Origin: Candidatus Didemnitutus sp.
GTDB taxonomy: Bacteria; Verrucomicrobiota; Verrucomicrobiia; Opitutales; Opitutaceae
NCBI GenBank assembly: GCA_023701285.1
Contig: JAMPXH010000016.1
Coordinates: forward strand, 1 to 49,888
DNA length: 49,888 bases
Direction: 5' to 3'
Made by a program: the position numbers and the translations under genes. The notes beneath the pieces were generated by a model. The model did no database searches and was not told where the DNA came from. It worked only from the letters and a program-made list of their open reading frames with translations. Below, one piece after another: positions 1 through 49,888 of this stretch (positions are counted from its first letter, which is position 1; each line of letters starts with the position of its first letter).

Positions 1-328
1 AGTCGCCGAGCATGCCGTCGCAGCGGAAGTTGAACGTCAACAGGAGCACGTCGCCGACCGCCATGTTCACGGAGGGGAAATGCGCGCCGACGGCGCGCGC
101 GGCATTGCCGTCGCTGCCGACGGACTGGAGCGTCATCGAACCGGTGGTGGCGGTAAGGATACCAGTGGTGTGCGAGGCATACCACTGCAGCGAGGCGGGC
201 GGGTTGTTGCCGTTGCGATTGCCGTCGGCGAAGCGTTCGTCGACGACGACGGCCGCGTGACTGTTCAGCACGAGCGCGGCGAGCGCGCCCAGCGTGAGCA
301 GGGTTCGGTTGGTTTTGTTTTTTCTCAT
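1..328 (-). CDS. Secreted protein, N-terminal part (cut by window edge), PEP-CTERM-like
   Basis: The reading frame starts at an ATG at 328 and stays open to the window edge, giving about 109 residues. Residues 1-26 form a signal peptide: a basic MRKNKTNR start followed by a Leu/Ala-rich stretch ending near HAA. The mature start (VVVDERFADGNRN) closely resembles the PEP-CTERM protein at 11039-11938 (LLVHETFADGN), and both continue into a beta-rich region, so they are probably paralogues. The sorting signal would lie outside the window and is not seen. It is the last visible gene of the long minus-strand operon, 77 bp after the TIM-barrel gene. No enzymatic function can be assigned; a surface-exposed or carbohydrate-contacting role is a guess from context. 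Confidence 0.7.
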   Translation of the reverse strand, partial: MRKNKTNRTLLTLGALAALVLNSHAAVVVDERFADGNRNGNNPPASLQWYASHTTGILTATTGSMTLQSVGSDGNAARAVGAHFPSVNMAVGDVLLLTFNFRCDGMLGD

Positions 329-405
329 TACAGAATCGGTCGGTCCCGCGGCGCGGATTGACGTTCGATCGAGGGCAGAAACGAGAGCGACAGCGGAGGA
401 TCGCA

Positions 406-1287
406 TCATTTTGCCGGCGGCCGTTGGCGGAGCTCTCGCGTGGAGCCGTCGAGGGATCGCCAGCTGCGTTCCAGTTCGCCGCGCAAGACGATGGCGTCGG
501 GCCAGGCCGGCGGCAGGCCGGTGATGTTGTAGCCGGCTCCGGCGGGGCGCATGGGGCCCATTTCCGGGCAGGCGAAGAGGGTGCGCGCCGCGTTCTGCGC
601 TCCGCCGCGCCAGAGGCTCATCACCGCTTTTGCGAACTCGAGATACGAGAGGGTTTCGGGCGTCAGCCGCCCGCGGTGAGTGACCGGCACCTGGCAGTGG
701 TGGCCGTTGAACGGACGGAAGTGAATTTGCTCGGCGTGCTGGATCAGCGCCGGATGCGTCAGCAAGCGCGGGCCATACTCAGGCGGCGTCAGGTGTTTCA
801 CGACGGCCAGGTGCGAGAAATCGAAATTAAATTTCAGCAGGCGTCCCGTGGCTTTTTCATAGCGCTCGGCGATTTCGTAGGTCTTCTCCGGCGTCTCGGT
901 GCAGCGGTTGCGATGGACTTCCAACGACAGGATCACGCCGCCGAGGCGTTCCGCGGCGCGTTCCATCCTGATCCACTGCTGCACGGCGATTTTCGGCGGC
1001 GTGTCGTGCCGGCCGAGCTGAACGTTGATGTGTCGCGCACCGCCTTCCTTTTGCGCACGAATGAGGTCGGTGGCGTCGCTCGTGCCATCCGTTTCGATCA
1101 TCCCGAGCAGATGGGTCAGGCCGTATTTCCCCGCCCACCGGCGATGTTCGGGCGTGAGGGTGGCGGTGATCCCGTTAAACCCGGCGCGAGCGGCCGCGGC
1201 GATTTTACGACGCAAGGTCCATTCGCGAGCGACGGAGGGGTGGTAAACCATCGACCACAGGCCGGCGATGGTGAGCAGCTGAGGCAT
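406..1287 (-). CDS. Sugar phosphate isomerase/epimerase-like TIM-barrel protein
   Basis: This is a 293-residue protein beginning MPQLLTIAGLWSMVYHPS, which fits the first strand of a xylose-isomerase-like TIM barrel. Further barrel signatures are LEVHRN, FNFDFSH and QIHFRPFNGHH, spaced like the metal-binding strands of that superfamily. Members isomerise, epimerise or oxidise-assist small sugars and inositols; the exact substrate is unknown. A TTG at 1344 that would overlap the upstream stop (1338-1340) is an alternative start adding 19 residues; the ATG at 1287 was preferred because the barrel begins there. It sits directly behind a PhyH-type oxygenase, a neighbour pair that suggests a shared substrate. 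Confidence 0.75.
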   Translation of the reverse strand: MPQLLTIAGLWSMVYHPSVAREWTLRRKIAAAARAGFNGITATLTPEHRRWAGKYGLTHLLGMIETDGTSDATDLIRAQKEGGARHINVQLGRHDTPPKIAVQQWIRMERAAERLGGVILSLEVHRNRCTETPEKTYEIAERYEKATGRLLKFNFDFSHLAVVKHLTPPEYGPRLLTHPALIQHAEQIHFRPFNGHHCQVPVTHRGRLTPETLSYLEFAKAVMSLWRGGAQNAARTLFACPEMGPMRPAGAGYNITGLPPAWPDAIVLRGELERSWRSLDGSTRELRQRPPAK

Positions 1288-1337
1288 GCGATGCAGGCGG
1301 AAGCGCACATTCACGAGCGCCGCTCCCGCGTTTCCGG

Positions 1338-2285
1338 TTAGCAAGTGACGTTCTTCCCTTCGCTGCCGAAGACCGCGAGGCGGAGTTCATCGGCGACGCC
1401 CTGGGCCGAATGGGGAACGTAATGGAACTGCAGCGCCCAGCGGTTTTCGTTGGTGCGGTTGGTCGGCGTGCCGTGCGGCAGCTTGGCGTCGAAGAGCATG
1501 ATGTCGCCGGCTTCCATCGGGAGCGCCATCTGCCGGCAGGCCATGATCTCGGTGTCGCAGATCTGCCAGTCGCGGCGCTTGAAGTGGATGCGCGGCCCGA
1601 GTTTGTGGCCGCCGGCGAGGACGAACATGCAGCCGTTCTCGGGATTCACGCTGCCGAGGGCGATCCAGACACCGACAATCCGCGTGCCGACGGGAAAGTT
1701 GAAATAAGCGTGATCCTGGTGCCACGGCTTCTCGCGGCCGCCCGCGGGTTTGATCATCGCCATATCCTGAAAAAGCCGGGCGGGCTCGCGCGCGAGCCGC
1801 TCGACCAAGGCGAGCAATTCCGGTTTCAGCGCAGCGGCCGCCAGCGGCGGATGATCCGGGACGAAGCCCATGAACTTGCGCACGAGGCGCGCCCGCACCT
1901 GGCGATCGATGTCCGGCAACCGGTTGGTTTCGGCGCCCAGCGCGAGACTGGCCGAGTGACCTTCGGCGGCGGACTTGCGCGAATCGGCGAGCTGCTGCGA
2001 AAGGTGGTCGCGGATCGAGCCCTCGTAATAGATCTCCGTGCAGACGGGATCGTCCGCCAGGGTCATCCGCTCGAGCTCCTTCTTCGCCGCCTCCACTTCC
2101 GCGGGAGTGAGACCGCCGCGGACGACCAGGAAGCCGCGCTCGTCGTAGGTCGCGAGGTCACGCGGGGTGATGCCGGCAAATCCTTCGACGTAGTCCGTCG
2201 TATCCTGCGCGGAGTAGAGCTGGGGATGATGAGGTTCGATTTTCGATTCGAGCACGACGCGGATGGCAGCGGTGGAGGTAGGCAT
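1338..2285 (-). CDS. Phytanoyl-CoA dioxygenase (PhyH) family protein
   Basis: This 315-residue protein is a member of the Fe(II)/2-oxoglutarate oxygenase family. The iron ligands of the HxD...H triad are visible as H189 and D191 in HQDH and H271 in LPHGTP, and R282 (ENRW) is placed to bind 2-oxoglutarate. A complete facial triad argues for an active oxygenase. Family members hydroxylate very varied small molecules, so the substrate is not predicted. The start at 2285 follows a 102-bp spacer that contains a strong hairpin just behind the SUMF1-sialidase gene, so expression may be partly uncoupled from the upstream genes. The TIM-barrel gene follows closely. Confidence 0.85.
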   Translation of the reverse strand: MPTSTAAIRVVLESKIEPHHPQLYSAQDTTDYVEGFAGITPRDLATYDERGFLVVRGGLTPAEVEAAKKELERMTLADDPVCTEIYYEGSIRDHLSQQLADSRKSAAEGHSASLALGAETNRLPDIDRQVRARLVRKFMGFVPDHPPLAAAALKPELLALVERLAREPARLFQDMAMIKPAGGREKPWHQDHAYFNFPVGTRIVGVWIALGSVNPENGCMFVLAGGHKLGPRIHFKRRDWQICDTEIMACRQMALPMEAGDIMLFDAKLPHGTPTNRTNENRWALQFHYVPHSAQGVADELRLAVFGSEGKNVTC

Positions 2286-2355
2286 GCTGATTGGGGTTGA
2301 CGGTTACGTGGGGAAAATTTTGCGACGCAGGGAGCGGCAGTGCCGGCGAAGCGGA

Positions 2356-2389
2356 GATCGGTGGGGATTGCTCCGCGATCCCACCGATC
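2356..2389 (-). other. Intercistronic hairpin between SUMF1-sialidase and PhyH genes
   Basis: GATCGGTGGG at 2356-2365 pairs perfectly with CCCACCGATC at 2380-2389, a 10-bp stem overlapping the stop codon of the upstream gene. No U-tract follows on the minus strand, so it is not a classical terminator. A role in mRNA end protection or in tuning the distal operon is possible. Confidence 0.5.
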
Positions 2390-4427
2390 AGCCGGGCGGC
2401 ATGGTGCGACGTTCGATCCAGGCGAGGTTGAAGCGGTAATGGAGCGCGCTCGTCAGCAGGTTGATGACGCCGTTGCGCTGCTGGCAGGCGGCGAGGTAGC
2501 CCTTCGGCTCGGCTTGAAACGGCCCGAGTGTGAACTTGCCCGTCCACGCGCCGCCATCCAACTCACGCGGCTCGCCTTCATCCGTCACGAGCCGGCGCAC
2601 GGGCCAGGTTTCGCCTTCATCGTAGGAGAGCGCGACGAAGAGGCCGCGGCCAGTCCGCTCGCGCCCCTGGCGGTCCTTGAGCGGCATGCCCGGAGAGAAG
2701 CTCGCGAGCAGCAGCGGCCCTTCGCGCAAGCGGATCAGCGCGAGTTGCTGGCCCTGCGAAACGCGCGGCAATCCGCTCGGCGAGTAGGTCCAGGTTTTCC
2801 CGCCATCACTCGAAACACTGCGCGGCATCTGGCCGTTGATGGCGTCGCCGCGGCCGAGCGCGAGCAACCGGCCATCGGTTAGCTCGACGACGCTCGCGTG
2901 AATTCCCGCGATCCACGCGCCGCTCTCTCCGGCGGCGAAGCGCGGTGCCGGCTGGCCGGCGCCGGGGTCGAACCAGCTTTCCCCGTCATCACGGCTCAGC
3001 CAGATCGCCGTGCCGCCGTTGCCGCTGGGCACCGCGTCGGTGCAGACGACGAGCGTGCCGTCGCGCAGACGGAGCACCGAGCCGGTGGGCTGGTTCCGCG
3101 CGCCGTGCTCGGGATTGACGAACGTGGCAGGCGACCAGGTCGTGCCGTTGTCGGTCGACGTGCGCATCGTCAGGGCAAGATTGCCCCAAGTCCCCGCGAC
3201 CGAGAGACCGTTGAAATGATACAATGTCCGCGCGCCGTCCCACCAGATCGCGCCGGCGTGGGCGTTGCGATCGGGCGGGCTCCAGAACGACGCCGAGGCG
3301 GGTTCCCACTCTGTCGCGCCGCACCGGAAGCGGCTCGAGACGTAGTGCAGCTCTCGCCCCTGCTCGAGCCGGCACGTATACCAGATGGCGAGCAAGTCCC
3401 CGTTCGGGGTCTCCGTGACGCTGGCGTCATGGTTGTGGGGAAACCACGGGCCCTTTTCTCCCGGTGCGAGACGGACAAAGCGGATCGGGCCGGAAAAATA
3501 CGGACGCGCGGGGTCCGGGCCGTCCGCGACGTCCGTTGGCGGCTCGCTTGAAGCTTCCGTCGCCGAGGGCGGCACCGATGCGAGCGTCGCCGCGGCGCTT
3601 TCCAGCTTCGGACCGGCGAGCACGCGAAACCCGATGAGCCAGCTGCGGTCGGCGGGCAGCGTGCCGCTGCGGTTGGCGCTGCGAAGGTAGCGTGTTTCCG
3701 TGGAATGACTGCCGCCGCGCGTGACGCGGAAATCTCCGGCTGGCGCGCCGACGGGATCGAGCGTTTCGTCCGCCTGATAAGGTCCATGCCAATCCGCGCA
3801 CCATTCCTCGACGTTGCCGTGCATGTCGTGCAGTCCCCAGGCGTTCGCGGGGAAGCGACCAACCAGGAGGGGCGCCACGTGCGCGGGACCGCCGGCACTC
3901 GGCTCGCCGGCCTTGCGCAAGGGATTCGGCGAGGGCCACCAGTCCGACACCTGGTGATTTTGCTGAGCCTCGGGAAAATCGTCGCCGGTGTTGAACTCGG
4001 TCGCGGTGCCCGCGCGCGCGGCATATTCCCATTCGGCTTCGGTCGGCAGCCGGTAGTGCCGGCCTTCACGCGCGCTGAGCCACTCGCAGAAGGCGACGGC
4101 GTCGTGCCAGCTGACGAAGACCGCCGGTTCGTCGTCGCGCGTGGAGAAACCGAGTTTCCCGCGCAGCGAGCGATGCGCGGGATCGCACTGCTCGTATTGC
4201 GCGGTGGTGACCTCGGTGGTCGAGAGATGAAACGACCGGCTGATCCGCACGCGTCGCACCGGAGTCTCGTCGCGATCACCGGCCGTGCTGCCCATGTTGA
4301 ATTCGCCCGCCGGAACCTCGGCGAACCTTTGGCCGATCGAATTGGTGAAACCGGCGTTCGCCACACTGGCGCCGGGCGCGGCGAGGCCGGCGCCCAGCGC
4401 GAACAGCAGCGGACGGACGAGCTTCAC
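2388..4427 (-). CDS. SUMF1/FGE-like domain fused to sialidase-type BNR propeller
   Basis: This is a 679-residue secreted protein. Residues 1-25 are a signal peptide ending near ANA. Residues 30-275 are a formylglycine-generating-enzyme/SUMF1-type domain (FNMGS, EVTTAQY, RLPTEAEWEYAARAG, GLHDMHGNVEEWCADW, RVTRGGS). Residues 310-670 are a six-bladed sialidase-like propeller with four Asp-boxes: STDNGTTW (424-431), SRDDGESW (478-485), SSDGGKTW (539-546) and SYDEGETW (601-608). After RGGS (237-240), where true FGEs carry the catalytic cysteines, the sequence HSTETRYLRSANRS has none, so sulfatase activation is unlikely and the domain is probably a binding or structural module. It lies 18 bp behind the TonB receptor gene. 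The propeller probably cleaves or binds an exported glycan; activity is not proven by sequence. Confidence 0.85.
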   Translation of the reverse strand: MKLVRPLLFALGAGLAAPGASVANAGFTNSIGQRFAEVPAGEFNMGSTAGDRDETPVRRVRISRSFHLSTTEVTTAQYEQCDPAHRSLRGKLGFSTRDDEPAVFVSWHDAVAFCEWLSAREGRHYRLPTEAEWEYAARAGTATEFNTGDDFPEAQQNHQVSDWWPSPNPLRKAGEPSAGGPAHVAPLLVGRFPANAWGLHDMHGNVEEWCADWHGPYQADETLDPVGAPAGDFRVTRGGSHSTETRYLRSANRSGTLPADRSWLIGFRVLAGPKLESAAATLASVPPSATEASSEPPTDVADGPDPARPYFSGPIRFVRLAPGEKGPWFPHNHDASVTETPNGDLLAIWYTCRLEQGRELHYVSSRFRCGATEWEPASASFWSPPDRNAHAGAIWWDGARTLYHFNGLSVAGTWGNLALTMRTSTDNGTTWSPATFVNPEHGARNQPTGSVLRLRDGTLVVCTDAVPSGNGGTAIWLSRDDGESWFDPGAGQPAPRFAAGESGAWIAGIHASVVELTDGRLLALGRGDAINGQMPRSVSSDGGKTWTYSPSGLPRVSQGQQLALIRLREGPLLLASFSPGMPLKDRQGRERTGRGLFVALSYDEGETWPVRRLVTDEGEPRELDGGAWTGKFTLGPFQAEPKGYLAACQQRNGVINLLTSALHYRFNLAWIERRTMPPG

Positions 4428-4445
4428 GTCAGAAACGGTCAGGCG

Positions 4446-7400
4446 TTAGAAGCGGCCCGTGAATCCGGCGGAGATGCGCGTGCCGTTGCGCTCGTAGGTC
4501 ACGACTTCGTTGCGGTTGATGACCCAGGTGCCGGGCGACCAATCGAAGACGTTGTTGGCGTCGAAGAAGAACGTGAAGCGGCGCGTGATTCGGAACTGTA
4601 GGTTCAGGTCGAGCGTCTTGTCCTCGGTCGTGTAGGTCTTCTGGAGCGGGTTCGTGCTGAACGTCGAGAGGTGGCCTTTGTTGTAGTTGTAGAAGGCACG
4701 GACCTGCAACCTGCCGCGCTGGTAGGTGACGCCGGCATTGGCCGTCACGGGTTTGAAGCCGGGTAATTCGTTTTGCTCGTTGGCATATGTCCCCGTGGTG
4801 TCGAGGTGGGTGATGTTTCCCATCACGGTGAAGCCGCGCCAGAAGCCGGGCAGGAACGAAAGCGACTGCGCGTAATTGAACTCCACTCCTTTGACCTCCG
4901 CCTCGCTCAGGTTCTGCGTGGTGATGAGATCATAACCTTCGTAGAGCCCGCCGAAGCCGTTATCCGGCCCGACGCCCACCTCGCTGCGCAGCGAGGCAAT
5001 GTAGCCCTCGATGTTTTTTTGGAAGAAATTCACGGCGACAAGGCCGATGCGCTTGAAGTAATACTCGGCGCCGATCTCGAAGTTGTCCGCATACATCGGA
5101 CGAAGATCGATGTTGTTCGCACGCACCGAGCCGGGCGCAGGGCTGCCGGGGATTTCGGAAGTGCCGATGCGCACGCTGGTGGTCGGCACCTGGTCACGGA
5201 TGCCCGGTCGGCCCATGCTCTTTGTCGCGCTGGCGCGGAACACCAGATTCTTGATCGGCGTGTAGCGGAAATGAATTCCCGGGAAATAGTCGGTGAAATG
5301 CGTATCCTTGGTCAGGAAATCAAGGACCGGGGTGGCGTTAACCTGGCGCGTGCCGGTGCCGGTGATGCCGGTGTGCTCCATGCGCACACCGCCCAGGACG
5401 TCGAGTTTACCGATGCTGGCATTCGCCATGACATAGGCGGAGGTTACGGACTCCGTGAGCGACGCCTCCGGCTTGAAAACATCGCTGGCGGCCTGGACGA
5501 AATGCGAGGGATTGGCATCGAAGTATCTGGATACCGCGCCGGCATTCAACGTATCGAAGGCCGGGTAGAACCCGTTGAACATCGCGTAGCCGGGCCCTTC
5601 GTTACGAAACTGCGTGATGTTATCATCGGCCGTGCCCACGGCATTGTCCGCGCCGCGGAAGTTGTAGGTCCAGGTATTTTCCTTGATGCCATAATCCTTC
5701 TCTCGAAACGCGGCGCCGGCCCGGACGTAGGAGACGGGGCCGAGGTTGCTGATTTCGCGATGCCAGTCGACGCGGACCTCATCCACCTGATCGCGCACGT
5801 CCTGCGGGATGGCGATCCACTGCGAGGCCGTGCCGAGGTTGTTGAAGCGGCTAAGGTCGCTGCCATAGAACATATTCGGCCCGTAGGTTTGCTGGATTGC
5901 CGGCATGTTGCGGTCGGCCGAGGTGTCGAATGACACTCCCTTGCCGCGCCCCCAGGAGGCGATGTATTGACCGAGCCGGTCCTCGGATTCTGCGCGGTTA
6001 TGGCTCGCATTGAAATTGAGCCAGCCATCATCGAGTTTCCAGTCCGCACTGGCCCCGACCTTATACATGTAGTTCTCCTTTCGATCGATCCAGGCGCTGT
6101 TCTGCAACGTGGCGTCGACCAGCTCCTGATAGTCAGCTGAAAAGCCGGGAGCGAGCGAGGCCGTCTGGCCGGCCGTGTTGCGCGCCGTGGCGCCCCCTTC
6201 GATCGCGACACGGCTGACAACGTTGTAATCCACCAGCCTGATCGGTCCGGAGATGCGGTAATCGTTCCGATCCATGTCGAATGTCGTGGAGGTGTAGATC
6301 GCGTCGAAGCGGAGGCTGAGCCGATCATTAACCTTGTGCTCGAGCTTGAAGTTCGTGCCGAAGCGGTCGCGCGTGAAAACGTCGTCGAGCAGGCGCAGTC
6401 GGCCATTGACGAGAACACCGCTGCCGTCGGGCGCAGCTACAAGCGAGTTCTGCAGGCGGTCGCGGGTATTGGTCGAACTGGAGAAGCTGGCGGTGAATGT
6501 GACGCCCCAGTCGCGATTGGCGCCAAGCGTGTCGAGATACGTGAGCGCAGCCGTCGGCGTCAGCGCGGTATCGCCGCGGTAGGTGTTGTAGTTGAAGCCA
6601 GCGCGATACGTTATGCGCCGGCCCTGCACGGCGAAGGCGGATTTGGTGACGAGCTCGACGTTGCCGCCGAGCGAGTCGGCTGGCATGTTGGGTGTCGGCG
6701 CTTTGGTGAGTTTCAGCGTTTCGACCAGTTCGGCGGGCATATTATCGATTGGAAAAGCGCGGTCGCCCACCGGGCTGGAGCCGGCGTTGGCGGCGGCGAG
6801 TTGCGAGCCGTCCATCGACACGGTGCTGAGCGCCTGCGCCATGCCGCGCACGCCGAAGCCCTGCACGTCGCCATTGCTCTTCGATTGGTCGATGCCCGGG
6901 AGGCGCTGGAGAAAGTTACCGATATTGCCGTCGGCGACCGATCCGTATGCGTCCATCGCGACAATGTTCACGACGTTCGGCGCGTTTTTCTGCGCCGTGA
7001 CCGCGGCCGCCTCCCCCTCGCGCACCCCCACGACGGTGAACTGCTCAAGTTGATAGACCTGCGCGGTCAGGGCAATGACAACGCCATCGCTTCCCGCGGC
7101 CAATTCCACAGGCAAGGTTTTGGCATCGAGCCCGACGTAGTTGACGCGCACGGAATACTTGCCCGCCGGGAGTCCGGCGAAACGGAACGATCCATCGCGC
7201 GCGGTCACCGTCTGTTGCGGCGGATCGACGAGCTCGACGGTTGCCCCTTCAAGGTAGTTGCCCGTCTCGGCGTTCAAAACGCGCCCGACAAGGGTCAGCG
7301 TCTCCGCTTGCATTGACGGGACAAGCAGCACCGATGAGAGGAGGCTCCACAGCAGAAGCGCTCGCGGCAGGAATAACCGATGGTTGAGCTGACACAGGAA

Positions 7401-7478
7401 ACGCCGGATGACTCCAGCGGGCGTGGGAACGGTGGGGTCGATCATATCAGGTGGGGTGTTGAGGGTGCGTGATACCAT
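4446..7478 (-). CDS. TonB-dependent receptor with N-terminal carboxypeptidase-regulatory-like domain
   Basis: This 1010-residue outer-membrane receptor has a long N-terminal region with a hydrophobic export signal at about residues 38-58. A CarboxypepD_reg-like beta-sandwich follows (LVGRVLNAETGNYLEGATVEL to YVGLDAKTLPVELAAG). Then come a plug (QLEQFTVVGVREGEAAA, GNIGNFLQRLPGIDQSKSNGDVQGFGVRGM) and a 22-stranded barrel that ends in aromatic GFTGRF, typical of barrel C-termini. It should import a ligand too large for porins, in keeping with the sialidase-like proteins of the operon. The ATG at 7478 was used; an ATG at 7445 (MIDPTVPTP) is also possible. It lies 22 bp behind the aldolase gene and 18 bp before the SUMF1-sialidase gene. 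Confidence 0.93.
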   Translation of the reverse strand: MVSRTLNTPPDMIDPTVPTPAGVIRRFLCQLNHRLFLPRALLLWSLLSSVLLVPSMQAETLTLVGRVLNAETGNYLEGATVELVDPPQQTVTARDGSFRFAGLPAGKYSVRVNYVGLDAKTLPVELAAGSDGVVIALTAQVYQLEQFTVVGVREGEAAAVTAQKNAPNVVNIVAMDAYGSVADGNIGNFLQRLPGIDQSKSNGDVQGFGVRGMAQALSTVSMDGSQLAAANAGSSPVGDRAFPIDNMPAELVETLKLTKAPTPNMPADSLGGNVELVTKSAFAVQGRRITYRAGFNYNTYRGDTALTPTAALTYLDTLGANRDWGVTFTASFSSSTNTRDRLQNSLVAAPDGSGVLVNGRLRLLDDVFTRDRFGTNFKLEHKVNDRLSLRFDAIYTSTTFDMDRNDYRISGPIRLVDYNVVSRVAIEGGATARNTAGQTASLAPGFSADYQELVDATLQNSAWIDRKENYMYKVGASADWKLDDGWLNFNASHNRAESEDRLGQYIASWGRGKGVSFDTSADRNMPAIQQTYGPNMFYGSDLSRFNNLGTASQWIAIPQDVRDQVDEVRVDWHREISNLGPVSYVRAGAAFREKDYGIKENTWTYNFRGADNAVGTADDNITQFRNEGPGYAMFNGFYPAFDTLNAGAVSRYFDANPSHFVQAASDVFKPEASLTESVTSAYVMANASIGKLDVLGGVRMEHTGITGTGTRQVNATPVLDFLTKDTHFTDYFPGIHFRYTPIKNLVFRASATKSMGRPGIRDQVPTTSVRIGTSEIPGSPAPGSVRANNIDLRPMYADNFEIGAEYYFKRIGLVAVNFFQKNIEGYIASLRSEVGVGPDNGFGGLYEGYDLITTQNLSEAEVKGVEFNYAQSLSFLPGFWRGFTVMGNITHLDTTGTYANEQNELPGFKPVTANAGVTYQRGRLQVRAFYNYNKGHLSTFSTNPLQKTYTTEDKTLDLNLQFRITRRFTFFFDANNVFDWSPGTWVINRNEVVTYERNGTRISAGFTGRF

Positions 7479-7500
7479 GGGGACGTTGAGAGGTGACGGC

Positions 7501-8454
7501 TCAGGGGGTTTTCAGCCCCCACTCGGCGAAGCGCATGCGAAAGTCGGAAACGATCTGGCGATAGAGCCGGGCGGACTCGGGGGAGACGACGGTCTTGGGC
7601 GCACCGGGATCGAAGCCCCGCGCCTCGACGCCGCACGCAACATTAAGCGGGAATTGCATCTGCGTCAGGATGCGTCCGGCTTCGACCATGCGCGCGGCCG
7701 GCAGCGCAATGTCACCCGCCGCCCCTTCGCGACAGAGACGATAGATCTCCACCATGAACTCAGGCACGATGTTCACCATGCCGCCGATCGCCCCGGCGGC
7801 GCCGAGCGCGAAGGCCTCGGGCAACCTCGTGTCGGCACCGGAGAAGACCGAGAAGTTCTTCTCCCGGCCCAGGGCGATCAGCTCCCGATGATAGGCGAAC
7901 TCGGCACCGCTTTGCTTAAGCCCGACCAAGTTGGCTCGTCCGGCAAATTCCGCCGCAGTCTCGATCGAGATGCGATTGCTGGTCAGTTCGGGAAAGTTGT
8001 AGAGGTAGAATGGCAGGTCGACGCCGTCGGCCGCCCGCAGGAAAAACTCCAGCATGTCCGCCTGTGAGACGGGATAGAAATACGGCGGCATGATAGTCGC
8101 GCCAGCAACCCCGAGTCGCTGCGCGGCCCGACCCAGCGCGATCACCTCGTCGAGTCGGATGGAGCTCAGGTTTGCGAGCACGGGCAGCGGCGCTGCCAGT
8201 TCGACGATCGTGGCGAGCGTCTCCTCGCGCTGCGCGAGACTCATGCGGGCAAATTCACCGGTGCTGCCGAGAGCGAGAACGCCGTGAATGCCCGCCTTTT
8301 TCAGCCAGGCGAGGTGGCGGGCGAGCGCGGGACGCAGCACGCGTCCGTTTCCGTCCATGGGGACCCACAGTGCCGCCAGCACGCCGGCACGGGGAGCGCC
8401 TTGATGCTTCGCTGCACTGAGCGCCTGCTTGGGAGATGAGAGGGTCGTGGTCAT
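7501..8454 (-). CDS. DapA/NanA family aldolase (dihydrodipicolinate synthase / N-acetylneuraminate lyase type)
   Basis: This 317-residue class I aldolase has the family motif GSTGE at 63-67, the catalytic Tyr152 in YLYNFP and the Schiff-base Lys180 in GLKQSG. All are present, so it should be active. Family members cleave or form 2-keto-3-deoxy acids, including sialic acid, KDG and dihydrodipicolinate. Next to sialidase-like genes and an SSS symporter a 2-keto-3-deoxy or ulosonic acid is a reasonable substrate, but sequence alone does not decide between subfamilies. The ATG at 8454 lies 31 bp after the symporter stop. An upstream in-frame extension to 8604 overlaps the symporter and has low-complexity Arg/Ser/Pro composition, so it was rejected. 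Confidence 0.88.
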   Translation of the reverse strand: MTTTLSSPKQALSAAKHQGAPRAGVLAALWVPMDGNGRVLRPALARHLAWLKKAGIHGVLALGSTGEFARMSLAQREETLATIVELAAPLPVLANLSSIRLDEVIALGRAAQRLGVAGATIMPPYFYPVSQADMLEFFLRAADGVDLPFYLYNFPELTSNRISIETAAEFAGRANLVGLKQSGAEFAYHRELIALGREKNFSVFSGADTRLPEAFALGAAGAIGGMVNIVPEFMVEIYRLCREGAAGDIALPAARMVEAGRILTQMQFPLNVACGVEARGFDPGAPKTVVSPESARLYRQIVSDFRMRFAEWGLKTP

Positions 8455-8485
8455 GGATACAAGGAGGCGGAGGGCGGGCCGGGGG

Positions 8486-10057
8486 CTACTCGAGCGGCGT
8501 CTCGGCCTGGTCCCACACGGTGAGGTTGGATAGCGCTTGGGTCGGCGCGGGACGCACCAGCGAAGCAAGGTAGGCGACGCCGAAGGACAGGACGTTCCCG
8601 ACAATCGCCACGTAGTAAGGGAAGAGTCCGAAGCGCAGGGCGTCCGGCGTGAGACCGAGATCGTTCGCTTTCACCCACAACACGAAGAGGAGAGAGGCCG
8701 CGAGACCGGTCCACGCGCCCGCGAGCGACACCCGCCGCGTGAGCATGCCGGCCAGAAAAATTCCGGGCACGCCCGAGGAGATGAGCGCCACGAGGGTCAG
8801 GATCAAATCGGTCAGCGTGACGGTCTCCGCCGTGTAGATCAGCAGCGCGCCGCCGATCATCAGCAGCGAAACAGCCAGCGCGGCACCCTTCGCCACGGCG
8901 AGATAATGCCCGTCGCTCCGCGCCGGACCGATCTTTTTGTAGAGATCGTTCACGATCACCATGCTGGCGCTGTTTATGCAGGCGCTGAGCGTCGACATGG
9001 CCGCCGCCAACGCGCCCGCGATCACGAGTCCCCTCAGCCCTGTCGGCAGGAATTCGGTGATGAAATACGGCACGATCGACTCGGCCTTGCGGGTGCCGGC
9101 GGCAATCTCGCCCGCCACGGGGTCCGGGAAATGGAGAAAATAGACGAACAGCGCCGTGCCGAGAAACTGGAACAGCGCCCACACCGGCACGCAGCCGAAG
9201 CCCATCACGTAGACGGAACGACGCGCCTCGGCGGCCGTAGTCGCCACGCACCAGCGCTGCACCGTCGATTGCTCGAACTGGCCGCCGAGATATTGCACGA
9301 AGCCGGCGATGAGCAGCATGAGCACGGTCTTTTCACTGAGCGAGAATCCCGTGCCCACGCGTTCGAGTGACGCCGTCGCCGTGTTGTAGTCGTGCGCCAC
9401 TGAAAGTTTGTGATGCGCGTTGGCGTCGGAAAAAATCGTCGCGAGCCCTGCCGGCAGCGCATCGACGATGTAGACGATGCAAACCACAACGCCCAGCAGC
9501 AGCACGATGGTCTGCACAACGTCCGTCCAAACGACGGCCTTGATGCCGCCTTTCACCGTGTAGACTGCCGTGATGCCCACGGTGACCAGCAGGCAGGTGG
9601 CGAAGCCCCAACCGGTGATGCCTTCGAGCAAGAGCGAGAGCAGATAGGCGATCACGCTGGTGCGAAGCACCTGCGTCAGCAGAAAGGCAATCGCCGCGTA
9701 GGTGGAGATCGAACCGCCAAAACGGAGCGCAAGGTATTCATAGGCGGACGTGATCGTGCCGCGACGGAAGAACGGCACAAAATACCGTGCCGCGATCAAG
9801 GCCACGATCGGCAGCGCGAGGTTCGGGAGGAAGCGCAACCAGGCCGTCTTGAAGGAATCGGCGGGGATGCCAAGAAACGTGACCGAGCTGATGATCGAGC
9901 CGATGAGACTGATGCCAATCGCCCAGCCGGAGAAAGATTTGTTCGCGAGGAAATACTGACCGGTGGACTGGGAGCGTCGGCCGACCATGTAGCCGACCGC
10001 GAGCGTGGCGGCGAAGTAGATCAGGATGACCGCGAAATCGAGAAACGAGATCTTCAT
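8486..10057 (-). CDS. Sodium:solute symporter (SSS family)
   Basis: This 523-residue polytopic membrane protein has about 13 hydrophobic segments, beginning FLDFAVILIYFAATLAVGYMVG. SSS landmarks include GRRSQSTGQYFLANKS, the TM1-TM2 region GISLIGSIISSVTFLGIPAD, and the later AAAMSTLSACINSASMVIVNDLY, where the small and hydroxyl residues of the Na+ site of LeuT-fold SSS proteins lie. It would import the monomer released by the periplasmic enzymes. Its start codon overlaps the stop of the nucleoside hydrolase gene as ATGA, which implies translational coupling. The aldolase gene follows 31 bp later. SSS members close to aldolases and sialidases often carry sialic acids or related sugar acids, but no substrate can be fixed here. 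Confidence 0.92.
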   Translation of the reverse strand: MKISFLDFAVILIYFAATLAVGYMVGRRSQSTGQYFLANKSFSGWAIGISLIGSIISSVTFLGIPADSFKTAWLRFLPNLALPIVALIAARYFVPFFRRGTITSAYEYLALRFGGSISTYAAIAFLLTQVLRTSVIAYLLSLLLEGITGWGFATCLLVTVGITAVYTVKGGIKAVVWTDVVQTIVLLLGVVVCIVYIVDALPAGLATIFSDANAHHKLSVAHDYNTATASLERVGTGFSLSEKTVLMLLIAGFVQYLGGQFEQSTVQRWCVATTAAEARRSVYVMGFGCVPVWALFQFLGTALFVYFLHFPDPVAGEIAAGTRKAESIVPYFITEFLPTGLRGLVIAGALAAAMSTLSACINSASMVIVNDLYKKIGPARSDGHYLAVAKGAALAVSLLMIGGALLIYTAETVTLTDLILTLVALISSGVPGIFLAGMLTRRVSLAGAWTGLAASLLFVLWVKANDLGLTPDALRFGLFPYYVAIVGNVLSFGVAYLASLVRPAPTQALSNLTVWDQAETPLE

Positions 10058-10962
10058 GGCTGAGGAGTGCCGTGTGACGCGCCCGGGACACGGGCCGGGC
10101 CCTTGAGTTTGCGATACAGATCCTGGAAAATGGCGTCGCGCTTCACCTCCATCACGACGTCAATCTCGCCCGTTGTGCCGCGTTGCCAGCGCTTGTCGTC
10201 GGTCAAACGCGGACGCGACGTGCGCTCAATCCCCGCCCAGCCGGGATTGATCAAAACCGCCACCGTCAAGACGTCCCACAGGGGTTTCGATTGGAAGCCC
10301 TTTTGGGTCAGATACAGGTCAAAGCGCTGCCGGAGAAAATCGCCGAGGCCCTGATCGGGAGGCAGATGCTCGCGGAGATCGGCGGCCGTCGTGATGAGGT
10401 GCTCCGCCACATTTTTGCACGGCACGTGGAGCATCGGGACGTCGGATTCGAAGAGCACCTGCGCCGCCGGCACGTCCTGGCGCAGGTTGAACTCGTCGGC
10501 CGTCGGCCAATCATACGGATGCCCGCCGAGCCAGACCATGCGCACGCGTTGCGCGATGCGGGGTTCGAGCAAAAGCGCAGAGGCAAGATTGGTTGCCGCC
10601 GCGATGCCGACCACATGCAGCGGCCCGGGTTGTGAGTCGTCCATCGCTCGCGAGATCAGATCCGTGACGGCCTCGCTTTCGACCGGCCTGCGCCCGGCCC
10701 CGAGCCAACGCGTGGCACCGCGAAACACCCGCCCGCCCAGATCGGTGCCGACGAGTTCGAGCACATGGTGGATTTCACGGTAACTTTTCTCCATGCCGTC
10801 CGCGGGTCCGCTGGAGCGCGCGTTGTGAAACGGCGCGGCGTAACAGGCCTCCAGCTTCACTTGGGCCGGGGACAGGCACGCGTAGGCCAGGGTGAATTGA
10901 TCATCCACCTCATTGTAGGTGTCGGTATCCAGCACGACACGGAGTGGAGGACTTGCGTTCAT
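10054..10962 (-). CDS. Nucleoside hydrolase-fold protein
   Basis: This 302-residue protein has the calcium-binding Asp cluster of nucleoside hydrolases at its N-terminus: VVLDTDTYNEVDDQF, with D12, D14, D20 and D21. A later WDVLTVAVL segment corresponds to the fourth metal-ligand Asp. The family splits the N-glycosidic bond of ribonucleosides to base and ribose, and related proteins act on other N-ribosides. A PfkB/ribokinase in the same operon could phosphorylate released ribose. No signal peptide is seen, so it is probably cytoplasmic and would act on imported material. The start was placed at the ATG at 10962 just before the first strand; the longer in-frame extension would run into the PEP-CTERM gene. 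Its stop overlaps the symporter start. Confidence 0.85.
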   Translation of the reverse strand: MNASPPLRVVLDTDTYNEVDDQFTLAYACLSPAQVKLEACYAAPFHNARSSGPADGMEKSYREIHHVLELVGTDLGGRVFRGATRWLGAGRRPVESEAVTDLISRAMDDSQPGPLHVVGIAAATNLASALLLEPRIAQRVRMVWLGGHPYDWPTADEFNLRQDVPAAQVLFESDVPMLHVPCKNVAEHLITTAADLREHLPPDQGLGDFLRQRFDLYLTQKGFQSKPLWDVLTVAVLINPGWAGIERTSRPRLTDDKRWQRGTTGEIDVVMEVKRDAIFQDLYRKLKGPARVPGASHGTPQP

Positions 10963-10987
10963 GGAGCGCGAAGGGATGGGGGCGGAA

Positions 10988-11016
10988 GACGCCGGCGCAC
11001 ACCGCGGGCCGGCGTC
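10988..11016 (-). other. Intercistronic hairpin after the PEP-CTERM gene
   Basis: GACGCCGGC at 10988-10996 is perfectly complementary to GCCGGCGTC at 11008-11016, with an 11-nt loop. It lies in the 76-bp spacer between the PEP-CTERM stop and the nucleoside hydrolase start. There is no U-run, so mRNA stabilisation or partial attenuation is more likely than termination. Confidence 0.45.
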
Positions 11017-11038
11017 GAGGGAGATGACGCAGAGGGAC

Positions 11039-11938
11039 TCAGGCCGCAGAGCGGTTTTGGCGATGCCGGCGGAGCGCAACCAAGCCAAGCGCGGCGAGTG
11101 CCATCAGCATGGCGTAGGTCGAAGGCTCGGGGATCGGCACCGCGCCCATTTCGATGCGCAGGTTCGAGATGGAAAGCGGGGAGTTCTGGCTGTTGTTCTG
11201 GAACGCGATCTGGTTGAAATAGGTTTCCATGTCCGCCATGCCGGTCGTCGCGTTCGGTGTGTCGATGTAGGAAATCGCGACGGGACTGCTGAGTCCGTCG
11301 CCCGTGATCGTCATCGAAACCTCGAGTTGGTTTTCGTTCAGCAGCGCGAGCGTGAAGTCGAGGTGATAGAGGCTCAGGGTCGAGAAGACCGAAGTGCCGC
11401 TCGACTGCGGACCGCCAACCATGCCGAAGCCGACAGTATTGATGAGTACTGACGGGTCGCGTTCGTTCAGGCTGATGTAGTTGCCACCGGCGCTCGGGTT
11501 GAAATTCAGCATCGCCATGTAGCCGGTGGAGGTGCTGCCACCGGTGCCAACGGTGTTCGGGTCATCGTGAGCGTTGTAGATACCGATGCGAAAGGTGTTC
11601 ACGAGCGCGGTGCTCATCGAGACATCGAAGTTGAGCGAAACGTATTGACCGGGAGTGAGTGCAGCCGGGCTGTTGCGCCACTGGGCAGCGGCGATTTGCC
11701 CCGTAGCGGTCGCCGTGGATGTCAGTGTCAAAGCGCCACCGCCGACGCTGACATTCGCGCCGTTTGTGCGACGGATGGCCCAATCGAGGGACGTGTAGGC
11801 GCCGGAGCCGTCTTGCGTCGCCGTGGTGTAGTTGCCGTCGGCGAAGGTTTCGTGGACGAGCAGGGTTGGGTTCGCGAACGATGCGAGCGGGAGGAATCCC
11901 GCGAGGAGCAACCAAGTGCGGAGGGGGGTTATTTTCAT
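11039..11938 (-). CDS. PEP-CTERM sorting-domain protein
   Basis: This is a 299-residue exported protein. Residues 1-22 are a signal peptide (MKITPLRTWLLLAGFLPLASFA). The middle is a beta-rich Ser/Thr/Gly region with a FADGN start shared with the truncated protein at the window's left end. The C-terminus is a textbook PEP-CTERM signal: PEPST, a hydrophobic helix AMLMALAALGLVAL and the basic tail RRHRQNRSAA. Such proteins are processed by an exosortase and usually end up in the envelope or extracellular matrix. No catalytic motif is visible; the fold might be lectin-like, which is inference. It sits 40 bp behind the unknown secreted protein and before a hairpin. Confidence 0.9.
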   Translation of the reverse strand: MKITPLRTWLLLAGFLPLASFANPTLLVHETFADGNYTTATQDGSGAYTSLDWAIRRTNGANVSVGGGALTLTSTATATGQIAAAQWRNSPAALTPGQYVSLNFDVSMSTALVNTFRIGIYNAHDDPNTVGTGGSTSTGYMAMLNFNPSAGGNYISLNERDPSVLINTVGFGMVGGPQSSGTSVFSTLSLYHLDFTLALLNENQLEVSMTITGDGLSSPVAISYIDTPNATTGMADMETYFNQIAFQNNSQNSPLSISNLRIEMGAVPIPEPSTYAMLMALAALGLVALRRHRQNRSAA

Positions 11939-11977
11939 GGGCAGTAGGTTTGGGGTGAGGGAGATTTCTGTGCCTGC

Positions 11978-12766
11978 TCAGCGGATGGGCGCGGATGGTT
12001 GGTTTTCGATGACCGCCACGCCGATCGCGCCAACGTCGAGATACTCTTCGGCCGTCGTGGCGAAATTGCCGCGCACGAGCATCTGCGCCACGCGGACCAC
12101 ACGCACCGGGCTGCTCTTGCCTTCGCCGAGCAATTCGAGGGCGCCATCTGCATGCACGCGGTAAAGGGCATAGCGCTGCTGCGCGGGCTGGTATTCGAGG
12201 GCGAAGTTCATCGGCTCCGACTGATCGGGATAGCCGATGGTGATGGGCCGCCCGCTCGTCGCGCCTTCGTTCGCACGCAAGGCCTCGTAGGTGACATCGA
12301 CCTGTCCGCCGGCGCTACGGAGACGAAATTGCACGACCCCGGAGAAGCGGTCGGCGCGCTGTCCAAAGCCGAAATACACGGCCTTCGATTCCGTCGGGTC
12401 GAAGGACCAACTGTTCAACTGCACGAAGAGCCAGACGGCGGCGGCGCGCGTGAGATCGGGCAGCGGAAGCATGCTGGCCGGATCCTGGTCGCCGCGGGGA
12501 GCACGCACGCGCAGGCCACGGTCCGCAACGAAGGTCGTGCCCGGAATATCATGTGTCCACCGCAGCGCGACCGGCTGCGATCGCGCCTGCGTGAGCCCCG
12601 GACCACTTGCGGTCGAGAAATCGAATGTGCCCACGACGCGCAGGCCGCGCGCCTGCAACGCTTGGAGGGATTCGGGCAGCGCACTCTCCTGCGCGTGCGC
12701 AACGATTGCCGCGCAACCAATTAACGCGCCCAGGATCCAGCGGAAGGAGGTTATCAGCGTTTTCAT
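11978..12766 (-). CDS. Secreted protein of unknown function, possibly lectin-like beta-sandwich
   Basis: This 262-residue protein has a signal peptide (MKTLITSFRWILGALIGCAAIVAHA) and a mature domain rich in beta strands and aromatic residues (AVWLFVQLNSWSF, KAVYFGFGQRADRFSGVVQFRL, MNFALEYQPAQQRYALYRV). The pattern resembles concanavalin A or LamG-type domains, but no family could be recognised with certainty. Its ATG at 12766 overlaps the stop of the BNR gene as ATGA, so it is translationally coupled to a presumptive glycan hydrolase. A carbohydrate-binding partner role is plausible but unproven. No C-terminal sorting signal is present. Confidence 0.7.
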   Translation of the reverse strand: MKTLITSFRWILGALIGCAAIVAHAQESALPESLQALQARGLRVVGTFDFSTASGPGLTQARSQPVALRWTHDIPGTTFVADRGLRVRAPRGDQDPASMLPLPDLTRAAAVWLFVQLNSWSFDPTESKAVYFGFGQRADRFSGVVQFRLRSAGGQVDVTYEALRANEGATSGRPITIGYPDQSEPMNFALEYQPAQQRYALYRVHADGALELLGEGKSSPVRVVRVAQMLVRGNFATTAEEYLDVGAIGVAVIENQPSAPIR

Positions 12767-13869
12767 GGCTTCCAAAGAGTCGCTTCGATGTGCGGCTGCG
12801 GGCGCTCTGCAGTGGTGTAGTAGTAGACGATCACCAGGGCGCCGTCGGGCCGCGCCACGGCGCGGGTGTAGCCGATGTCCCATGTCAGCGCATCATCACG
12901 GAGAATGCGTTCGGGGCCCCAGGTTTTCCCGGCATCCTGACTGATTTTGGCGCGCAATCCCATGCGCTCGCCGCGCCAGCCGTAGATCGCCGCGATCTTG
13001 TCACCGCCGAGCGCCACCAGCGCAGCGGGGTTGCTCGATCCCCGTTCGAGCGTGCCCAGCTTGGTCCAGCTCCGTCCCCGATCATGCGAAGCGTGGATCT
13101 CCGTCCATTTCCGGCGGTTCACCCGGCAACGCACGGCGGCGACAAAGTGATCGGCCGACAGCTGCACGGCGGCGGGCATCACGGAATATGCGGGCAGTTG
13201 ATCCTCCGGCAGCCCCTCACCGGGATCTTCGCCGATGAAGGAGAGAAACTGCCAGCTCATGCCGCCATCGACGGTTTCCATCACCGACGATCGGCCGCGT
13301 TCCGTCTTCGCCGTGTTCGGTCGTGAAACGGTCGTGAGGAAGAGCAGCGCCGACTTTTCGCCCGTCACAAGATAACTGGTGCGGGCAAGCACGTGCGCAT
13401 CCGGGTGCGACGGCAATGCCCATGGGCCGGACCACGTCTGGCCACGATCAACGCTACTGTAGAACGAGGCTTGGCGCGACTTGAAGACGAGCCCGGGATG
13501 CGCAAAAGGCAACGGCTGCTCGAGCGGCTTGATCGCGTCGCGCTTCACCGCAGTGTAGTGCAGCACGTCGGCGTGATCCTCAGTCGTCCACGTGAGCCCA
13601 CCGTCGCGGCTGCGCGAGAAGCCGTAGCGCAACTTGCCTTCGACGGAGTGGCCTTTCTCCTCCGCCTTGTAGCGACCGAGATTATAGCCGACGAGAATCT
13701 CATCGCCCCAAGACCAGATGCCTTCGTTGGCCGGCCAGCCGGAAAATTCCAGCGGATCGTGCCGGACGACGAAGTGCCGGACGTCTTCCGCACCGCTGAC
13801 AATGGCTGCGGTCATCAGGCCGAGAACGGCGCCGAGGAGCGTGCGAAAACGTTTGGTGAGGGCGCACAT
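12763..13869 (-). CDS. Sialidase-like BNR/Asp-box protein (second copy)
   Basis: This is a 368-residue secreted protein with a signal peptide (LLGAVLGLMTAAIVSGA). Asp-box-like repeats are visible as SRDGGLTW, SVDRGQTW, TVDGGMSW, SHDRGRSW and SQDAGKTW, predicting a six-bladed sialidase fold. It is a paralogue of the 14861-16108 protein: both share HDPLEFSGWPANEG / HDTKEFAGWPANEG near the N-terminus and GYTRAV..PDG..YYYTT near the C-terminus. The catalytic residues of GH33 could not be assigned with confidence, so it may hydrolyse a glycosidic bond other than sialic acid. The start lies 2 bp after the ribokinase stop, and its own stop overlaps the next gene by 4 bp. Confidence 0.85.
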   Translation of the reverse strand: MCALTKRFRTLLGAVLGLMTAAIVSGAEDVRHFVVRHDPLEFSGWPANEGIWSWGDEILVGYNLGRYKAEEKGHSVEGKLRYGFSRSRDGGLTWTTEDHADVLHYTAVKRDAIKPLEQPLPFAHPGLVFKSRQASFYSSVDRGQTWSGPWALPSHPDAHVLARTSYLVTGEKSALLFLTTVSRPNTAKTERGRSSVMETVDGGMSWQFLSFIGEDPGEGLPEDQLPAYSVMPAAVQLSADHFVAAVRCRVNRRKWTEIHASHDRGRSWTKLGTLERGSSNPAALVALGGDKIAAIYGWRGERMGLRAKISQDAGKTWGPERILRDDALTWDIGYTRAVARPDGALVIVYYYTTAERPQPHIEATLWKP

Positions 13870-13871
13870 GA

Positions 13872-14861
13872 TCAGGCCACCTCGGTTTCGACGGGGACGC
13901 GTGGCTCTGCGGCGGCCAGCACTTCGGCCCGCAAGGGCATCGCAGTTTGAGCGCCCGGCTTCAGTGTCGAAAGCGCTGCCGCGACGTTCGCGCGCCAGAT
14001 CACGTCCCGCCAATCGAACGCGCGCGGCACGAGCTGCGCGGCCAGAACGCCGGCAAAGGTATCGCCGGCCCCGACCGTATCGAGCGGCGTGACTGCTCGC
14101 GTCGGCACCGAGAGGCACTTCTCGGGCGCGATGGACAACGTAGAGTCAGCCCCGCGGGTTACGACGATCTGGCCGAGGTTTCTCTCGGCAAGGAAAAGCC
14201 CGCGGGCGCCGCACTCCATGGAGGCGAGGGCGCGCGCTGACCGCTGAAACAGTTGCGTGCATTCGTGCTCGTTGATCACGAGCACATCGACCCGGCAATC
14301 GCGCCACGGAAACGCGGCGCCAACCGGCGAGGCGTTCAGCACCGTGCGCACGTTGAACTCCCGCGCGAGCCGCAGGGCGGCGAGCACGCTGGGCAGAGGC
14401 GTTTCCAGCGAAAGCAGCAGCACATCGGAGGTGCGCAGCACACTGGGGAGAATCATCCTGACGCTTTCCTCATCGATTGCGGTGTTCGCCCCCGGATTCA
14501 CCACGATCATGTTCTCAGCTCGTGCGTCGACGTAGACATGCGCACTACCGGAGGGATGGCGGTGGGCTTGGAGGATATGCCCGATAGCGACATTTTCGCG
14601 CTGCAGGTGCGCGAGGTAACGCTGGCCGACATCGTCCGTGCCAAGAGCACCGACGAGCGAAACGCAGGCACCGAAGCGGGCCGCGGCGACGGCTTGGTTG
14701 GCGCCCTTGCCGCCCCAGTGGTGCGTCACGTTCTGTGCGAGCACGGTGTGGCCAGGCCGGGGCAACTCCGCTAGACGATAGACGAGGTCCGCGTTGAGCG
14801 ATCCCAACACGGTGACGCGGGCGACGGCGTCGGAGGCAGTGAGAGTCGCGGGCGAGGACAT
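13872..14861 (-). CDS. PfkB-family carbohydrate kinase, ribokinase type
   Basis: This 329-residue kinase carries both PfkB signatures: GGKGANQAVAAARFG starting at 50, and DTVGAGDTFAG at 261-271, whose D267 is the predicted catalytic base. The NEHE motif at 197-200 coordinates Mg-phosphate in ribokinases. GSLNADLVYRL near the N-terminus also fits ribokinases. It would phosphorylate a sugar inside the cell, with ribose the default guess because a nucleoside hydrolase is in the same operon. Its ATG at 14861 shares one base with the TAA stop of the upstream BNR gene (TAATG), a strong sign of coupled translation. A longer in-frame start inside the upstream gene was rejected. Confidence 0.88.
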   Translation of the reverse strand: MSSPATLTASDAVARVTVLGSLNADLVYRLAELPRPGHTVLAQNVTHHWGGKGANQAVAAARFGACVSLVGALGTDDVGQRYLAHLQRENVAIGHILQAHRHPSGSAHVYVDARAENMIVVNPGANTAIDEESVRMILPSVLRTSDVLLLSLETPLPSVLAALRLAREFNVRTVLNASPVGAAFPWRDCRVDVLVINEHECTQLFQRSARALASMECGARGLFLAERNLGQIVVTRGADSTLSIAPEKCLSVPTRAVTPLDTVGAGDTFAGVLAAQLVPRAFDWRDVIWRANVAAALSTLKPGAQTAMPLRAEVLAAAEPRVPVETEVA

Positions 14862-16108
14862 TAGTTTTTCGTTTCGCCGGTCGTCGGACGCCATAGGGTC
14901 GCGGCGATAAAGTTCTGTGGGACCGCCTCGGTCGTGTAGTAATAGGCTGCGATGATCGTGCCGTCTGCGCGGCGCACCGCGCGGGTGTAGCCGAGATCCC
15001 ATTTCCGGGCATCAGAGCGCAACATGATTTCCTTCGACCAGGTGCGGCCGCCGTCTTCGCTTAGCTTGGCGGAAACGCCCAGCGGTGTTTTGCCGCCCCG
15101 GCGGTTGCCGTAGATCGCGGCGAGTTTTTCGCCGCCGAGGGCGACGAGCGCCGCGGGATTGCTCGAGCCGTTTTCGAGGCGGGAAAGCTTCTTCCAGGTG
15201 CGACAGCCGTCGGCGGAAGCGTAGATGTCGGTCCATTTCATCCGCCCCACGCGCTGACGCAGCGAGACGACATAGCGATCGCCGATCTGCACGGCGGACG
15301 GCATGATGGAGAATACCTCTTCGCCTCCATCGACGATTTCTCCGCGCATTGTCCGCTCGCGTTGATAGTCGCCGGCAATGTCATCGCCGATCCAAGAAAC
15401 GAACTGGAACGTTTTTCCCCCGTCATCCGTCCGAAACACGCAGGAACGGGTGTATTTCACCTTGCCAACAACGACGCGGCTGTTGCCGAAGATCAGGCAG
15501 GTATTCGGCCCGGTCACGAGGTAGTTCGTGCGGCTTTCAGGTATGCCACCGAAATCCGGCAGCAGGTAAGGCCCACTCCACTCCCGACCGCGATTGAAAG
15601 AGACGTAGAACGTCCCGCCGCGGATCTTCATCGCGAAATCCGGATGGGAAAAATCGAAGTTGCCCGGCGAGGGCTGCGGCGCCGCGGCGGTCGAGGATTC
15701 CTGGCGGTAACGCGCGGCATCGCCGATGTATTCCGGCGGTGCGATTTCAGGATGCTCCTCCGCGAGCCAAGTGCGGCCACCGTCCAAGCTGCGCGCAAAG
15801 GTGATCCGCTTAGGACTGCTACGATCGATGCTGTGGTCCTTGTCGACTTCGGTGTAGCGAGCCACCTCGAAGCCCACGAGAAGCTCGTCACCCCAGGCCC
15901 ACATGCCTTCATTGGCCGGCCAGCCAGCGAATTCCTTGGTATCGTGGTAGACGACCCGATGCTCGATGGCGGGAAGAACCTGCCGTGCAATGCAACTCGG
16001 CGCCGCCGCCACCAGGATACCGAAAGGAAGGGCGGCCAGCAGCCGGTGCGGCAAAGGGCGGCCGGCAACGCGGACAACCCGTGAGAGGAGATCGGAAACG
16101 AGGGACAT
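14861..16108 (-). CDS. Sialidase-like BNR/Asp-box protein (first gene of operon)
   Basis: This 415-residue protein has an N-terminal hydrophobic export segment (LLAALPFGILVAAAPSCIA), with a cysteine that could also allow lipidation, although the box is not canonical. Asp-boxes are SLDGGRTW, RTDDGGKTF, SADGCRTW and SEDGGRTW, indicating a six-bladed propeller. It is paralogous to the protein at 12763-13869. The expected role is exo-acting cleavage of a terminal sugar from a glycan; whether that is a sialic acid, another ulosonic acid or something else is open. It is the promoter-proximal gene of the LacI-controlled operon, and the ATG at 16108 lies about 55 bp from the predicted -10 region. Confidence 0.87.
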   Translation of the reverse strand: MSLVSDLLSRVVRVAGRPLPHRLLAALPFGILVAAAPSCIARQVLPAIEHRVVYHDTKEFAGWPANEGMWAWGDELLVGFEVARYTEVDKDHSIDRSSPKRITFARSLDGGRTWLAEEHPEIAPPEYIGDAARYRQESSTAAAPQPSPGNFDFSHPDFAMKIRGGTFYVSFNRGREWSGPYLLPDFGGIPESRTNYLVTGPNTCLIFGNSRVVVGKVKYTRSCVFRTDDGGKTFQFVSWIGDDIAGDYQRERTMRGEIVDGGEEVFSIMPSAVQIGDRYVVSLRQRVGRMKWTDIYASADGCRTWKKLSRLENGSSNPAALVALGGEKLAAIYGNRRGGKTPLGVSAKLSEDGGRTWSKEIMLRSDARKWDLGYTRAVRRADGTIIAAYYYTTEAVPQNFIAATLWRPTTGETKN

Positions 16109-16161
16109 GACAGAGCGGAAACTGGGGGTTGGGTGGAACGGGACCCGGGGTGACGGCGCGT

Positions 16162-16190
16162 TTTTTGCGAAAATATTTCCGCAATGTCAA
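16162..16190 (-). promoter_or_regulatory. Predicted promoter of the sialidase-like operon
   Basis: On the minus strand a perfect -35 box TTGACA lies at 16190-16185. With a 17-bp spacer the -10 position would be CAAAAA (16167-16162), a weak match; TATTTT within the spacer is a poorer-spaced alternative. The box is overlapped by one palindrome and the spacer filled by another, the expected layout of a repressed promoter. Confidence 0.5.
16165..16184. promoter_or_regulatory. Second putative LacI-family operator (20-bp imperfect palindrome)
   Basis: TTGCGAAAATATTTCCGCAA is palindromic except for one mismatched pair. It has the same TTGCG/CGCAA outer arms as the neighbouring perfect palindrome but an AT-rich centre instead of ACGT. 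It lies between the predicted -35 and -10 of the operon promoter. Confidence 0.5.
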
Positions 16191-16206
16191 CGCAAACGTT
16201 TGCGTT
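16189..16206. promoter_or_regulatory. Putative LacI-family operator (18-bp perfect palindrome)
   Basis: AACGCAAACGTTTGCGTT is a perfect palindrome with the central CG step and half-site spacing typical of LacI/PurR-family operators. It overlaps the TTGACA -35 of the minus-strand operon and lies 69 bp before the lacI-type start codon, so it could control both directions. Confidence 0.75.
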
Positions 16207-16274
16207 ATTTTGCGGCAATTCTGTCCTTGTGAACATCGCCCGCGGAGGCGTTAAGTGGAGTTTGCATCTTTGGC

Positions 16275-17279
16275 ATGAAGTCCAAGCCCAGCCTCATCGA
16301 CGTCGCGAAGCGCGCAAAAGTCGCCGTCTCAACCGTCTCACGCACCATCAGCGGCAAGGGCGCGATCGGGCAGGAAACCCAGGAGTCCGTCCGCCGGGCC
16401 ATGCGGGAGCTGGGCTACCAGCCCAACCGCGTGGCGCAGCGGCTCCGCTCTCCCACCAACGCCGGCGGCCTGATCGGGCTCATCATCCCCAACATCCAAA
16501 ACCCGTTCTTCGCCGACCTCGCACGCGGTGTGGAAGACGCTGCCTATGCCCAGGGCCACGCGGTTTTCCTCTGCAATTACGACGAGGATCCCGAAAAGCA
16601 GCAGCTTTACCTTCAGGTTTTACAAGGCGAGTCGGTCGCGGGCGTCATCATCCCTCCCCTCAACGAGGATGACCCCGAAATCGAGCGGCTCGTGCGCGCG
16701 GGTCTGCCCATCGTTTGCGTGGACCGCAGCTTGAAGAACTGTCCGATCGACAAGGTGGAAGTCGACAATCGTCGCGGTGCCTTCGAGGCGGTGAGACACC
16801 TGATCGAGAAGGGGCACCGGCGCGTCGGAGTCATCACGGGCCCCGCACATTCCTCGACTGGCCGCGATCGTCTGGCCGGCTACCGCGACGCTCACGCCGC
16901 GGCCGGCATCAATGTGGACGAAGAACTGATCTGCTACGGCGAGTTCAAGGAAGACTGCGGCCGGAGGTTCGCGGCCCAGCTTCTGGACTTGCGCAAACCA
17001 CCCACGGCGCTCTTCACCTGCAGCAATCTCACCACAATCGGAGCCTTGCATGTGGTCGCAGAGCGCAAGTTGCGCATCCCGGACCAACTCGCCCTCATCG
17101 GCTTCGACGACATGCTGCTCGCCGACGTATACACCCCTCCGCTTACCATGGTGAGTCAACCCTCCTACGACGTGGGACGGTGCGCAGCCGAACTGCTTTT
17201 CAAGCGCATGCAGAATTCAAAACAGTCGCCGACCAATATCCTCCTCAGCCCCAAATTGATTATTCGCAAGTCGGTCTGA
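16275..17279 (+). CDS. LacI-family transcriptional regulator
   Basis: This 334-residue protein has the LacI helix-turn-helix at residues 6-27 (SLIDVAKRAKVAVSTVSRTI) with hinge NRVAQRLRS near 50-58, then a periplasmic-binding-protein-like sensor domain (GLIGLIIPNIQNPFFADLARGVED, LPIVCVDRS, ALFTCSNLTTIGALHVV, LALIGFDDM). It should repress or activate the divergent minus-strand operon in response to a small sugar. A purine-rich GGAG lies about 20 bp before the ATG, but spacing is loose. The shared 166-bp intergenic region carries two palindromes, so autoregulation is likely. Confidence 0.93.
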   Translation: MKSKPSLIDVAKRAKVAVSTVSRTISGKGAIGQETQESVRRAMRELGYQPNRVAQRLRSPTNAGGLIGLIIPNIQNPFFADLARGVEDAAYAQGHAVFLCNYDEDPEKQQLYLQVLQGESVAGVIIPPLNEDDPEIERLVRAGLPIVCVDRSLKNCPIDKVEVDNRRGAFEAVRHLIEKGHRRVGVITGPAHSSTGRDRLAGYRDAHAAAGINVDEELICYGEFKEDCGRRFAAQLLDLRKPPTALFTCSNLTTIGALHVVAERKLRIPDQLALIGFDDMLLADVYTPPLTMVSQPSYDVGRCAAELLFKRMQNSKQSPTNILLSPKLIIRKSV

Positions 17280-17364
17280 AGCATCTGCTTAAAAGTATTT
17301 AGCGCGCACTGGCGCCTCCGCTCGAGGGCAGCTCAAGGGTGGCCAATCCGGCAAGTAGCCGCTG

Positions 17365-17514
17365 ATGTGCTGGGGCGATGAGAAGCCCGCGAGCAACCGC
17401 ACTGGCCTCAGCCTCATCAACAAGAGCGGCCACACGCAGTTCCACGTCGCCTTTGCCACCGCCGACACCGACAACGACTACATCACGTGGTATCCCGCCG
17501 GCCAGCCAGAGTGA
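17365..17514 (+). pseudogene. Short coding-like fragment, 49 codons, possible gene remnant
   Basis: An ATG at 17365 opens a 49-residue frame (MCWGDEKPASNRTG... ending DYITWYPAGQPE, then TGA). Its composition (Asn, Thr, Asp, Tyr, Trp) resembles real secreted protein rather than an Arg/Ala/Pro-rich shadow frame. A TAG stands four codons upstream. It may be the C-terminal end of a decayed gene. The surrounding DNA (17280-17364 and 17515-17887) shows no convincing gene, RNA or repeat. Confidence 0.3.
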
Positions 17515-17887
17515 GGCTCCGACGGCAGCGCCCTTTTCGCCGGGGTCGGCGCGCGAACCCAACAGTTTACCCGGAACCCAAGGTTCGCAGAGCTGGCGGC
17601 GTAGTTTGCTTCGCCTTCCTCTAACGGCGCTTCAGTGCCGACCGCCCGGCTCGGGGTCGAGAGCGCCAGTCAGTTCATCGAAGCGAGGCTCAGCGCCCGC
17701 TGCCGGCGCAAATGCGTCCGCGCCTAGCCGCCGCGGTTCGAGCGCGGAGCTGAGTCAGGATTTCGCGGAATCTTTCCGGGGAAGGGGGTTGGGTGCTTCT
17801 CAGCACCCAGCCGGGCGATGAGGTTGATCACTTCCGCGGGAGACGATCCCTCCTCGGCGACGTTCGGAGTGATTTTCTGGTCCGTGT

Positions 17888-18180
17888 TCAACCACATGCC
17901 TCCTTCCAGCCGAGGTGCTCGGCCCACAACGCGACCAGCTCTCGAACCTTGTAGAATTGGTGATGCGACAGTCGGGGCGCGGCGGAATCGCGCGCCATCA
18001 GGCGGTGGGTGACCGCGCAGCTGCGAGTTACGCTTCTCCAAGAACGCGAGCGCCTCCGCACGCGACGAAAACTCCGGCTTCTCTTGCTTGCCGTCGATCG
18101 TGCCGCTCACCACCCAATAGTGCGCCCCGCTCTCCCGCGTCTTTGCTTTTCAGTGTGTAGCCCAAACACCGCCTTGCCAT
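17888..18180 (-). pseudogene. Frameshifted integrase-like N-terminal remnant beside tmRNA
   Basis: From an ATG at 18180 the minus strand reads MARRCLGYTLKS. A probable one-base insertion near 18147 then shifts the frame, after which it continues KTRESGAHYWVVSGTIDGKQ and FSSRAEALAFLEKRN. A second shift near 18020 leads to HQFYKVRELVALWAEHLGW and a stop at 17888. The AHYWVVSGTIDGKQ plus EALAFLEKRN pattern resembles the N-terminal DNA-binding region of site-specific integrases. No catalytic domain is present. The fragment begins 79 bp beyond the 3' end of ssrA, a frequent integration target, which supports a decayed island. Family assignment is from memory of pattern and is moderate. Confidence 0.5.
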
Positions 18181-18258
18181 ACTAGCGGTATCCTAGCGGT
18201 TTTCAGCGGGTGTCAGTTTTCGATTTTTTAAACTACTATGAATCAATGGCTTTAAAAG

Positions 18259-18617
18259 TGGTGGACGTGAGGGGAGTTGAACCCCTGTGCCCCGAGCCTT
18301 CATGCGCCGCATCTACCGGTGTAGTGTCATCTTTGGTCTCGCCTCGGGAACCGCCATGACACGGTGCTATTCCCTCGGCCAGCCGTGGTTTCGAAGATAC
18401 GGCGGCAACGTCACGACGGCCGTCACCGCTATTCCTGCTGTCGACGTTCCCATCCCCTAGCAGGAATCAGAGTGGGAACGAGGCGGCCGTATTAGGCCGC
18501 CAGAGGCATTTCTTCGTAGGTGCCGTTTGTTTTTTTCGAAGGGGGATTAGCGAGAGTCCTTCGGCTCTCGACCGGCAGCTGCGCACTCTAACCAAGGGTC
18601 GAATCCGGAACACGCCC
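18259..18617 (-). ncRNA. ssrA: Transfer-messenger RNA (tmRNA)
   Basis: The 5' end GGGCGUG (18617-18611) pairs over 7 bp with the 3' segment CACGUCC next to the encoded ACCA end (18262-18259). It continues into the conserved UUCCGGAUUCGAC. Near the 3' end the T-arm GGGGUUCAACUCCCC is clear. The tag reading frame ends ...NGTYEEMPLAA with UAA at 18494-18492; the LAA-like end is the usual degradation signal. Length is 359 nt, normal for one-piece tmRNA. A possible promoter is TATTTT at -12 with TTACCT 16 bp upstream. The role is rescue of stalled ribosomes with SmpB and tagging of the nascent chain. The 259 bp between its 5' end and the next gene show nothing else. Confidence 0.93.
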
Positions 18618-18876
18618 ATTTGAAAAATAACCAGGACGAGGAGACAGGTAACAGGAACTGCCGCGGGCGCGGGTGGCGCGCAGCGGCGGCGGATCTGTGT
18701 TACGTGTCGTGGCGACCGATCTGTCTTGTGCGCCGTCAAAGAACCAAGGGAGCCAACGTTGCGCCCGTCGCCGCCAAACGCAAGCGCGTGGTTCGCCCCG
18801 CTCGAAGACGGCGCGCCGACCCGCGACGGGAGGGCGAATACGCCACCACGGACAGCCTTCCGTCCGCAGGCTCAGC

Positions 18877-20844
18877 TCAGGGCGAGACCGTCACGCGCAG
18901 CGGCTCGGACTCGCGGCCCTTGTCGTCGCGCGCGACGATGTTGAATTCGTAGGTGCGGCCGCGCGGCAGCGTGATCTCCACCGACCACTGCTGGTCGCTG
19001 GTGCGGCGCGCGGCGGCGGGCAATTGTTGCACGGGCTGGTCGGCGCCCTCGAACTTGCAGGTGGCCTGCAGCGACTCGATCACGCCTTCATGCAGGGCCG
19101 CGACCTCGACCACGATCCGGTAGCGCCACTGGCCGTAGGGCTCGGCGCGGCTCGCGAGGTAGCGCAGCTGCGGCGGACCATCGACCGGGACTTCGGCGAC
19201 GGGCGCGCCCTCGACCGTGGCGGTCGTCGCGCTCGCCTGCCGCACGGTCGAGCGCCGGCGCAGCGGCGCGGGCAGGTGGACCGCCTCGGGATGGGCCGCG
19301 GTGGCGTTGAACACGATGTTGTAGCCGGTCGCGAAGACCGGCGTGTAGCCGAGCAGATCGATGCCGCCGTCGCCGTCGAAATCCCCGGCGAGGAACGCGC
19401 GCTGCTCGGGGAACTCGCCGCCCGCGGCCAGTTGCGGCCAGACGGGATTGCGGCTGAAGCGCCGGTAATCCGCCCCGAGGTGCACGCGCAGGCCGTTGCG
19501 CCCGCCGATGCCCACGTCGGGGCGACCATCGCGATTGAAATCGCCGACGACGATCGACGCCGTGCCGAGCCCGAGCCCGAACTCGCTCGCGAGCAACTCC
19601 CACGGGTCCTCCCAGCCCGCGCGCCCCGCCGAGCCGAAGACGACGCGCACGCGGCTGCCGCGCTCGACATCGCTGTCGGTGAGCACGAGATCGTCGCGCC
19701 CGTCGCGGTCGAGATCGGCCACCAGCAAGTCGCGGGCGAAGTTGTCGCGTCCCGCCACGGGCCAGAGGAAGGGCTTCGAGGCCCCGCGCTGGTTGAAATA
19801 CATCCACACGCCCGCCGCCTCGCCGCGGTGTTCGGTCGCGACCGCAAGGTCGGCGAAACCATCGCCGTCGAAATCGCCGGCCGCCAGCCGCGTGACGCGA
19901 TCGAACTTTACCTCGAAAGGATCCGCCGCCGCCGTCACGCCGCTCTGCGCCACGCTGAGCAGCCGGAGCGAGTTGTAGCCCTCGATCACCGCCAAGCCGG
20001 TGTGCAGCGCGCCGGTGAAGAAACGGCCCGCCGTGACGCCGCCGATCGGCGCCGGTGCCCGGTAAGGTTGCAGCGCAGGAATATAACGTCCGTCACTCGT
20101 GCCGAAGAACACCTGCACGAGCGGGCCGGCCACGAGCACGAGATCGCTCTCGCCGTCCTGATTCAGGTCCGCGGCGTGCAAGGCCTGCGGCGTGAAACCG
20201 TCGAGCGAGGCGAGGTCGAGCTCGCCGACGCGCTCGAACGCCACGCGCTCGGCCCGGGCGTAGAGCACGACGCCATCCTCGATGGCTGCGAACCCGCGCA
20301 CGCGGCCCTGCGTGTGCAGCAGCGCGGCCCGCACCGGACCGCGCGAGGTCGGAATGCCGGCCACGGGACCGAAATCGAAACGCGGCACTGTCAGCGCAGC
20401 GGTCTGGTAACGCAGCGGCGCTTCGGCGGATTCGCGGGCCAGCGGTTCCAGCCACACCTCGGCCACCGGCGCCGTGCGCGCGGCGCGCGGCAATTCCGCA
20501 TTGTGCAGCAACGGCGCCACCATCGCCTGGTCGACGCCTTCGGCTGGCGGCGTCGAGCCCTCCGCGCGATCGGCCGGCGCCGGACCGGCGTCCTCCGGCT
20601 GGCGCACCGGCTGGGCGCTGCGGATGCGGTGCGGCTCCACCCACTCGTCGTGCGATTCATCCGCCCCTTCGTAGGCGACGAACGTGCGCGCCGGCTCCGA
20701 ACGCAGGACGATGGCACGGTGCCCCGCCCCGGCTTTTTCCACGATCACGCGCGTGCCGCTCGTCCACGTCTGGGCGGAGACCGCCGCCGTCACGCCGACG
20801 GCAACCCAGAGACCCAGGCAGAAACGGAGACGGGAGGCGCGCAT
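18877..20844 (-). CDS. Secreted FG-GAP/VCBS repeat protein with N-terminal SH3/Agenet-like segment
   Basis: This 655-residue protein has a signal peptide (MRASRLRFCLGLWVAVGVTAAVSA). Residues about 25-75 contain TRVIVEKAG and FVAYEGADESHDEWVEPHRI, a pattern resembling SH3-like Tudor/Agenet modules. The main body has calcium-binding FG-GAP repeats: DLNQDGESDLVL, DFDGDGFADLAV, DLDRDGRDDLVL, DFNRDGRPDVGI and DFDGDGGIDLLG, predicting a seven-bladed beta-propeller. A C-terminal beta domain (about 560-655) follows. No active site is evident; it is probably a cell-surface binding or adhesion protein. The start at 20844 was chosen because the signal peptide begins there. It stands alone on the minus strand. 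Confidence 0.85.
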   Translation of the reverse strand: MRASRLRFCLGLWVAVGVTAAVSAQTWTSGTRVIVEKAGAGHRAIVLRSEPARTFVAYEGADESHDEWVEPHRIRSAQPVRQPEDAGPAPADRAEGSTPPAEGVDQAMVAPLLHNAELPRAARTAPVAEVWLEPLARESAEAPLRYQTAALTVPRFDFGPVAGIPTSRGPVRAALLHTQGRVRGFAAIEDGVVLYARAERVAFERVGELDLASLDGFTPQALHAADLNQDGESDLVLVAGPLVQVFFGTSDGRYIPALQPYRAPAPIGGVTAGRFFTGALHTGLAVIEGYNSLRLLSVAQSGVTAAADPFEVKFDRVTRLAAGDFDGDGFADLAVATEHRGEAAGVWMYFNQRGASKPFLWPVAGRDNFARDLLVADLDRDGRDDLVLTDSDVERGSRVRVVFGSAGRAGWEDPWELLASEFGLGLGTASIVVGDFNRDGRPDVGIGGRNGLRVHLGADYRRFSRNPVWPQLAAGGEFPEQRAFLAGDFDGDGGIDLLGYTPVFATGYNIVFNATAAHPEAVHLPAPLRRRSTVRQASATTATVEGAPVAEVPVDGPPQLRYLASRAEPYGQWRYRIVVEVAALHEGVIESLQATCKFEGADQPVQQLPAAARRTSDQQWSVEITLPRGRTYEFNIVARDDKGRESEPLRVTVSP

Positions 20845-21063
20845 GGCGGAGGTATGGGAAATTCGCGAAACCCGGGCGAACAAAATCTAGGGTGAAATGC
20901 CTAGAAGCCTCCGCGGCCTTACGGGGCGGGCCCGCGAAACGGGTGCCGCGCTTGCCCTGCGCACCCCGGGCGGAGGCCGGCCGCCGGGGACGACGGCCGC
21001 CTTGCTCCCGCTTGTCGCGGCCACGGTATATATAGAACCGCGCCAGGCGCGGCGCCCGTTGCC

Positions 21064-21195
21064 TCAGCCGGGATCATGCAGTTGGACGCGATCCCAGACT
21101 GAGGAACCCCTGACAATGGGGTGGTCGCCGCTGTCCCAGCGGCGACAGGCGTCGGTAGGAACACCGACGCCCACCTACTGCGTGCTCCCGGCTCA
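21064..21195 (-). repeat. 132-bp interspersed element, copy 1 (minus orientation)
   Basis: Read on the minus strand the element starts TGAGCCGGGAGCACGCAG and ends CTGCATGATCCCGGCTGA, which are imperfect inverted repeats. Internally GGCGTCGGT/ACCGACGCC and GTCGCCGCTG/CAGCGGCGAC can form two hairpins. Its first three bases (21195-21193) are the TGA stop of the metallo-hydrolase gene. It aligns without gaps to the copies at 25060 and 41774. The rest of the interval 20845-21063 holds no gene. Confidence 0.9.
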
Positions 21196-22143
21196 GACCC
21201 CGGTGAGCTCGTCGAAAACCACGCCCAGATTCACCGGCAGCCGGCTGTTCTGTTGCGCATGGTGGTCAGGGAAGCCCGGGAGATTCTGCAACGTGACGAT
21301 CTCGGCCTTCGCTTTGCCGGCCTTGATCTCCGCCTGCACGTGCTCGACGAGCGCCGTGAGAAAATCCCGCATGGCCAGCACGTCGGCCGAGGAGCCCGAG
21401 ACGGGGAAGCGCGGATTCGCGTGGCCGAAGATGAACAACGTGTCTGCCGGGTAAGCCCGCGCGACCTGCTCGAGCACGCCGATCCACGACCGCACGCCGC
21501 AGCCGCCGGCCTTGTCCGTCACCGGATAGAGGCGGTTGAACACCAGGTCGCCCACATGCACGACGTTGGCCCGCTCGAAATGCACGACGCTGTCGCCCGC
21601 CGTGTGCGCCGCGCCGAAGTGCCGCGCCTGCACGACCTCGTCGCCGAGTTCCACGCGCCACGTCGCGGCGAAGGTCGCATCGGGCAGCGTGGGCGCACCC
21701 ATGTTCGGGCTGCGCGCGGCCGCCGCCTGCTGCAACGCCGGCACGGCCTCGTGCGCGACGATCTGCCGAGCCACGGGCCGCACCGTGGCGTTGCCCGCGG
21801 TGTGATCCCAGTGGTGGTGCGTGTTGATCACCACATCGAGCGGACGCCCGTCGCGGCCGGGCAACCCGTCGAGGAACTTCGTGGCGGTCTCGGGGAACTG
21901 GGTGTCGACCATCAGCAACCCGTCGCGGTTGGCCAGCCAGCCGATCGTGCCCCCGCGCCCGGCGAAGTAACCGACGCCGCGCCGCAGTTCCTGGAAACGC
22001 GTCGCCGCGATCGGCGGCGTGGTGGCCGTGGCCTTCGGCGTGGCCGGGGCGCCCGGGGTGGTCTGGCCGAAAAGCGCGCCTCTCGCCAAAAATCCGAGCG
22101 AGACGGCCGCCGAAGTCGTGACAAGGAATTCGCGGCGGTTCAT
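21193..22143 (-). CDS. Tat-exported MBL-fold metallo-hydrolase
   Basis: This 316-residue protein begins MNRREFLVTTSAAVSLGFLARG, a twin-arginine signal. The metallo-beta-lactamase motif HxHxDH is present as H109-H111-D113-H114 in NTHHHWDHTAGN, with further ligands likely in GAAHTAGDS and GDLVFN. It should be a folded di-metal hydrolase exported to the periplasm; the substrate is unknown. The ATG at 22143 was chosen for the Tat signal. The promoter would lie between this gene and the divergent sigma factor gene. The stop codon is the first codon of the 132-bp repeat. Confidence 0.9.
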   Translation of the reverse strand: MNRREFLVTTSAAVSLGFLARGALFGQTTPGAPATPKATATTPPIAATRFQELRRGVGYFAGRGGTIGWLANRDGLLMVDTQFPETATKFLDGLPGRDGRPLDVVINTHHHWDHTAGNATVRPVARQIVAHEAVPALQQAAAARSPNMGAPTLPDATFAATWRVELGDEVVQARHFGAAHTAGDSVVHFERANVVHVGDLVFNRLYPVTDKAGGCGVRSWIGVLEQVARAYPADTLFIFGHANPRFPVSGSSADVLAMRDFLTALVEHVQAEIKAGKAKAEIVTLQNLPGFPDHHAQQNSRLPVNLGVVFDELTGV

Positions 22144-22343
22144 GCGCGGCAACTTACGGGCCACCCCGCCCTCCGCCAGTCGGAAGTGCGACCTTCCGGC
22201 GCCCGCCGTGCCCGACTGGACAATTTCCCTGTAACCTTGCCCGGCCCGCGCGGTATTCCCCACCGCACACCACCTCATGCCTCCGCCCGATGCTGCTCCT
22301 TTCTCCATCGACCGCCGAAATCCGGGTTCCCTCCGTCCCCGTC

Positions 22344-22928
22344 ATGGCTAGCGTCGCGCCCACGGTGGAAGTCTCCGACCACGAAATCATGATCGCGGTC
22401 CGCGCCGGCGAGATCGCCCGGCTCGGCGAGCTGTTCGAGCGCTACCAGCAGCGGCTCTACGCCTTCTTCGTGCGGATGACCAACCAGCCCGCCCTCAGCG
22501 AGGACCTCGTGCAGGTCGTCTTCTACCGCATCCTCAAATACCGCCACACCTACCGCGACGAGGGCAAGTTCACCGCCTGGCTCTACCACCTCGCCCGCAA
22601 GGTCGCCGCCGACCACTTCCGCAAACACGCCCGCACCCCCGCGCCCACCGACCCCACCGATCTCCACGCCCACGCCGACGAAGGCGCCTCCCCTGACCAC
22701 CACGCCGCCGCGGCCGACGACCTCGAACTCCTCCGCGCCGCCCTCGCCCGCATGCCGCTCGAGCACCGCGAAGTGCTCGTCCTCTCCCGCCTGCAAAACG
22801 TCGAACACCGCGAGATCGCCCGCCTGCTCGACACCTCCGTCGGCGCCGTGAAGGTCCGCGTGCACCGCGCGCTCAAGGAGCTGCGCGAAGTCTATTTCAA
22901 GCTCCGCCGCGAGCACCCCGCCGCCTGA
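22344..22928 (+). CDS. RNA polymerase sigma factor, ECF (sigma-70) family
   Basis: This 194-residue sigma factor has region 2 (ARLGELFERYQQRLYAFFVRMT, EDLVQVVFYRILKYRHTYRDEGKFTAWLYHLARKVAADHFRK) and region 4 (LARMPLEHREVLVLSRLQNVEHREIARLLDTSVGAVKVRVHRALKELRE), with no region 3, as in ECF sigmas. An upstream ATG at 22290 would add 18 residues; the ATG at 22344 is preferred because the conserved part follows soon after. The gene is followed at 37 bp by a zinc-finger anti-sigma gene and then a DUF4097 gene, the usual sigma/anti-sigma layout. The target regulon is unknown; the downstream envelope-type protein suggests envelope or surface control. Confidence 0.93.
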   Translation: MASVAPTVEVSDHEIMIAVRAGEIARLGELFERYQQRLYAFFVRMTNQPALSEDLVQVVFYRILKYRHTYRDEGKFTAWLYHLARKVAADHFRKHARTPAPTDPTDLHAHADEGASPDHHAAAADDLELLRAALARMPLEHREVLVLSRLQNVEHREIARLLDTSVGAVKVRVHRALKELREVYFKLRREHPAA

Positions 22929-22965
22929 GCCGCGCCCCGTCCGCCGCCTTCCACCCTTTTCCGCC

Positions 22966-23868
22966 ATGAACTGCCAACGCGTCACCGAACTCTTCATCGA
23001 CTACCAGGACGGCACCCTGCCGCCCGATGAAGCCGTGCAGATGCGAGCCCACCTCGCCTCCTGCCCCACCTGCCAGCGCGAGTGGTCCGCCCTGCAGGAA
23101 ATCACGCGCAAACTCGACCAGCTCCCCGCCCCCGCGCCCAGCCCCCGCCTGCGCGAGAATTTCTACGCCATGCTCGAGACCCACCGGCGCGACGCCGACG
23201 CCCCGAGCCCCTTCGCCCTCGCAAAAAGCCGGATCGACCGCTTCTTCGCCGCCCTCCTTCCCGCGCAACCCGCCGCGCAGTTCGCGTTCTCGCTCGCCCT
23301 CCTCGCCGCCGGGCTCTTCGCCGGCGCCCGCCTGCTCGTCCCCGCGCCCGCCGCCCTGCCCGACGACACTGCGAAGCGCGAACTCGCCGAGCTCCGCGCA
23401 CAGGTGAACAACATGAACCGGCTCGTGACCTATTCCCTGCTCCAGCAGAAATCCACCAGCGACCGCCTGCAGGGCGTCCTCGCCACGATGGATCTGCCCA
23501 ACCCCGACCGGAAGATCCTCACCGATCTCGTCGGCGCCCTCGCCTTCGACCCCTCGCTCAACGTCCGGCTCTCCGCCGTCGAGGCCCTCGCTCCGCACGC
23601 GCAGGAAGACGTCGTCCGCGCCGGCCTCCTCGCCGCCCTTCCCCGCGAAACTGCCCCGCTCGTGCAGATGGCCATGATCGAGCTACTCGCCAATGTCCGC
23701 GAGACCGAGGCCGCGCCGCTCTTCGAGCAACTCAGTCGCGACACCCAGGCCGATCAGAATGTTCGCGAAGCCGCCAAGCGCGCCCTCGCCACGCTCCGCA
23801 CCCCTTCACCCGCTGACATCCAACCCAACGCCCGCACCCAGGAGCCCGCCTCCGGCCACACGGCCTGA
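22966..23868 (+). CDS. Zinc-finger anti-sigma factor with HEAT-like C-terminal repeats
   Basis: In this 300-residue protein the N-terminal ZAS motif is complete: C3, then H29-x3-C33-x2-C36 (HLASCPTC). A single membrane helix lies around residues 103-128 (AAQFAFSLALLAAGLFAGARLLV). The periplasmic part has a short coiled-coil-like stretch (KRELAELRAQVNNMNRLVTYSLLQQ), then HEAT-like helical repeats at about 170-285 (DPSLNVRLSAVEALAPHA, PLVQMAMIELLANVRETEAAPLFEQL, DQNVREAAKRALATL). The N-terminus should hold the upstream ECF sigma at the membrane. The extracytoplasmic HEAT region may sense a partner protein; this is inference. Confidence 0.88.
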   Translation: MNCQRVTELFIDYQDGTLPPDEAVQMRAHLASCPTCQREWSALQEITRKLDQLPAPAPSPRLRENFYAMLETHRRDADAPSPFALAKSRIDRFFAALLPAQPAAQFAFSLALLAAGLFAGARLLVPAPAALPDDTAKRELAELRAQVNNMNRLVTYSLLQQKSTSDRLQGVLATMDLPNPDRKILTDLVGALAFDPSLNVRLSAVEALAPHAQEDVVRAGLLAALPRETAPLVQMAMIELLANVRETEAAPLFEQLSRDTQADQNVREAAKRALATLRTPSPADIQPNARTQEPASGHTA

Positions 23869-23895
23869 GTGCTCCCCTCAGCCCCTCCGCCCAAC

Positions 23896-25062
23896 ATGAA
23901 AACCTCCCGTCCGCTCCTCTTCCTCGCCACCGCCCTCTTCCTTGGCGGCACCGGCCTTTTGTCCGCCCAGCCCGCACCGGCGCCGCGCGATCCTCCCGGG
24001 GGCCTCCGCAACGAAGCCCCGCGGATGACCACCATGCCCAAGCCCCAGTGGGGCGATTCCCGCCGCTCGAAAGCCACCTCCCGCACGCCCGCCGCCTTCG
24101 ACGCGGCCAGCAACACCACCGCCGCCCGCATCAAGTTCTCCGACCCCAGCCAGCCCGGCACCCTCAAGTTCACTCTGCCCTGGGCCGACGTGAAGATCAC
24201 CGGCACCGACGGCGACGAGGTCACCGTCACCTCCTCCCTCGAACGCAAACGCGAGAAGGACCAGGTCGACGCCGACGGCTTCCGCCGCCTCGACGACGAC
24301 GTCTCCTTCGAACTCACCGAGAAGAACAACGTCGTCGCCGTCGCGCTCGCCGGCGACCAGCACTGGGGCGCGCAAGGCGCCGACTTCCGCATCGCCGTGC
24401 CGCGCGGCACCCACCTCGTCGTCCGCACCCAGCTCGGCGGCGACATCGAGATCCGCGACATCGACGGCGACATCGACGTCAACAGCATGAACGGCGAAGT
24501 CACCCTCTCCGACATCGGCAGCTCCGCGATCGTCAACACCATGAACGGCGAGATCACCGCCCTCTTCCGCCGTCCGCCGACGAAGCCCGTCTCCATCACC
24601 TCCATGAACGGCGAGATCGACCTCCAACTCCCGACCGAGACGAAGGCCAACGTCCGCCTCCGCACGCACAACGGCAGCATCCGCACCAACTTCGCCGCCG
24701 AGCGGCTCGTCACCCAGCCCGACCCCTCCGCCCGCCGCGTCACCGTCCGCACCGAGACCGACGCCGATCTCGCGGACCTGCCCGCCGACGTGCAGCGCGA
24801 GGTGCGCGCCGCCGAGCAGGAAGCTGCGCAGGCCGCCCGCGAGGCCGCCCAAGCCGCACACGAAGCCGCCACCGTCGTCCGCGCCGTCGTCCGCGGAGTC
24901 ATTGAAGGCGCCACGGGCACCGCGCCGGCGGCGCCGGTGGCCCCGATGCCACCCGCTGCGTTCGGCGGCAAATCCATCAGCGGCGTCCTCAACGGCGGCG
25001 GCGTCGACATCTCGCTCTCCACGATGAACGGCACCATCACCGTGCGTGAACAGAAGGACTGA
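23896..25062 (+). CDS. Secreted DUF4097-type beta-repeat protein
   Basis: This 388-residue protein has a signal peptide (MKTSRPLLFLATALFLGGTGLLSA), a Pro/Arg-rich linker and a right-handed beta-repeat region in which MNGE/MNGT turns recur: SMNGEVTLSDIG, TMNGEITALF, SMNGEIDLQL and finally TMNGTITV. Such repeats mark the DUF4097/putative adhesin family often found with sigma/anti-sigma pairs. An alanine-rich helical insert (EAAQAAREAAQAAHEAA) at about 305-340 interrupts the last repeat. The function is unknown; envelope stress sensing or a target of the sigma factor is plausible. It lies 27 bp behind the anti-sigma gene. Its stop TGA opens repeat copy 2. Confidence 0.8.
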   Translation: MKTSRPLLFLATALFLGGTGLLSAQPAPAPRDPPGGLRNEAPRMTTMPKPQWGDSRRSKATSRTPAAFDAASNTTAARIKFSDPSQPGTLKFTLPWADVKITGTDGDEVTVTSSLERKREKDQVDADGFRRLDDDVSFELTEKNNVVAVALAGDQHWGAQGADFRIAVPRGTHLVVRTQLGGDIEIRDIDGDIDVNSMNGEVTLSDIGSSAIVNTMNGEITALFRRPPTKPVSITSMNGEIDLQLPTETKANVRLRTHNGSIRTNFAAERLVTQPDPSARRVTVRTETDADLADLPADVQREVRAAEQEAAQAAREAAQAAHEAATVVRAVVRGVIEGATGTAPAAPVAPMPPAAFGGKSISGVLNGGGVDISLSTMNGTITVREQKD

Positions 25063-25191
25063 GCCGGGATCGTGCAGGAGGTGGGCGTCGGTGTCCCTAC
25101 CGACGCCTGTCGCCGCTGGGACCGCGGCGACCAACCCATTGCCAGGAGCTCATCAGTCGGAAGTGGCGTCCAACTGCATGAGTCCGGCTGA
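25060..25191 (+). repeat. 132-bp interspersed element, copy 2
   Basis: The element starts TGAGCCGGGATCGTGCAG at 25060 and ends CTGCATGAGTCCGGCTGA at 25191, with the same internal hairpins as the other copies (second hairpin slightly mismatched here). Bases 25060-25062 are the stop codon of the DUF4097 gene. CTGA occurs at both borders, a possible 4-bp target duplication. Confidence 0.9.
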
Positions 25192-25223
25192 GCGCGCCGC
25201 CCGCCACCCTTTCGCGCACTCCG

Positions 25224-25250
25224 GACCGGGGCCGACCGCCCCGGTCTTTT
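25224..25250 (+). terminator. Predicted Rho-independent terminator of the sigma operon
   Basis: GACCGGGGC and GCCCCGGTC form a perfect 9-bp stem around a CGACC loop, followed by TTTT. The U-run is short, so efficiency may be modest. It lies downstream of the DUF4097 gene and repeat copy 2 and before the response regulator. The rest of 25251-25399 shows no gene. Confidence 0.6.
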
Positions 25251-25399
25251 CGCGTCTCTGCCCGCCGCCCCGGTCGCCTTGCCCGGCGCCGCCCGACAAA
25301 GATTTTCCGTCGCGCATCTTGCCAAGCTGCGGCGAGTCAGCTGGACTGCGGCCTCAAGCAGACCAACCGCGCCACGCGGGCCAGCGCGGTCGCAGTCCC

Positions 25400-25786
25400 A
25401 TGGCAGACATCCTCCTCATCGACGACGAAGACATCTTTCGTGAAGTGCTCGCCACCGCGCTGCAACACGAAGGCCACACCGTGCGCCAAGCCGGCGACGG
25501 CATGGCGGGGCTGAAGCTCTTCCGCGAAAAGCCCGCCGAACTCGTGATCACGGACATCGTGATGCCCGAGAAGGAGGGCCTCGACACGATCCGCGATCTG
25601 CACCGCGATTTCCCCGCCGCGCGCATCATCGCCATGTCCGGCGGCCTCGCGCACGATTCGCGCCTCTACCTGCACATGGCCGAGAAGTTCGGCGCCGCCG
25701 CCGTGTTGGCAAAGCCCTTCTCGCTCGCCGACCTGCACCACACCGTTGCCACGGTGCTCGCCGCGCCTTCGCGGCCGCAGCCCTGA
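25400..25786 (+). CDS. Single-domain response regulator
   Basis: This 128-residue CheY-like receiver has the acidic pair D8/D9 in LLIDDED, phospho-acceptor D52 in VITDIVMPEKEG, a Ser/Thr position in AMSGG and the conserved Lys in VLAKPF. There is no output domain, so it acts by protein contact or phosphotransfer. No kinase is adjacent; a histidine kinase-like gene lies far off at 47808. The ATG at 25400 directly begins the receiver fold; the longer upstream frame would run through repeat copy 2 and was rejected. The stop TGA is the first of three TGATCCC tandem units. Confidence 0.92.
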   Translation: MADILLIDDEDIFREVLATALQHEGHTVRQAGDGMAGLKLFREKPAELVITDIVMPEKEGLDTIRDLHRDFPAARIIAMSGGLAHDSRLYLHMAEKFGAAAVLAKPFSLADLHHTVATVLAAPSRPQP

Positions 25787-25819
25787 TCCCTGATCCCTGA
25801 TCCCGCGGCCGCGCCGCGC

Positions 25820-26044
25820 TCAGGAGCGGAAGAGCATGATCAGCTGCAGACGGTTTTTGATGCGCAGCTTCCGATAGACGCCCGAGAGCTGCGCCTTCAC
25901 CGTGCTCATCGATTTGCCGAGCACGGCCGCGATCTCCCGGTTGCCGGACCCGCGCGCGGCCTCGGCCACGACCTTGGCTTCCGCCGGCGTCAATTTCACC
26001 ACCGCCGGCGGAGCGGGGCGGGCGTTGCGCGGCGAGCGGGCCAT
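25820..26044 (-). CDS. Small LuxR-type HTH protein (distal of a tandem pair)
   Basis: This 74-residue protein consists of little more than a LuxR/GerE helix-turn-helix: KLTPAEAKVVAEAARGSGNREIAAVLGKSMSTVKAQLSGVYRKLRIKNRLQLIML. The usual STVKxxL recognition helix is present, but no sensory or receiver domain is. It starts 2 bp after the stop of a second HTH-only gene and is the last gene of a TonB receptor-TlpA-HTH-HTH run on the minus strand. It may act as a dimerisation partner or antagonist of the full-length LuxR regulator at 30458; this is inference. Confidence 0.8.
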   Translation of the reverse strand: MARSPRNARPAPPAVVKLTPAEAKVVAEAARGSGNREIAAVLGKSMSTVKAQLSGVYRKLRIKNRLQLIMLFRS

Positions 26045-26046
26045 GA

Positions 26047-26298
26047 TCAGCGCAAGGCGGCGATGAGCCGCGTGCGGGTCGGTTGCCCCAGCTTGCGCAG
26101 GATCGACGCCACCTGGTTCTTCACCGTGGGCTCCGCCTTCCCGAGCCGGGCGGCAATCTCCTTGTTGGTGTAGCCGGCACCCAGCAACTCGAGCACGCGC
26201 CCCTCGGCCTCCGTGAGCAACGCTGCCGGCTCGGCGGGAAAAAGCCGGCCCCGGTTCGTCGCCGGGGAAGGCAGGAGACAATAGCGCTCCGCGACCAT
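26047..26298 (-). CDS. Small LuxR-type HTH protein (proximal of a tandem pair)
   Basis: This 83-residue protein has a short N-terminal tail followed by a GerE-type HTH: LLTEAEGRVLELLGAGYTNKEIAARLGKAEPTVKNQVASILRKLGQPTRTRLIAALR. Its ATG at 26298 is one base after the TlpA stop, and the next HTH gene starts 2 bp after its own stop. The HTH is closest in pattern to that of the regulator at 30458 (AGLTNKEIAAQL...LIVALR), suggesting duplication of the DNA-binding end. No sensing domain is present. Confidence 0.82.
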   Translation of the reverse strand: MVAERYCLLPSPATNRGRLFPAEPAALLTEAEGRVLELLGAGYTNKEIAARLGKAEPTVKNQVASILRKLGQPTRTRLIAALR

Positions 26299-26299
26299 G

Positions 26300-27514
26300 T
26301 CAGAGCCCCAGCAGACGCTTCACCTCGGACGCGAGCTTCTCGCCGCGCGCCTCCGTCGCGGCCAGCCGGCCGTCGCGGTCGAGCAGGAACATCGCGGGGA
26401 TGGCCTCGATGCCGAACTGCACGGCGAACTCGTTCTTGAAATGCAGCCCGTCGTAGTGCTGCGGCCAAGGCATCGCCTGCTTGGCCACGAAATCCCGCAG
26501 CTTCTTCTTCGCGGCCGCATGCTTCGCTCCGGCCTGCGCCGGCGTGTCGTTCGCCGTGACGCCGGAGCGCTCGAGCGTGATGCCGACGATCTCGAACCCC
26601 TTTTCGTGATACTCGGCGTAAACCTTTTTCACCGTCGGAAGCTCGGCGATGCACGGTCCGCACCACGTCGCCCAGAAGTCAATCAGCACGACCTTGCCCC
26701 GGAGCCGGGAGAGATCGACCTGGCGGCCGTCGACCGCGGTGAATTTCAGCGTGGCGAGCGCGGCGAGTCGCTCCGCCTGCTCCGCGGCGGCGGCGGCGCG
26801 CTTCGCCTGCTGTTCCGCCACGAGCGCGGCGATGGCCGGATTGGCCTGAAGCTCCACCTCGAAGCGCGCCGCTGCCTCCGCCGAGCGATTGCGCAACTGC
26901 GCCGCATACATCTCGACGATGGGCAGCACGCGCTCATCGGGGAACCGGGCGATCAACCGGTCCACCAGCGGGCGGAACGCGGTGACGTCAAACGTCTCGC
27001 CCTTGATCCGCGCCACCGTGCCCGCGTCGATCAGCAAGGCGTTGAACGCCCCGTTCCGCTGCCGCGGCGTGGCATCGTCGGCCGCGACGACTTGCTGCAA
27101 CAGGCGCACCTGCTCGCTGCGGAACGCGGCGACGGCGGCCTCGTCCGAGATCAGGTTGCCCCAGCCCGGCCGGGCGGCGAACTCCGGCTTGAAGCCCGTG
27201 ATGAACGACGGACCGGTGTAGCTCGCCTGCACCCAGCCTTCGTAGCGGCGGGGGTCCTGCGGATATTTTTCGCCGAAGGCGTGGGCCGCGGCGGCGAATT
27301 GCCGGTATTTCTGATCCGATTGAAGAAAGCGGGTCTCCGCCGACGCCTCCGCCCCGGCCGGCGGCTCCGCGCGATAGCTTTCCCACAGCGCCTCGTAGTC
27401 GAGATCGGCCGGCGATTTGCTCGCGGGGGCAGGCTCGGCTTGGGGCGATGCGGACGCGACGCCGAGCGCCGCGCCGGAAAGGGCGGCCGCGAAGAGAAGG
27501 GAAAGGATTTTCAT
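26300..27514 (-). CDS. TlpA-like thioredoxin-fold protein, exported
   Basis: This 404-residue protein has a signal peptide (MKILSLLFAAALSGAALGVASA), a long helical N-terminal region (about 35-250, with Ala/Glu-rich segments) and a C-terminal thioredoxin domain. The redox motif is C285-G-P-C288 in FWATWCGPCIAELP, followed by FEIVGITLE and the cis-Pro region AIPAMFLLDRDGR. It should catalyse disulfide exchange in the periplasm. It lies 62 bp behind a TonB receptor gene, a pairing seen in several Bacteroidota/Verrucomicrobiota uptake operons. The helical region has no recognised function. Confidence 0.88.
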   Translation of the reverse strand: MKILSLLFAAALSGAALGVASASPQAEPAPASKSPADLDYEALWESYRAEPPAGAEASAETRFLQSDQKYRQFAAAAHAFGEKYPQDPRRYEGWVQASYTGPSFITGFKPEFAARPGWGNLISDEAAVAAFRSEQVRLLQQVVAADDATPRQRNGAFNALLIDAGTVARIKGETFDVTAFRPLVDRLIARFPDERVLPIVEMYAAQLRNRSAEAAARFEVELQANPAIAALVAEQQAKRAAAAAEQAERLAALATLKFTAVDGRQVDLSRLRGKVVLIDFWATWCGPCIAELPTVKKVYAEYHEKGFEIVGITLERSGVTANDTPAQAGAKHAAAKKKLRDFVAKQAMPWPQHYDGLHFKNEFAVQFGIEAIPAMFLLDRDGRLAATEARGEKLASEVKRLLGL

Positions 27515-27576
27515 GCGCAGGAGAGGAAAAAGGCCGGGTCGCCACCGGAGCGGCGACCCGGCACAGCACAACACAC

Positions 27577-30384
27577 TTAGAATTTCTTGTTCAGGCTGAG
27601 GATATAGCGGCGCAGGCGCGGATCGCCGGCGAAGCGCGGCGAACCGGCGAGAATGTCCGCATCCTCATCGAAGACGTTGATGATGGTGACGGTCAGCTTG
27701 CTGCCGCTGAGCGCGCTTTCCCACCAACGCTTGGAGTCGGCGCTGAAGTTGCCGCTGTAGCCGAAGTCGTAGGAGACCTGCGGATTGAACTCGGTGTAGG
27801 CCGGATAGGGCGGGTTGCTGAGACCGTTGATGAAGTAGGCGGTCTGGTGGCTGAACGACAAACCCGCCTCCCACGGGCCGCGGCCCCAGAAAACGGAACC
27901 GCTGGCGCGCCGCGGCTGATAGCCGAAAGTGGACGACGGCGTGGCGGCAGGCGTGGCCTTCGTCCAGATCACGTCGGGATCGGAGAAGGCGGCCGTGATG
28001 CTGAGCCGGCCGAAGTCGAACGTGCGGTCGTAGCTCAAGCGGTAGTCCCAACCCTTGGTCGTGACGCCGGCGAGGTTGATGTTGCTGGAGTCCCAGCCGA
28101 GCCCGCCTTCGGCGGCGGTGATGATCGTGCCGCCGGTGTAGCCGAGCGCCTGGTCGGCCGGCGTCAGCGGATTGCGGAAGATGCGCTCGGGAAAATAATT
28201 CAGCAGCACCTGCAGGCTCGTGGAACCCGAGCGCTCGGTGTAGGCGAGTTCGTAGTAATCGGCCGAGAACGAGAGGCCCTTGAACCACTTGCCGGGCACG
28301 TCGACGACGATGCCGGCGTTGCGCGAGACGGACTCCTCGGGCCGCAGCGTCGCGTTGCCGCCGCTGCGATAGGTATAGCTGGTGCGTGGAATCACGGTGT
28401 TGCCGCGCGCAGGATCGACCGTGGTGTTGGAGGCGGTGATGGTCGTCGGGAACTGGGTCACCGGCGCCTGCAGATCGTAGAGGCGGACCGGCTTGAAGCC
28501 CTCGGCGCGGGAGGCGCGCAGCGTCATCCACTTGACCGGCCGGTAAAACGCACGATAGGTCGGCGTCGTGGCCGCACCGATGTCGGAATAGTCCGAGGCG
28601 CGCACGGCGCCGCCGACTTCCAGACGGTCGACGAGCGGCAGGTTTTGCTTCTCAGAGAGCAGCGGCACGCTGATCTCGGCAAAGGCGGCCGTGAGCTCGC
28701 GGCTGAAGGGCTGCGTGAGCACATAGGTGGGGGTCGACGCGTTTTGTTCGCGCCAGAATTTCACCTTTTCCTTGCCAGCCTCGGCACCGACGGCGGCGTG
28801 CCAGGCACCGGCCCAGCCCTCCCACACGGGGCCGTCGGCGACCACAGTATATTGGTAGGTGTCGGTCGTGTCCTTGTGGTCGTGGAAGGGCATGAGCGCC
28901 TCGAGCACACCGGGGGCGTTCGGGTTGACACCCGTGAAGCTGTCGTAGGCGAGGAGCGGCTTGGAAGCGCTGGCCATCGCCGTGCTGAGCAAGCCGAAGT
29001 TGAAGGAGGAGCCGCTCAACGCATCGTCGGAGACGATGTTCCGCGCGAAAGAGGCGCTGGCGTCGTAACGCCAGTCGCTGAGAAAGGTGCCGCGGAGGCC
29101 CAGCACGACGCCCTGATTCTCCTGTTTGGAAATGGTGCGCGGCAGCGGCAGGTCGTAGAAGACCTTCTGGAGATACAACGCCTGGTTGAAGGGGTTGCCC
29201 GGATAGTTGGCCGGCAGCTGGGTGGTGAGCGTAACCGGCGAGCCGATGGAGTCGAAACGGTTCTGGCTCGCACGCCCTTCGAAGTAGAGGTTAGCCGTGG
29301 CGGTGAGGTCGTAATCCGCCTTGAGAACCGCGCTGAGGCGCTTGCTGCTGTCGATCGCGTAGGTGTAGGCGGCCGAATCATACGGCGCGGGGATGGTGGT
29401 CGAATAGGCGGCATTGGCGGCGGTGGTGCCGTTCGAACCGGCCGGCAGCGCCACGACATGCGTGGTCAGGCCGGTGATCGCCGGGGTGTTGTTCAGGTAT
29501 TGCCACCATTGGGTCGAGAGCGTGCCGGCACCGCTCGCGGGCGTGTAGAGGAAATTGGTGCTCGTGCTGCCGAAGGCGCGGACGTCGTTCGTGGCGGTCC
29601 ACCAGCGGTCGGACGACTTCATGGCATTCTGATCCTCCGCCGAAAGCGTGACGAAGGTGCTCAGCTTGCCGTGGCGCGCACCGGCCGTGAGGCTGACGGT
29701 CGTCTGCGCCACGTCGGTGTCGAAGGTGTTGTCGTAGGTCACGCGCAGCTCGGCGCCACGGTAGTTTTTCTTGAGGATGACGTTCACCACGCCGGCGATG
29801 GCCTCGGAGCCGTAGATGGCACCCGCACCCTGCGGAAGCACCTCGATGCGCTCGATCGCGGAGACCGGCAGACCGTCGATGGAGAAGTCCTCGCGGCCGC
29901 CCGCGCCACCCGGCGCCTCCTGACCGGTGTGAGGGATGCGGCGACCGTCGATGAGCACGAGCGTGGAGTTGCCGCCGATGCCGCGCATGTTGAACGACGT
30001 GCCGACCGTTTGGGCACGCGACGTGCCGCTGTTCTGCATGTTGTCGTTGAAGCCGACCGATCCGCCAAGCTGCGGAATCGCCCAGCGGATGTCCGCCAGA
30101 CGGCTGACGCCGCGGCGCTCCAGCTCGATCTGCGGGATGGAGAAGACGGGGATCGCGCCCTGCTCCTGCCCGAGCGTGCGGATGCGCGTGCCGGTGACCT
30201 CGAATTGTTCGAGCTTCACCGTGTCCTTCGGCTCCTCCGCCGCCTCGCGGGTGACGACGGGGACCTCCTGCGCCGGAGCGGCGGGCGGAGTGGACTCAAC
30301 GGGCTGCGGCGCGACCTGCGCCAGGGCCAGGACCGGCAGCAGGCATAGCGCAGCCGGGATCAGACGGGGGGCAACTCTGTTCAT
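27577..30384 (-). CDS. TonB-dependent receptor
   Basis: This 935-residue outer-membrane receptor has a signal peptide (MNRVAPRLIPAALCLLPVLALA), a Pro-rich linker, and a plug beginning VKLEQFEVTGTRIRTLG with the conserved VLIDGRRIP, SAIERIEVLPQGAGAIYGSEAIAGVVNVILKK. A 22-stranded barrel ends in the aromatic LSLNKKF. There is no carboxypeptidase-like N-terminal domain. The plug (GVVNVILKK, DGRRIPH) resembles receptors of the peptide/siderophore-like group, but the ligand is not predictable. It is the first gene of the run with TlpA and two HTH-only genes, and is divergent from the LuxR regulator at 30458 across a 73-bp gap. Confidence 0.93.
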   Translation of the reverse strand: MNRVAPRLIPAALCLLPVLALAQVAPQPVESTPPAAPAQEVPVVTREAAEEPKDTVKLEQFEVTGTRIRTLGQEQGAIPVFSIPQIELERRGVSRLADIRWAIPQLGGSVGFNDNMQNSGTSRAQTVGTSFNMRGIGGNSTLVLIDGRRIPHTGQEAPGGAGGREDFSIDGLPVSAIERIEVLPQGAGAIYGSEAIAGVVNVILKKNYRGAELRVTYDNTFDTDVAQTTVSLTAGARHGKLSTFVTLSAEDQNAMKSSDRWWTATNDVRAFGSTSTNFLYTPASGAGTLSTQWWQYLNNTPAITGLTTHVVALPAGSNGTTAANAAYSTTIPAPYDSAAYTYAIDSSKRLSAVLKADYDLTATANLYFEGRASQNRFDSIGSPVTLTTQLPANYPGNPFNQALYLQKVFYDLPLPRTISKQENQGVVLGLRGTFLSDWRYDASASFARNIVSDDALSGSSFNFGLLSTAMASASKPLLAYDSFTGVNPNAPGVLEALMPFHDHKDTTDTYQYTVVADGPVWEGWAGAWHAAVGAEAGKEKVKFWREQNASTPTYVLTQPFSRELTAAFAEISVPLLSEKQNLPLVDRLEVGGAVRASDYSDIGAATTPTYRAFYRPVKWMTLRASRAEGFKPVRLYDLQAPVTQFPTTITASNTTVDPARGNTVIPRTSYTYRSGGNATLRPEESVSRNAGIVVDVPGKWFKGLSFSADYYELAYTERSGSTSLQVLLNYFPERIFRNPLTPADQALGYTGGTIITAAEGGLGWDSSNINLAGVTTKGWDYRLSYDRTFDFGRLSITAAFSDPDVIWTKATPAATPSSTFGYQPRRASGSVFWGRGPWEAGLSFSHQTAYFINGLSNPPYPAYTEFNPQVSYDFGYSGNFSADSKRWWESALSGSKLTVTIINVFDEDADILAGSPRFAGDPRLRRYILSLNKKF

Positions 30385-30457
30385 AGGTGTGTGTCAGGTG
30401 ACGCCGCACCCTTCAGCCAAAGCCGTGCCGCGACAAACTTACTAAGGTTAATGATCC

Positions 30458-31708
30458 ATGGGCTCCCGTCATACGTCCGGATTGAGACTGGCGCGCGGGG
30501 CGCGGGGCGTGCTTCCCTGCCGGGTGTTGAGCCGCAGCCCGGTCATTCCCGCCCTCGCTCCGCTGTCCGCGCCCGGACAGTCGGCTTTGCTCAACCTGCA
30601 CCGCGCACTGGAGTTCGACGAACTGTGGGGCGCCCTGCAGGGCTTGTTCGAGGATCTCGTGCCGCACGACACGCTCGTGATGTCGGTCAACTACCTCGAT
30701 TGGAAACGCGAGGCCTCGACCAAGCGCTTCTCCTCGCTGAAGTCGCACCACCCGCACGACGACCACGCCAACCAGCTCGTCGCGGCGGAGGGCTCGGCGT
30801 TTTTCCAGCCCTTCCTCGACGCGCATCACGGCATCCCCGCCTACCAGCACAGCCAGCTCGTCTCCGATCCGCGCAAGATCGACCGCACCGCCTATTACCG
30901 GCGCTACATGGCGCGCTACGACTGGCGCTACTCCGCCCACCTGCTCTTCTGGCACGGGCGCGGGATCGAGACCTCGTTCGCGCTGCGCCGCCGCGCGGAG
31001 CAGGGGGACTTCACCCCGCGCGAGATGGAGACGCTCCACGCCGTGCATCCGCACATCAAGGTCGCCTTCGACCGCATGAAGACCTTCGAGCAGGAACGCC
31101 AGCGGCGGCGCCTGCTGGAGGGCTTTTACCGCGCCAAGCCCGAGGCCGTGCTCTTTCTCGATTGGAACCTCGCGCCGATCTACGCCTCGCAGGACGCCCT
31201 CGCCCTCTGCGCCGTGTGGAACCTCGGCCACGACCGGGCGCGCTACTACACGCCGCAAGCCGTGTTCGCCATTCCGGAGGAGATCAGCCGCGGCTGCGAC
31301 GAGCTCCGGCGCGAATGGCAGGCCCGGCCACCGGAGGCGGTCACGGTCTCCACTCCGCCGCCTTCGCGCCATGTCCTCGCCCTCCAGCCCGGCCACGAAG
31401 CGCTCATCTCCCTGCGCCCGGAAAAAGGCGGCACGCTCACCAAACCCGTCTTCGTCGTCCGCCTCCGTGTCAGCGACACCGCGCCGGAACAGCCCGCCCT
31501 CACCGCAGATCTCGGTTCGCAACGCCTGATGCACCGACTCACGCCGATGGAGCGCGAGCTGGCGCAGCTCGTCTGCGCCGGCCTGACGAACAAGGAGATC
31601 GCCGCCCAGTTGAAGAAGACCGAGGGCAGCGTGAAGGTGCAGCTGAGCGGCATCTTCCAGAAGCTCCGCGTCAACTCCCGCGCCAAGCTGATCGTCGCGT
31701 TGCGCTGA
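30458..31708 (+). CDS. LuxR C-terminal-related transcriptional regulator
   Basis: This 416-residue regulator has a long N-terminal region (about 30-345) without clear receiver motifs, then a GerE-type HTH at about 355-416 (RLTPMERELAQLVCAGLTNKEIAAQLKKTEGSVKVQLSGIFQKLRVNSRAKLIVAL). The N-terminal part has a helix-rich section (ALLNLHRALEFDELWGALQGLF) and a hydrophobic PAS-like stretch (AVLFLDWNLAPIYASQDALAL) around 228-250. It is divergent from the TonB receptor-TlpA-HTH-HTH genes and is the likely regulator of that run. The start at 30458 is not certain; an internal start is possible because the first 30 residues are basic and non-conserved in look. Confidence 0.85.
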   Translation: MGSRHTSGLRLARGARGVLPCRVLSRSPVIPALAPLSAPGQSALLNLHRALEFDELWGALQGLFEDLVPHDTLVMSVNYLDWKREASTKRFSSLKSHHPHDDHANQLVAAEGSAFFQPFLDAHHGIPAYQHSQLVSDPRKIDRTAYYRRYMARYDWRYSAHLLFWHGRGIETSFALRRRAEQGDFTPREMETLHAVHPHIKVAFDRMKTFEQERQRRRLLEGFYRAKPEAVLFLDWNLAPIYASQDALALCAVWNLGHDRARYYTPQAVFAIPEEISRGCDELRREWQARPPEAVTVSTPPPSRHVLALQPGHEALISLRPEKGGTLTKPVFVVRLRVSDTAPEQPALTADLGSQRLMHRLTPMERELAQLVCAGLTNKEIAAQLKKTEGSVKVQLSGIFQKLRVNSRAKLIVALR

Positions 31709-31756
31709 GGCTGCGGCGGTGTTGCAGGGCGCGCGGCCACCTGCTCCACTCCGCGC

Positions 31757-32815
31757 GTGTCTCCCGAGCCACCGGATTTTCCTCCCTCCGTCTCCCCGCC
31801 CGACGCGCTGGCCGCCGATGCCGTGGCCGCGCAGCTGGCCGACGCGCACCACACCGCCGGCAACACCCATTGCCTGAACTGCGGCACCAAGCTCACGGGC
31901 CCGTTCTGCTCCGCCTGCGGCCAGCACGACTTCGATTTCCACCGCTCGTTCCGCCATGTGTTCATGGAGGCGCTGGAGGGCATCTTCCATTTCGACGGCA
32001 AATTCTTCGGCAACCTCACCACGCTGCTCTTCCGCCCCGGCCGGCTCACCGCCGAGTTCAACGCCGGCCGCCGCGCCTCGCAGGTGCCGCCGTTCCGCCT
32101 CTACATCTTCACGGCGTTCGTGTTCTTCCTGCTCCTCTTCGCCCGCAGCAGCACGCCGCCGGCCCTCGAGCTCGATCCCTCCACCCGCGGCTCCGCGGTC
32201 AACATCGGCGGGCAACCCGCCACCTTCGCGCAGGCCGTCGAGGAACTCGGCGAGGAACTGAGCCCCGTGCCCACGCCCCCCGTCCCGGCGGCGGGACGCA
32301 ACACGCCGAAGGTCAGCGTCGTGCCCTTCGACAAGCCCGAGGCGGAGAAATCCGACCTCGAACGCTGGCTCGAGACGCAGGGCCGGCGCGCCACGCAGCC
32401 GGAGTTCCAGCGCGAACTGGGGCATCGCTTCGTCGCCGCGCTGCCGAAGATGCTGCTCTTCTGCCTGCCCGTGTTCGCGCTCTTCACCCGCGTGCTCTAC
32501 CGCAAATCCGGCCAGGTTTACCTGCAACACCTCGTCCTCGCGCTGCACCTCCACACTTTCATCTTCCTCTGGCTGATGTTCCGCGACGGCTGGGTCTTCC
32601 TCTTCGACACGGTCGGGCTCGCCGCCGTGAGCCGCTGGACGGAACTCGCCGCCAACCTCTGGTTCGTGCTCTACCCGGTGCTGATGCTGCGGCGGCTCTT
32701 CGGCAATTCCTGGCCGCGCACCCTGGGCAAGACGCTCGTGCTGGCCCTCGGCTATGCGCTCTTCATCGCCTTCGCCTTCTTCCTCACGGCCGTGGTGCTG
32801 TTCCTCCTGATGTGA
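31757..32815 (+). CDS. DUF3667 membrane protein
   Basis: This is a 352-residue protein with a GTG start. A zinc-ribbon-like motif CLNCGTKLTGPFCSACGQ lies near residue 38, followed by FRHVFMEALEGIFHFDGKFFGNLTTLLFRPGRLTAEFNAGRR, the hallmark of DUF3667. Hydrophobic segments are at about 118-132 (FRLYIFTAFVFFLLLF) and four more towards the C-terminus, ending in AFAFFLTAVVLFLLM. The biochemical role of the family is unknown. It lies 48 bp behind the LuxR gene and 47 bp before a sugar ABC ATPase gene. Confidence 0.88.
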   Translation: MSPEPPDFPPSVSPPDALAADAVAAQLADAHHTAGNTHCLNCGTKLTGPFCSACGQHDFDFHRSFRHVFMEALEGIFHFDGKFFGNLTTLLFRPGRLTAEFNAGRRASQVPPFRLYIFTAFVFFLLLFARSSTPPALELDPSTRGSAVNIGGQPATFAQAVEELGEELSPVPTPPVPAAGRNTPKVSVVPFDKPEAEKSDLERWLETQGRRATQPEFQRELGHRFVAALPKMLLFCLPVFALFTRVLYRKSGQVYLQHLVLALHLHTFIFLWLMFRDGWVFLFDTVGLAAVSRWTELAANLWFVLYPVLMLRRLFGNSWPRTLGKTLVLALGYALFIAFAFFLTAVVLFLLM

Positions 32816-32862
32816 CCGCGCCGCGCGGCCGCGCCGCGCGCCTCCTCCCATCCTCACCGTTC

Positions 32863-33963
32863 ATGGCCCAAGTCCGTCTCGAAAACCTCGCCAAGACCTA
32901 CGCCGGCGGCGCGCGCCACGGGGAGTTCACCGCCGTGCGCGACCTCGACCTCGTCATCGAGCCCGGCGAATTCATGGTGCTGGTCGGGCCCTCGGGCTGC
33001 GGCAAATCCACGCTCCTGCGCATGATCGCCGGCCTCGAGTCGGTGACGCGCGGCCGCATCGTCATCGACGGCGCGGTCGTGAACGCCACGCCGCCGAAGG
33101 ACCGCGGCATCGCGATGGTATTCCAGAACTACGCGCTCTATCCGCACATGACGGTGTTCGAGAACATGGCCTTCGGCCTGAAGCTCGCCCGCACGCCGCG
33201 CGCGGAGATCGAGCGCCGTGTCGGCGCGGCGGCGGAGATCCTCGGCCTGCAAACCCTCCTCGACCGCCGCCCCGCCGCGCTCTCCGGCGGCCAGCGCCAG
33301 CGCGTCGCCGTCGGCCGCGCCATCGTCCGCCAGCCGAAGGTCTTTCTCTTTGACGAACCGCTCTCCAACCTCGACGCCAAGATGCGCGTGCAGATGCGCT
33401 CCGAGATCGCGAAGCTCCACGCCCGCCTCGGCGCCACCATGATCTACGTCACCCACGACCAGACCGAGGCCATGACGATGGGCGACCGCATCTGCGTGAT
33501 GCGCGACGGCCGCATCGAGCAGGTCGCCGATCCGCTCACGCTCTACCGCACGCCCGCCAACCGCTTCGTCGCCGGCTTCATCGGTTCGCCCGCCATGAAC
33601 TTCCTCCCCGGCCGCGCGCACGCCGCCGCGGACGGCATCGACTTCCATCCGGCCGACGGCGCCGCGCCCCTCCCGCTCGGACCGCGCCCCGGCGTCGCCG
33701 CCGGCCAGGCCCTCGCGCTCGGCTTCCGACCCGAACACCTCACCGACACGCCGCGCGCCGGCTCCGTTGCGCTCGCCGCCACCGTGGAGATCGTCGAGCC
33801 GACCGGCGCGGAAAGCTTCCTGCACGCGCGGCTTGGCGGCACCACCGCGATCGCGCGCGTCGCGCCCGACTGCCGCCACGCGCCCGGCGAAGCCATCACG
33901 CTCCATCTCGACCTTGCCCACCTCCACCTCTTCGACGCCCAGAGTGAAAACGCCCTCCGCTAA
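32863..33963 (+). CDS. Sugar ABC transporter ATP-binding protein (UgpC/MalK type)
   Basis: This 366-residue ATPase has Walker A GPSGCGKST at 42-50, Q-loop QNYALYPHM, signature LSGGQRQRVAVGRA, Walker B VFLFDEPLSNLDAKMR and H-loop THDQTEAMTMGDRI. A C-terminal TOBE/MOP-like domain from about 245 (FIGSPAMNFLPG..., LGFRPEHL) is typical of carbohydrate importers. No permease or binding protein is nearby, so it may energise several transporters, as MsmX-like ATPases do. The gene overlaps the start of malQ by 20 bp, which points to malto-oligosaccharide metabolism. Confidence 0.92.
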   Translation: MAQVRLENLAKTYAGGARHGEFTAVRDLDLVIEPGEFMVLVGPSGCGKSTLLRMIAGLESVTRGRIVIDGAVVNATPPKDRGIAMVFQNYALYPHMTVFENMAFGLKLARTPRAEIERRVGAAAEILGLQTLLDRRPAALSGGQRQRVAVGRAIVRQPKVFLFDEPLSNLDAKMRVQMRSEIAKLHARLGATMIYVTHDQTEAMTMGDRICVMRDGRIEQVADPLTLYRTPANRFVAGFIGSPAMNFLPGRAHAAADGIDFHPADGAAPLPLGPRPGVAAGQALALGFRPEHLTDTPRAGSVALAATVEIVEPTGAESFLHARLGGTTAIARVAPDCRHAPGEAITLHLDLAHLHLFDAQSENALR

Positions 33964-35536
33964 ACCGCGCCGCTCCCGCACCACGACGCCGGGCGCCGAC
34001 GCACCGACCGACGCGCCCGCGGCACCGTTGTTCGACTGGTTGCAAGCGCGCGCGGCCGGCGTGCTGCTCCATCCCACCGCGCTGCCGGGCGACCAGGGCA
34101 TCGGCGTGCTCGACGCGCAGGCCGTGCGCTTCCTCGACTGGCTGCAGGCGGCGGGCATCAAGTTCTGGCAGATCTGCCCGCTCGGTCCCACCGGCTACGG
34201 CGACTCACCCTACCAGTGTTTCTCCGCGTTCGCGGGCAATCCCCATCTCATCGACCTCGCGCCGCTTGTCACGGCCGGCCTCCTCGACGCGGCCGACCTC
34301 GCGCCATTGCGCCGTCTACCGGCGGACCGCGCCGACTTCAGCGCGCTGCACCGGCTGAAGCTCCCGCTCCTGCGCCGCGCCTGCACGGCGTTCCTCGCGC
34401 GCCGACCCGCCCTGCCCTACGGCGACTACGCAGCGTTCAAACGCACCCACGCCGCGTGGCTCGACGCCTACGCACTCTACCGCGCGCTCAAGGACCACTT
34501 CGACGGCCGCTCCTGGACCGAGTGGCCGGACGAAGCGCGCGACTTCTCCACGGCGCTGCGCTCGCCGCTGCCGGCGCAGCTGGAGGACGCCGCCGAGGCG
34601 CACGCCTTCGCGCAATACCTCTTCTTCGGCCAGTGGCAGCAGCTCCGCGACGCTGCGCGCGTGCGCGGCATCGAGCTCATCGGCGACCTGCCCATCTTCG
34701 TGGCGCTCGATTCGTCTGATGCCTGGGCCAATCCCTCGCTCTTCGAACTCGATCCGCACACGCTGCGCCCGCTCGCCGTCGCCGGCGTGCCGCCGGATTA
34801 CTTTTCCGCCGACGGCCAGCTCTGGGGCAATCCGCTCTACGCGTGGGAAGCGCACCGCGCCACCGGCTACGCTTGGTGGATCGAGCGGCTGCGCGCGGCC
34901 TTCGCTCTCGCCGATGTCGTGCGCATCGACCACTTCCGCGGCTTCGACACCTACTGGCGCATCCCGCTGCCGGCGGAGAACGCGCGCACCGGCGAGTGGC
35001 GGCCCGGCCCCGGGCTGGAACTCTTCCGCGCCTTCCGCGCGGCGCTGCCCGGCGCGCGCATCATCGCCGAGGATCTCGGTGATCTCACGCCGTCGGTGCA
35101 CGAGCTGCGCGCGCGCTGCGGGCTGCCCGGCATGCTCGTGCTGCAGTTCGCCTTCGGCGGCGACGCGAAGAACGCCTACCTGCCGCACCACGCCGTGCCG
35201 AACAGCGTCATCTATCCCGGCACTCACGACAACGACACGACGCTAGGCTGGTATCGCACCGCGACGGAGCACGAGCGCGACTTCGCGCGCCGCTACCTGC
35301 GCGTGAACGGCGCGGAGATCGCGTGGGATTTCATCCGCGCGAGCTACGCGAGTGCGTCGCGCCTCGCCGTGATCCCGCTGCAGGATTTCCTCTCGCTCGG
35401 CGGCGAGGCGCGTTTCAACACGCCGGGCAAACCGGAGGGCAACTGGCAGTGGCGCTGCACGCGCGCGCAACTCGACTCTCTCTTCGCCGGCACCGCGAAA
35501 TATCTCCGCGAGCTCGCCACGCTTTTCGATCGCTGA
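33944..35536 (+). CDS. malQ: 4-alpha-glucanotransferase
   Basis: This 530-residue GH77 enzyme begins AGVLLHPTALPGDQGIGVLDAQ. It contains the catalytic nucleophile Asp in VVRIDHFRGFDTYWRIP, the acid/base Glu in IIAEDLGDLTP, and GTHDNDTT for the third carboxylate. GPTGYGDSPYQCFSAFAGNPHLIDL is typical of the family. It transfers 4-alpha-glucan segments in maltodextrin or glycogen metabolism in the cytoplasm. The GTG at 33944 lies inside the upstream ATPase gene and gives a short charged leader; no ATG is available nearer to the conserved start. The overlap implies coupled translation with the ATPase. Confidence 0.93.
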   Translation: MKTPSAKPRRSRTTTPGADAPTDAPAAPLFDWLQARAAGVLLHPTALPGDQGIGVLDAQAVRFLDWLQAAGIKFWQICPLGPTGYGDSPYQCFSAFAGNPHLIDLAPLVTAGLLDAADLAPLRRLPADRADFSALHRLKLPLLRRACTAFLARRPALPYGDYAAFKRTHAAWLDAYALYRALKDHFDGRSWTEWPDEARDFSTALRSPLPAQLEDAAEAHAFAQYLFFGQWQQLRDAARVRGIELIGDLPIFVALDSSDAWANPSLFELDPHTLRPLAVAGVPPDYFSADGQLWGNPLYAWEAHRATGYAWWIERLRAAFALADVVRIDHFRGFDTYWRIPLPAENARTGEWRPGPGLELFRAFRAALPGARIIAEDLGDLTPSVHELRARCGLPGMLVLQFAFGGDAKNAYLPHHAVPNSVIYPGTHDNDTTLGWYRTATEHERDFARRYLRVNGAEIAWDFIRASYASASRLAVIPLQDFLSLGGEARFNTPGKPEGNWQWRCTRAQLDSLFAGTAKYLRELATLFDR

Positions 35537-35659
35537 GAAAATTTCCCGCGCGCCCGCGCCTCCCGACGCCGGAATCGGCGATTTTCGCGCACGAGCGATT
35601 TTTGCAAACGCGCAAACTTTTTTCGTGCGTTGCACACATTTTCTCCGTAGAAAATTTTC

Positions 35660-35725
35660 ATGGCCAAGAAAAAAGCTGCTGCCAAGAAGGCCCCTAAAAA
35701 GGCCGCCGGCAAAAAGAAGAAGTAA
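35660..35725 (+). CDS. 21-residue Lys/Ala-rich basic peptide (histone-like)
   Basis: The frame reads MAKKKAAAKKAPKKAAGKKK K then TAA: 11 lysines in 21 residues, like the tail of histone H1-type proteins. It is too short for most gene callers. Support comes from an AT-rich upstream region with a purine-poor but distinct leader, and from a perfect UUCG-loop terminator 28 bp after the stop. DNA or RNA binding is the expected property; no direct evidence exists. Confidence 0.65.
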   Translation: MAKKKAAAKKAPKKAAGKKKK

Positions 35726-35752
35726 CCTTTTCGGTTATCTCTTCATTCCTTC

Positions 35753-35781
35753 CGCCGGCTCTTCGGAGCCGGCGTTTTTTT
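35753..35781 (+). terminator. Rho-independent terminator after the basic peptide gene
   Basis: CGCCGGCTC and GAGCCGGCG form a perfect 9-bp stem closed by a UUCG tetraloop, followed directly by seven T. This is a textbook intrinsic terminator on the plus strand. Confidence 0.93.
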
Positions 35782-35859
35782 GCGCCCCTCGCGGACGAGC
35801 GGCATTTTCAGAGGAGAAATCGACTCCGCCAAGCGCGCCACGCGCCCGCGATCGCCCGC

Positions 35860-36762
35860 TCACTGCAGCGCTTCCGGACGGAATTTCCGCCAGTAGCGCG
35901 CGAGTCCGGCGACGCTCATCGCGGCCGGATCGGCCTGCTCGTAGGTGTCGAGCGCATCGTCGCTCAACCCCGCCGCTTTGAGCTCCGCCCGCACGCGCTG
36001 CTCGAACAACGGGATGATTTTTTCCTCCGGCATGCCGATCTTCAGCTCCTCGGCGATCCACTCCGCCCAGTCGAGCAGGCGCTCGACGAGCTCGTTCAGG
36101 CGCCGCACCGGGTCGTCCAGTTCGCCGAAATGCGTCACGAACACACGCGCCGGACGCAGCACCATGATTTTCTGCAGCGACATGAGCCACTGCTCGAGCT
36201 GGATGTCGGGCGGCGGGCAGGGCGGCAGACACGGTCCGCCGGCGATGCTCACGCCCATGACGTCGCCGCCGAAAAGAGTGCGCTCCTCCTCGAGCCACCA
36301 CGCGTGGTGATGCGTCGCATGACCCGGCGTCGCAAACGCACGGAACGTGAATCCGCCGACGCGCACCGTTTCGCCGTCGGCCACGGCGTGCAGCTTCTCC
36401 GCCGGCACCGCGCGCATGTCGCCCCACAGTTCGGCCATCCGCGCGCCGAAGATCTTCGTCGCGCTCGCGAGCAACCGCGCGGGATCCGCGAGGTGCGGCG
36501 CGCCGACCGGGTGGACGCAGATCGTTGCGCCGTATTCCGTGGCCCAGCGCCACGCCGCACCGGCGTGGTCGAAGTGGATGTGCGACACGAACACGTGCGT
36601 AACGTCCTCCGGCCGCAGACCCGCGGCGCGCAGGCCCGCCACCGTGGAGTCGAAAACCGATTCCGGCCCGCAGTCGACGAGTGCGATCGGCCCGTCGCCG
36701 ACGGCTGCCGTGCCGATCACCTGCGGCCGGCCGAGATGCAGGCCGTCGATGAACCGGATCAT
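35860..36762 (-). CDS. MBL-fold metallo-hydrolase
   Basis: This 300-residue cytoplasmic-looking protein begins MIRFIDGLHLGRPQVIGTA. The HxHxDH motif is complete in VSHIHFDHAG (H61, H63, D65, H66); further ligands are likely in TPGHATHHHAWW, GGDVMG and VTHFGE. The C-terminal 60 residues are helical. It resembles the glyoxalase II/RNase Z-like hydrolase group in layout, but the substrate is unknown. It stands 82 bp before yebC-type gene's stop on the same strand, so could be co-transcribed. Confidence 0.88.
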   Translation of the reverse strand: MIRFIDGLHLGRPQVIGTAAVGDGPIALVDCGPESVFDSTVAGLRAAGLRPEDVTHVFVSHIHFDHAGAAWRWATEYGATICVHPVGAPHLADPARLLASATKIFGARMAELWGDMRAVPAEKLHAVADGETVRVGGFTFRAFATPGHATHHHAWWLEEERTLFGGDVMGVSIAGGPCLPPCPPPDIQLEQWLMSLQKIMVLRPARVFVTHFGELDDPVRRLNELVERLLDWAEWIAEELKIGMPEEKIIPLFEQRVRAELKAAGLSDDALDTYEQADPAAMSVAGLARYWRKFRPEALQ

Positions 36763-36844
36763 GGCAGGTCCTCCGCAACGTCACGTCGCATGGTGTCGCC
36801 GTGCGGCGCGCGCCCCGCCGGTGGGCGACGGCTGGCTCCGGCTC

Positions 36845-37576
36845 TCACTTGACCGCGGCCCACACGCGCTGCACGTCGTCGTGGTCCTCGAGTTCCTGGA
36901 GGAACTCGCCGACCTCGGCTCGCTGCGTGTCGTTGAGCTCGGGGTATTGCTTGGCGACGTAACCGATCTCGCTCGTGACGACGCTCCAGCCGTTCTGCTT
37001 GAGCCAGGTGGAGACGGCGTGCACGGCGGTGCGCTCGGTGAGGAAACGCGCGCCGGTGGCGCCTTCGGGAATGTCGTCGTTCTGGTCGTGCGCGAGGGCT
37101 TCGAAATCGTTCGCGCCCGCCTCGATGGCGGCGGCCTCGAGGTCGGCGCCCGCCGCGGCGGTGTGCGCCTCGACGATGCCGACGTGGTCAAAGAGGAACT
37201 TGTTGCTGCCGGCCGCGCCCATCACGCCCTTCTTGAAGAGGACGCGGATCTCGGAGGCGGTGCGGTTGTGGTTGTCGGTGTAGACCTCGACGATGATCGG
37301 CACCTTATGGGGCGCGTAGCCTTCGTAGACGACGTGGTCGAGCGAGGCCTTGTCACCGCCGGTGCCGGCACCCTTGGCGATGGCACGCTCGATGACGTCG
37401 CGGGTGACGCTGGCCTTCTTGGCCTTCTCCACGGCGGCGAAGAGCCGCGCGTTCGCGGCGATGTCGCCGCCGCCGAGTTTGGCGGCGACGGTGATTTCCT
37501 TCACCAGCTTGCCGACCATCTGGCCTTTCTTGAGGTTGACGATCGCGCGCTTCGCGTGGAGCCATTGACGTCCCAT
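36845..37576 (-). CDS. yebC: YebC/PmpR family protein (TACO1 homologue)
   Basis: This 243-residue protein begins MGRQWLHAKRAIVNLKKGQMVGKLVKEITVAAK, a variant of the usual MAGHSKWANIKH start. It contains the conserved GGGDIAANARL, AKKASVTRDVIERAIAKGAG and YEGYAP, followed by the domain with VLFKKGVMGAAGSNKFLFD. Members bind DNA or the ribosome; several act as transcriptional regulators or aid translation of difficult peptides. The usual HSKWANIKH segment is altered to QWLHAKRAIVN, placing it in a divergent subgroup. The ATG at 37576 was chosen because the conserved start follows directly. Confidence 0.9.
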   Translation of the reverse strand: MGRQWLHAKRAIVNLKKGQMVGKLVKEITVAAKLGGGDIAANARLFAAVEKAKKASVTRDVIERAIAKGAGTGGDKASLDHVVYEGYAPHKVPIIVEVYTDNHNRTASEIRVLFKKGVMGAAGSNKFLFDHVGIVEAHTAAAGADLEAAAIEAGANDFEALAHDQNDDIPEGATGARFLTERTAVHAVSTWLKQNGWSVVTSEIGYVAKQYPELNDTQRAEVGEFLQELEDHDDVQRVWAAVK

Positions 37577-37661
37577 AGGGGGCGCACGATAGGCGGGCGG
37601 GCGGCGGGCGCGCAATGCCGAAGGTTGCGAAGTCGCGGGGAAAATGCCTGTCTGCGCCGGA

Positions 37662-38087
37662 ATGAAACTCGTCTCGTTCCTGCTGCTCCTCGCCGGCCTG
37701 TGTGTCGCGGGCTGCGCATCGCTGGACATCCAGGGCCGCGCCAACCTCGGGCGGCACCCCCGCGTGTTCGTCGAGGAGCGCCTCAATGACAACCTCGGCA
37801 TCCACCGCACGATCGCCCGGGAGCTGGGCGCGCTCGGCTACGAGACCGCCACCGGACCGCTGACGATGATGCCGGACGAGACGCAGCTGGTGGTAACCTA
37901 CGACGCGCGCGAAACCTGGGATTTCCGCCCTTATCTGATCGAGCTGAACGTCACGGTGCGGCCGGCGCGCGACTACAACCGCGTGATCGCCACCGCGCGC
38001 TACTTCCGCCCCGGCCTCACCAGCAAGTCGCCCGACCTGATGGTGCGCGAGACGCTGGAAAAGCTCTTCCCGGCCCGGCAGACGTGA
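37662..38087 (+). CDS. Putative lipoprotein of unknown function
   Basis: This 141-residue protein has a type II signal peptide (MKLVSFLLLLAGLCVAGC, lipobox VAGC). The mature part (ASLDIQGRANLGRHPRVFVEERLNDNLGIHRTIARELGALGYE ... LVVTYDARETWDFRPYLIELNVTVRPARDYN) looks like a DUF4136-type or similar small alpha/beta domain, though this is not certain. The start at 37662 fits the signal peptide better than the ATG at 37644. It converges with the OPT transporter gene, whose stop is 33 bp away. Confidence 0.75.
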   Translation: MKLVSFLLLLAGLCVAGCASLDIQGRANLGRHPRVFVEERLNDNLGIHRTIARELGALGYETATGPLTMMPDETQLVVTYDARETWDFRPYLIELNVTVRPARDYNRVIATARYFRPGLTSKSPDLMVRETLEKLFPARQT

Positions 38088-38120
38088 GGGTCCGCGGACC
38101 GGGAGGCGCCGGGCGCGCGC

Positions 38121-40115
38121 TCAGTTCAGCAGAACGTTGACGATGGCGTTGCCGATGCCGACGAGCGCGGCACCGGAGATGAGGCCGGCGCAAATCGGCT
38201 CCATGCCCTCGACCCAGATGTTGTGCTCGCGCGAGCCGGGAGCGGGCTGGCGGCGGGCCTTCCACCAGAAGAGGAGGGCGCCGAGCCACATCGCAAAGCA
38301 CGAGGTGGGCGGCAACACGACGCCGAGGCCGACGGACACCGCGGAGATGGGGAAACGACCCTTCGTCCGAATGCGCAACACCTCGAACACGACGGCGGCC
38401 ACCGCGGCCACGGCCATCGAGATCAGCGCCGAGACGGGCAGGTTGTTGAAGCCGTTGGCGATCAGGTCGGCGACGCCCTTCCACTGCAGCGCGGCGGGCA
38501 TGGCGAACTGCTCGGAGACGATCGTCTCGGTCGAACGCAGGCCCGCGCTGTTCGGCGGCAGGAAGAGCAGGAAGAACAGCGGCACGCAGCAGAGCGCGCC
38601 GGAGAAGATGCCGATGACGTGGCCGACCGCCTGCTGGCGCGGCTTGGCGCCGAGCATGTAGCCGGGCTTGATGTCGGAGAGCAGGTTGGCGGCGTTGGCC
38701 GAGATCTCCGAGGTCATGCCCGCGGGGATGAGGTTGTTCGCCGGGTTGCTGCGGTCGATCATGCCCACGGTGAACTGCGTGATCTTGGACAGCGAGCCGG
38801 TGGGCGTCCACGAGGTGAGCGCCATGGAGTTGGTGCAGATGACCGTGAGCACGAAGATGAGCGGCAGCGCGATGAACGACAGCAGCCACGGCACGCCGAA
38901 GAACGCGTGCGTCACCCACGCGCCGAGCACGCTGAACACGGGCACGCCGACCCACGACATCCACAGCGGCAGCTCGATGCCCGCGAGCACGTCGTGCTCC
39001 GCCGCGGGCGCGGTCGTGCCCTTGCGGGCGAAGAACTTCTTGAACGCGGTGGTGAAGAGCTCGGGCTTGGCGAACAGACTCACGAGCGAGCCGACCACCA
39101 TCATCGTCACGCCCCACCACAGGGCCCACTGGTTGACGATCTCGGCGCGGGAGATGTTCACCAAGGCGCCGCTCGGCGCGAGGTAGGACTTGATCTCGCC
39201 GCGTTGGATCATGATCGGGGCGAGCACCGCGAAGTTGATGAAGGCTCCGAGCACGCAGCTGGTCGCCACGCGGATGCCCATAAGCCCGCCGACGCCGAGC
39301 ATCGCCGCATCGAGCGTGAAGCGCAGGCCGAGCTGCCGGATGTCGGTGCCGAGGATCTTCGGAATCCACCAGTGGTAGGCCGCCGCGGCCTTGTAGTAAT
39401 AGACGTCCAGCGTCTCCTGCAGATGCCATGGCTCAGTGAGGCCGGCCCACTTGTCCATCCGCAGCAGCTTGAACTGGATCAACTTCATCCAGCCGTCGCT
39501 GGCGATGAACTGGTAGAAGCCCGTGCCGAGGCCGACGACGGCAAGCAGCTTCGCCTTGAACATGCCTGTGTCCGCGTGGCCGGTGTAGAGTGCATCGAGC
39601 ACGACGCCGCAGGCGCGGCCCTCGGGGAACGGGAGCTGGTCCTCGTTGATGAAGCGCCGCTTCATCGGGAACGCCAGCAGCACGCCGAGGATGGCGATGA
39701 CGATGAGCCAGATGATCATCTGCCACCACGGCACGATGCGTCCGGTCGCCAGCATGTAGGCCGCGAGGCTCGAGATCAGCGGCATCGTCATGTAGCCGGC
39801 CGCCGTCGCGATGGATTGCGTGCAGTTGTTCTCCAGGATCGTGAAGTCGCGGATCCAACCCAGATTCGCCAGCACGCGGAAGATGCCGAAGGCCATGATG
39901 ACCGACGTCAGGCCGACGCCGATGCCGATGCCCGTCTTGCCGCCGATGTAGAGCGAGCAGGCCGCCAGCAGGCCGCCGAGCAAAAAACCCGTGAGGCCGG
40001 AGCGGAGCGTCAGCTGCGGCATGTCGCCGCGATAGACGTTCTCAAACCACCATTTGTCCTTTTCGGCGCGGGTCCACGTCCGCACCTGCTCCTCCGACAA
40101 CTGCTTCAGGGCCAT
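38121..40115 (-). CDS. OPT-family transporter
   Basis: This 664-residue integral membrane protein has about 16 hydrophobic segments. Landmarks include LTLRSGLTGFLLGGLLAACSLYIGGKTGIGIGVGLTSVIMAFG near the N-terminus, ENNCTQSIATAAGYM, QLPFPEGRACGVVL, and repeated GVPWLLSFIALPLIFVL-type helices. OPT members import oligopeptides or metal chelates; bacterial members are mostly uncharacterised. The ATG at 40115 precedes MALKQLSEEQVRTWTRAEKDKWWFE, a cytoplasmic leader. An in-frame ATG at 40148 is possible but lies in a weak context. Confidence 0.9.
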   Translation of the reverse strand: MALKQLSEEQVRTWTRAEKDKWWFENVYRGDMPQLTLRSGLTGFLLGGLLAACSLYIGGKTGIGIGVGLTSVIMAFGIFRVLANLGWIRDFTILENNCTQSIATAAGYMTMPLISSLAAYMLATGRIVPWWQMIIWLIVIAILGVLLAFPMKRRFINEDQLPFPEGRACGVVLDALYTGHADTGMFKAKLLAVVGLGTGFYQFIASDGWMKLIQFKLLRMDKWAGLTEPWHLQETLDVYYYKAAAAYHWWIPKILGTDIRQLGLRFTLDAAMLGVGGLMGIRVATSCVLGAFINFAVLAPIMIQRGEIKSYLAPSGALVNISRAEIVNQWALWWGVTMMVVGSLVSLFAKPELFTTAFKKFFARKGTTAPAAEHDVLAGIELPLWMSWVGVPVFSVLGAWVTHAFFGVPWLLSFIALPLIFVLTVICTNSMALTSWTPTGSLSKITQFTVGMIDRSNPANNLIPAGMTSEISANAANLLSDIKPGYMLGAKPRQQAVGHVIGIFSGALCCVPLFFLLFLPPNSAGLRSTETIVSEQFAMPAALQWKGVADLIANGFNNLPVSALISMAVAAVAAVVFEVLRIRTKGRFPISAVSVGLGVVLPPTSCFAMWLGALLFWWKARRQPAPGSREHNIWVEGMEPICAGLISGAALVGIGNAIVNVLLN

Positions 40116-40218
40116 AGATTGAGGTAACTTTGCGGGCGCAGCGTGCACAGCGCGCCCCCGAAAGCGAGTGCACAGTTCACGCTTGGGCCAAAAGCATCAG
40201 TAGGCATCTCCGTGCTTC

Positions 40219-40244
40219 GCTGCTGACACGGGGTTGTCAGCAGC
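40219..40244. other. Perfect inverted repeat upstream of tag
   Basis: GCTGCTGACA at 40219-40228 and TGTCAGCAGC at 40235-40244 form a 10-bp perfect stem with loop CGGGGT. There is no T-run. It ends 20 bp before the tag start in the region divergent from the OPT gene, so it may be an operator or a 5'-UTR hairpin. Confidence 0.5.
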
Positions 40245-40264
40245 GTGAGGTAGAGTGACCCGCG

Positions 40265-40834
40265 ATGAACCACCGCTGCCCCTGGGCCGAGAACGAGATC
40301 CACCACGACTACCACGACCGCGAGTGGGGCGTGCCTTCGCACGACGACCGCCATCTCTTCGAGATGCTGCTGCTCGAAGGCGCACAAGCTGGCCTCAGCT
40401 GGTCAACCATCCTGAAGAAGCGCGAAAACTACCGCCGCGCCTTCGCCGGCTTCGATCCGGTGAAGGTCGCGCGCTTCGACGCGCGGAAGAAGGCCTCGCT
40501 CCTGCAGGACGCCGGCATCGTGCGCAATCGCCTCAAGATCGAGGCCGCCGTCGTCAACGCCCGCGCCTTCCTCGCCGTGCAGAAGGAATTCGGCAGCTTC
40601 GACCGCTACGTCTGGACCTTCGTCGGCGGCGCGCCGATCCAGCACGACTTCACCCGCTCCGCCCAGATCCCCGCGCGCACGGCCGAGTCCGACGCCCTGA
40701 GCCAGGACCTCAAGCGGCGCGGCTTCAAATTCGTGGGCACGACCATCTGCTACGCCTTCATGCAGGCCACCGGCATGGTCAACGACCACCTCGTTTCCTG
40801 CCCGCGCCACGCCGCCTGCGCGCGGCTGCGCTGA
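40265..40834 (+). CDS. tag: DNA-3-methyladenine glycosylase I
   Basis: This 189-residue repair enzyme removes 3-methyladenine from alkylated DNA. The zinc-binding residues are all present and spaced as in E. coli Tag: C5, H17, H175 and C179. The family signature RCPWAENEIHHDYHDREWGVP opens the protein, and E38 in LLLEGAQAGLSW is the expected active-site acid. QATGMVNDHLVSCPRH closes the fold. It stands alone, divergent from the OPT transporter gene. Confidence 0.95.
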   Translation: MNHRCPWAENEIHHDYHDREWGVPSHDDRHLFEMLLLEGAQAGLSWSTILKKRENYRRAFAGFDPVKVARFDARKKASLLQDAGIVRNRLKIEAAVVNARAFLAVQKEFGSFDRYVWTFVGGAPIQHDFTRSAQIPARTAESDALSQDLKRRGFKFVGTTICYAFMQATGMVNDHLVSCPRHAACARLR

Positions 40835-40939
40835 GGCCACGTCGCGGGTGAACGCGTCCTGCGCCGCACCGGTGCGGCGGGGATGCCCGTTCGCCGCAGG
40901 AAGATTGCCGCGGCCCGGCGCGCCGGCTTGGCTCGCGGC

Positions 40940-41776
40940 ATGACGTTCGCGTTCCCGTCGCTGCTCGAATTCGGTCTCGAACCCGCCGCGCTGATCCTCA
41001 CCCGCGGTTTCTCCGACTACTTCGTGCCGATCCAATCGAGCCCCGCCGTGCTCGCCCACATGGCGCGGGTGGACGGCGTCGACTTCGCCACGAGCCGCGT
41101 CGCGGTGCTCGACGGTCGCGCCGTCGGCGTCGCGCTCATCGCCCGCCGCGGCTGGACCTCGCGGCTCGCCGGCATGGCGATCGTGCCCGAGGCCCGCCGG
41201 CACGGGGTCGGGCGCGCCCTGATGGCGCAACTGCTCGACGAAGCCCGCGCCCGCCAGGAGCGCGCCATGGTGCTCGAAGTCATCGAGCAGAACGCGCCCG
41301 CCGTGCATCTCTACGAGCGTTGCGGTTTCCAGAAGATCCGGCGCCTGACCGGCCATGCCGGCCGGCCCGCCACGCCGCCCGCGGATGAGGCGCTGCCGCC
41401 TCCGGTGGAGATCGATCCGCGCGAACTGGCCGCGTTCGTCTCCGGGCACGGTCTGCGCGACCTGCCCTGGCAGATCGCGCCGGAAGCCATCGCCCACGCC
41501 GGCCCGCCGGCGCTCGCCTATCGCGCCGGTCCGTCGGCTGTGTTGATCACCGATCCGGCCGCGCCGACCATCGGCATCCGCGCGCTCGTCACGGCCACCG
41601 AGGCGCGCGGCCAAGGTCACTCGCGCGCCTTGTTGCGCGCGCTGTTCAGCCGCTTGCCGGGCAAGGAGTGGCGCGCCTCGGCGATCTTCCCCGAGGAAAT
41701 GGGCGGGGCGTTCACCGCCGCCGGCCTGGAACGCACGCCGCTCTCGCAGTGGCAGATGATCCTGCCGCTGGTCTGA
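40940..41776 (+). CDS. GNAT-family N-acetyltransferase, apparently two GNAT modules
   Basis: In this 278-residue protein the first module (about 1-140) has AGMAIVPEARRHGVGRALMAQLLDEA, the acetyl-CoA loop R/Q-x-x-G-x-G/A, and VHLYERCGFQK. A second, more divergent module (about 150-278) has GIRALVTATEARGQGHSRALLRALFSRL and a FTAAGLERTPLSQWQMIL end. Twin GNAT proteins usually have one active and one structural half. The acceptor substrate is unknown. The ATG at 40940 (MTFAFPSLLEFGLEPAALI) was preferred over one at 40883 that adds a basic tail. Its stop TGA begins repeat copy 3. Confidence 0.85.
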   Translation: MTFAFPSLLEFGLEPAALILTRGFSDYFVPIQSSPAVLAHMARVDGVDFATSRVAVLDGRAVGVALIARRGWTSRLAGMAIVPEARRHGVGRALMAQLLDEARARQERAMVLEVIEQNAPAVHLYERCGFQKIRRLTGHAGRPATPPADEALPPPVEIDPRELAAFVSGHGLRDLPWQIAPEAIAHAGPPALAYRAGPSAVLITDPAAPTIGIRALVTATEARGQGHSRALLRALFSRLPGKEWRASAIFPEEMGGAFTAAGLERTPLSQWQMILPLV

Positions 41777-41905
41777 GCCGGGATCGTGCAGGTGGTGGGC
41801 GTCGGTGTCCCGACCGACGTCTGTCGCCGCTGGGACAGCGGCGACCTCCCCATTGCCAGGCGCGCATCAGTCGGGAATCGCGTCCAACTGCATGAGTCCG
41901 GCGGA
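41774..41905 (+). repeat. 132-bp interspersed element, copy 3
   Basis: The element starts TGAGCCGGGATCGTGCAG at 41774, its first three bases being the GNAT stop codon, and ends CTGCATGAGTCCGGCGGA at 41905. It has a perfect 10-bp hairpin GTCGCCGCTG/CAGCGGCGAC. It aligns without gaps to copies 1 and 2 over all 132 bp, with roughly a dozen differences from copy 2. Confidence 0.9.
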
Positions 41906-41960
41906 GCGCGCCACCGATTACCGGTTTGCAATCCCGCCGCGCTGCGTAGCGTGAAGGCGC

Positions 41961-42248
41961 ATGTTCACGGGCCTGCTGCACTGGTTCACGGGACGCTCTC
42001 CGGGCGGGAGCGCCTACGAGCACGCCTTCGTGCGGGAGGTGCGCCCGGACCCGCGCGTCGCCCGCGACGCGGGGCTGGAGCGCTTCATCCTGCTCTGCTG
42101 GGTGCTCATCGCCGTGAAGCACGGGCTCGTGCTCTGGGCGGTGACGCATTACCGCATGCCGTTCCATCCGTTGATCGTGAACTTCCCCACCTGGCTCTTC
42201 GCCCTGCTCGCGACCGCGATCTACTTCCGGCGCACGGCCGCGAGCTGA
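41961..42248 (+). CDS. Small membrane protein of unknown function
   Basis: This 95-residue protein has a polar N-terminal half (MFTGLLHWFTGRSPGGSAYEHAFVREVRPD) and two predicted membrane helices, ERFILLCWVLIAVKHGLVLWAV and PLIVNFPTWLFALLATAIYF. No family was recognised. The 5' region has a weak AAGG before the ATG. It lies 55 bp after repeat copy 3 and converges with the TPR gene. Confidence 0.65.
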   Translation: MFTGLLHWFTGRSPGGSAYEHAFVREVRPDPRVARDAGLERFILLCWVLIAVKHGLVLWAVTHYRMPFHPLIVNFPTWLFALLATAIYFRRTAAS

Positions 42249-42277
42249 GCGTCAGGCGATGGAGCCGCCGGGCGCCT

Positions 42278-43921
42278 TCACACGCCGGGCTGGCAGAGGC
42301 AGGAGGCGTGGATCTGCACGTCGGCGTGGCGCCAGATCTGCTTGAAGCGCGCCTCGACCACGGCGGCTTCGCCCGCGCGATCCTGGAGCTTCAGGGTGCG
42401 CGCGAGTCCGAAGAGCGACCAGCCGTTGTCGGGCCAGCGCGCGAGATCGGCACGGTAAACCTCCTCGGCTTCCTGCACGCGGCCGACTTGCAACAGCGCC
42501 GCACCGAGGGCGTGGCGGACGGGGATGATCCAGTCGGGCGGCTCGTCGTAACGGAGTTTCGACTCGGCCTGCACCGCGTCGCGCAGACGGGCGAGCCCGT
42601 CGTCGGTGCGGCCTTCGCGGAACAGGATCTCGCCATCGAGCATCGCCCCGGCGACCGCGAGGATGTCGCGGCCGGCGTTGTTGCCGAAGGCCGACTCGGC
42701 GGGCACCTTCGCCACGGCGGCGGCGAATTGCGCCTGCTCGGCGCGCGCCGCGACGGTGTCACCCTTGGCGGCGTGGGCGATGCCGCGCGCGGCGAAGGCG
42801 AGCGAACGCGCGATCGGCAGGTTTTCCGGCGGCAACGGGCGGGCGAGGACCTCGTCCCAGCGACCGAAGCGCACCATCACCTCGAGCGGCATCGCATAGA
42901 AATAATCCACGATCGGGCCGTAATCGGCGACGAAGTCGGCGGGCCATTCGTCGACCATCGCGCGGATGTGGCGCAGCGCGAGTTCGCACCGGCCGGTCAT
43001 CATCGCGGCGAAGGTGAGCATGTGGCGATTGTGGGCGTTGTAGAGCCAGATGAAACCCTTGGGCACTCCTCCCTGCGCGCGGTAGGCGAGGTCGGCCTCG
43101 ATGGCGCGGGCGTTCGAGTCCACGGCCTCGTCCCAACGGCCGAGCAGCACGTCGATGTGGGTCGGCATGTGCACCATGTGGCCGACGCCGGGCATGAGCG
43201 TGCGGAGCCGGTCGGAGGCGGCGCGCGCCCTGCCGGGCTCGCGCGAGGCTTCGACTGCGTGGATGTAGAGATGCAGCGCCTGCGGATGTTGCGGGTTCAG
43301 TTCCAACACGCGCTCCAGCGTCGCCAGCACCTCCGGCGTGCCGGGCTGCGGTTCGCGCGTGTCCTGCGTCCACAGGTCCCATGGGCGCAGGTCCATCATC
43401 GCCTCGGCGAACAGCGCGCCCACATCGGCGTCGTCCGGGAAACGGCGCCACACCTCGCGCATCGCGGCGGCGTAGGCCTGATCGAGCGGAGCGCGGTCTG
43501 CGACCGGCGGGGCGGCATAGCGCAGCGCCTGCGCGGCGATCAGCGCCTGCTCCACCGGCGTGGCGGAGGCGGCGGCCTGCTGCGCCCGCTGGATCGCCGT
43601 CCACGCGAGCTGCGCGCGCGGCTCGGGCACGAAGGGGAAATTGATGTGCGGCCCCGCGGCGCACGCCACGCCCCACCACGCCATCGCACACGTGGGATCG
43701 AGTTCGGCGGCGGCCTGGAACGAGCGGATGGCCTCGTCGTGGTTGAAGGCGTAGAGGAAGGCGAGGCCTTGATCGAAGTAGCGCTGCGCCTCGACGGATG
43801 ATGTGGTGACTTGGCGCGTGTGCGAACCGGTGCCCGTGAAGAGCGGCACCGCGGGTGGCGTCGCCACGGCCGGCAACGGCACGAGAGCGAGCAGGAGGAG
43901 GGACAGGGACTTGATTTTCAT
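42278..43921 (-). CDS. Secreted tetratricopeptide repeat protein
   Basis: This 547-residue protein has a signal peptide (MKIKSLSLLLLALVPLPAVA). TPR-like helical pairs are evident: SVEAQRYFDQGLAFLYAFNHDEAIRSFQAAAELDPTCAMAWWGVA, then VLATLERVLELNPQHPQALHLYIHAVEAS, and at the C-terminus HALGAALLQVGRVQEAEEVYRADLARWPDNGWSLFGLARTLKLQD. An HMVHMPTHIDVLLGRWDEA segment lies mid-protein. No catalytic motif is seen; a scaffold role is likely. It is encoded alone on the minus strand, divergent from the penicillin acylase gene. Confidence 0.85.
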   Translation of the reverse strand: MKIKSLSLLLLALVPLPAVATPPAVPLFTGTGSHTRQVTTSSVEAQRYFDQGLAFLYAFNHDEAIRSFQAAAELDPTCAMAWWGVACAAGPHINFPFVPEPRAQLAWTAIQRAQQAAASATPVEQALIAAQALRYAAPPVADRAPLDQAYAAAMREVWRRFPDDADVGALFAEAMMDLRPWDLWTQDTREPQPGTPEVLATLERVLELNPQHPQALHLYIHAVEASREPGRARAASDRLRTLMPGVGHMVHMPTHIDVLLGRWDEAVDSNARAIEADLAYRAQGGVPKGFIWLYNAHNRHMLTFAAMMTGRCELALRHIRAMVDEWPADFVADYGPIVDYFYAMPLEVMVRFGRWDEVLARPLPPENLPIARSLAFAARGIAHAAKGDTVAARAEQAQFAAAVAKVPAESAFGNNAGRDILAVAGAMLDGEILFREGRTDDGLARLRDAVQAESKLRYDEPPDWIIPVRHALGAALLQVGRVQEAEEVYRADLARWPDNGWSLFGLARTLKLQDRAGEAAVVEARFKQIWRHADVQIHASCLCQPGV

Positions 43922-44130
43922 GGCGTGGAGGCGCCCGGGGGCGCGGGTATTTTTTGCACCCTAACAGGTCGCACCCAAGCCGGTAATTGACCACATGGCC
44001 CAGCCGCCGTTGCCCATCGGACAACACGCCCGCGGGAGTGGCTGCGGCTGTGCGACCTGCACGCCCGCGCACGCGGCGGGGCTTTTGCGTTGGCGCGCCC
44101 GGACCGGCACTTAATGTGCCCGCCACCGCC

Positions 44131-46536
44131 ATGACGTCACCGCTCACCAAACGTCTCCAAGCCCTCCTCTCGCTCCTGAGCGTGCTCCTGGGTCTCGCCG
44201 TCATCGCCGCCCTCGCCGGCTACTTCCTGTTGCGCGGCAGCCTCGCGCAGCTCGACGGCGTCCGGCCGCTCCCCGGCCTCGCCGCGTCCGTCGAGGTCGC
44301 GCGCGACGCGCTCGGCGTGCCGCTCATCACCGCGGCCAACCGCGCCGACGCAGCGCGCGCCCTCGGCTTCGTGCACGCACAGGATCGGTTCTTCCAGATG
44401 GACCTCACGCGCCGCCGCGCCGCCGGCGAACTGGCGGAACTCTTCGGCCCCGCCGCGCTCGAGCTGGACAAGTTCACCCGCCGGCACGCCTTCCGCCGCA
44501 TCGCGCAAGCGGGCGTCGCCGCGCTCGCCCCCGCGGAGCGCGCGCTGCTCGACGCCTACGTCGACGGCGTCAACGCCGGCCTCGCCGCGCTCCCGCGCCA
44601 GCCCTGGGAATACTATGTGCTCCGCACCGATCCGGTGCCGTGGCGCGCGGAGGACAGCCTCCTCTGCATCCTCGCCATGTGGATCGACCTGCAGGACGAA
44701 CGCGGCCACTACGAGCGCTCCTACCGCGCGCTCTACGACGCCTTCGGCAGCGCCGGCGTGGCCTTCTTCGCCCCGCGCGGCGATGCCAACGACGCCGCGC
44801 TCGACGACACGTTCTACCCTGTGCCCGACCTGCCGCCCCTGCGTTTCAGCCGGACGAAACCGGAAGAACCGACCGCCGCACTCTCCGCGCCGTGGGTCGA
44901 GCCCGCGCTGCGTCCGGGCAGCAACAGCTTCGCCGTCGCCGGCCGGCACACCGCGCACGGTGCCGCGCTCCTCGCCAACGACATGCACCTCGGCCTCAAC
45001 GTGCCCAACACCTGGTATCGCGCCACGCTCACGTGGAACGATGCCACCGGCGCCACCCATCAGGTCAGCGGCGTCACCTTCCCCGGCACGCCCGCTCTCG
45101 TCGTCGGCAGCAACGGCCGCGTCGCGTGGGGCTTCACCAATTCCTACATCGACACCGTCGACATCGTCATGATCGAGACCGACGGCATCGCCGACATCCG
45201 CTACCGCACCAAGGACGGTTGGCGCGACATCGAGGAACGCGTCGAGAAGATCGCCGTGAAGGGCGGCGATCCGGCGGAGGTGACGCTCCAGTTCACCCAC
45301 TGGGGCCCGATCCTCCCCGGCAAACCCGCCGACGCCCGCCTCTACGCGCTGCGTTGGAACGCCCACGACGTCAGCGCCATAAACTTCGGCATCCTCCGCC
45401 TCGAAACCGCCCGCTCCACCGCCGAGGCCCTCGACCTCGCCCGCCGCGCCGGCATGCCGAACAACAACATCCTCCTCGCCGACGCCGACGGCCACATCGC
45501 GTGGACCCTCACCGGCGTCGTGCCCAAGCGCCTCGGCTACGACGGCCGCCTCCCCACGACCTGGGCCTACGGCGACCGCGCCTGGGAAGGCTGGCTGCCG
45601 CCCGAGGAAGTGCCCACCATCTCCGACCCGCCCGAGGGCATCCTCTGGACCGCCAACAACCGCATCGTCGGCGGCGAGGCCTACGCGCGGCTCGGCGACA
45701 ACGGTTACGACGACGGCTTCCGCGCCTCCGCGATCCGCGACGACTTGCGCGAACTCCTCGCCGGCGACCGCAAGGTCTCCGCCCCCGACCTCCTCGCCGT
45801 GCAACTCGACGACCGCGCCCGTTACCTCGAACGCTGGCGCACGCTGCTGCTCGCCACGCTCGACGACCGCGCCGTCGCCACGGACGAACTCCGGCGCGAG
45901 ATGCGCGCCCATGTGGAAGCGTGGAACGGCCGCGCCTCCGCGGACTCCACGGGTTACCGGCTCCTGCGCGCGTTCCGCCAGCAGGCCTCCGCGCTGACGC
46001 TGAAGCCCTTCCTCGACCAACCCCGCCGCACCTATGCGGAGTTCGATTTCTCCCGCTTCATGACTGAGGACTCCGTCTGGCGGCTCGTGACCGAAAAACC
46101 CGCGCGCCTGCTCAACCCGGAATTTTCCTCCTGGGAAAATCTCCTCCTCGCCGCGGCCGATCAGGTGCTCGATTCGGCCCGCGAGCAGAAGATCGCCCTG
46201 CAGGACTTCACGTGGGGCGCGCGCAACACGCTCCGCATGCAGCACCCCTTCGCCCGCTTCCTGCCCAAGGCCGTCGCCGGTTTCCTCTCGATGCCCGCCG
46301 AGCCCCTGCCCGGCGACAGCAACCTCCCGCGCGTGCAAGGCACCGCCTTCGGCGCATCCCAACGCCTCGTCGTCGCGCCCGGTCACGAGCAGGAGGCGAT
46401 CTTCCATATGCCCGGCGGACAAAGCGGTCACCCGCTCTCGCCCTTCTTCCGCGCCGGACACGCCGCGTGGGTCAAGGGCGAGCCGACCCCGCTCCTCCCC
46501 GGCGCGAAGCAGCACACGCTCACGCTCACGCCGTAA
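44131..46536 (+). CDS. Penicillin acylase family (Ntn-hydrolase) protein
   Basis: This 801-residue precursor has an N-terminal membrane anchor or signal (LLSLLSVLLGLAVIAALAGYFLL). An alpha-chain-like part (VEVARDALGVPLITAANRADAARALGFVHAQDRFFQMDLTRRRAAGELAELFG) is followed by the self-cleavage site with nucleophile S264 in LRPGSNSFAVAG. Beta-chain markers follow: ANDMHLGLNVPNTWYRA, GTPALVVGSNGRVAWGFTNSYIDTVDI and PNNNILLADADGHIAW. It should be auto-processed and cleave amides of acyl compounds such as acyl-homoserine lactones or beta-lactams; the real substrate is unknown. The ATG at 44131 begins the signal; the longer frame upstream was rejected. Confidence 0.93.
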   Translation: MTSPLTKRLQALLSLLSVLLGLAVIAALAGYFLLRGSLAQLDGVRPLPGLAASVEVARDALGVPLITAANRADAARALGFVHAQDRFFQMDLTRRRAAGELAELFGPAALELDKFTRRHAFRRIAQAGVAALAPAERALLDAYVDGVNAGLAALPRQPWEYYVLRTDPVPWRAEDSLLCILAMWIDLQDERGHYERSYRALYDAFGSAGVAFFAPRGDANDAALDDTFYPVPDLPPLRFSRTKPEEPTAALSAPWVEPALRPGSNSFAVAGRHTAHGAALLANDMHLGLNVPNTWYRATLTWNDATGATHQVSGVTFPGTPALVVGSNGRVAWGFTNSYIDTVDIVMIETDGIADIRYRTKDGWRDIEERVEKIAVKGGDPAEVTLQFTHWGPILPGKPADARLYALRWNAHDVSAINFGILRLETARSTAEALDLARRAGMPNNNILLADADGHIAWTLTGVVPKRLGYDGRLPTTWAYGDRAWEGWLPPEEVPTISDPPEGILWTANNRIVGGEAYARLGDNGYDDGFRASAIRDDLRELLAGDRKVSAPDLLAVQLDDRARYLERWRTLLLATLDDRAVATDELRREMRAHVEAWNGRASADSTGYRLLRAFRQQASALTLKPFLDQPRRTYAEFDFSRFMTEDSVWRLVTEKPARLLNPEFSSWENLLLAAADQVLDSAREQKIALQDFTWGARNTLRMQHPFARFLPKAVAGFLSMPAEPLPGDSNLPRVQGTAFGASQRLVVAPGHEQEAIFHMPGGQSGHPLSPFFRAGHAAWVKGEPTPLLPGAKQHTLTLTP

Positions 46537-46631
46537 TTGCCCGCGCCCCCGCCTTCCGTCTCGCCACCGCCCGCCGTTCGCCGAAAAAATCCGCCCGCGC
46601 CACCGCCTCCACTCCCGACCCCCGCCCGACC

Positions 46632-47249
46632 ATGCCGCTGCACGTCCTCCAGCATCCGCTCGCCCACCACGTGCTCACCCACTTGCGCGACAAGACGACC
46701 AAGCCCGTCCTGTTCCGCACGCTGAGCTACCAGATCTCGCTCCTGCTCGCGCTCGAGGCCACCCGCGACCTCGCCACCGTGGAGAAAACCATCGAGACGC
46801 CGCTCGAGCGCATGGCCGGCCGCGTGCTCGCCAAGCCGCTCGTCGTCGTGCCCATCCTCCGCGCCGGCCTCGGCATGCTCCAGCCGTTCCATGACATCTT
46901 CCCCGACGTGTCCGTCGGCTACGTCGGTCTCGAACGCGATCACCAGACCGCGATCGCGCGCAGTTATTACTGCAAGCTCCCGCCGCTCGCCGGCGCGCGC
47001 GTGCTCGTGGTCGACCCGATGCTCGCCACCGGCGGCTCGGCTGCGCAGGCGCTCACGCTCGTGAAGGCGCAGGGCGCCACCGACGTCGGCTTCGTCTGCA
47101 TCGTCGCCGCGCCCGAAGGCGTCCAGACGGTGCAGGACGCGCATCCCGACATCCCGATCCACGCCGGCGCCGTCGACCGCCAGCTCAACGACCGCAAATA
47201 CATCCTCCCCGGCCTCGGCGATTTCGGCGACCGCCTCTACGGCACCTGA
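46632..47249 (+). CDS. upp: Uracil phosphoribosyltransferase
   Basis: This 205-residue enzyme converts uracil and PRPP to UMP. It has the conserved N-terminal HPLAHHVLTHLRDKTT and TPLERMAGR, the loop VVPILRAGLGML, the PRPP-binding VVDPMLATGGSAAQAL, and YILPGLGDFGDRLYGT at the C-terminus, typical of Upp. The ATG at 46632 begins MPLHVLQHP. It lies 95 bp behind the penicillin acylase gene, with no recognisable functional link. Confidence 0.95.
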   Translation: MPLHVLQHPLAHHVLTHLRDKTTKPVLFRTLSYQISLLLALEATRDLATVEKTIETPLERMAGRVLAKPLVVVPILRAGLGMLQPFHDIFPDVSVGYVGLERDHQTAIARSYYCKLPPLAGARVLVVDPMLATGGSAAQALTLVKAQGATDVGFVCIVAAPEGVQTVQDAHPDIPIHAGAVDRQLNDRKYILPGLGDFGDRLYGT

Positions 47250-47416
47250 GCCGGCGCAACGGTTGCCCGCCAGGAACGCCAGCGGCGGGCCGGTCCGACT
47301 GCGCCGCAACCGCAACCGCAGCCGCAGTCGACGCTCCGACCTCCTCGGCCGAAGGACGAAGCCGGCGCGGGATTGGGAGATTGCCCGCGCGCGCCCGGCC
47401 GTGTCGGATGCGCCGC

Positions 47417-47743
47417 ATGGAACTCGCCCAGCTCTCCGACCGCGCCATGGAAATCCGCGCCGCCTTCGCCCGCGTGGAGCAGCAACGCCACGGCCGCACT
47501 TGGACCGACGCGGAGATCATGCAGGGCTTTGTCGTGGATGTCGGCGCGCTGATGAAACTCGTCATGGCCAAATCCGGCGCCCGGCACGTCGACGACCTCG
47601 ACCGCAAGCTCGCCCACGAGTTGAGCGACTGCCTCTGGAGTGTGCTCGTGCTCGCCCGCCTGCACGGCGTGGATCTGGAGCGCGCCTTCCTGCAAACCAT
47701 GCAGGAGATCGAGACTTCAACGTCACGCGCGGAAAATTCCTGA
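47417..47743 (+). CDS. MazG-like nucleotide pyrophosphohydrolase family protein
   Basis: This 108-residue all-helical protein begins MELAQLSDRAMEIRAAF. The MazG-type helix pattern is visible in EIMQGFVVDVGALMKLVMAKSG and KLAHELSDCLWSVLVLARLHGVDLERAFLQTMQEIE, where an ExxD pair (HELSD) supplies metal ligands. It may hydrolyse non-canonical NTPs. The first helix lacks the usual EExxE pair (it has GALMK), so activity is less certain. The 167-bp interval upstream shows no gene. An overlapping frame with the histidine kinase-like gene follows. Confidence 0.8.
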   Translation: MELAQLSDRAMEIRAAFARVEQQRHGRTWTDAEIMQGFVVDVGALMKLVMAKSGARHVDDLDRKLAHELSDCLWSVLVLARLHGVDLERAFLQTMQEIETSTSRAENS

Positions 47744-47807
47744 GCAAAAATTGCGATTCGGGGGATTCTGGTCGCACCCGGCTGCGCGCTCGTTGTTGTC
47801 TGTGGGC

Positions 47808-48728
47808 GTGACTGCCTTCGAGCATGAGATCCTGGACATTCCCCCGCTGAGCCCGGGGGAAACCTCGCTCGTCGACCTGCACTCCGTGCTGAACGTGCTC
47901 AACGTCCTGCACGGCGAACTGCTCCTGCTCGGCTTCACCCTCGCCGAGGACCACGACCTGCTGCGGCCGGCGCTCGCGCGATGCGAGCAGATCCAGGCCG
48001 ATCTGGTCGACCCCGCCGCCGCCCTGCGCCATGCGGAAAGCCTCCCCGCTCACCGCGAAGAGATCGAGCGCCTGCTCGCGGCCGCGCTCGCGCAGCATCC
48101 CGCGCCGGCGCAGACCGCCGAGGCGCGCGATTCGCTCGAGAACATCCGCACCGTCTTCAAGGTCTTCGAGGTGCGCGCCCGCGAGATCCTCGCCCGCGCC
48201 CACGCCCCGGGCGAGTGGATCGAGTCGTCGATCGACGTCCTCCGCCGCGATTTCCGCGAGGTCTTCGCCGCCATCGAGAAGAACAGCCACGGCCGCTACC
48301 GCATCATCTACAACCTCGCCCAGCAGGAGCCGCGCGACTACTACGTGGACTTCGTGATCGAGAGCGACAACGGCCGCACCGTGGCGCTGCCGCTGCTCTT
48401 CAAGGACGTGATGCGCGACCTCATCGCCAACGCCCGCAAATACACCGCACCGGGCGGCACCATCAACGCCGGCCTCTACGAGACCGCCACCTGCCTGCGT
48501 TTCACCGTGCAGGACACCGGTTGCGGCATCCCGCCCGACGAGATCGAGACCGTCGTCCACTACGGCCGGCGCGGCTCCAACGTCACCGAGGTGCGCACGA
48601 TGGGCGGCGGCTTCGGCCTGACCAAGGCCTTCCTCGTCACGAAGCAGCTCGGCGGCCGTTTCTGGATCCGCTCCGAACTCGGCGTCGGCACCCGCATCCG
48701 CATCGAGATTCCGCGGCCCCGCGCCTGA
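47808..48728 (+). CDS. Soluble histidine kinase-like ATPase (HATPase_c)
   Basis: This 306-residue cytoplasmic protein has a GTG start at 47808 (one at 47802 adds two residues). The C-terminal HATPase_c domain has an N box DLIANARKYT, G1 DTGCGIP at 236-242 and G2 GGGFGLT. The N-terminal helices (VDLHSVLNVLNVLHGELLLLGF) resemble a DHp helix with a candidate His, but lack the classical HE..TPL motif. No sensor or membrane segment is seen. It may be a stand-alone kinase acting on an external receiver or a regulatory ATPase; a receiver lies at 25400 but nothing ties the two together. Confidence 0.82.
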   Translation: MTAFEHEILDIPPLSPGETSLVDLHSVLNVLNVLHGELLLLGFTLAEDHDLLRPALARCEQIQADLVDPAAALRHAESLPAHREEIERLLAAALAQHPAPAQTAEARDSLENIRTVFKVFEVRAREILARAHAPGEWIESSIDVLRRDFREVFAAIEKNSHGRYRIIYNLAQQEPRDYYVDFVIESDNGRTVALPLLFKDVMRDLIANARKYTAPGGTINAGLYETATCLRFTVQDTGCGIPPDEIETVVHYGRRGSNVTEVRTMGGGFGLTKAFLVTKQLGGRFWIRSELGVGTRIRIEIPRPRA

Positions 48729-48802
48729 CTCCGCGCCCGCCGCGCGCCGGCGGCGTTTTTTTCGTGTCCTTCCGTCGGTTTCATCGGCAAATCTGGACGC
48801 CC

Positions 48803-49693
48803 ATGCAGATCGACCGCCCCGGACTCATCGTCGCCGACCAGTGGAAGGATTACCAACTCCTCGACTGCGGCGACGGCATGAAACAGGAACGCTGGGGCGC
48901 GTTCACCCTCGTGCGCCCCGATCCGCAGATCATCTGGCCCAAGACCGGCGGCAAGGAGTGGAAGGGCTGGGATGGCTTCTACCACCGCAGCGAGAGCGGC
49001 GGCGGCAAATGGGAATACCGCACCAAGCTGCCCGATCAGTGGACGATCAACTACGGCGCGCTCACTTTCCGCATCCACCCCACCAGCTTCAAGCACACCG
49101 GCCTCTTCCCCGAGCAGGCGGTGAACTGGGATTGGTTCACCGCCAAGATCAAGGCCGCGCGCGCCGCCGGCCGTGAGGTCAGCGTGCTCAACCTCTTCGG
49201 CTACACCGGCGCCGCCTCCGTCGCTGCGGCCGCCGCCGGCGCCAGCGTCTGCCACGTCGACGCCGCCGAGGGCATGGTCAAGTGGTGCCGCGAAAACGCC
49301 GCCCTCTCCGGCCTCGCCGACGCGCCCGTGCGCTACATCGTCGACGACTGCCTCAAATTCGTGCGCCGCGAGATCAAGCGCGGCCGCCGCTACGACGCCA
49401 TCATCATGGACCCGCCCACCTACGGCCGCGGCGCCACCGGCGAGATGTGGCGCCTCGAGGACCATCTCTGGGAGCTCCTCAGCGAGTGCAAACAGGTGCT
49501 GAGCGACCGCCCCGTGTTTTTCCTCATCAATGCCTACACCGCGCGCCTCTCGCCCTCCGTCGTCATCAACCTCCTCGACGGCCTGCTGCACGACGCCGGC
49601 GGCCGCATCCACGGCGGCGAAGTCGGCCTGCCCATCCAGCGCGATGGCCGCATCCTCCCTTGCGGCATCTACGGCCGCTGGGAAGCGGCGTAG
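48803..49693 (+). CDS. Class I SAM-dependent methyltransferase (RlmI-like, COG1092 type)
   Basis: This is a 296-residue protein with a N-terminal beta region (DYQLLDCGDGMKQERWGAFTLVRPDPQIIW) and a Rossmann methyltransferase domain: motif I VLNLFGYTGAASVAAAAAGA, motif II HVDAAEGMVKWCRENAAL, then RYIVDDCLKFVRREIKRGRRYDAIIMDPPTYGRG with the DPPxY catalytic motif typical of amino/cytosine methylation. It may be an rRNA methyltransferase, but the N-terminal PUA domain of RlmI is not apparent. The ATG at 48803 follows the kinase-like gene by 74 bp. Confidence 0.88.
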   Translation: MQIDRPGLIVADQWKDYQLLDCGDGMKQERWGAFTLVRPDPQIIWPKTGGKEWKGWDGFYHRSESGGGKWEYRTKLPDQWTINYGALTFRIHPTSFKHTGLFPEQAVNWDWFTAKIKAARAAGREVSVLNLFGYTGAASVAAAAAGASVCHVDAAEGMVKWCRENAALSGLADAPVRYIVDDCLKFVRREIKRGRRYDAIIMDPPTYGRGATGEMWRLEDHLWELLSECKQVLSDRPVFFLINAYTARLSPSVVINLLDGLLHDAGGRIHGGEVGLPIQRDGRILPCGIYGRWEAA

Positions 49694-49752
49694 CTTAACT
49701 CTCAATCGAACACATCGATGCCACGCGTATTAAGATCCAACCCCAATTGATT

Positions 49753-49888
49753 ATGAAATTCGCGTTCGCTCTGCTGCTCGCTTCGACCGTTACCGTCGCT
49801 GCGCAACAAGGCCATTATGATTTCGCCGACGAGACGATCGAATTAAGCTCCTTTACCGTATCAGCTTCGTCGAACGGCTTCGATCCCC
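49753..49888 (+). CDS. Secreted protein N-terminus, possibly TonB-dependent receptor (cut by window edge)
   Basis: The frame starts at an ATG at 49753 and is open to the end (45 codons). A signal peptide (MKFAFALLLASTVTVAA) is followed by QQGHYDFADETIELSSFTVSASSNGFDP. The stretch IELSSFTVSA resembles the V/I-x-L-x-x-F-x-V start of verrucomicrobial TonB-receptor plugs, as in VKLEQFEVTG at 27577-30384. The region is more AT-rich than its neighbours. Too little is visible for a firm call. Confidence 0.6.
   Translation, partial: MKFAFALLLASTVTVAAQQGHYDFADETIELSSFTVSASSNGFDP

Follow-up and report, generated by a model that had tools for sequence, protein, structure and literature searches.

The window analysed here is the whole of a 49,888-nucleotide stretch of DNA from Candidatus Didemnitutus sp., which is an entire contig (JAMPXH010000016.1). 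Gene calls on the window placed a run of 12 closely spaced minus-strand genes at 406-16108, with a divergent LacI gene on the plus strand and a perfect 18-bp palindrome in the gap between the two. As the window is the whole contig, the operon may extend beyond position 1. The features are given below, starting with the regulator and following the run from its first gene, BNR1.

16275..17279, plus strand: LacI-family regulator (PF00356 and PF13377)
16189..16206, no strand: AACGCAAACGTTTGCGTT, a perfect 18-bp palindrome and candidate operator for LacI
16165..16184, no strand: second, imperfect palindrome in the same LacI/BNR1 intergenic region
14861..16108, minus strand: BNR1, sialidase-fold protein, signal peptide probable by eye (PF13088, 37.6 bits)
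13872..14861, minus strand: PfkB kinase, ribokinase-like (PF00294)
12763..13869, minus strand: BNR2, sialidase-fold protein, signal peptide probable by eye (PF13088, 51.9 bits)
11978..12766, minus strand: probably exported protein, informally labelled LamG-like (no match in Pfam or NCBIfam)
11039..11938, minus strand: PEP-CTERM protein (PF07589, 25.8 bits)
10054..10962, minus strand: nucleoside hydrolase with a Trp-Asp motif, group II-like (PF01156, 79.6 bits)
8486..10057, minus strand: SSS sodium:solute symporter (PF00474, 144.8 bits)
7501..8454, minus strand: DapA/NAL-superfamily pyruvate aldolase (PF00701, 158.6 bits)
4446..7478, minus strand: TonB-dependent receptor with a CarboxypepD_reg domain (PF00593, PF07715, PF13620)
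2388..4427, minus strand: FGE-sulfatase domain fused to BNR3 (PF03781 and PF13088)
1338..2285, minus strand: PhyH-family dioxygenase (PF05721, 116.7 bits)
406..1344, minus strand: xylose isomerase-like TIM barrel, weak (PF01261, 20.7 bits versus a cut-off of 31.1)

A preliminary description of this DNA had counted 13 minus-strand genes; strand, gene content and spacing were confirmed, but 12 genes were counted and the number reaches 13 only with the plus-strand LacI gene. Intergenic spacing ranged from −7 to 102 nt, including 4-nt ATGA overlaps (BNR2/LamG-like and nucleoside hydrolase/SSS) and a TAATG overlap (BNR1/PfkB), in agreement with the small gaps and overlaps noted earlier. The 14-bp core of the perfect palindrome, searched at up to one mismatch, had its sole match in the genome at this site, and no near match to the operator was detected in the PVC relatives L050, L051, L054 and L058 (best, 4 to 5 mismatches in 18). 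Promoter and terminator scans yielded matches no more numerous than those in shuffles. The candidate operator and the gene content point tentatively to an operon under LacI control that serves the breakdown of an acidic glycan or glycoside. The LacI-controlled locus described previously was partly confirmed, with small corrections to the gene count, BNR3 and the TIM barrel.

Three BNR/sialidase-like proteins had been reported, and three BNR domains were indeed found, but the third is the C-terminal half of the FGE fusion, one-frame relatives of which adjoin BNR genes in two other loci (L143 and L245). BNR1 and BNR2 each have an orthologue clade with support of 100/99 and fall within a broad family (51 members aligned) in which the sialidase fold and nucleophile Tyr are kept; this family is widespread in several phyla and has so far been reached only via the generic BNR model. 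A sialidase-type Asp-box β-propeller was present in the predicted structure (BNR2 pLDDT, 91.3) and in the fold search, and Asp boxes were present in the sequence. The fold search against listed cellular sialidases gave VIA Z scores of 26.7 to 28.4 over 284 to 311 residues at about 2.8 to 3.6 Å, and hhalign against GH33 gave a probability of 97.7 and an E value of 1.9e-12 over BNR2 residues 63 to 351. Y334 aligned with the comparator nucleophile Y644 (Tyr in 51/51), and the second Arg of the GH33 triad was also aligned in the profile comparison.

Other active-site positions were altered. The RIP motif, containing Arg1, was absent from BNR1 to BNR3 and from the first 110 residues of all 51 family members, while being present in 14/14 comparators, 12 of which are of one genus; an Arg occurred in columns 40 to 58 in 7/51 rows, and the GH33 profile alignment begins downstream of the RIP region. 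The catalytic Glu was absent, with comparator E534 falling at Met231-Pro232 (M in 50/51, P in 48/51), an equivalence judged from an AQV block downstream of E534. The position of the third triad Arg was Pro in 38/51. The GH33 acid/base Asp, which we take from spacing to lie 12 residues N-terminal to the serine of the first Asp box, had a counterpart at that spacing in 22/51 sequences, including BNR1 and excluding BNR2. Invariant or near-invariant residues were His74 (50/51), Tyr334 and Arg163, Arg247 and Arg299 (all 51/51). As Arg1 and the Glu are missing and the Arg3 position is mostly Pro, hydrolysis of an ulosonic acid by these proteins is not assured. The sialidase-like label had been apt for the fold and nucleophile Tyr but not for the RIP arginine or catalytic Glu; neither BNR1 nor BNR2 is an ordinary sialidase, and the name 'sialidase' should be dropped.

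Catalytic residues previously claimed for the aldolase, kinase and PhyH protein were located (YNFP at 152 and GLK at 178 in DapA, GAGD at 264 in PfkB and HQD at 189 in PhyH). The best solved relative of the aldolase was YagE, a probable 2-keto-3-deoxy-galactonate aldolase, and the aldolase has GGMVN at 224, where the NAL-type neighbours in L037 and L237 have GSTYN. Relatives of the SSS symporter (49 to 52% identity) were found in L037, L051, L054 and L055, and a 47% relative of the TonB receptor adjoins BNR1, BNR2 and nucleoside hydrolase genes in L036. The kinase scored 242.1 bits against the ribokinase model TIGR02152, under the cut-off of 299.65, and is the sole pentose-kinase candidate in the window. 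The nucleoside hydrolase has LWD at 228, and a W precedes the conserved D in 13 of 16 aligned nucleoside hydrolase sequences. An excerpt of PMC10526354 states that in group II enzymes a Trp replaces the active-site His, and our reading, from the 16-sequence alignment, is that the window Trp may occupy this position. For the remaining genes, a 27% relative of the LamG-like protein sits after BNR1 in L055. The PhyH assignment made earlier was upheld by its Pfam match, but the TIM barrel fell below its cut-off. TIM-barrel relatives are common across the family (138/250 family genomes), and a conserved PhyH-TIM pair was rejected, as five regions with TIM relatives yielded one 22% PhyH match and four none; PhyH and the TIM barrel are probably outside the recurring core.

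Comparison of BNR gene neighbourhoods, as had been proposed, revealed that parts of the module recur with BNR genes across PVC bacteria and Balneolota. BNR relatives adjoin SSS symporters, pyruvate aldolases, FAD oxidoreductases and TonB receptors and, in PVC bacteria, also nucleoside hydrolases. Relatives were counted in 67 BNR loci (1044 kb) and 40 control regions (548 kb, 12 of them <8 kb), with some genera and genomes entering repeatedly. DapA occurred in 9 versus 0, SSS in 10 versus 0, FAD oxidoreductase in 11 versus 0, nucleoside hydrolase in 5 versus 0 and TonB receptor in 14 versus 1, some query seeds having been taken from the counted loci (3, 4, 4, 2 and 1, respectively, as well as 2/2 for PfkB and 1/1 for PhyH). 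A nucleoside hydrolase was present in the locus in 6/14 genomes (including the window) in one half of the BNR tree and 0/23 in the other (Fisher P = 0.0013, kinship ignored and genomes counted by hand). Joint recurrence of relatives of several parts in other phyla indicates that the gene set exceeds chance. No description of the module was found among the matches listed for the open-licence literature, and nucleoside hydrolase combined with polysaccharide utilization gave no match.

In Balneolota, four loci (L087, L236, L237 and L242) contained full-length BNR, DapA, SSS, FGGY and FucI genes. The FGGY of L087 scored 690.8 against a pentulose-kinase cut-off of 408.7, and its FucI also passed its own cut-off. 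The FucI of these loci could also serve L-fucose. Full-length DapA was missing in 7 of 13 further Balneolota BNR regions, some on short contigs; L241 had only a NAL-like DapA, and a 63-residue DapA stretch in L245 was excluded from the gene count. An operator, TGTAAWCGWTTACA, was detected at 21 sites in 7 genomes (reversed control, 0), 14 of them in fetched BNR loci and none within a called gene. Seven of these 14 precede a BNR gene, and others precede DapA, LacI or TonB receptor genes and the run to FGGY-FucI; sites were absent in 5 of 11 scanned loci, some on short contigs. The Balneolota BNR genes and runs of DapA, SSS, FGGY and FucI are thus predicted to be under one LacI-type operator. 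The window LacI was 45% identical to that of L236 (cut by a contig end) and 41% identical to that of L242. Fucose/rhamnose breakdown was considered as a common theme and rejected, since FucI occurs in four Balneolota loci, each with a pentulose-type FGGY, and since L054 has just one isolated gene on the opposite strand for an FGGY judged by eye to be rhamnulokinase-like.

Kdo occurs in plant RG-II and in the outer membrane of most Gram-negative bacteria. Excerpts of published work name a GH33 Kdo hydrolase for RG-II (PMC11214529), give D-arabinose and pyruvate as the products of KDO aldolase (PMC4412817) and describe slow synthesis of KDO from these two by NAL enzymes (PMC4016182). Since KDO aldolase yields these products, the Balneolota gene set fits a route from Kdo to pyruvate and D-arabinose, which would pass through D-ribulose to ribulose-5-phosphate, and this aldolase and pentose-kinase logic favours the 3-deoxy-octulosonate Kdo over sialate. 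For the window, an ulosonic-type sugar plus a riboside, or a two-branch pathway, as proposed earlier, remains the best reading; in its specific form, an operon that breaks down a 3-deoxy-ulosonate glycan, for which Kdo is the best guess, and has an added riboside branch, it is held with less than even confidence. The TonB receptor would take up oligomers, and the BNR1 and BNR2 propellers, probably exported, would release the 3-deoxy-ulosonic acid, for which Kdo is the likeliest candidate. Once the SSS symporter had carried this product across the inner membrane, the DapA-type aldolase would cleave it to pyruvate and an aldose, which for Kdo would be D-arabinose. In the riboside branch, ribose may be freed by the nucleoside-hydrolase-like enzyme, and phosphorylation of the pentose may fall to the PfkB kinase. 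DapA and the PfkB kinase lie in one gene run in the window, FucI and FGGY being seen in Balneolota. The inference of a Kdo step in the window draws on relatives with an aldolase sharing only 26 to 28% identity with the window DapA (GADT in the window, GPEE in Balneolota).

A somewhat unlikely alternative is that the BNR proteins act as lyases or glycosidases on a uronic acid or other sugar and feed a sugar-acid pathway, with DapA as its terminal 2-keto-3-deoxygluconate/galactonate-type aldolase. Conserved His, Tyr and Arg without Glu are lyase-like by analogy, so that retention of His74, Tyr334 and the three Arg residues with loss of the GH33 Glu would suit this role, as would the YagE relationship. 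Other BNR loci encode members of families that occur in sugar-acid pathways (MR_MLE, Amidohydro_2, HpcH/HpaI and FAA-hydrolase), but each family was seen in only 1 to 3 of 67 loci, and HpcH was present in one of the 40 control regions as well; sugar-acid dehydrogenase and dehydratase families were unmatched among the window operon proteins, and FucI and the pentulose kinase of the Balneolota regulon imply a pentose. It is less probable still, and on balance unlikely, that the locus is a nucleoside-utilisation operon with added glycan genes, in which the nucleoside hydrolase and PfkB would act on real nucleosides and BNR would free nucleosides or sugars from a conjugate. LacI, a ribokinase-like kinase, a transporter and a nucleoside hydrolase with a group II-style Trp before the conserved Asp are all present, and a comparable operon is described in excerpts on Corynebacterium glutamicum (PMC3146418, PMC3350403). 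Against this, the hydrolase scored 46.3 bits versus the UriH equivalog cut-off of 450, the kinase is under its ribokinase cut-off, nucleobase enzymes were not recognised among the operon products, and nucleoside hydrolases occur in only 5 of 67 BNR loci while their relatives also occur in loci without a GWPAN-type BNR.

An ordinary sialic-acid (Neu5Ac or Kdn) cluster of unusual sequences, which would account for the sialidase fold, SSS symporter and NAL-superfamily aldolase, is highly improbable, given the RIP loss described above. The NanE epimerase (PF04131) had no match in the 95%-complete genome, which bears on the NanE route only, and the aldolase lacks GSTYN, while a separate GSTYN-aldolase cluster adjoins such a module in L037 and L237. 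NanE absence and the lack of a NAL-type block make Neu5Ac use unlikely and, with the RIP loss, led to rejection of a Neu5Ac operon; the earlier view that this is not a standard sialate operon was borne out.

A broader extension of the Kdo reading is doubtful: that GWPAN-type BNR proteins form a new glycosidase or lyase family whose remodelled sialidase active site releases Kdo or a different 3-deoxy-octulosonate, and that they anchor an undescribed multi-phylum Kdo pathway of aldolase and then pentose kinase. In PVC bacteria this would merge with a ribofuranosidase branch, a nucleoside-hydrolase fold acting on a ribose-Kdo glycan. Little on bacterial use of Kdo as food was found among the matches listed for the open-licence literature. 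A multi-phylum BNR family would gain a testable function, and 'sialidase' labels that Verrucomicrobiota and Planctomycetota proteins owe to their BNR repeats would need re-examination.

Among known systems, GH33 sialidases share with the BNR family the Asp-box propeller over nearly the full length, the nucleophile Tyr and the second triad Arg, but the family differs in the lost RIP arginine, Met-Pro for Glu, conserved His74, the acid/base Asp (22/51 by spacing) and the third Arg (Pro in 38/51). The nearest solved BNR relative is 5HX0 (Dfer_1899, Dyadobacter fermentans; E value of 6.3e-27 by sequence, Z of 31.9 by fold, 18% identity in the structural alignment), a structure of unknown function; other propeller families were compared through fold lists only, where absence excludes nothing. 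The UriR-controlled uridine operon of C. glutamicum, as far as the excerpts describe it, has the same LacI-type regulator, ribokinase, transporter and nucleoside hydrolase, to which the window adds a TonB receptor, an aldolase and three BNR domains, with a Trp-type hydrolase far under the UriH cut-off. Sialate-type clusters such as those at L037 and L237 likewise have a NAL-superfamily aldolase, accompanied in L037 by a BNR protein and in L237 by an SSS symporter, whereas the window has no NanE in its genome, no RIP motif and no GSTYN block. SusC/D PULs differ from the window, in which no SusD family match was found among 12 products (the contig ends at position 1), and resemble it in the TonB-dependent receptor with CarboxypepD_reg, probable exported glycan-active proteins, a symporter and a local regulator.

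The window forms the complete contig C123 of a 4.02-Mb genome (220 contigs, 95% complete). The compact minus-strand run of the preliminary description was recovered, with 12 genes rather than the 13 counted there, extending from 16108 down to 406 with intergenic gaps of -7 to 102 nt.

Genes of the operon and its regulator
16275-17279, opposite to and facing the 12-gene minus-strand run: LacI gene
Minus strand: BNR1 and BNR2, sialidase-fold proteins, family BNR_2
Minus strand: PfkB, ribokinase-like kinase, family PfkB
Minus strand: protein without a Pfam match
Minus strand: PEP-CTERM protein
Minus strand: NH, nucleoside hydrolase, family IU_nuc_hydro
Minus strand: SSS, sodium:solute symporter, family SSF
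Minus strand: DapA, pyruvate aldolase, family DHDPS
Minus strand: TonB receptor
Minus strand: FGE-sulfatase and BNR_2 (BNR3) in one fused protein
Minus strand: PhyH protein, family PhyH
Minus strand: AP_endonuc_2, sub-threshold match

The divergent gap of 166 nt between the LacI gene and the operon contains a perfect 18-bp palindrome, AACGCAAACGTTTGCGTT; a genome-wide scan for its 14-bp core, with up to one mismatch allowed, detected no second match. A tmRNA gene (18259-18617, minus strand; tag GTYEEMPLAA) lies about 1 kb past the LacI gene.

Genome contigs were scanned for the family of BNR1 and BNR2 with an alignment of these proteins and two Opitutaceae relatives as the query, and 51 loci were detected in phyla including Verrucomicrobiota, Planctomycetota, Lentisphaerota, Balneolota, Bacteroidota, Ignavibacteriota, Acidobacteriota, Chloroflexota, Bacillota and Pseudomonadota. 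Of 60 proteins found, 11 were set aside as short, fused, nearly identical to another or questionable for some other reason; the resulting alignment, with the window's two proteins, has 51 members. Residues present in all 51 include W45, P46, A47, N48, R163, R247, R299, D331, Y334 and Y350, while E57 and H74 are each kept in 50. In the tree, BNR1 and BNR2 each belonged to one orthologue clade with Opitutaceae and Coraliomargarita members (support 100/99). Within the window's family, the BNR model reached E 1e-15 in 46 of 250 genomes, in many of them through a partial match confined to the C-terminal part. The 12 other members of the window's genus all fell short of this threshold; hence, the locus is sporadic. 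The window's own genome holds a second pair of GWPAN-type BNR domains (L131, C133:34500-46470), lying inside longer frames (840 and 534 aa). An Amidohydro_2 protein and a SASA-like esterase are encoded nearby, as are an FG-GAP protein and a gene that looks IclR-like by eye. Loci of Rhizobium and other Rhizobiales (L084, L086, L090, L092, L095 and L096) have one or two BNR matches with the usual partners missing, and a Devosia pair (L078) lies amid ABC-transporter genes recognized by eye.

The AlphaFold2 model of BNR2 (mean pLDDT 91.3) had 5HX0, of unknown function, as its top solved fold match (Z 31.9), followed by sialidases over nearly the whole length (Z 26.7-28.4). GH33-type comparators were Verrucomicrobiota proteins picked by their BNR_assoc_N domain; all 14, 12 of them from one genus, contained an [FY]RIP motif. 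This motif was absent from BNR1, BNR2 and BNR3 and from residues 1-110 of all 51 family members, seven of which have some Arg in columns 40-58. Profile comparison with seven comparators was in register over BNR2 63-351 (probability 97.7, E 1.9e-12), starting downstream of the RIP region. Comparator Y644 aligned with Y334 and R550 with R247; R550 was read as Arg2 because its spacing of 16 from Glu534 equals that of Glu559-Arg575 in RgNanH (accessible text of PMC10017367). Comparator E534 aligned with the Met231-Pro232 pair, and R613, taken as Arg3, with residue 302, a Pro in 38/51 BNR proteins; the invariant R299, three residues away, might substitute for Arg3. An Asp 12 residues ahead of the first Asp box was found in 22/51 proteins, including BNR1 but not BNR2. 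The BNR family thus shares the fold and part of the active site with GH33 but falls outside it by defining residues.

Gene content was compared between BNR loci and control regions.

Loci with relatives of each gene among 67 BNR loci (1044 kb, several sharing a genus or genome) and 40 control regions (548 kb, hand-chosen, partly from the same genomes, 12 of them <8 kb); seeds are queries taken from counted loci
DapA: 9/67 versus 0/40 (3 seeds)
SSS: 10/67 versus 0/40 (4 seeds)
FAD oxidoreductase: 11/67 versus 0/40 (4 seeds)
NH: 5/67 versus 0/40 (2 seeds)
TonB receptor: 14/67 versus 1/40 (1 seed)
SASA: 6/67 versus 0/40 (2 seeds)
Sulfatase: 14/67 versus 4/40 (3 seeds)
BNR3: 4/67 versus 1/40
PfkB: 2/67, both seeds, versus 1/40
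FGGY: 2/67, both seeds, versus 0/40
FGE: 2/67 versus 2/40
PhyH: 1/67, the seed, versus 0/40
LamG-like: 1/67 versus 0/40

This comparison bore out part of the gene set: SSS, DapA, the TonB receptor and NH recur, while the PEP-CTERM and TIM proteins had no relatives in the 67 loci or the 40 controls and PhyH was represented by its seed only.

Gene content of related loci
Coraliomargarita L051: BNR2, FAD oxidoreductase, SSS, PfkB, BNR1, NH, SASA esterase
Victivallis vadensis L058: FAD oxidoreductase, BNR, BNR, NH, SSS
Opitutaceae Nm470 L050 (same contig as L036): BNR1, TonB receptor, autotransporter-like protein, BNR2, NH
Rhodohalobacter L087: BNR, DapA, SSS, BNR, FGGY, FucI, in that order

In L050, the 1551-aa autotransporter-like protein (4288-8943, plus strand), recognized as such by eye, separates the TonB receptor from BNR2. 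The TonB receptor is likewise followed by large repetitive proteins in L054 and L214. The latter (G046:C1:1883000-1902000) has, with L037, an NH-SSS-TonB receptor cluster; two proteins come after the receptor, one of 941 aa with Laminin_G and FG-GAP domains and a repetitive one of 2046 aa. The L214 genome is not among the family BNR matches.

That the locus is an ordinary sialate operon is very improbable, in agreement with the preliminary description, which had noted the absence of nanE: NanE had no match in the window's genome, and the aldolase block reads GGMVN in the window, xGGAN in five other BNR-linked aldolases and PSSGN in L136, where separate aldolases in L037 and L237 have GSTYN. 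In L037, a RIP-bearing BNR and the GSTYN aldolase form a separate unit beside the NH-SSS-TonB receptor cluster; in L237, the GSTYN aldolase and an SSS flank the BNR cluster.

For the preferred reading, degradation of a 3-deoxy-ulosonate glycan, perhaps of Kdo, with a riboside branch, the Balneolota loci offer the best clue to the possible roles of aldolase and kinase. The L087 FGGY protein exceeded the pentulose-kinase cut-off (690.8 versus 408.7) and its FucI its own (1074.5 versus 775). A class search detected BNR in 13/244 genomes at E 1e-30, and 13 further regions were examined. Three (L236, L237 and L242) held full-length BNR, DapA, SSS, FGGY and FucI; L240 held BNR, SSS and DapA, L244 BNR and DapA, and the sole DapA of L241 is NAL-like. 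Full-length DapA was not found in 7/13, SSS still being present in L243 and L246. The window's LacI shares 45% identity with that of L236 and 41% with that of L242. A palindrome, TGTAAWCGWTTACA, occurred at 21 sites in seven Balneolota BNR genomes (reversed-pattern control, 0). Fourteen sites fell in 6/11 scanned loci (none in the other five), all outside called genes: seven precede BNR genes, three TonB receptors (two loci), one DapA, one LacI and two short ORFs, one heading a run to FGGY and FucI. Outside these loci, one site lies 176 bases ahead of a BNR match in G618, four on the same contigs <=22 kb from BNR genes and two elsewhere. In Balneolota, a single regulon thus seems to cover the BNR proteins, the aldolase, the receptor and the pentose enzymes.

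Kdo would be cleaved by the aldolase to pyruvate and D-arabinose; D-arabinose, a FucI substrate, would be converted by FucI of the Balneolota set to D-ribulose and this by the pentulose kinase to ribulose-5-phosphate. Such a route would account for the Balneolota genes, since KDO aldolase yields D-arabinose and pyruvate (accessible text of PMC4412817); NAL enzymes form KDO from these compounds at 1-1.5% of the ManNAc rate (accessible text of PMC4016182). Applied to the window, it would explain DapA and, less surely, PfkB, whose best score was for ribokinase, yet under the cut-off.

The NH may act on a nucleoside or an O-ribofuranoside; ribose-Kdo capsules exist. Of 76 IU_nuc_hydro matches in 35 genomes with BNR loci, five lay inside the loci by position. 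When the BNR tree was divided into its two halves, NH was in the BNR locus in 6/14 genomes of one, the window counted, and in 0/23 of the other (Fisher p 0.0013, with kinship ignored and some loci ended by contig edges). The window's NH has a Trp ahead of the conserved Asp (LWD, 228), as do 13/16 aligned NH proteins with the window included; a Trp replacing the active-site His marks group II nucleoside hydrolases (accessible text of PMC10526354). Relatives in L040 and L044 (42% and 37%) have a LacI gene in their vicinity and, judged by eye, sulfatases and a protein resembling an ADP-ribosylglycohydrolase.

The locus is a real, coherent and sporadically distributed catabolic operon, with a candidate new enzyme family, the BNR proteins, at its centre. 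As the preliminary description held, the parts are known and the combination is not a standard sialate or nucleoside operon; this combination was not met in the open literature searched. The LacI, ribokinase, transporter and NH set of the locus resembles that of the UriR-controlled uridine operon, as described in the accessible text on that system.
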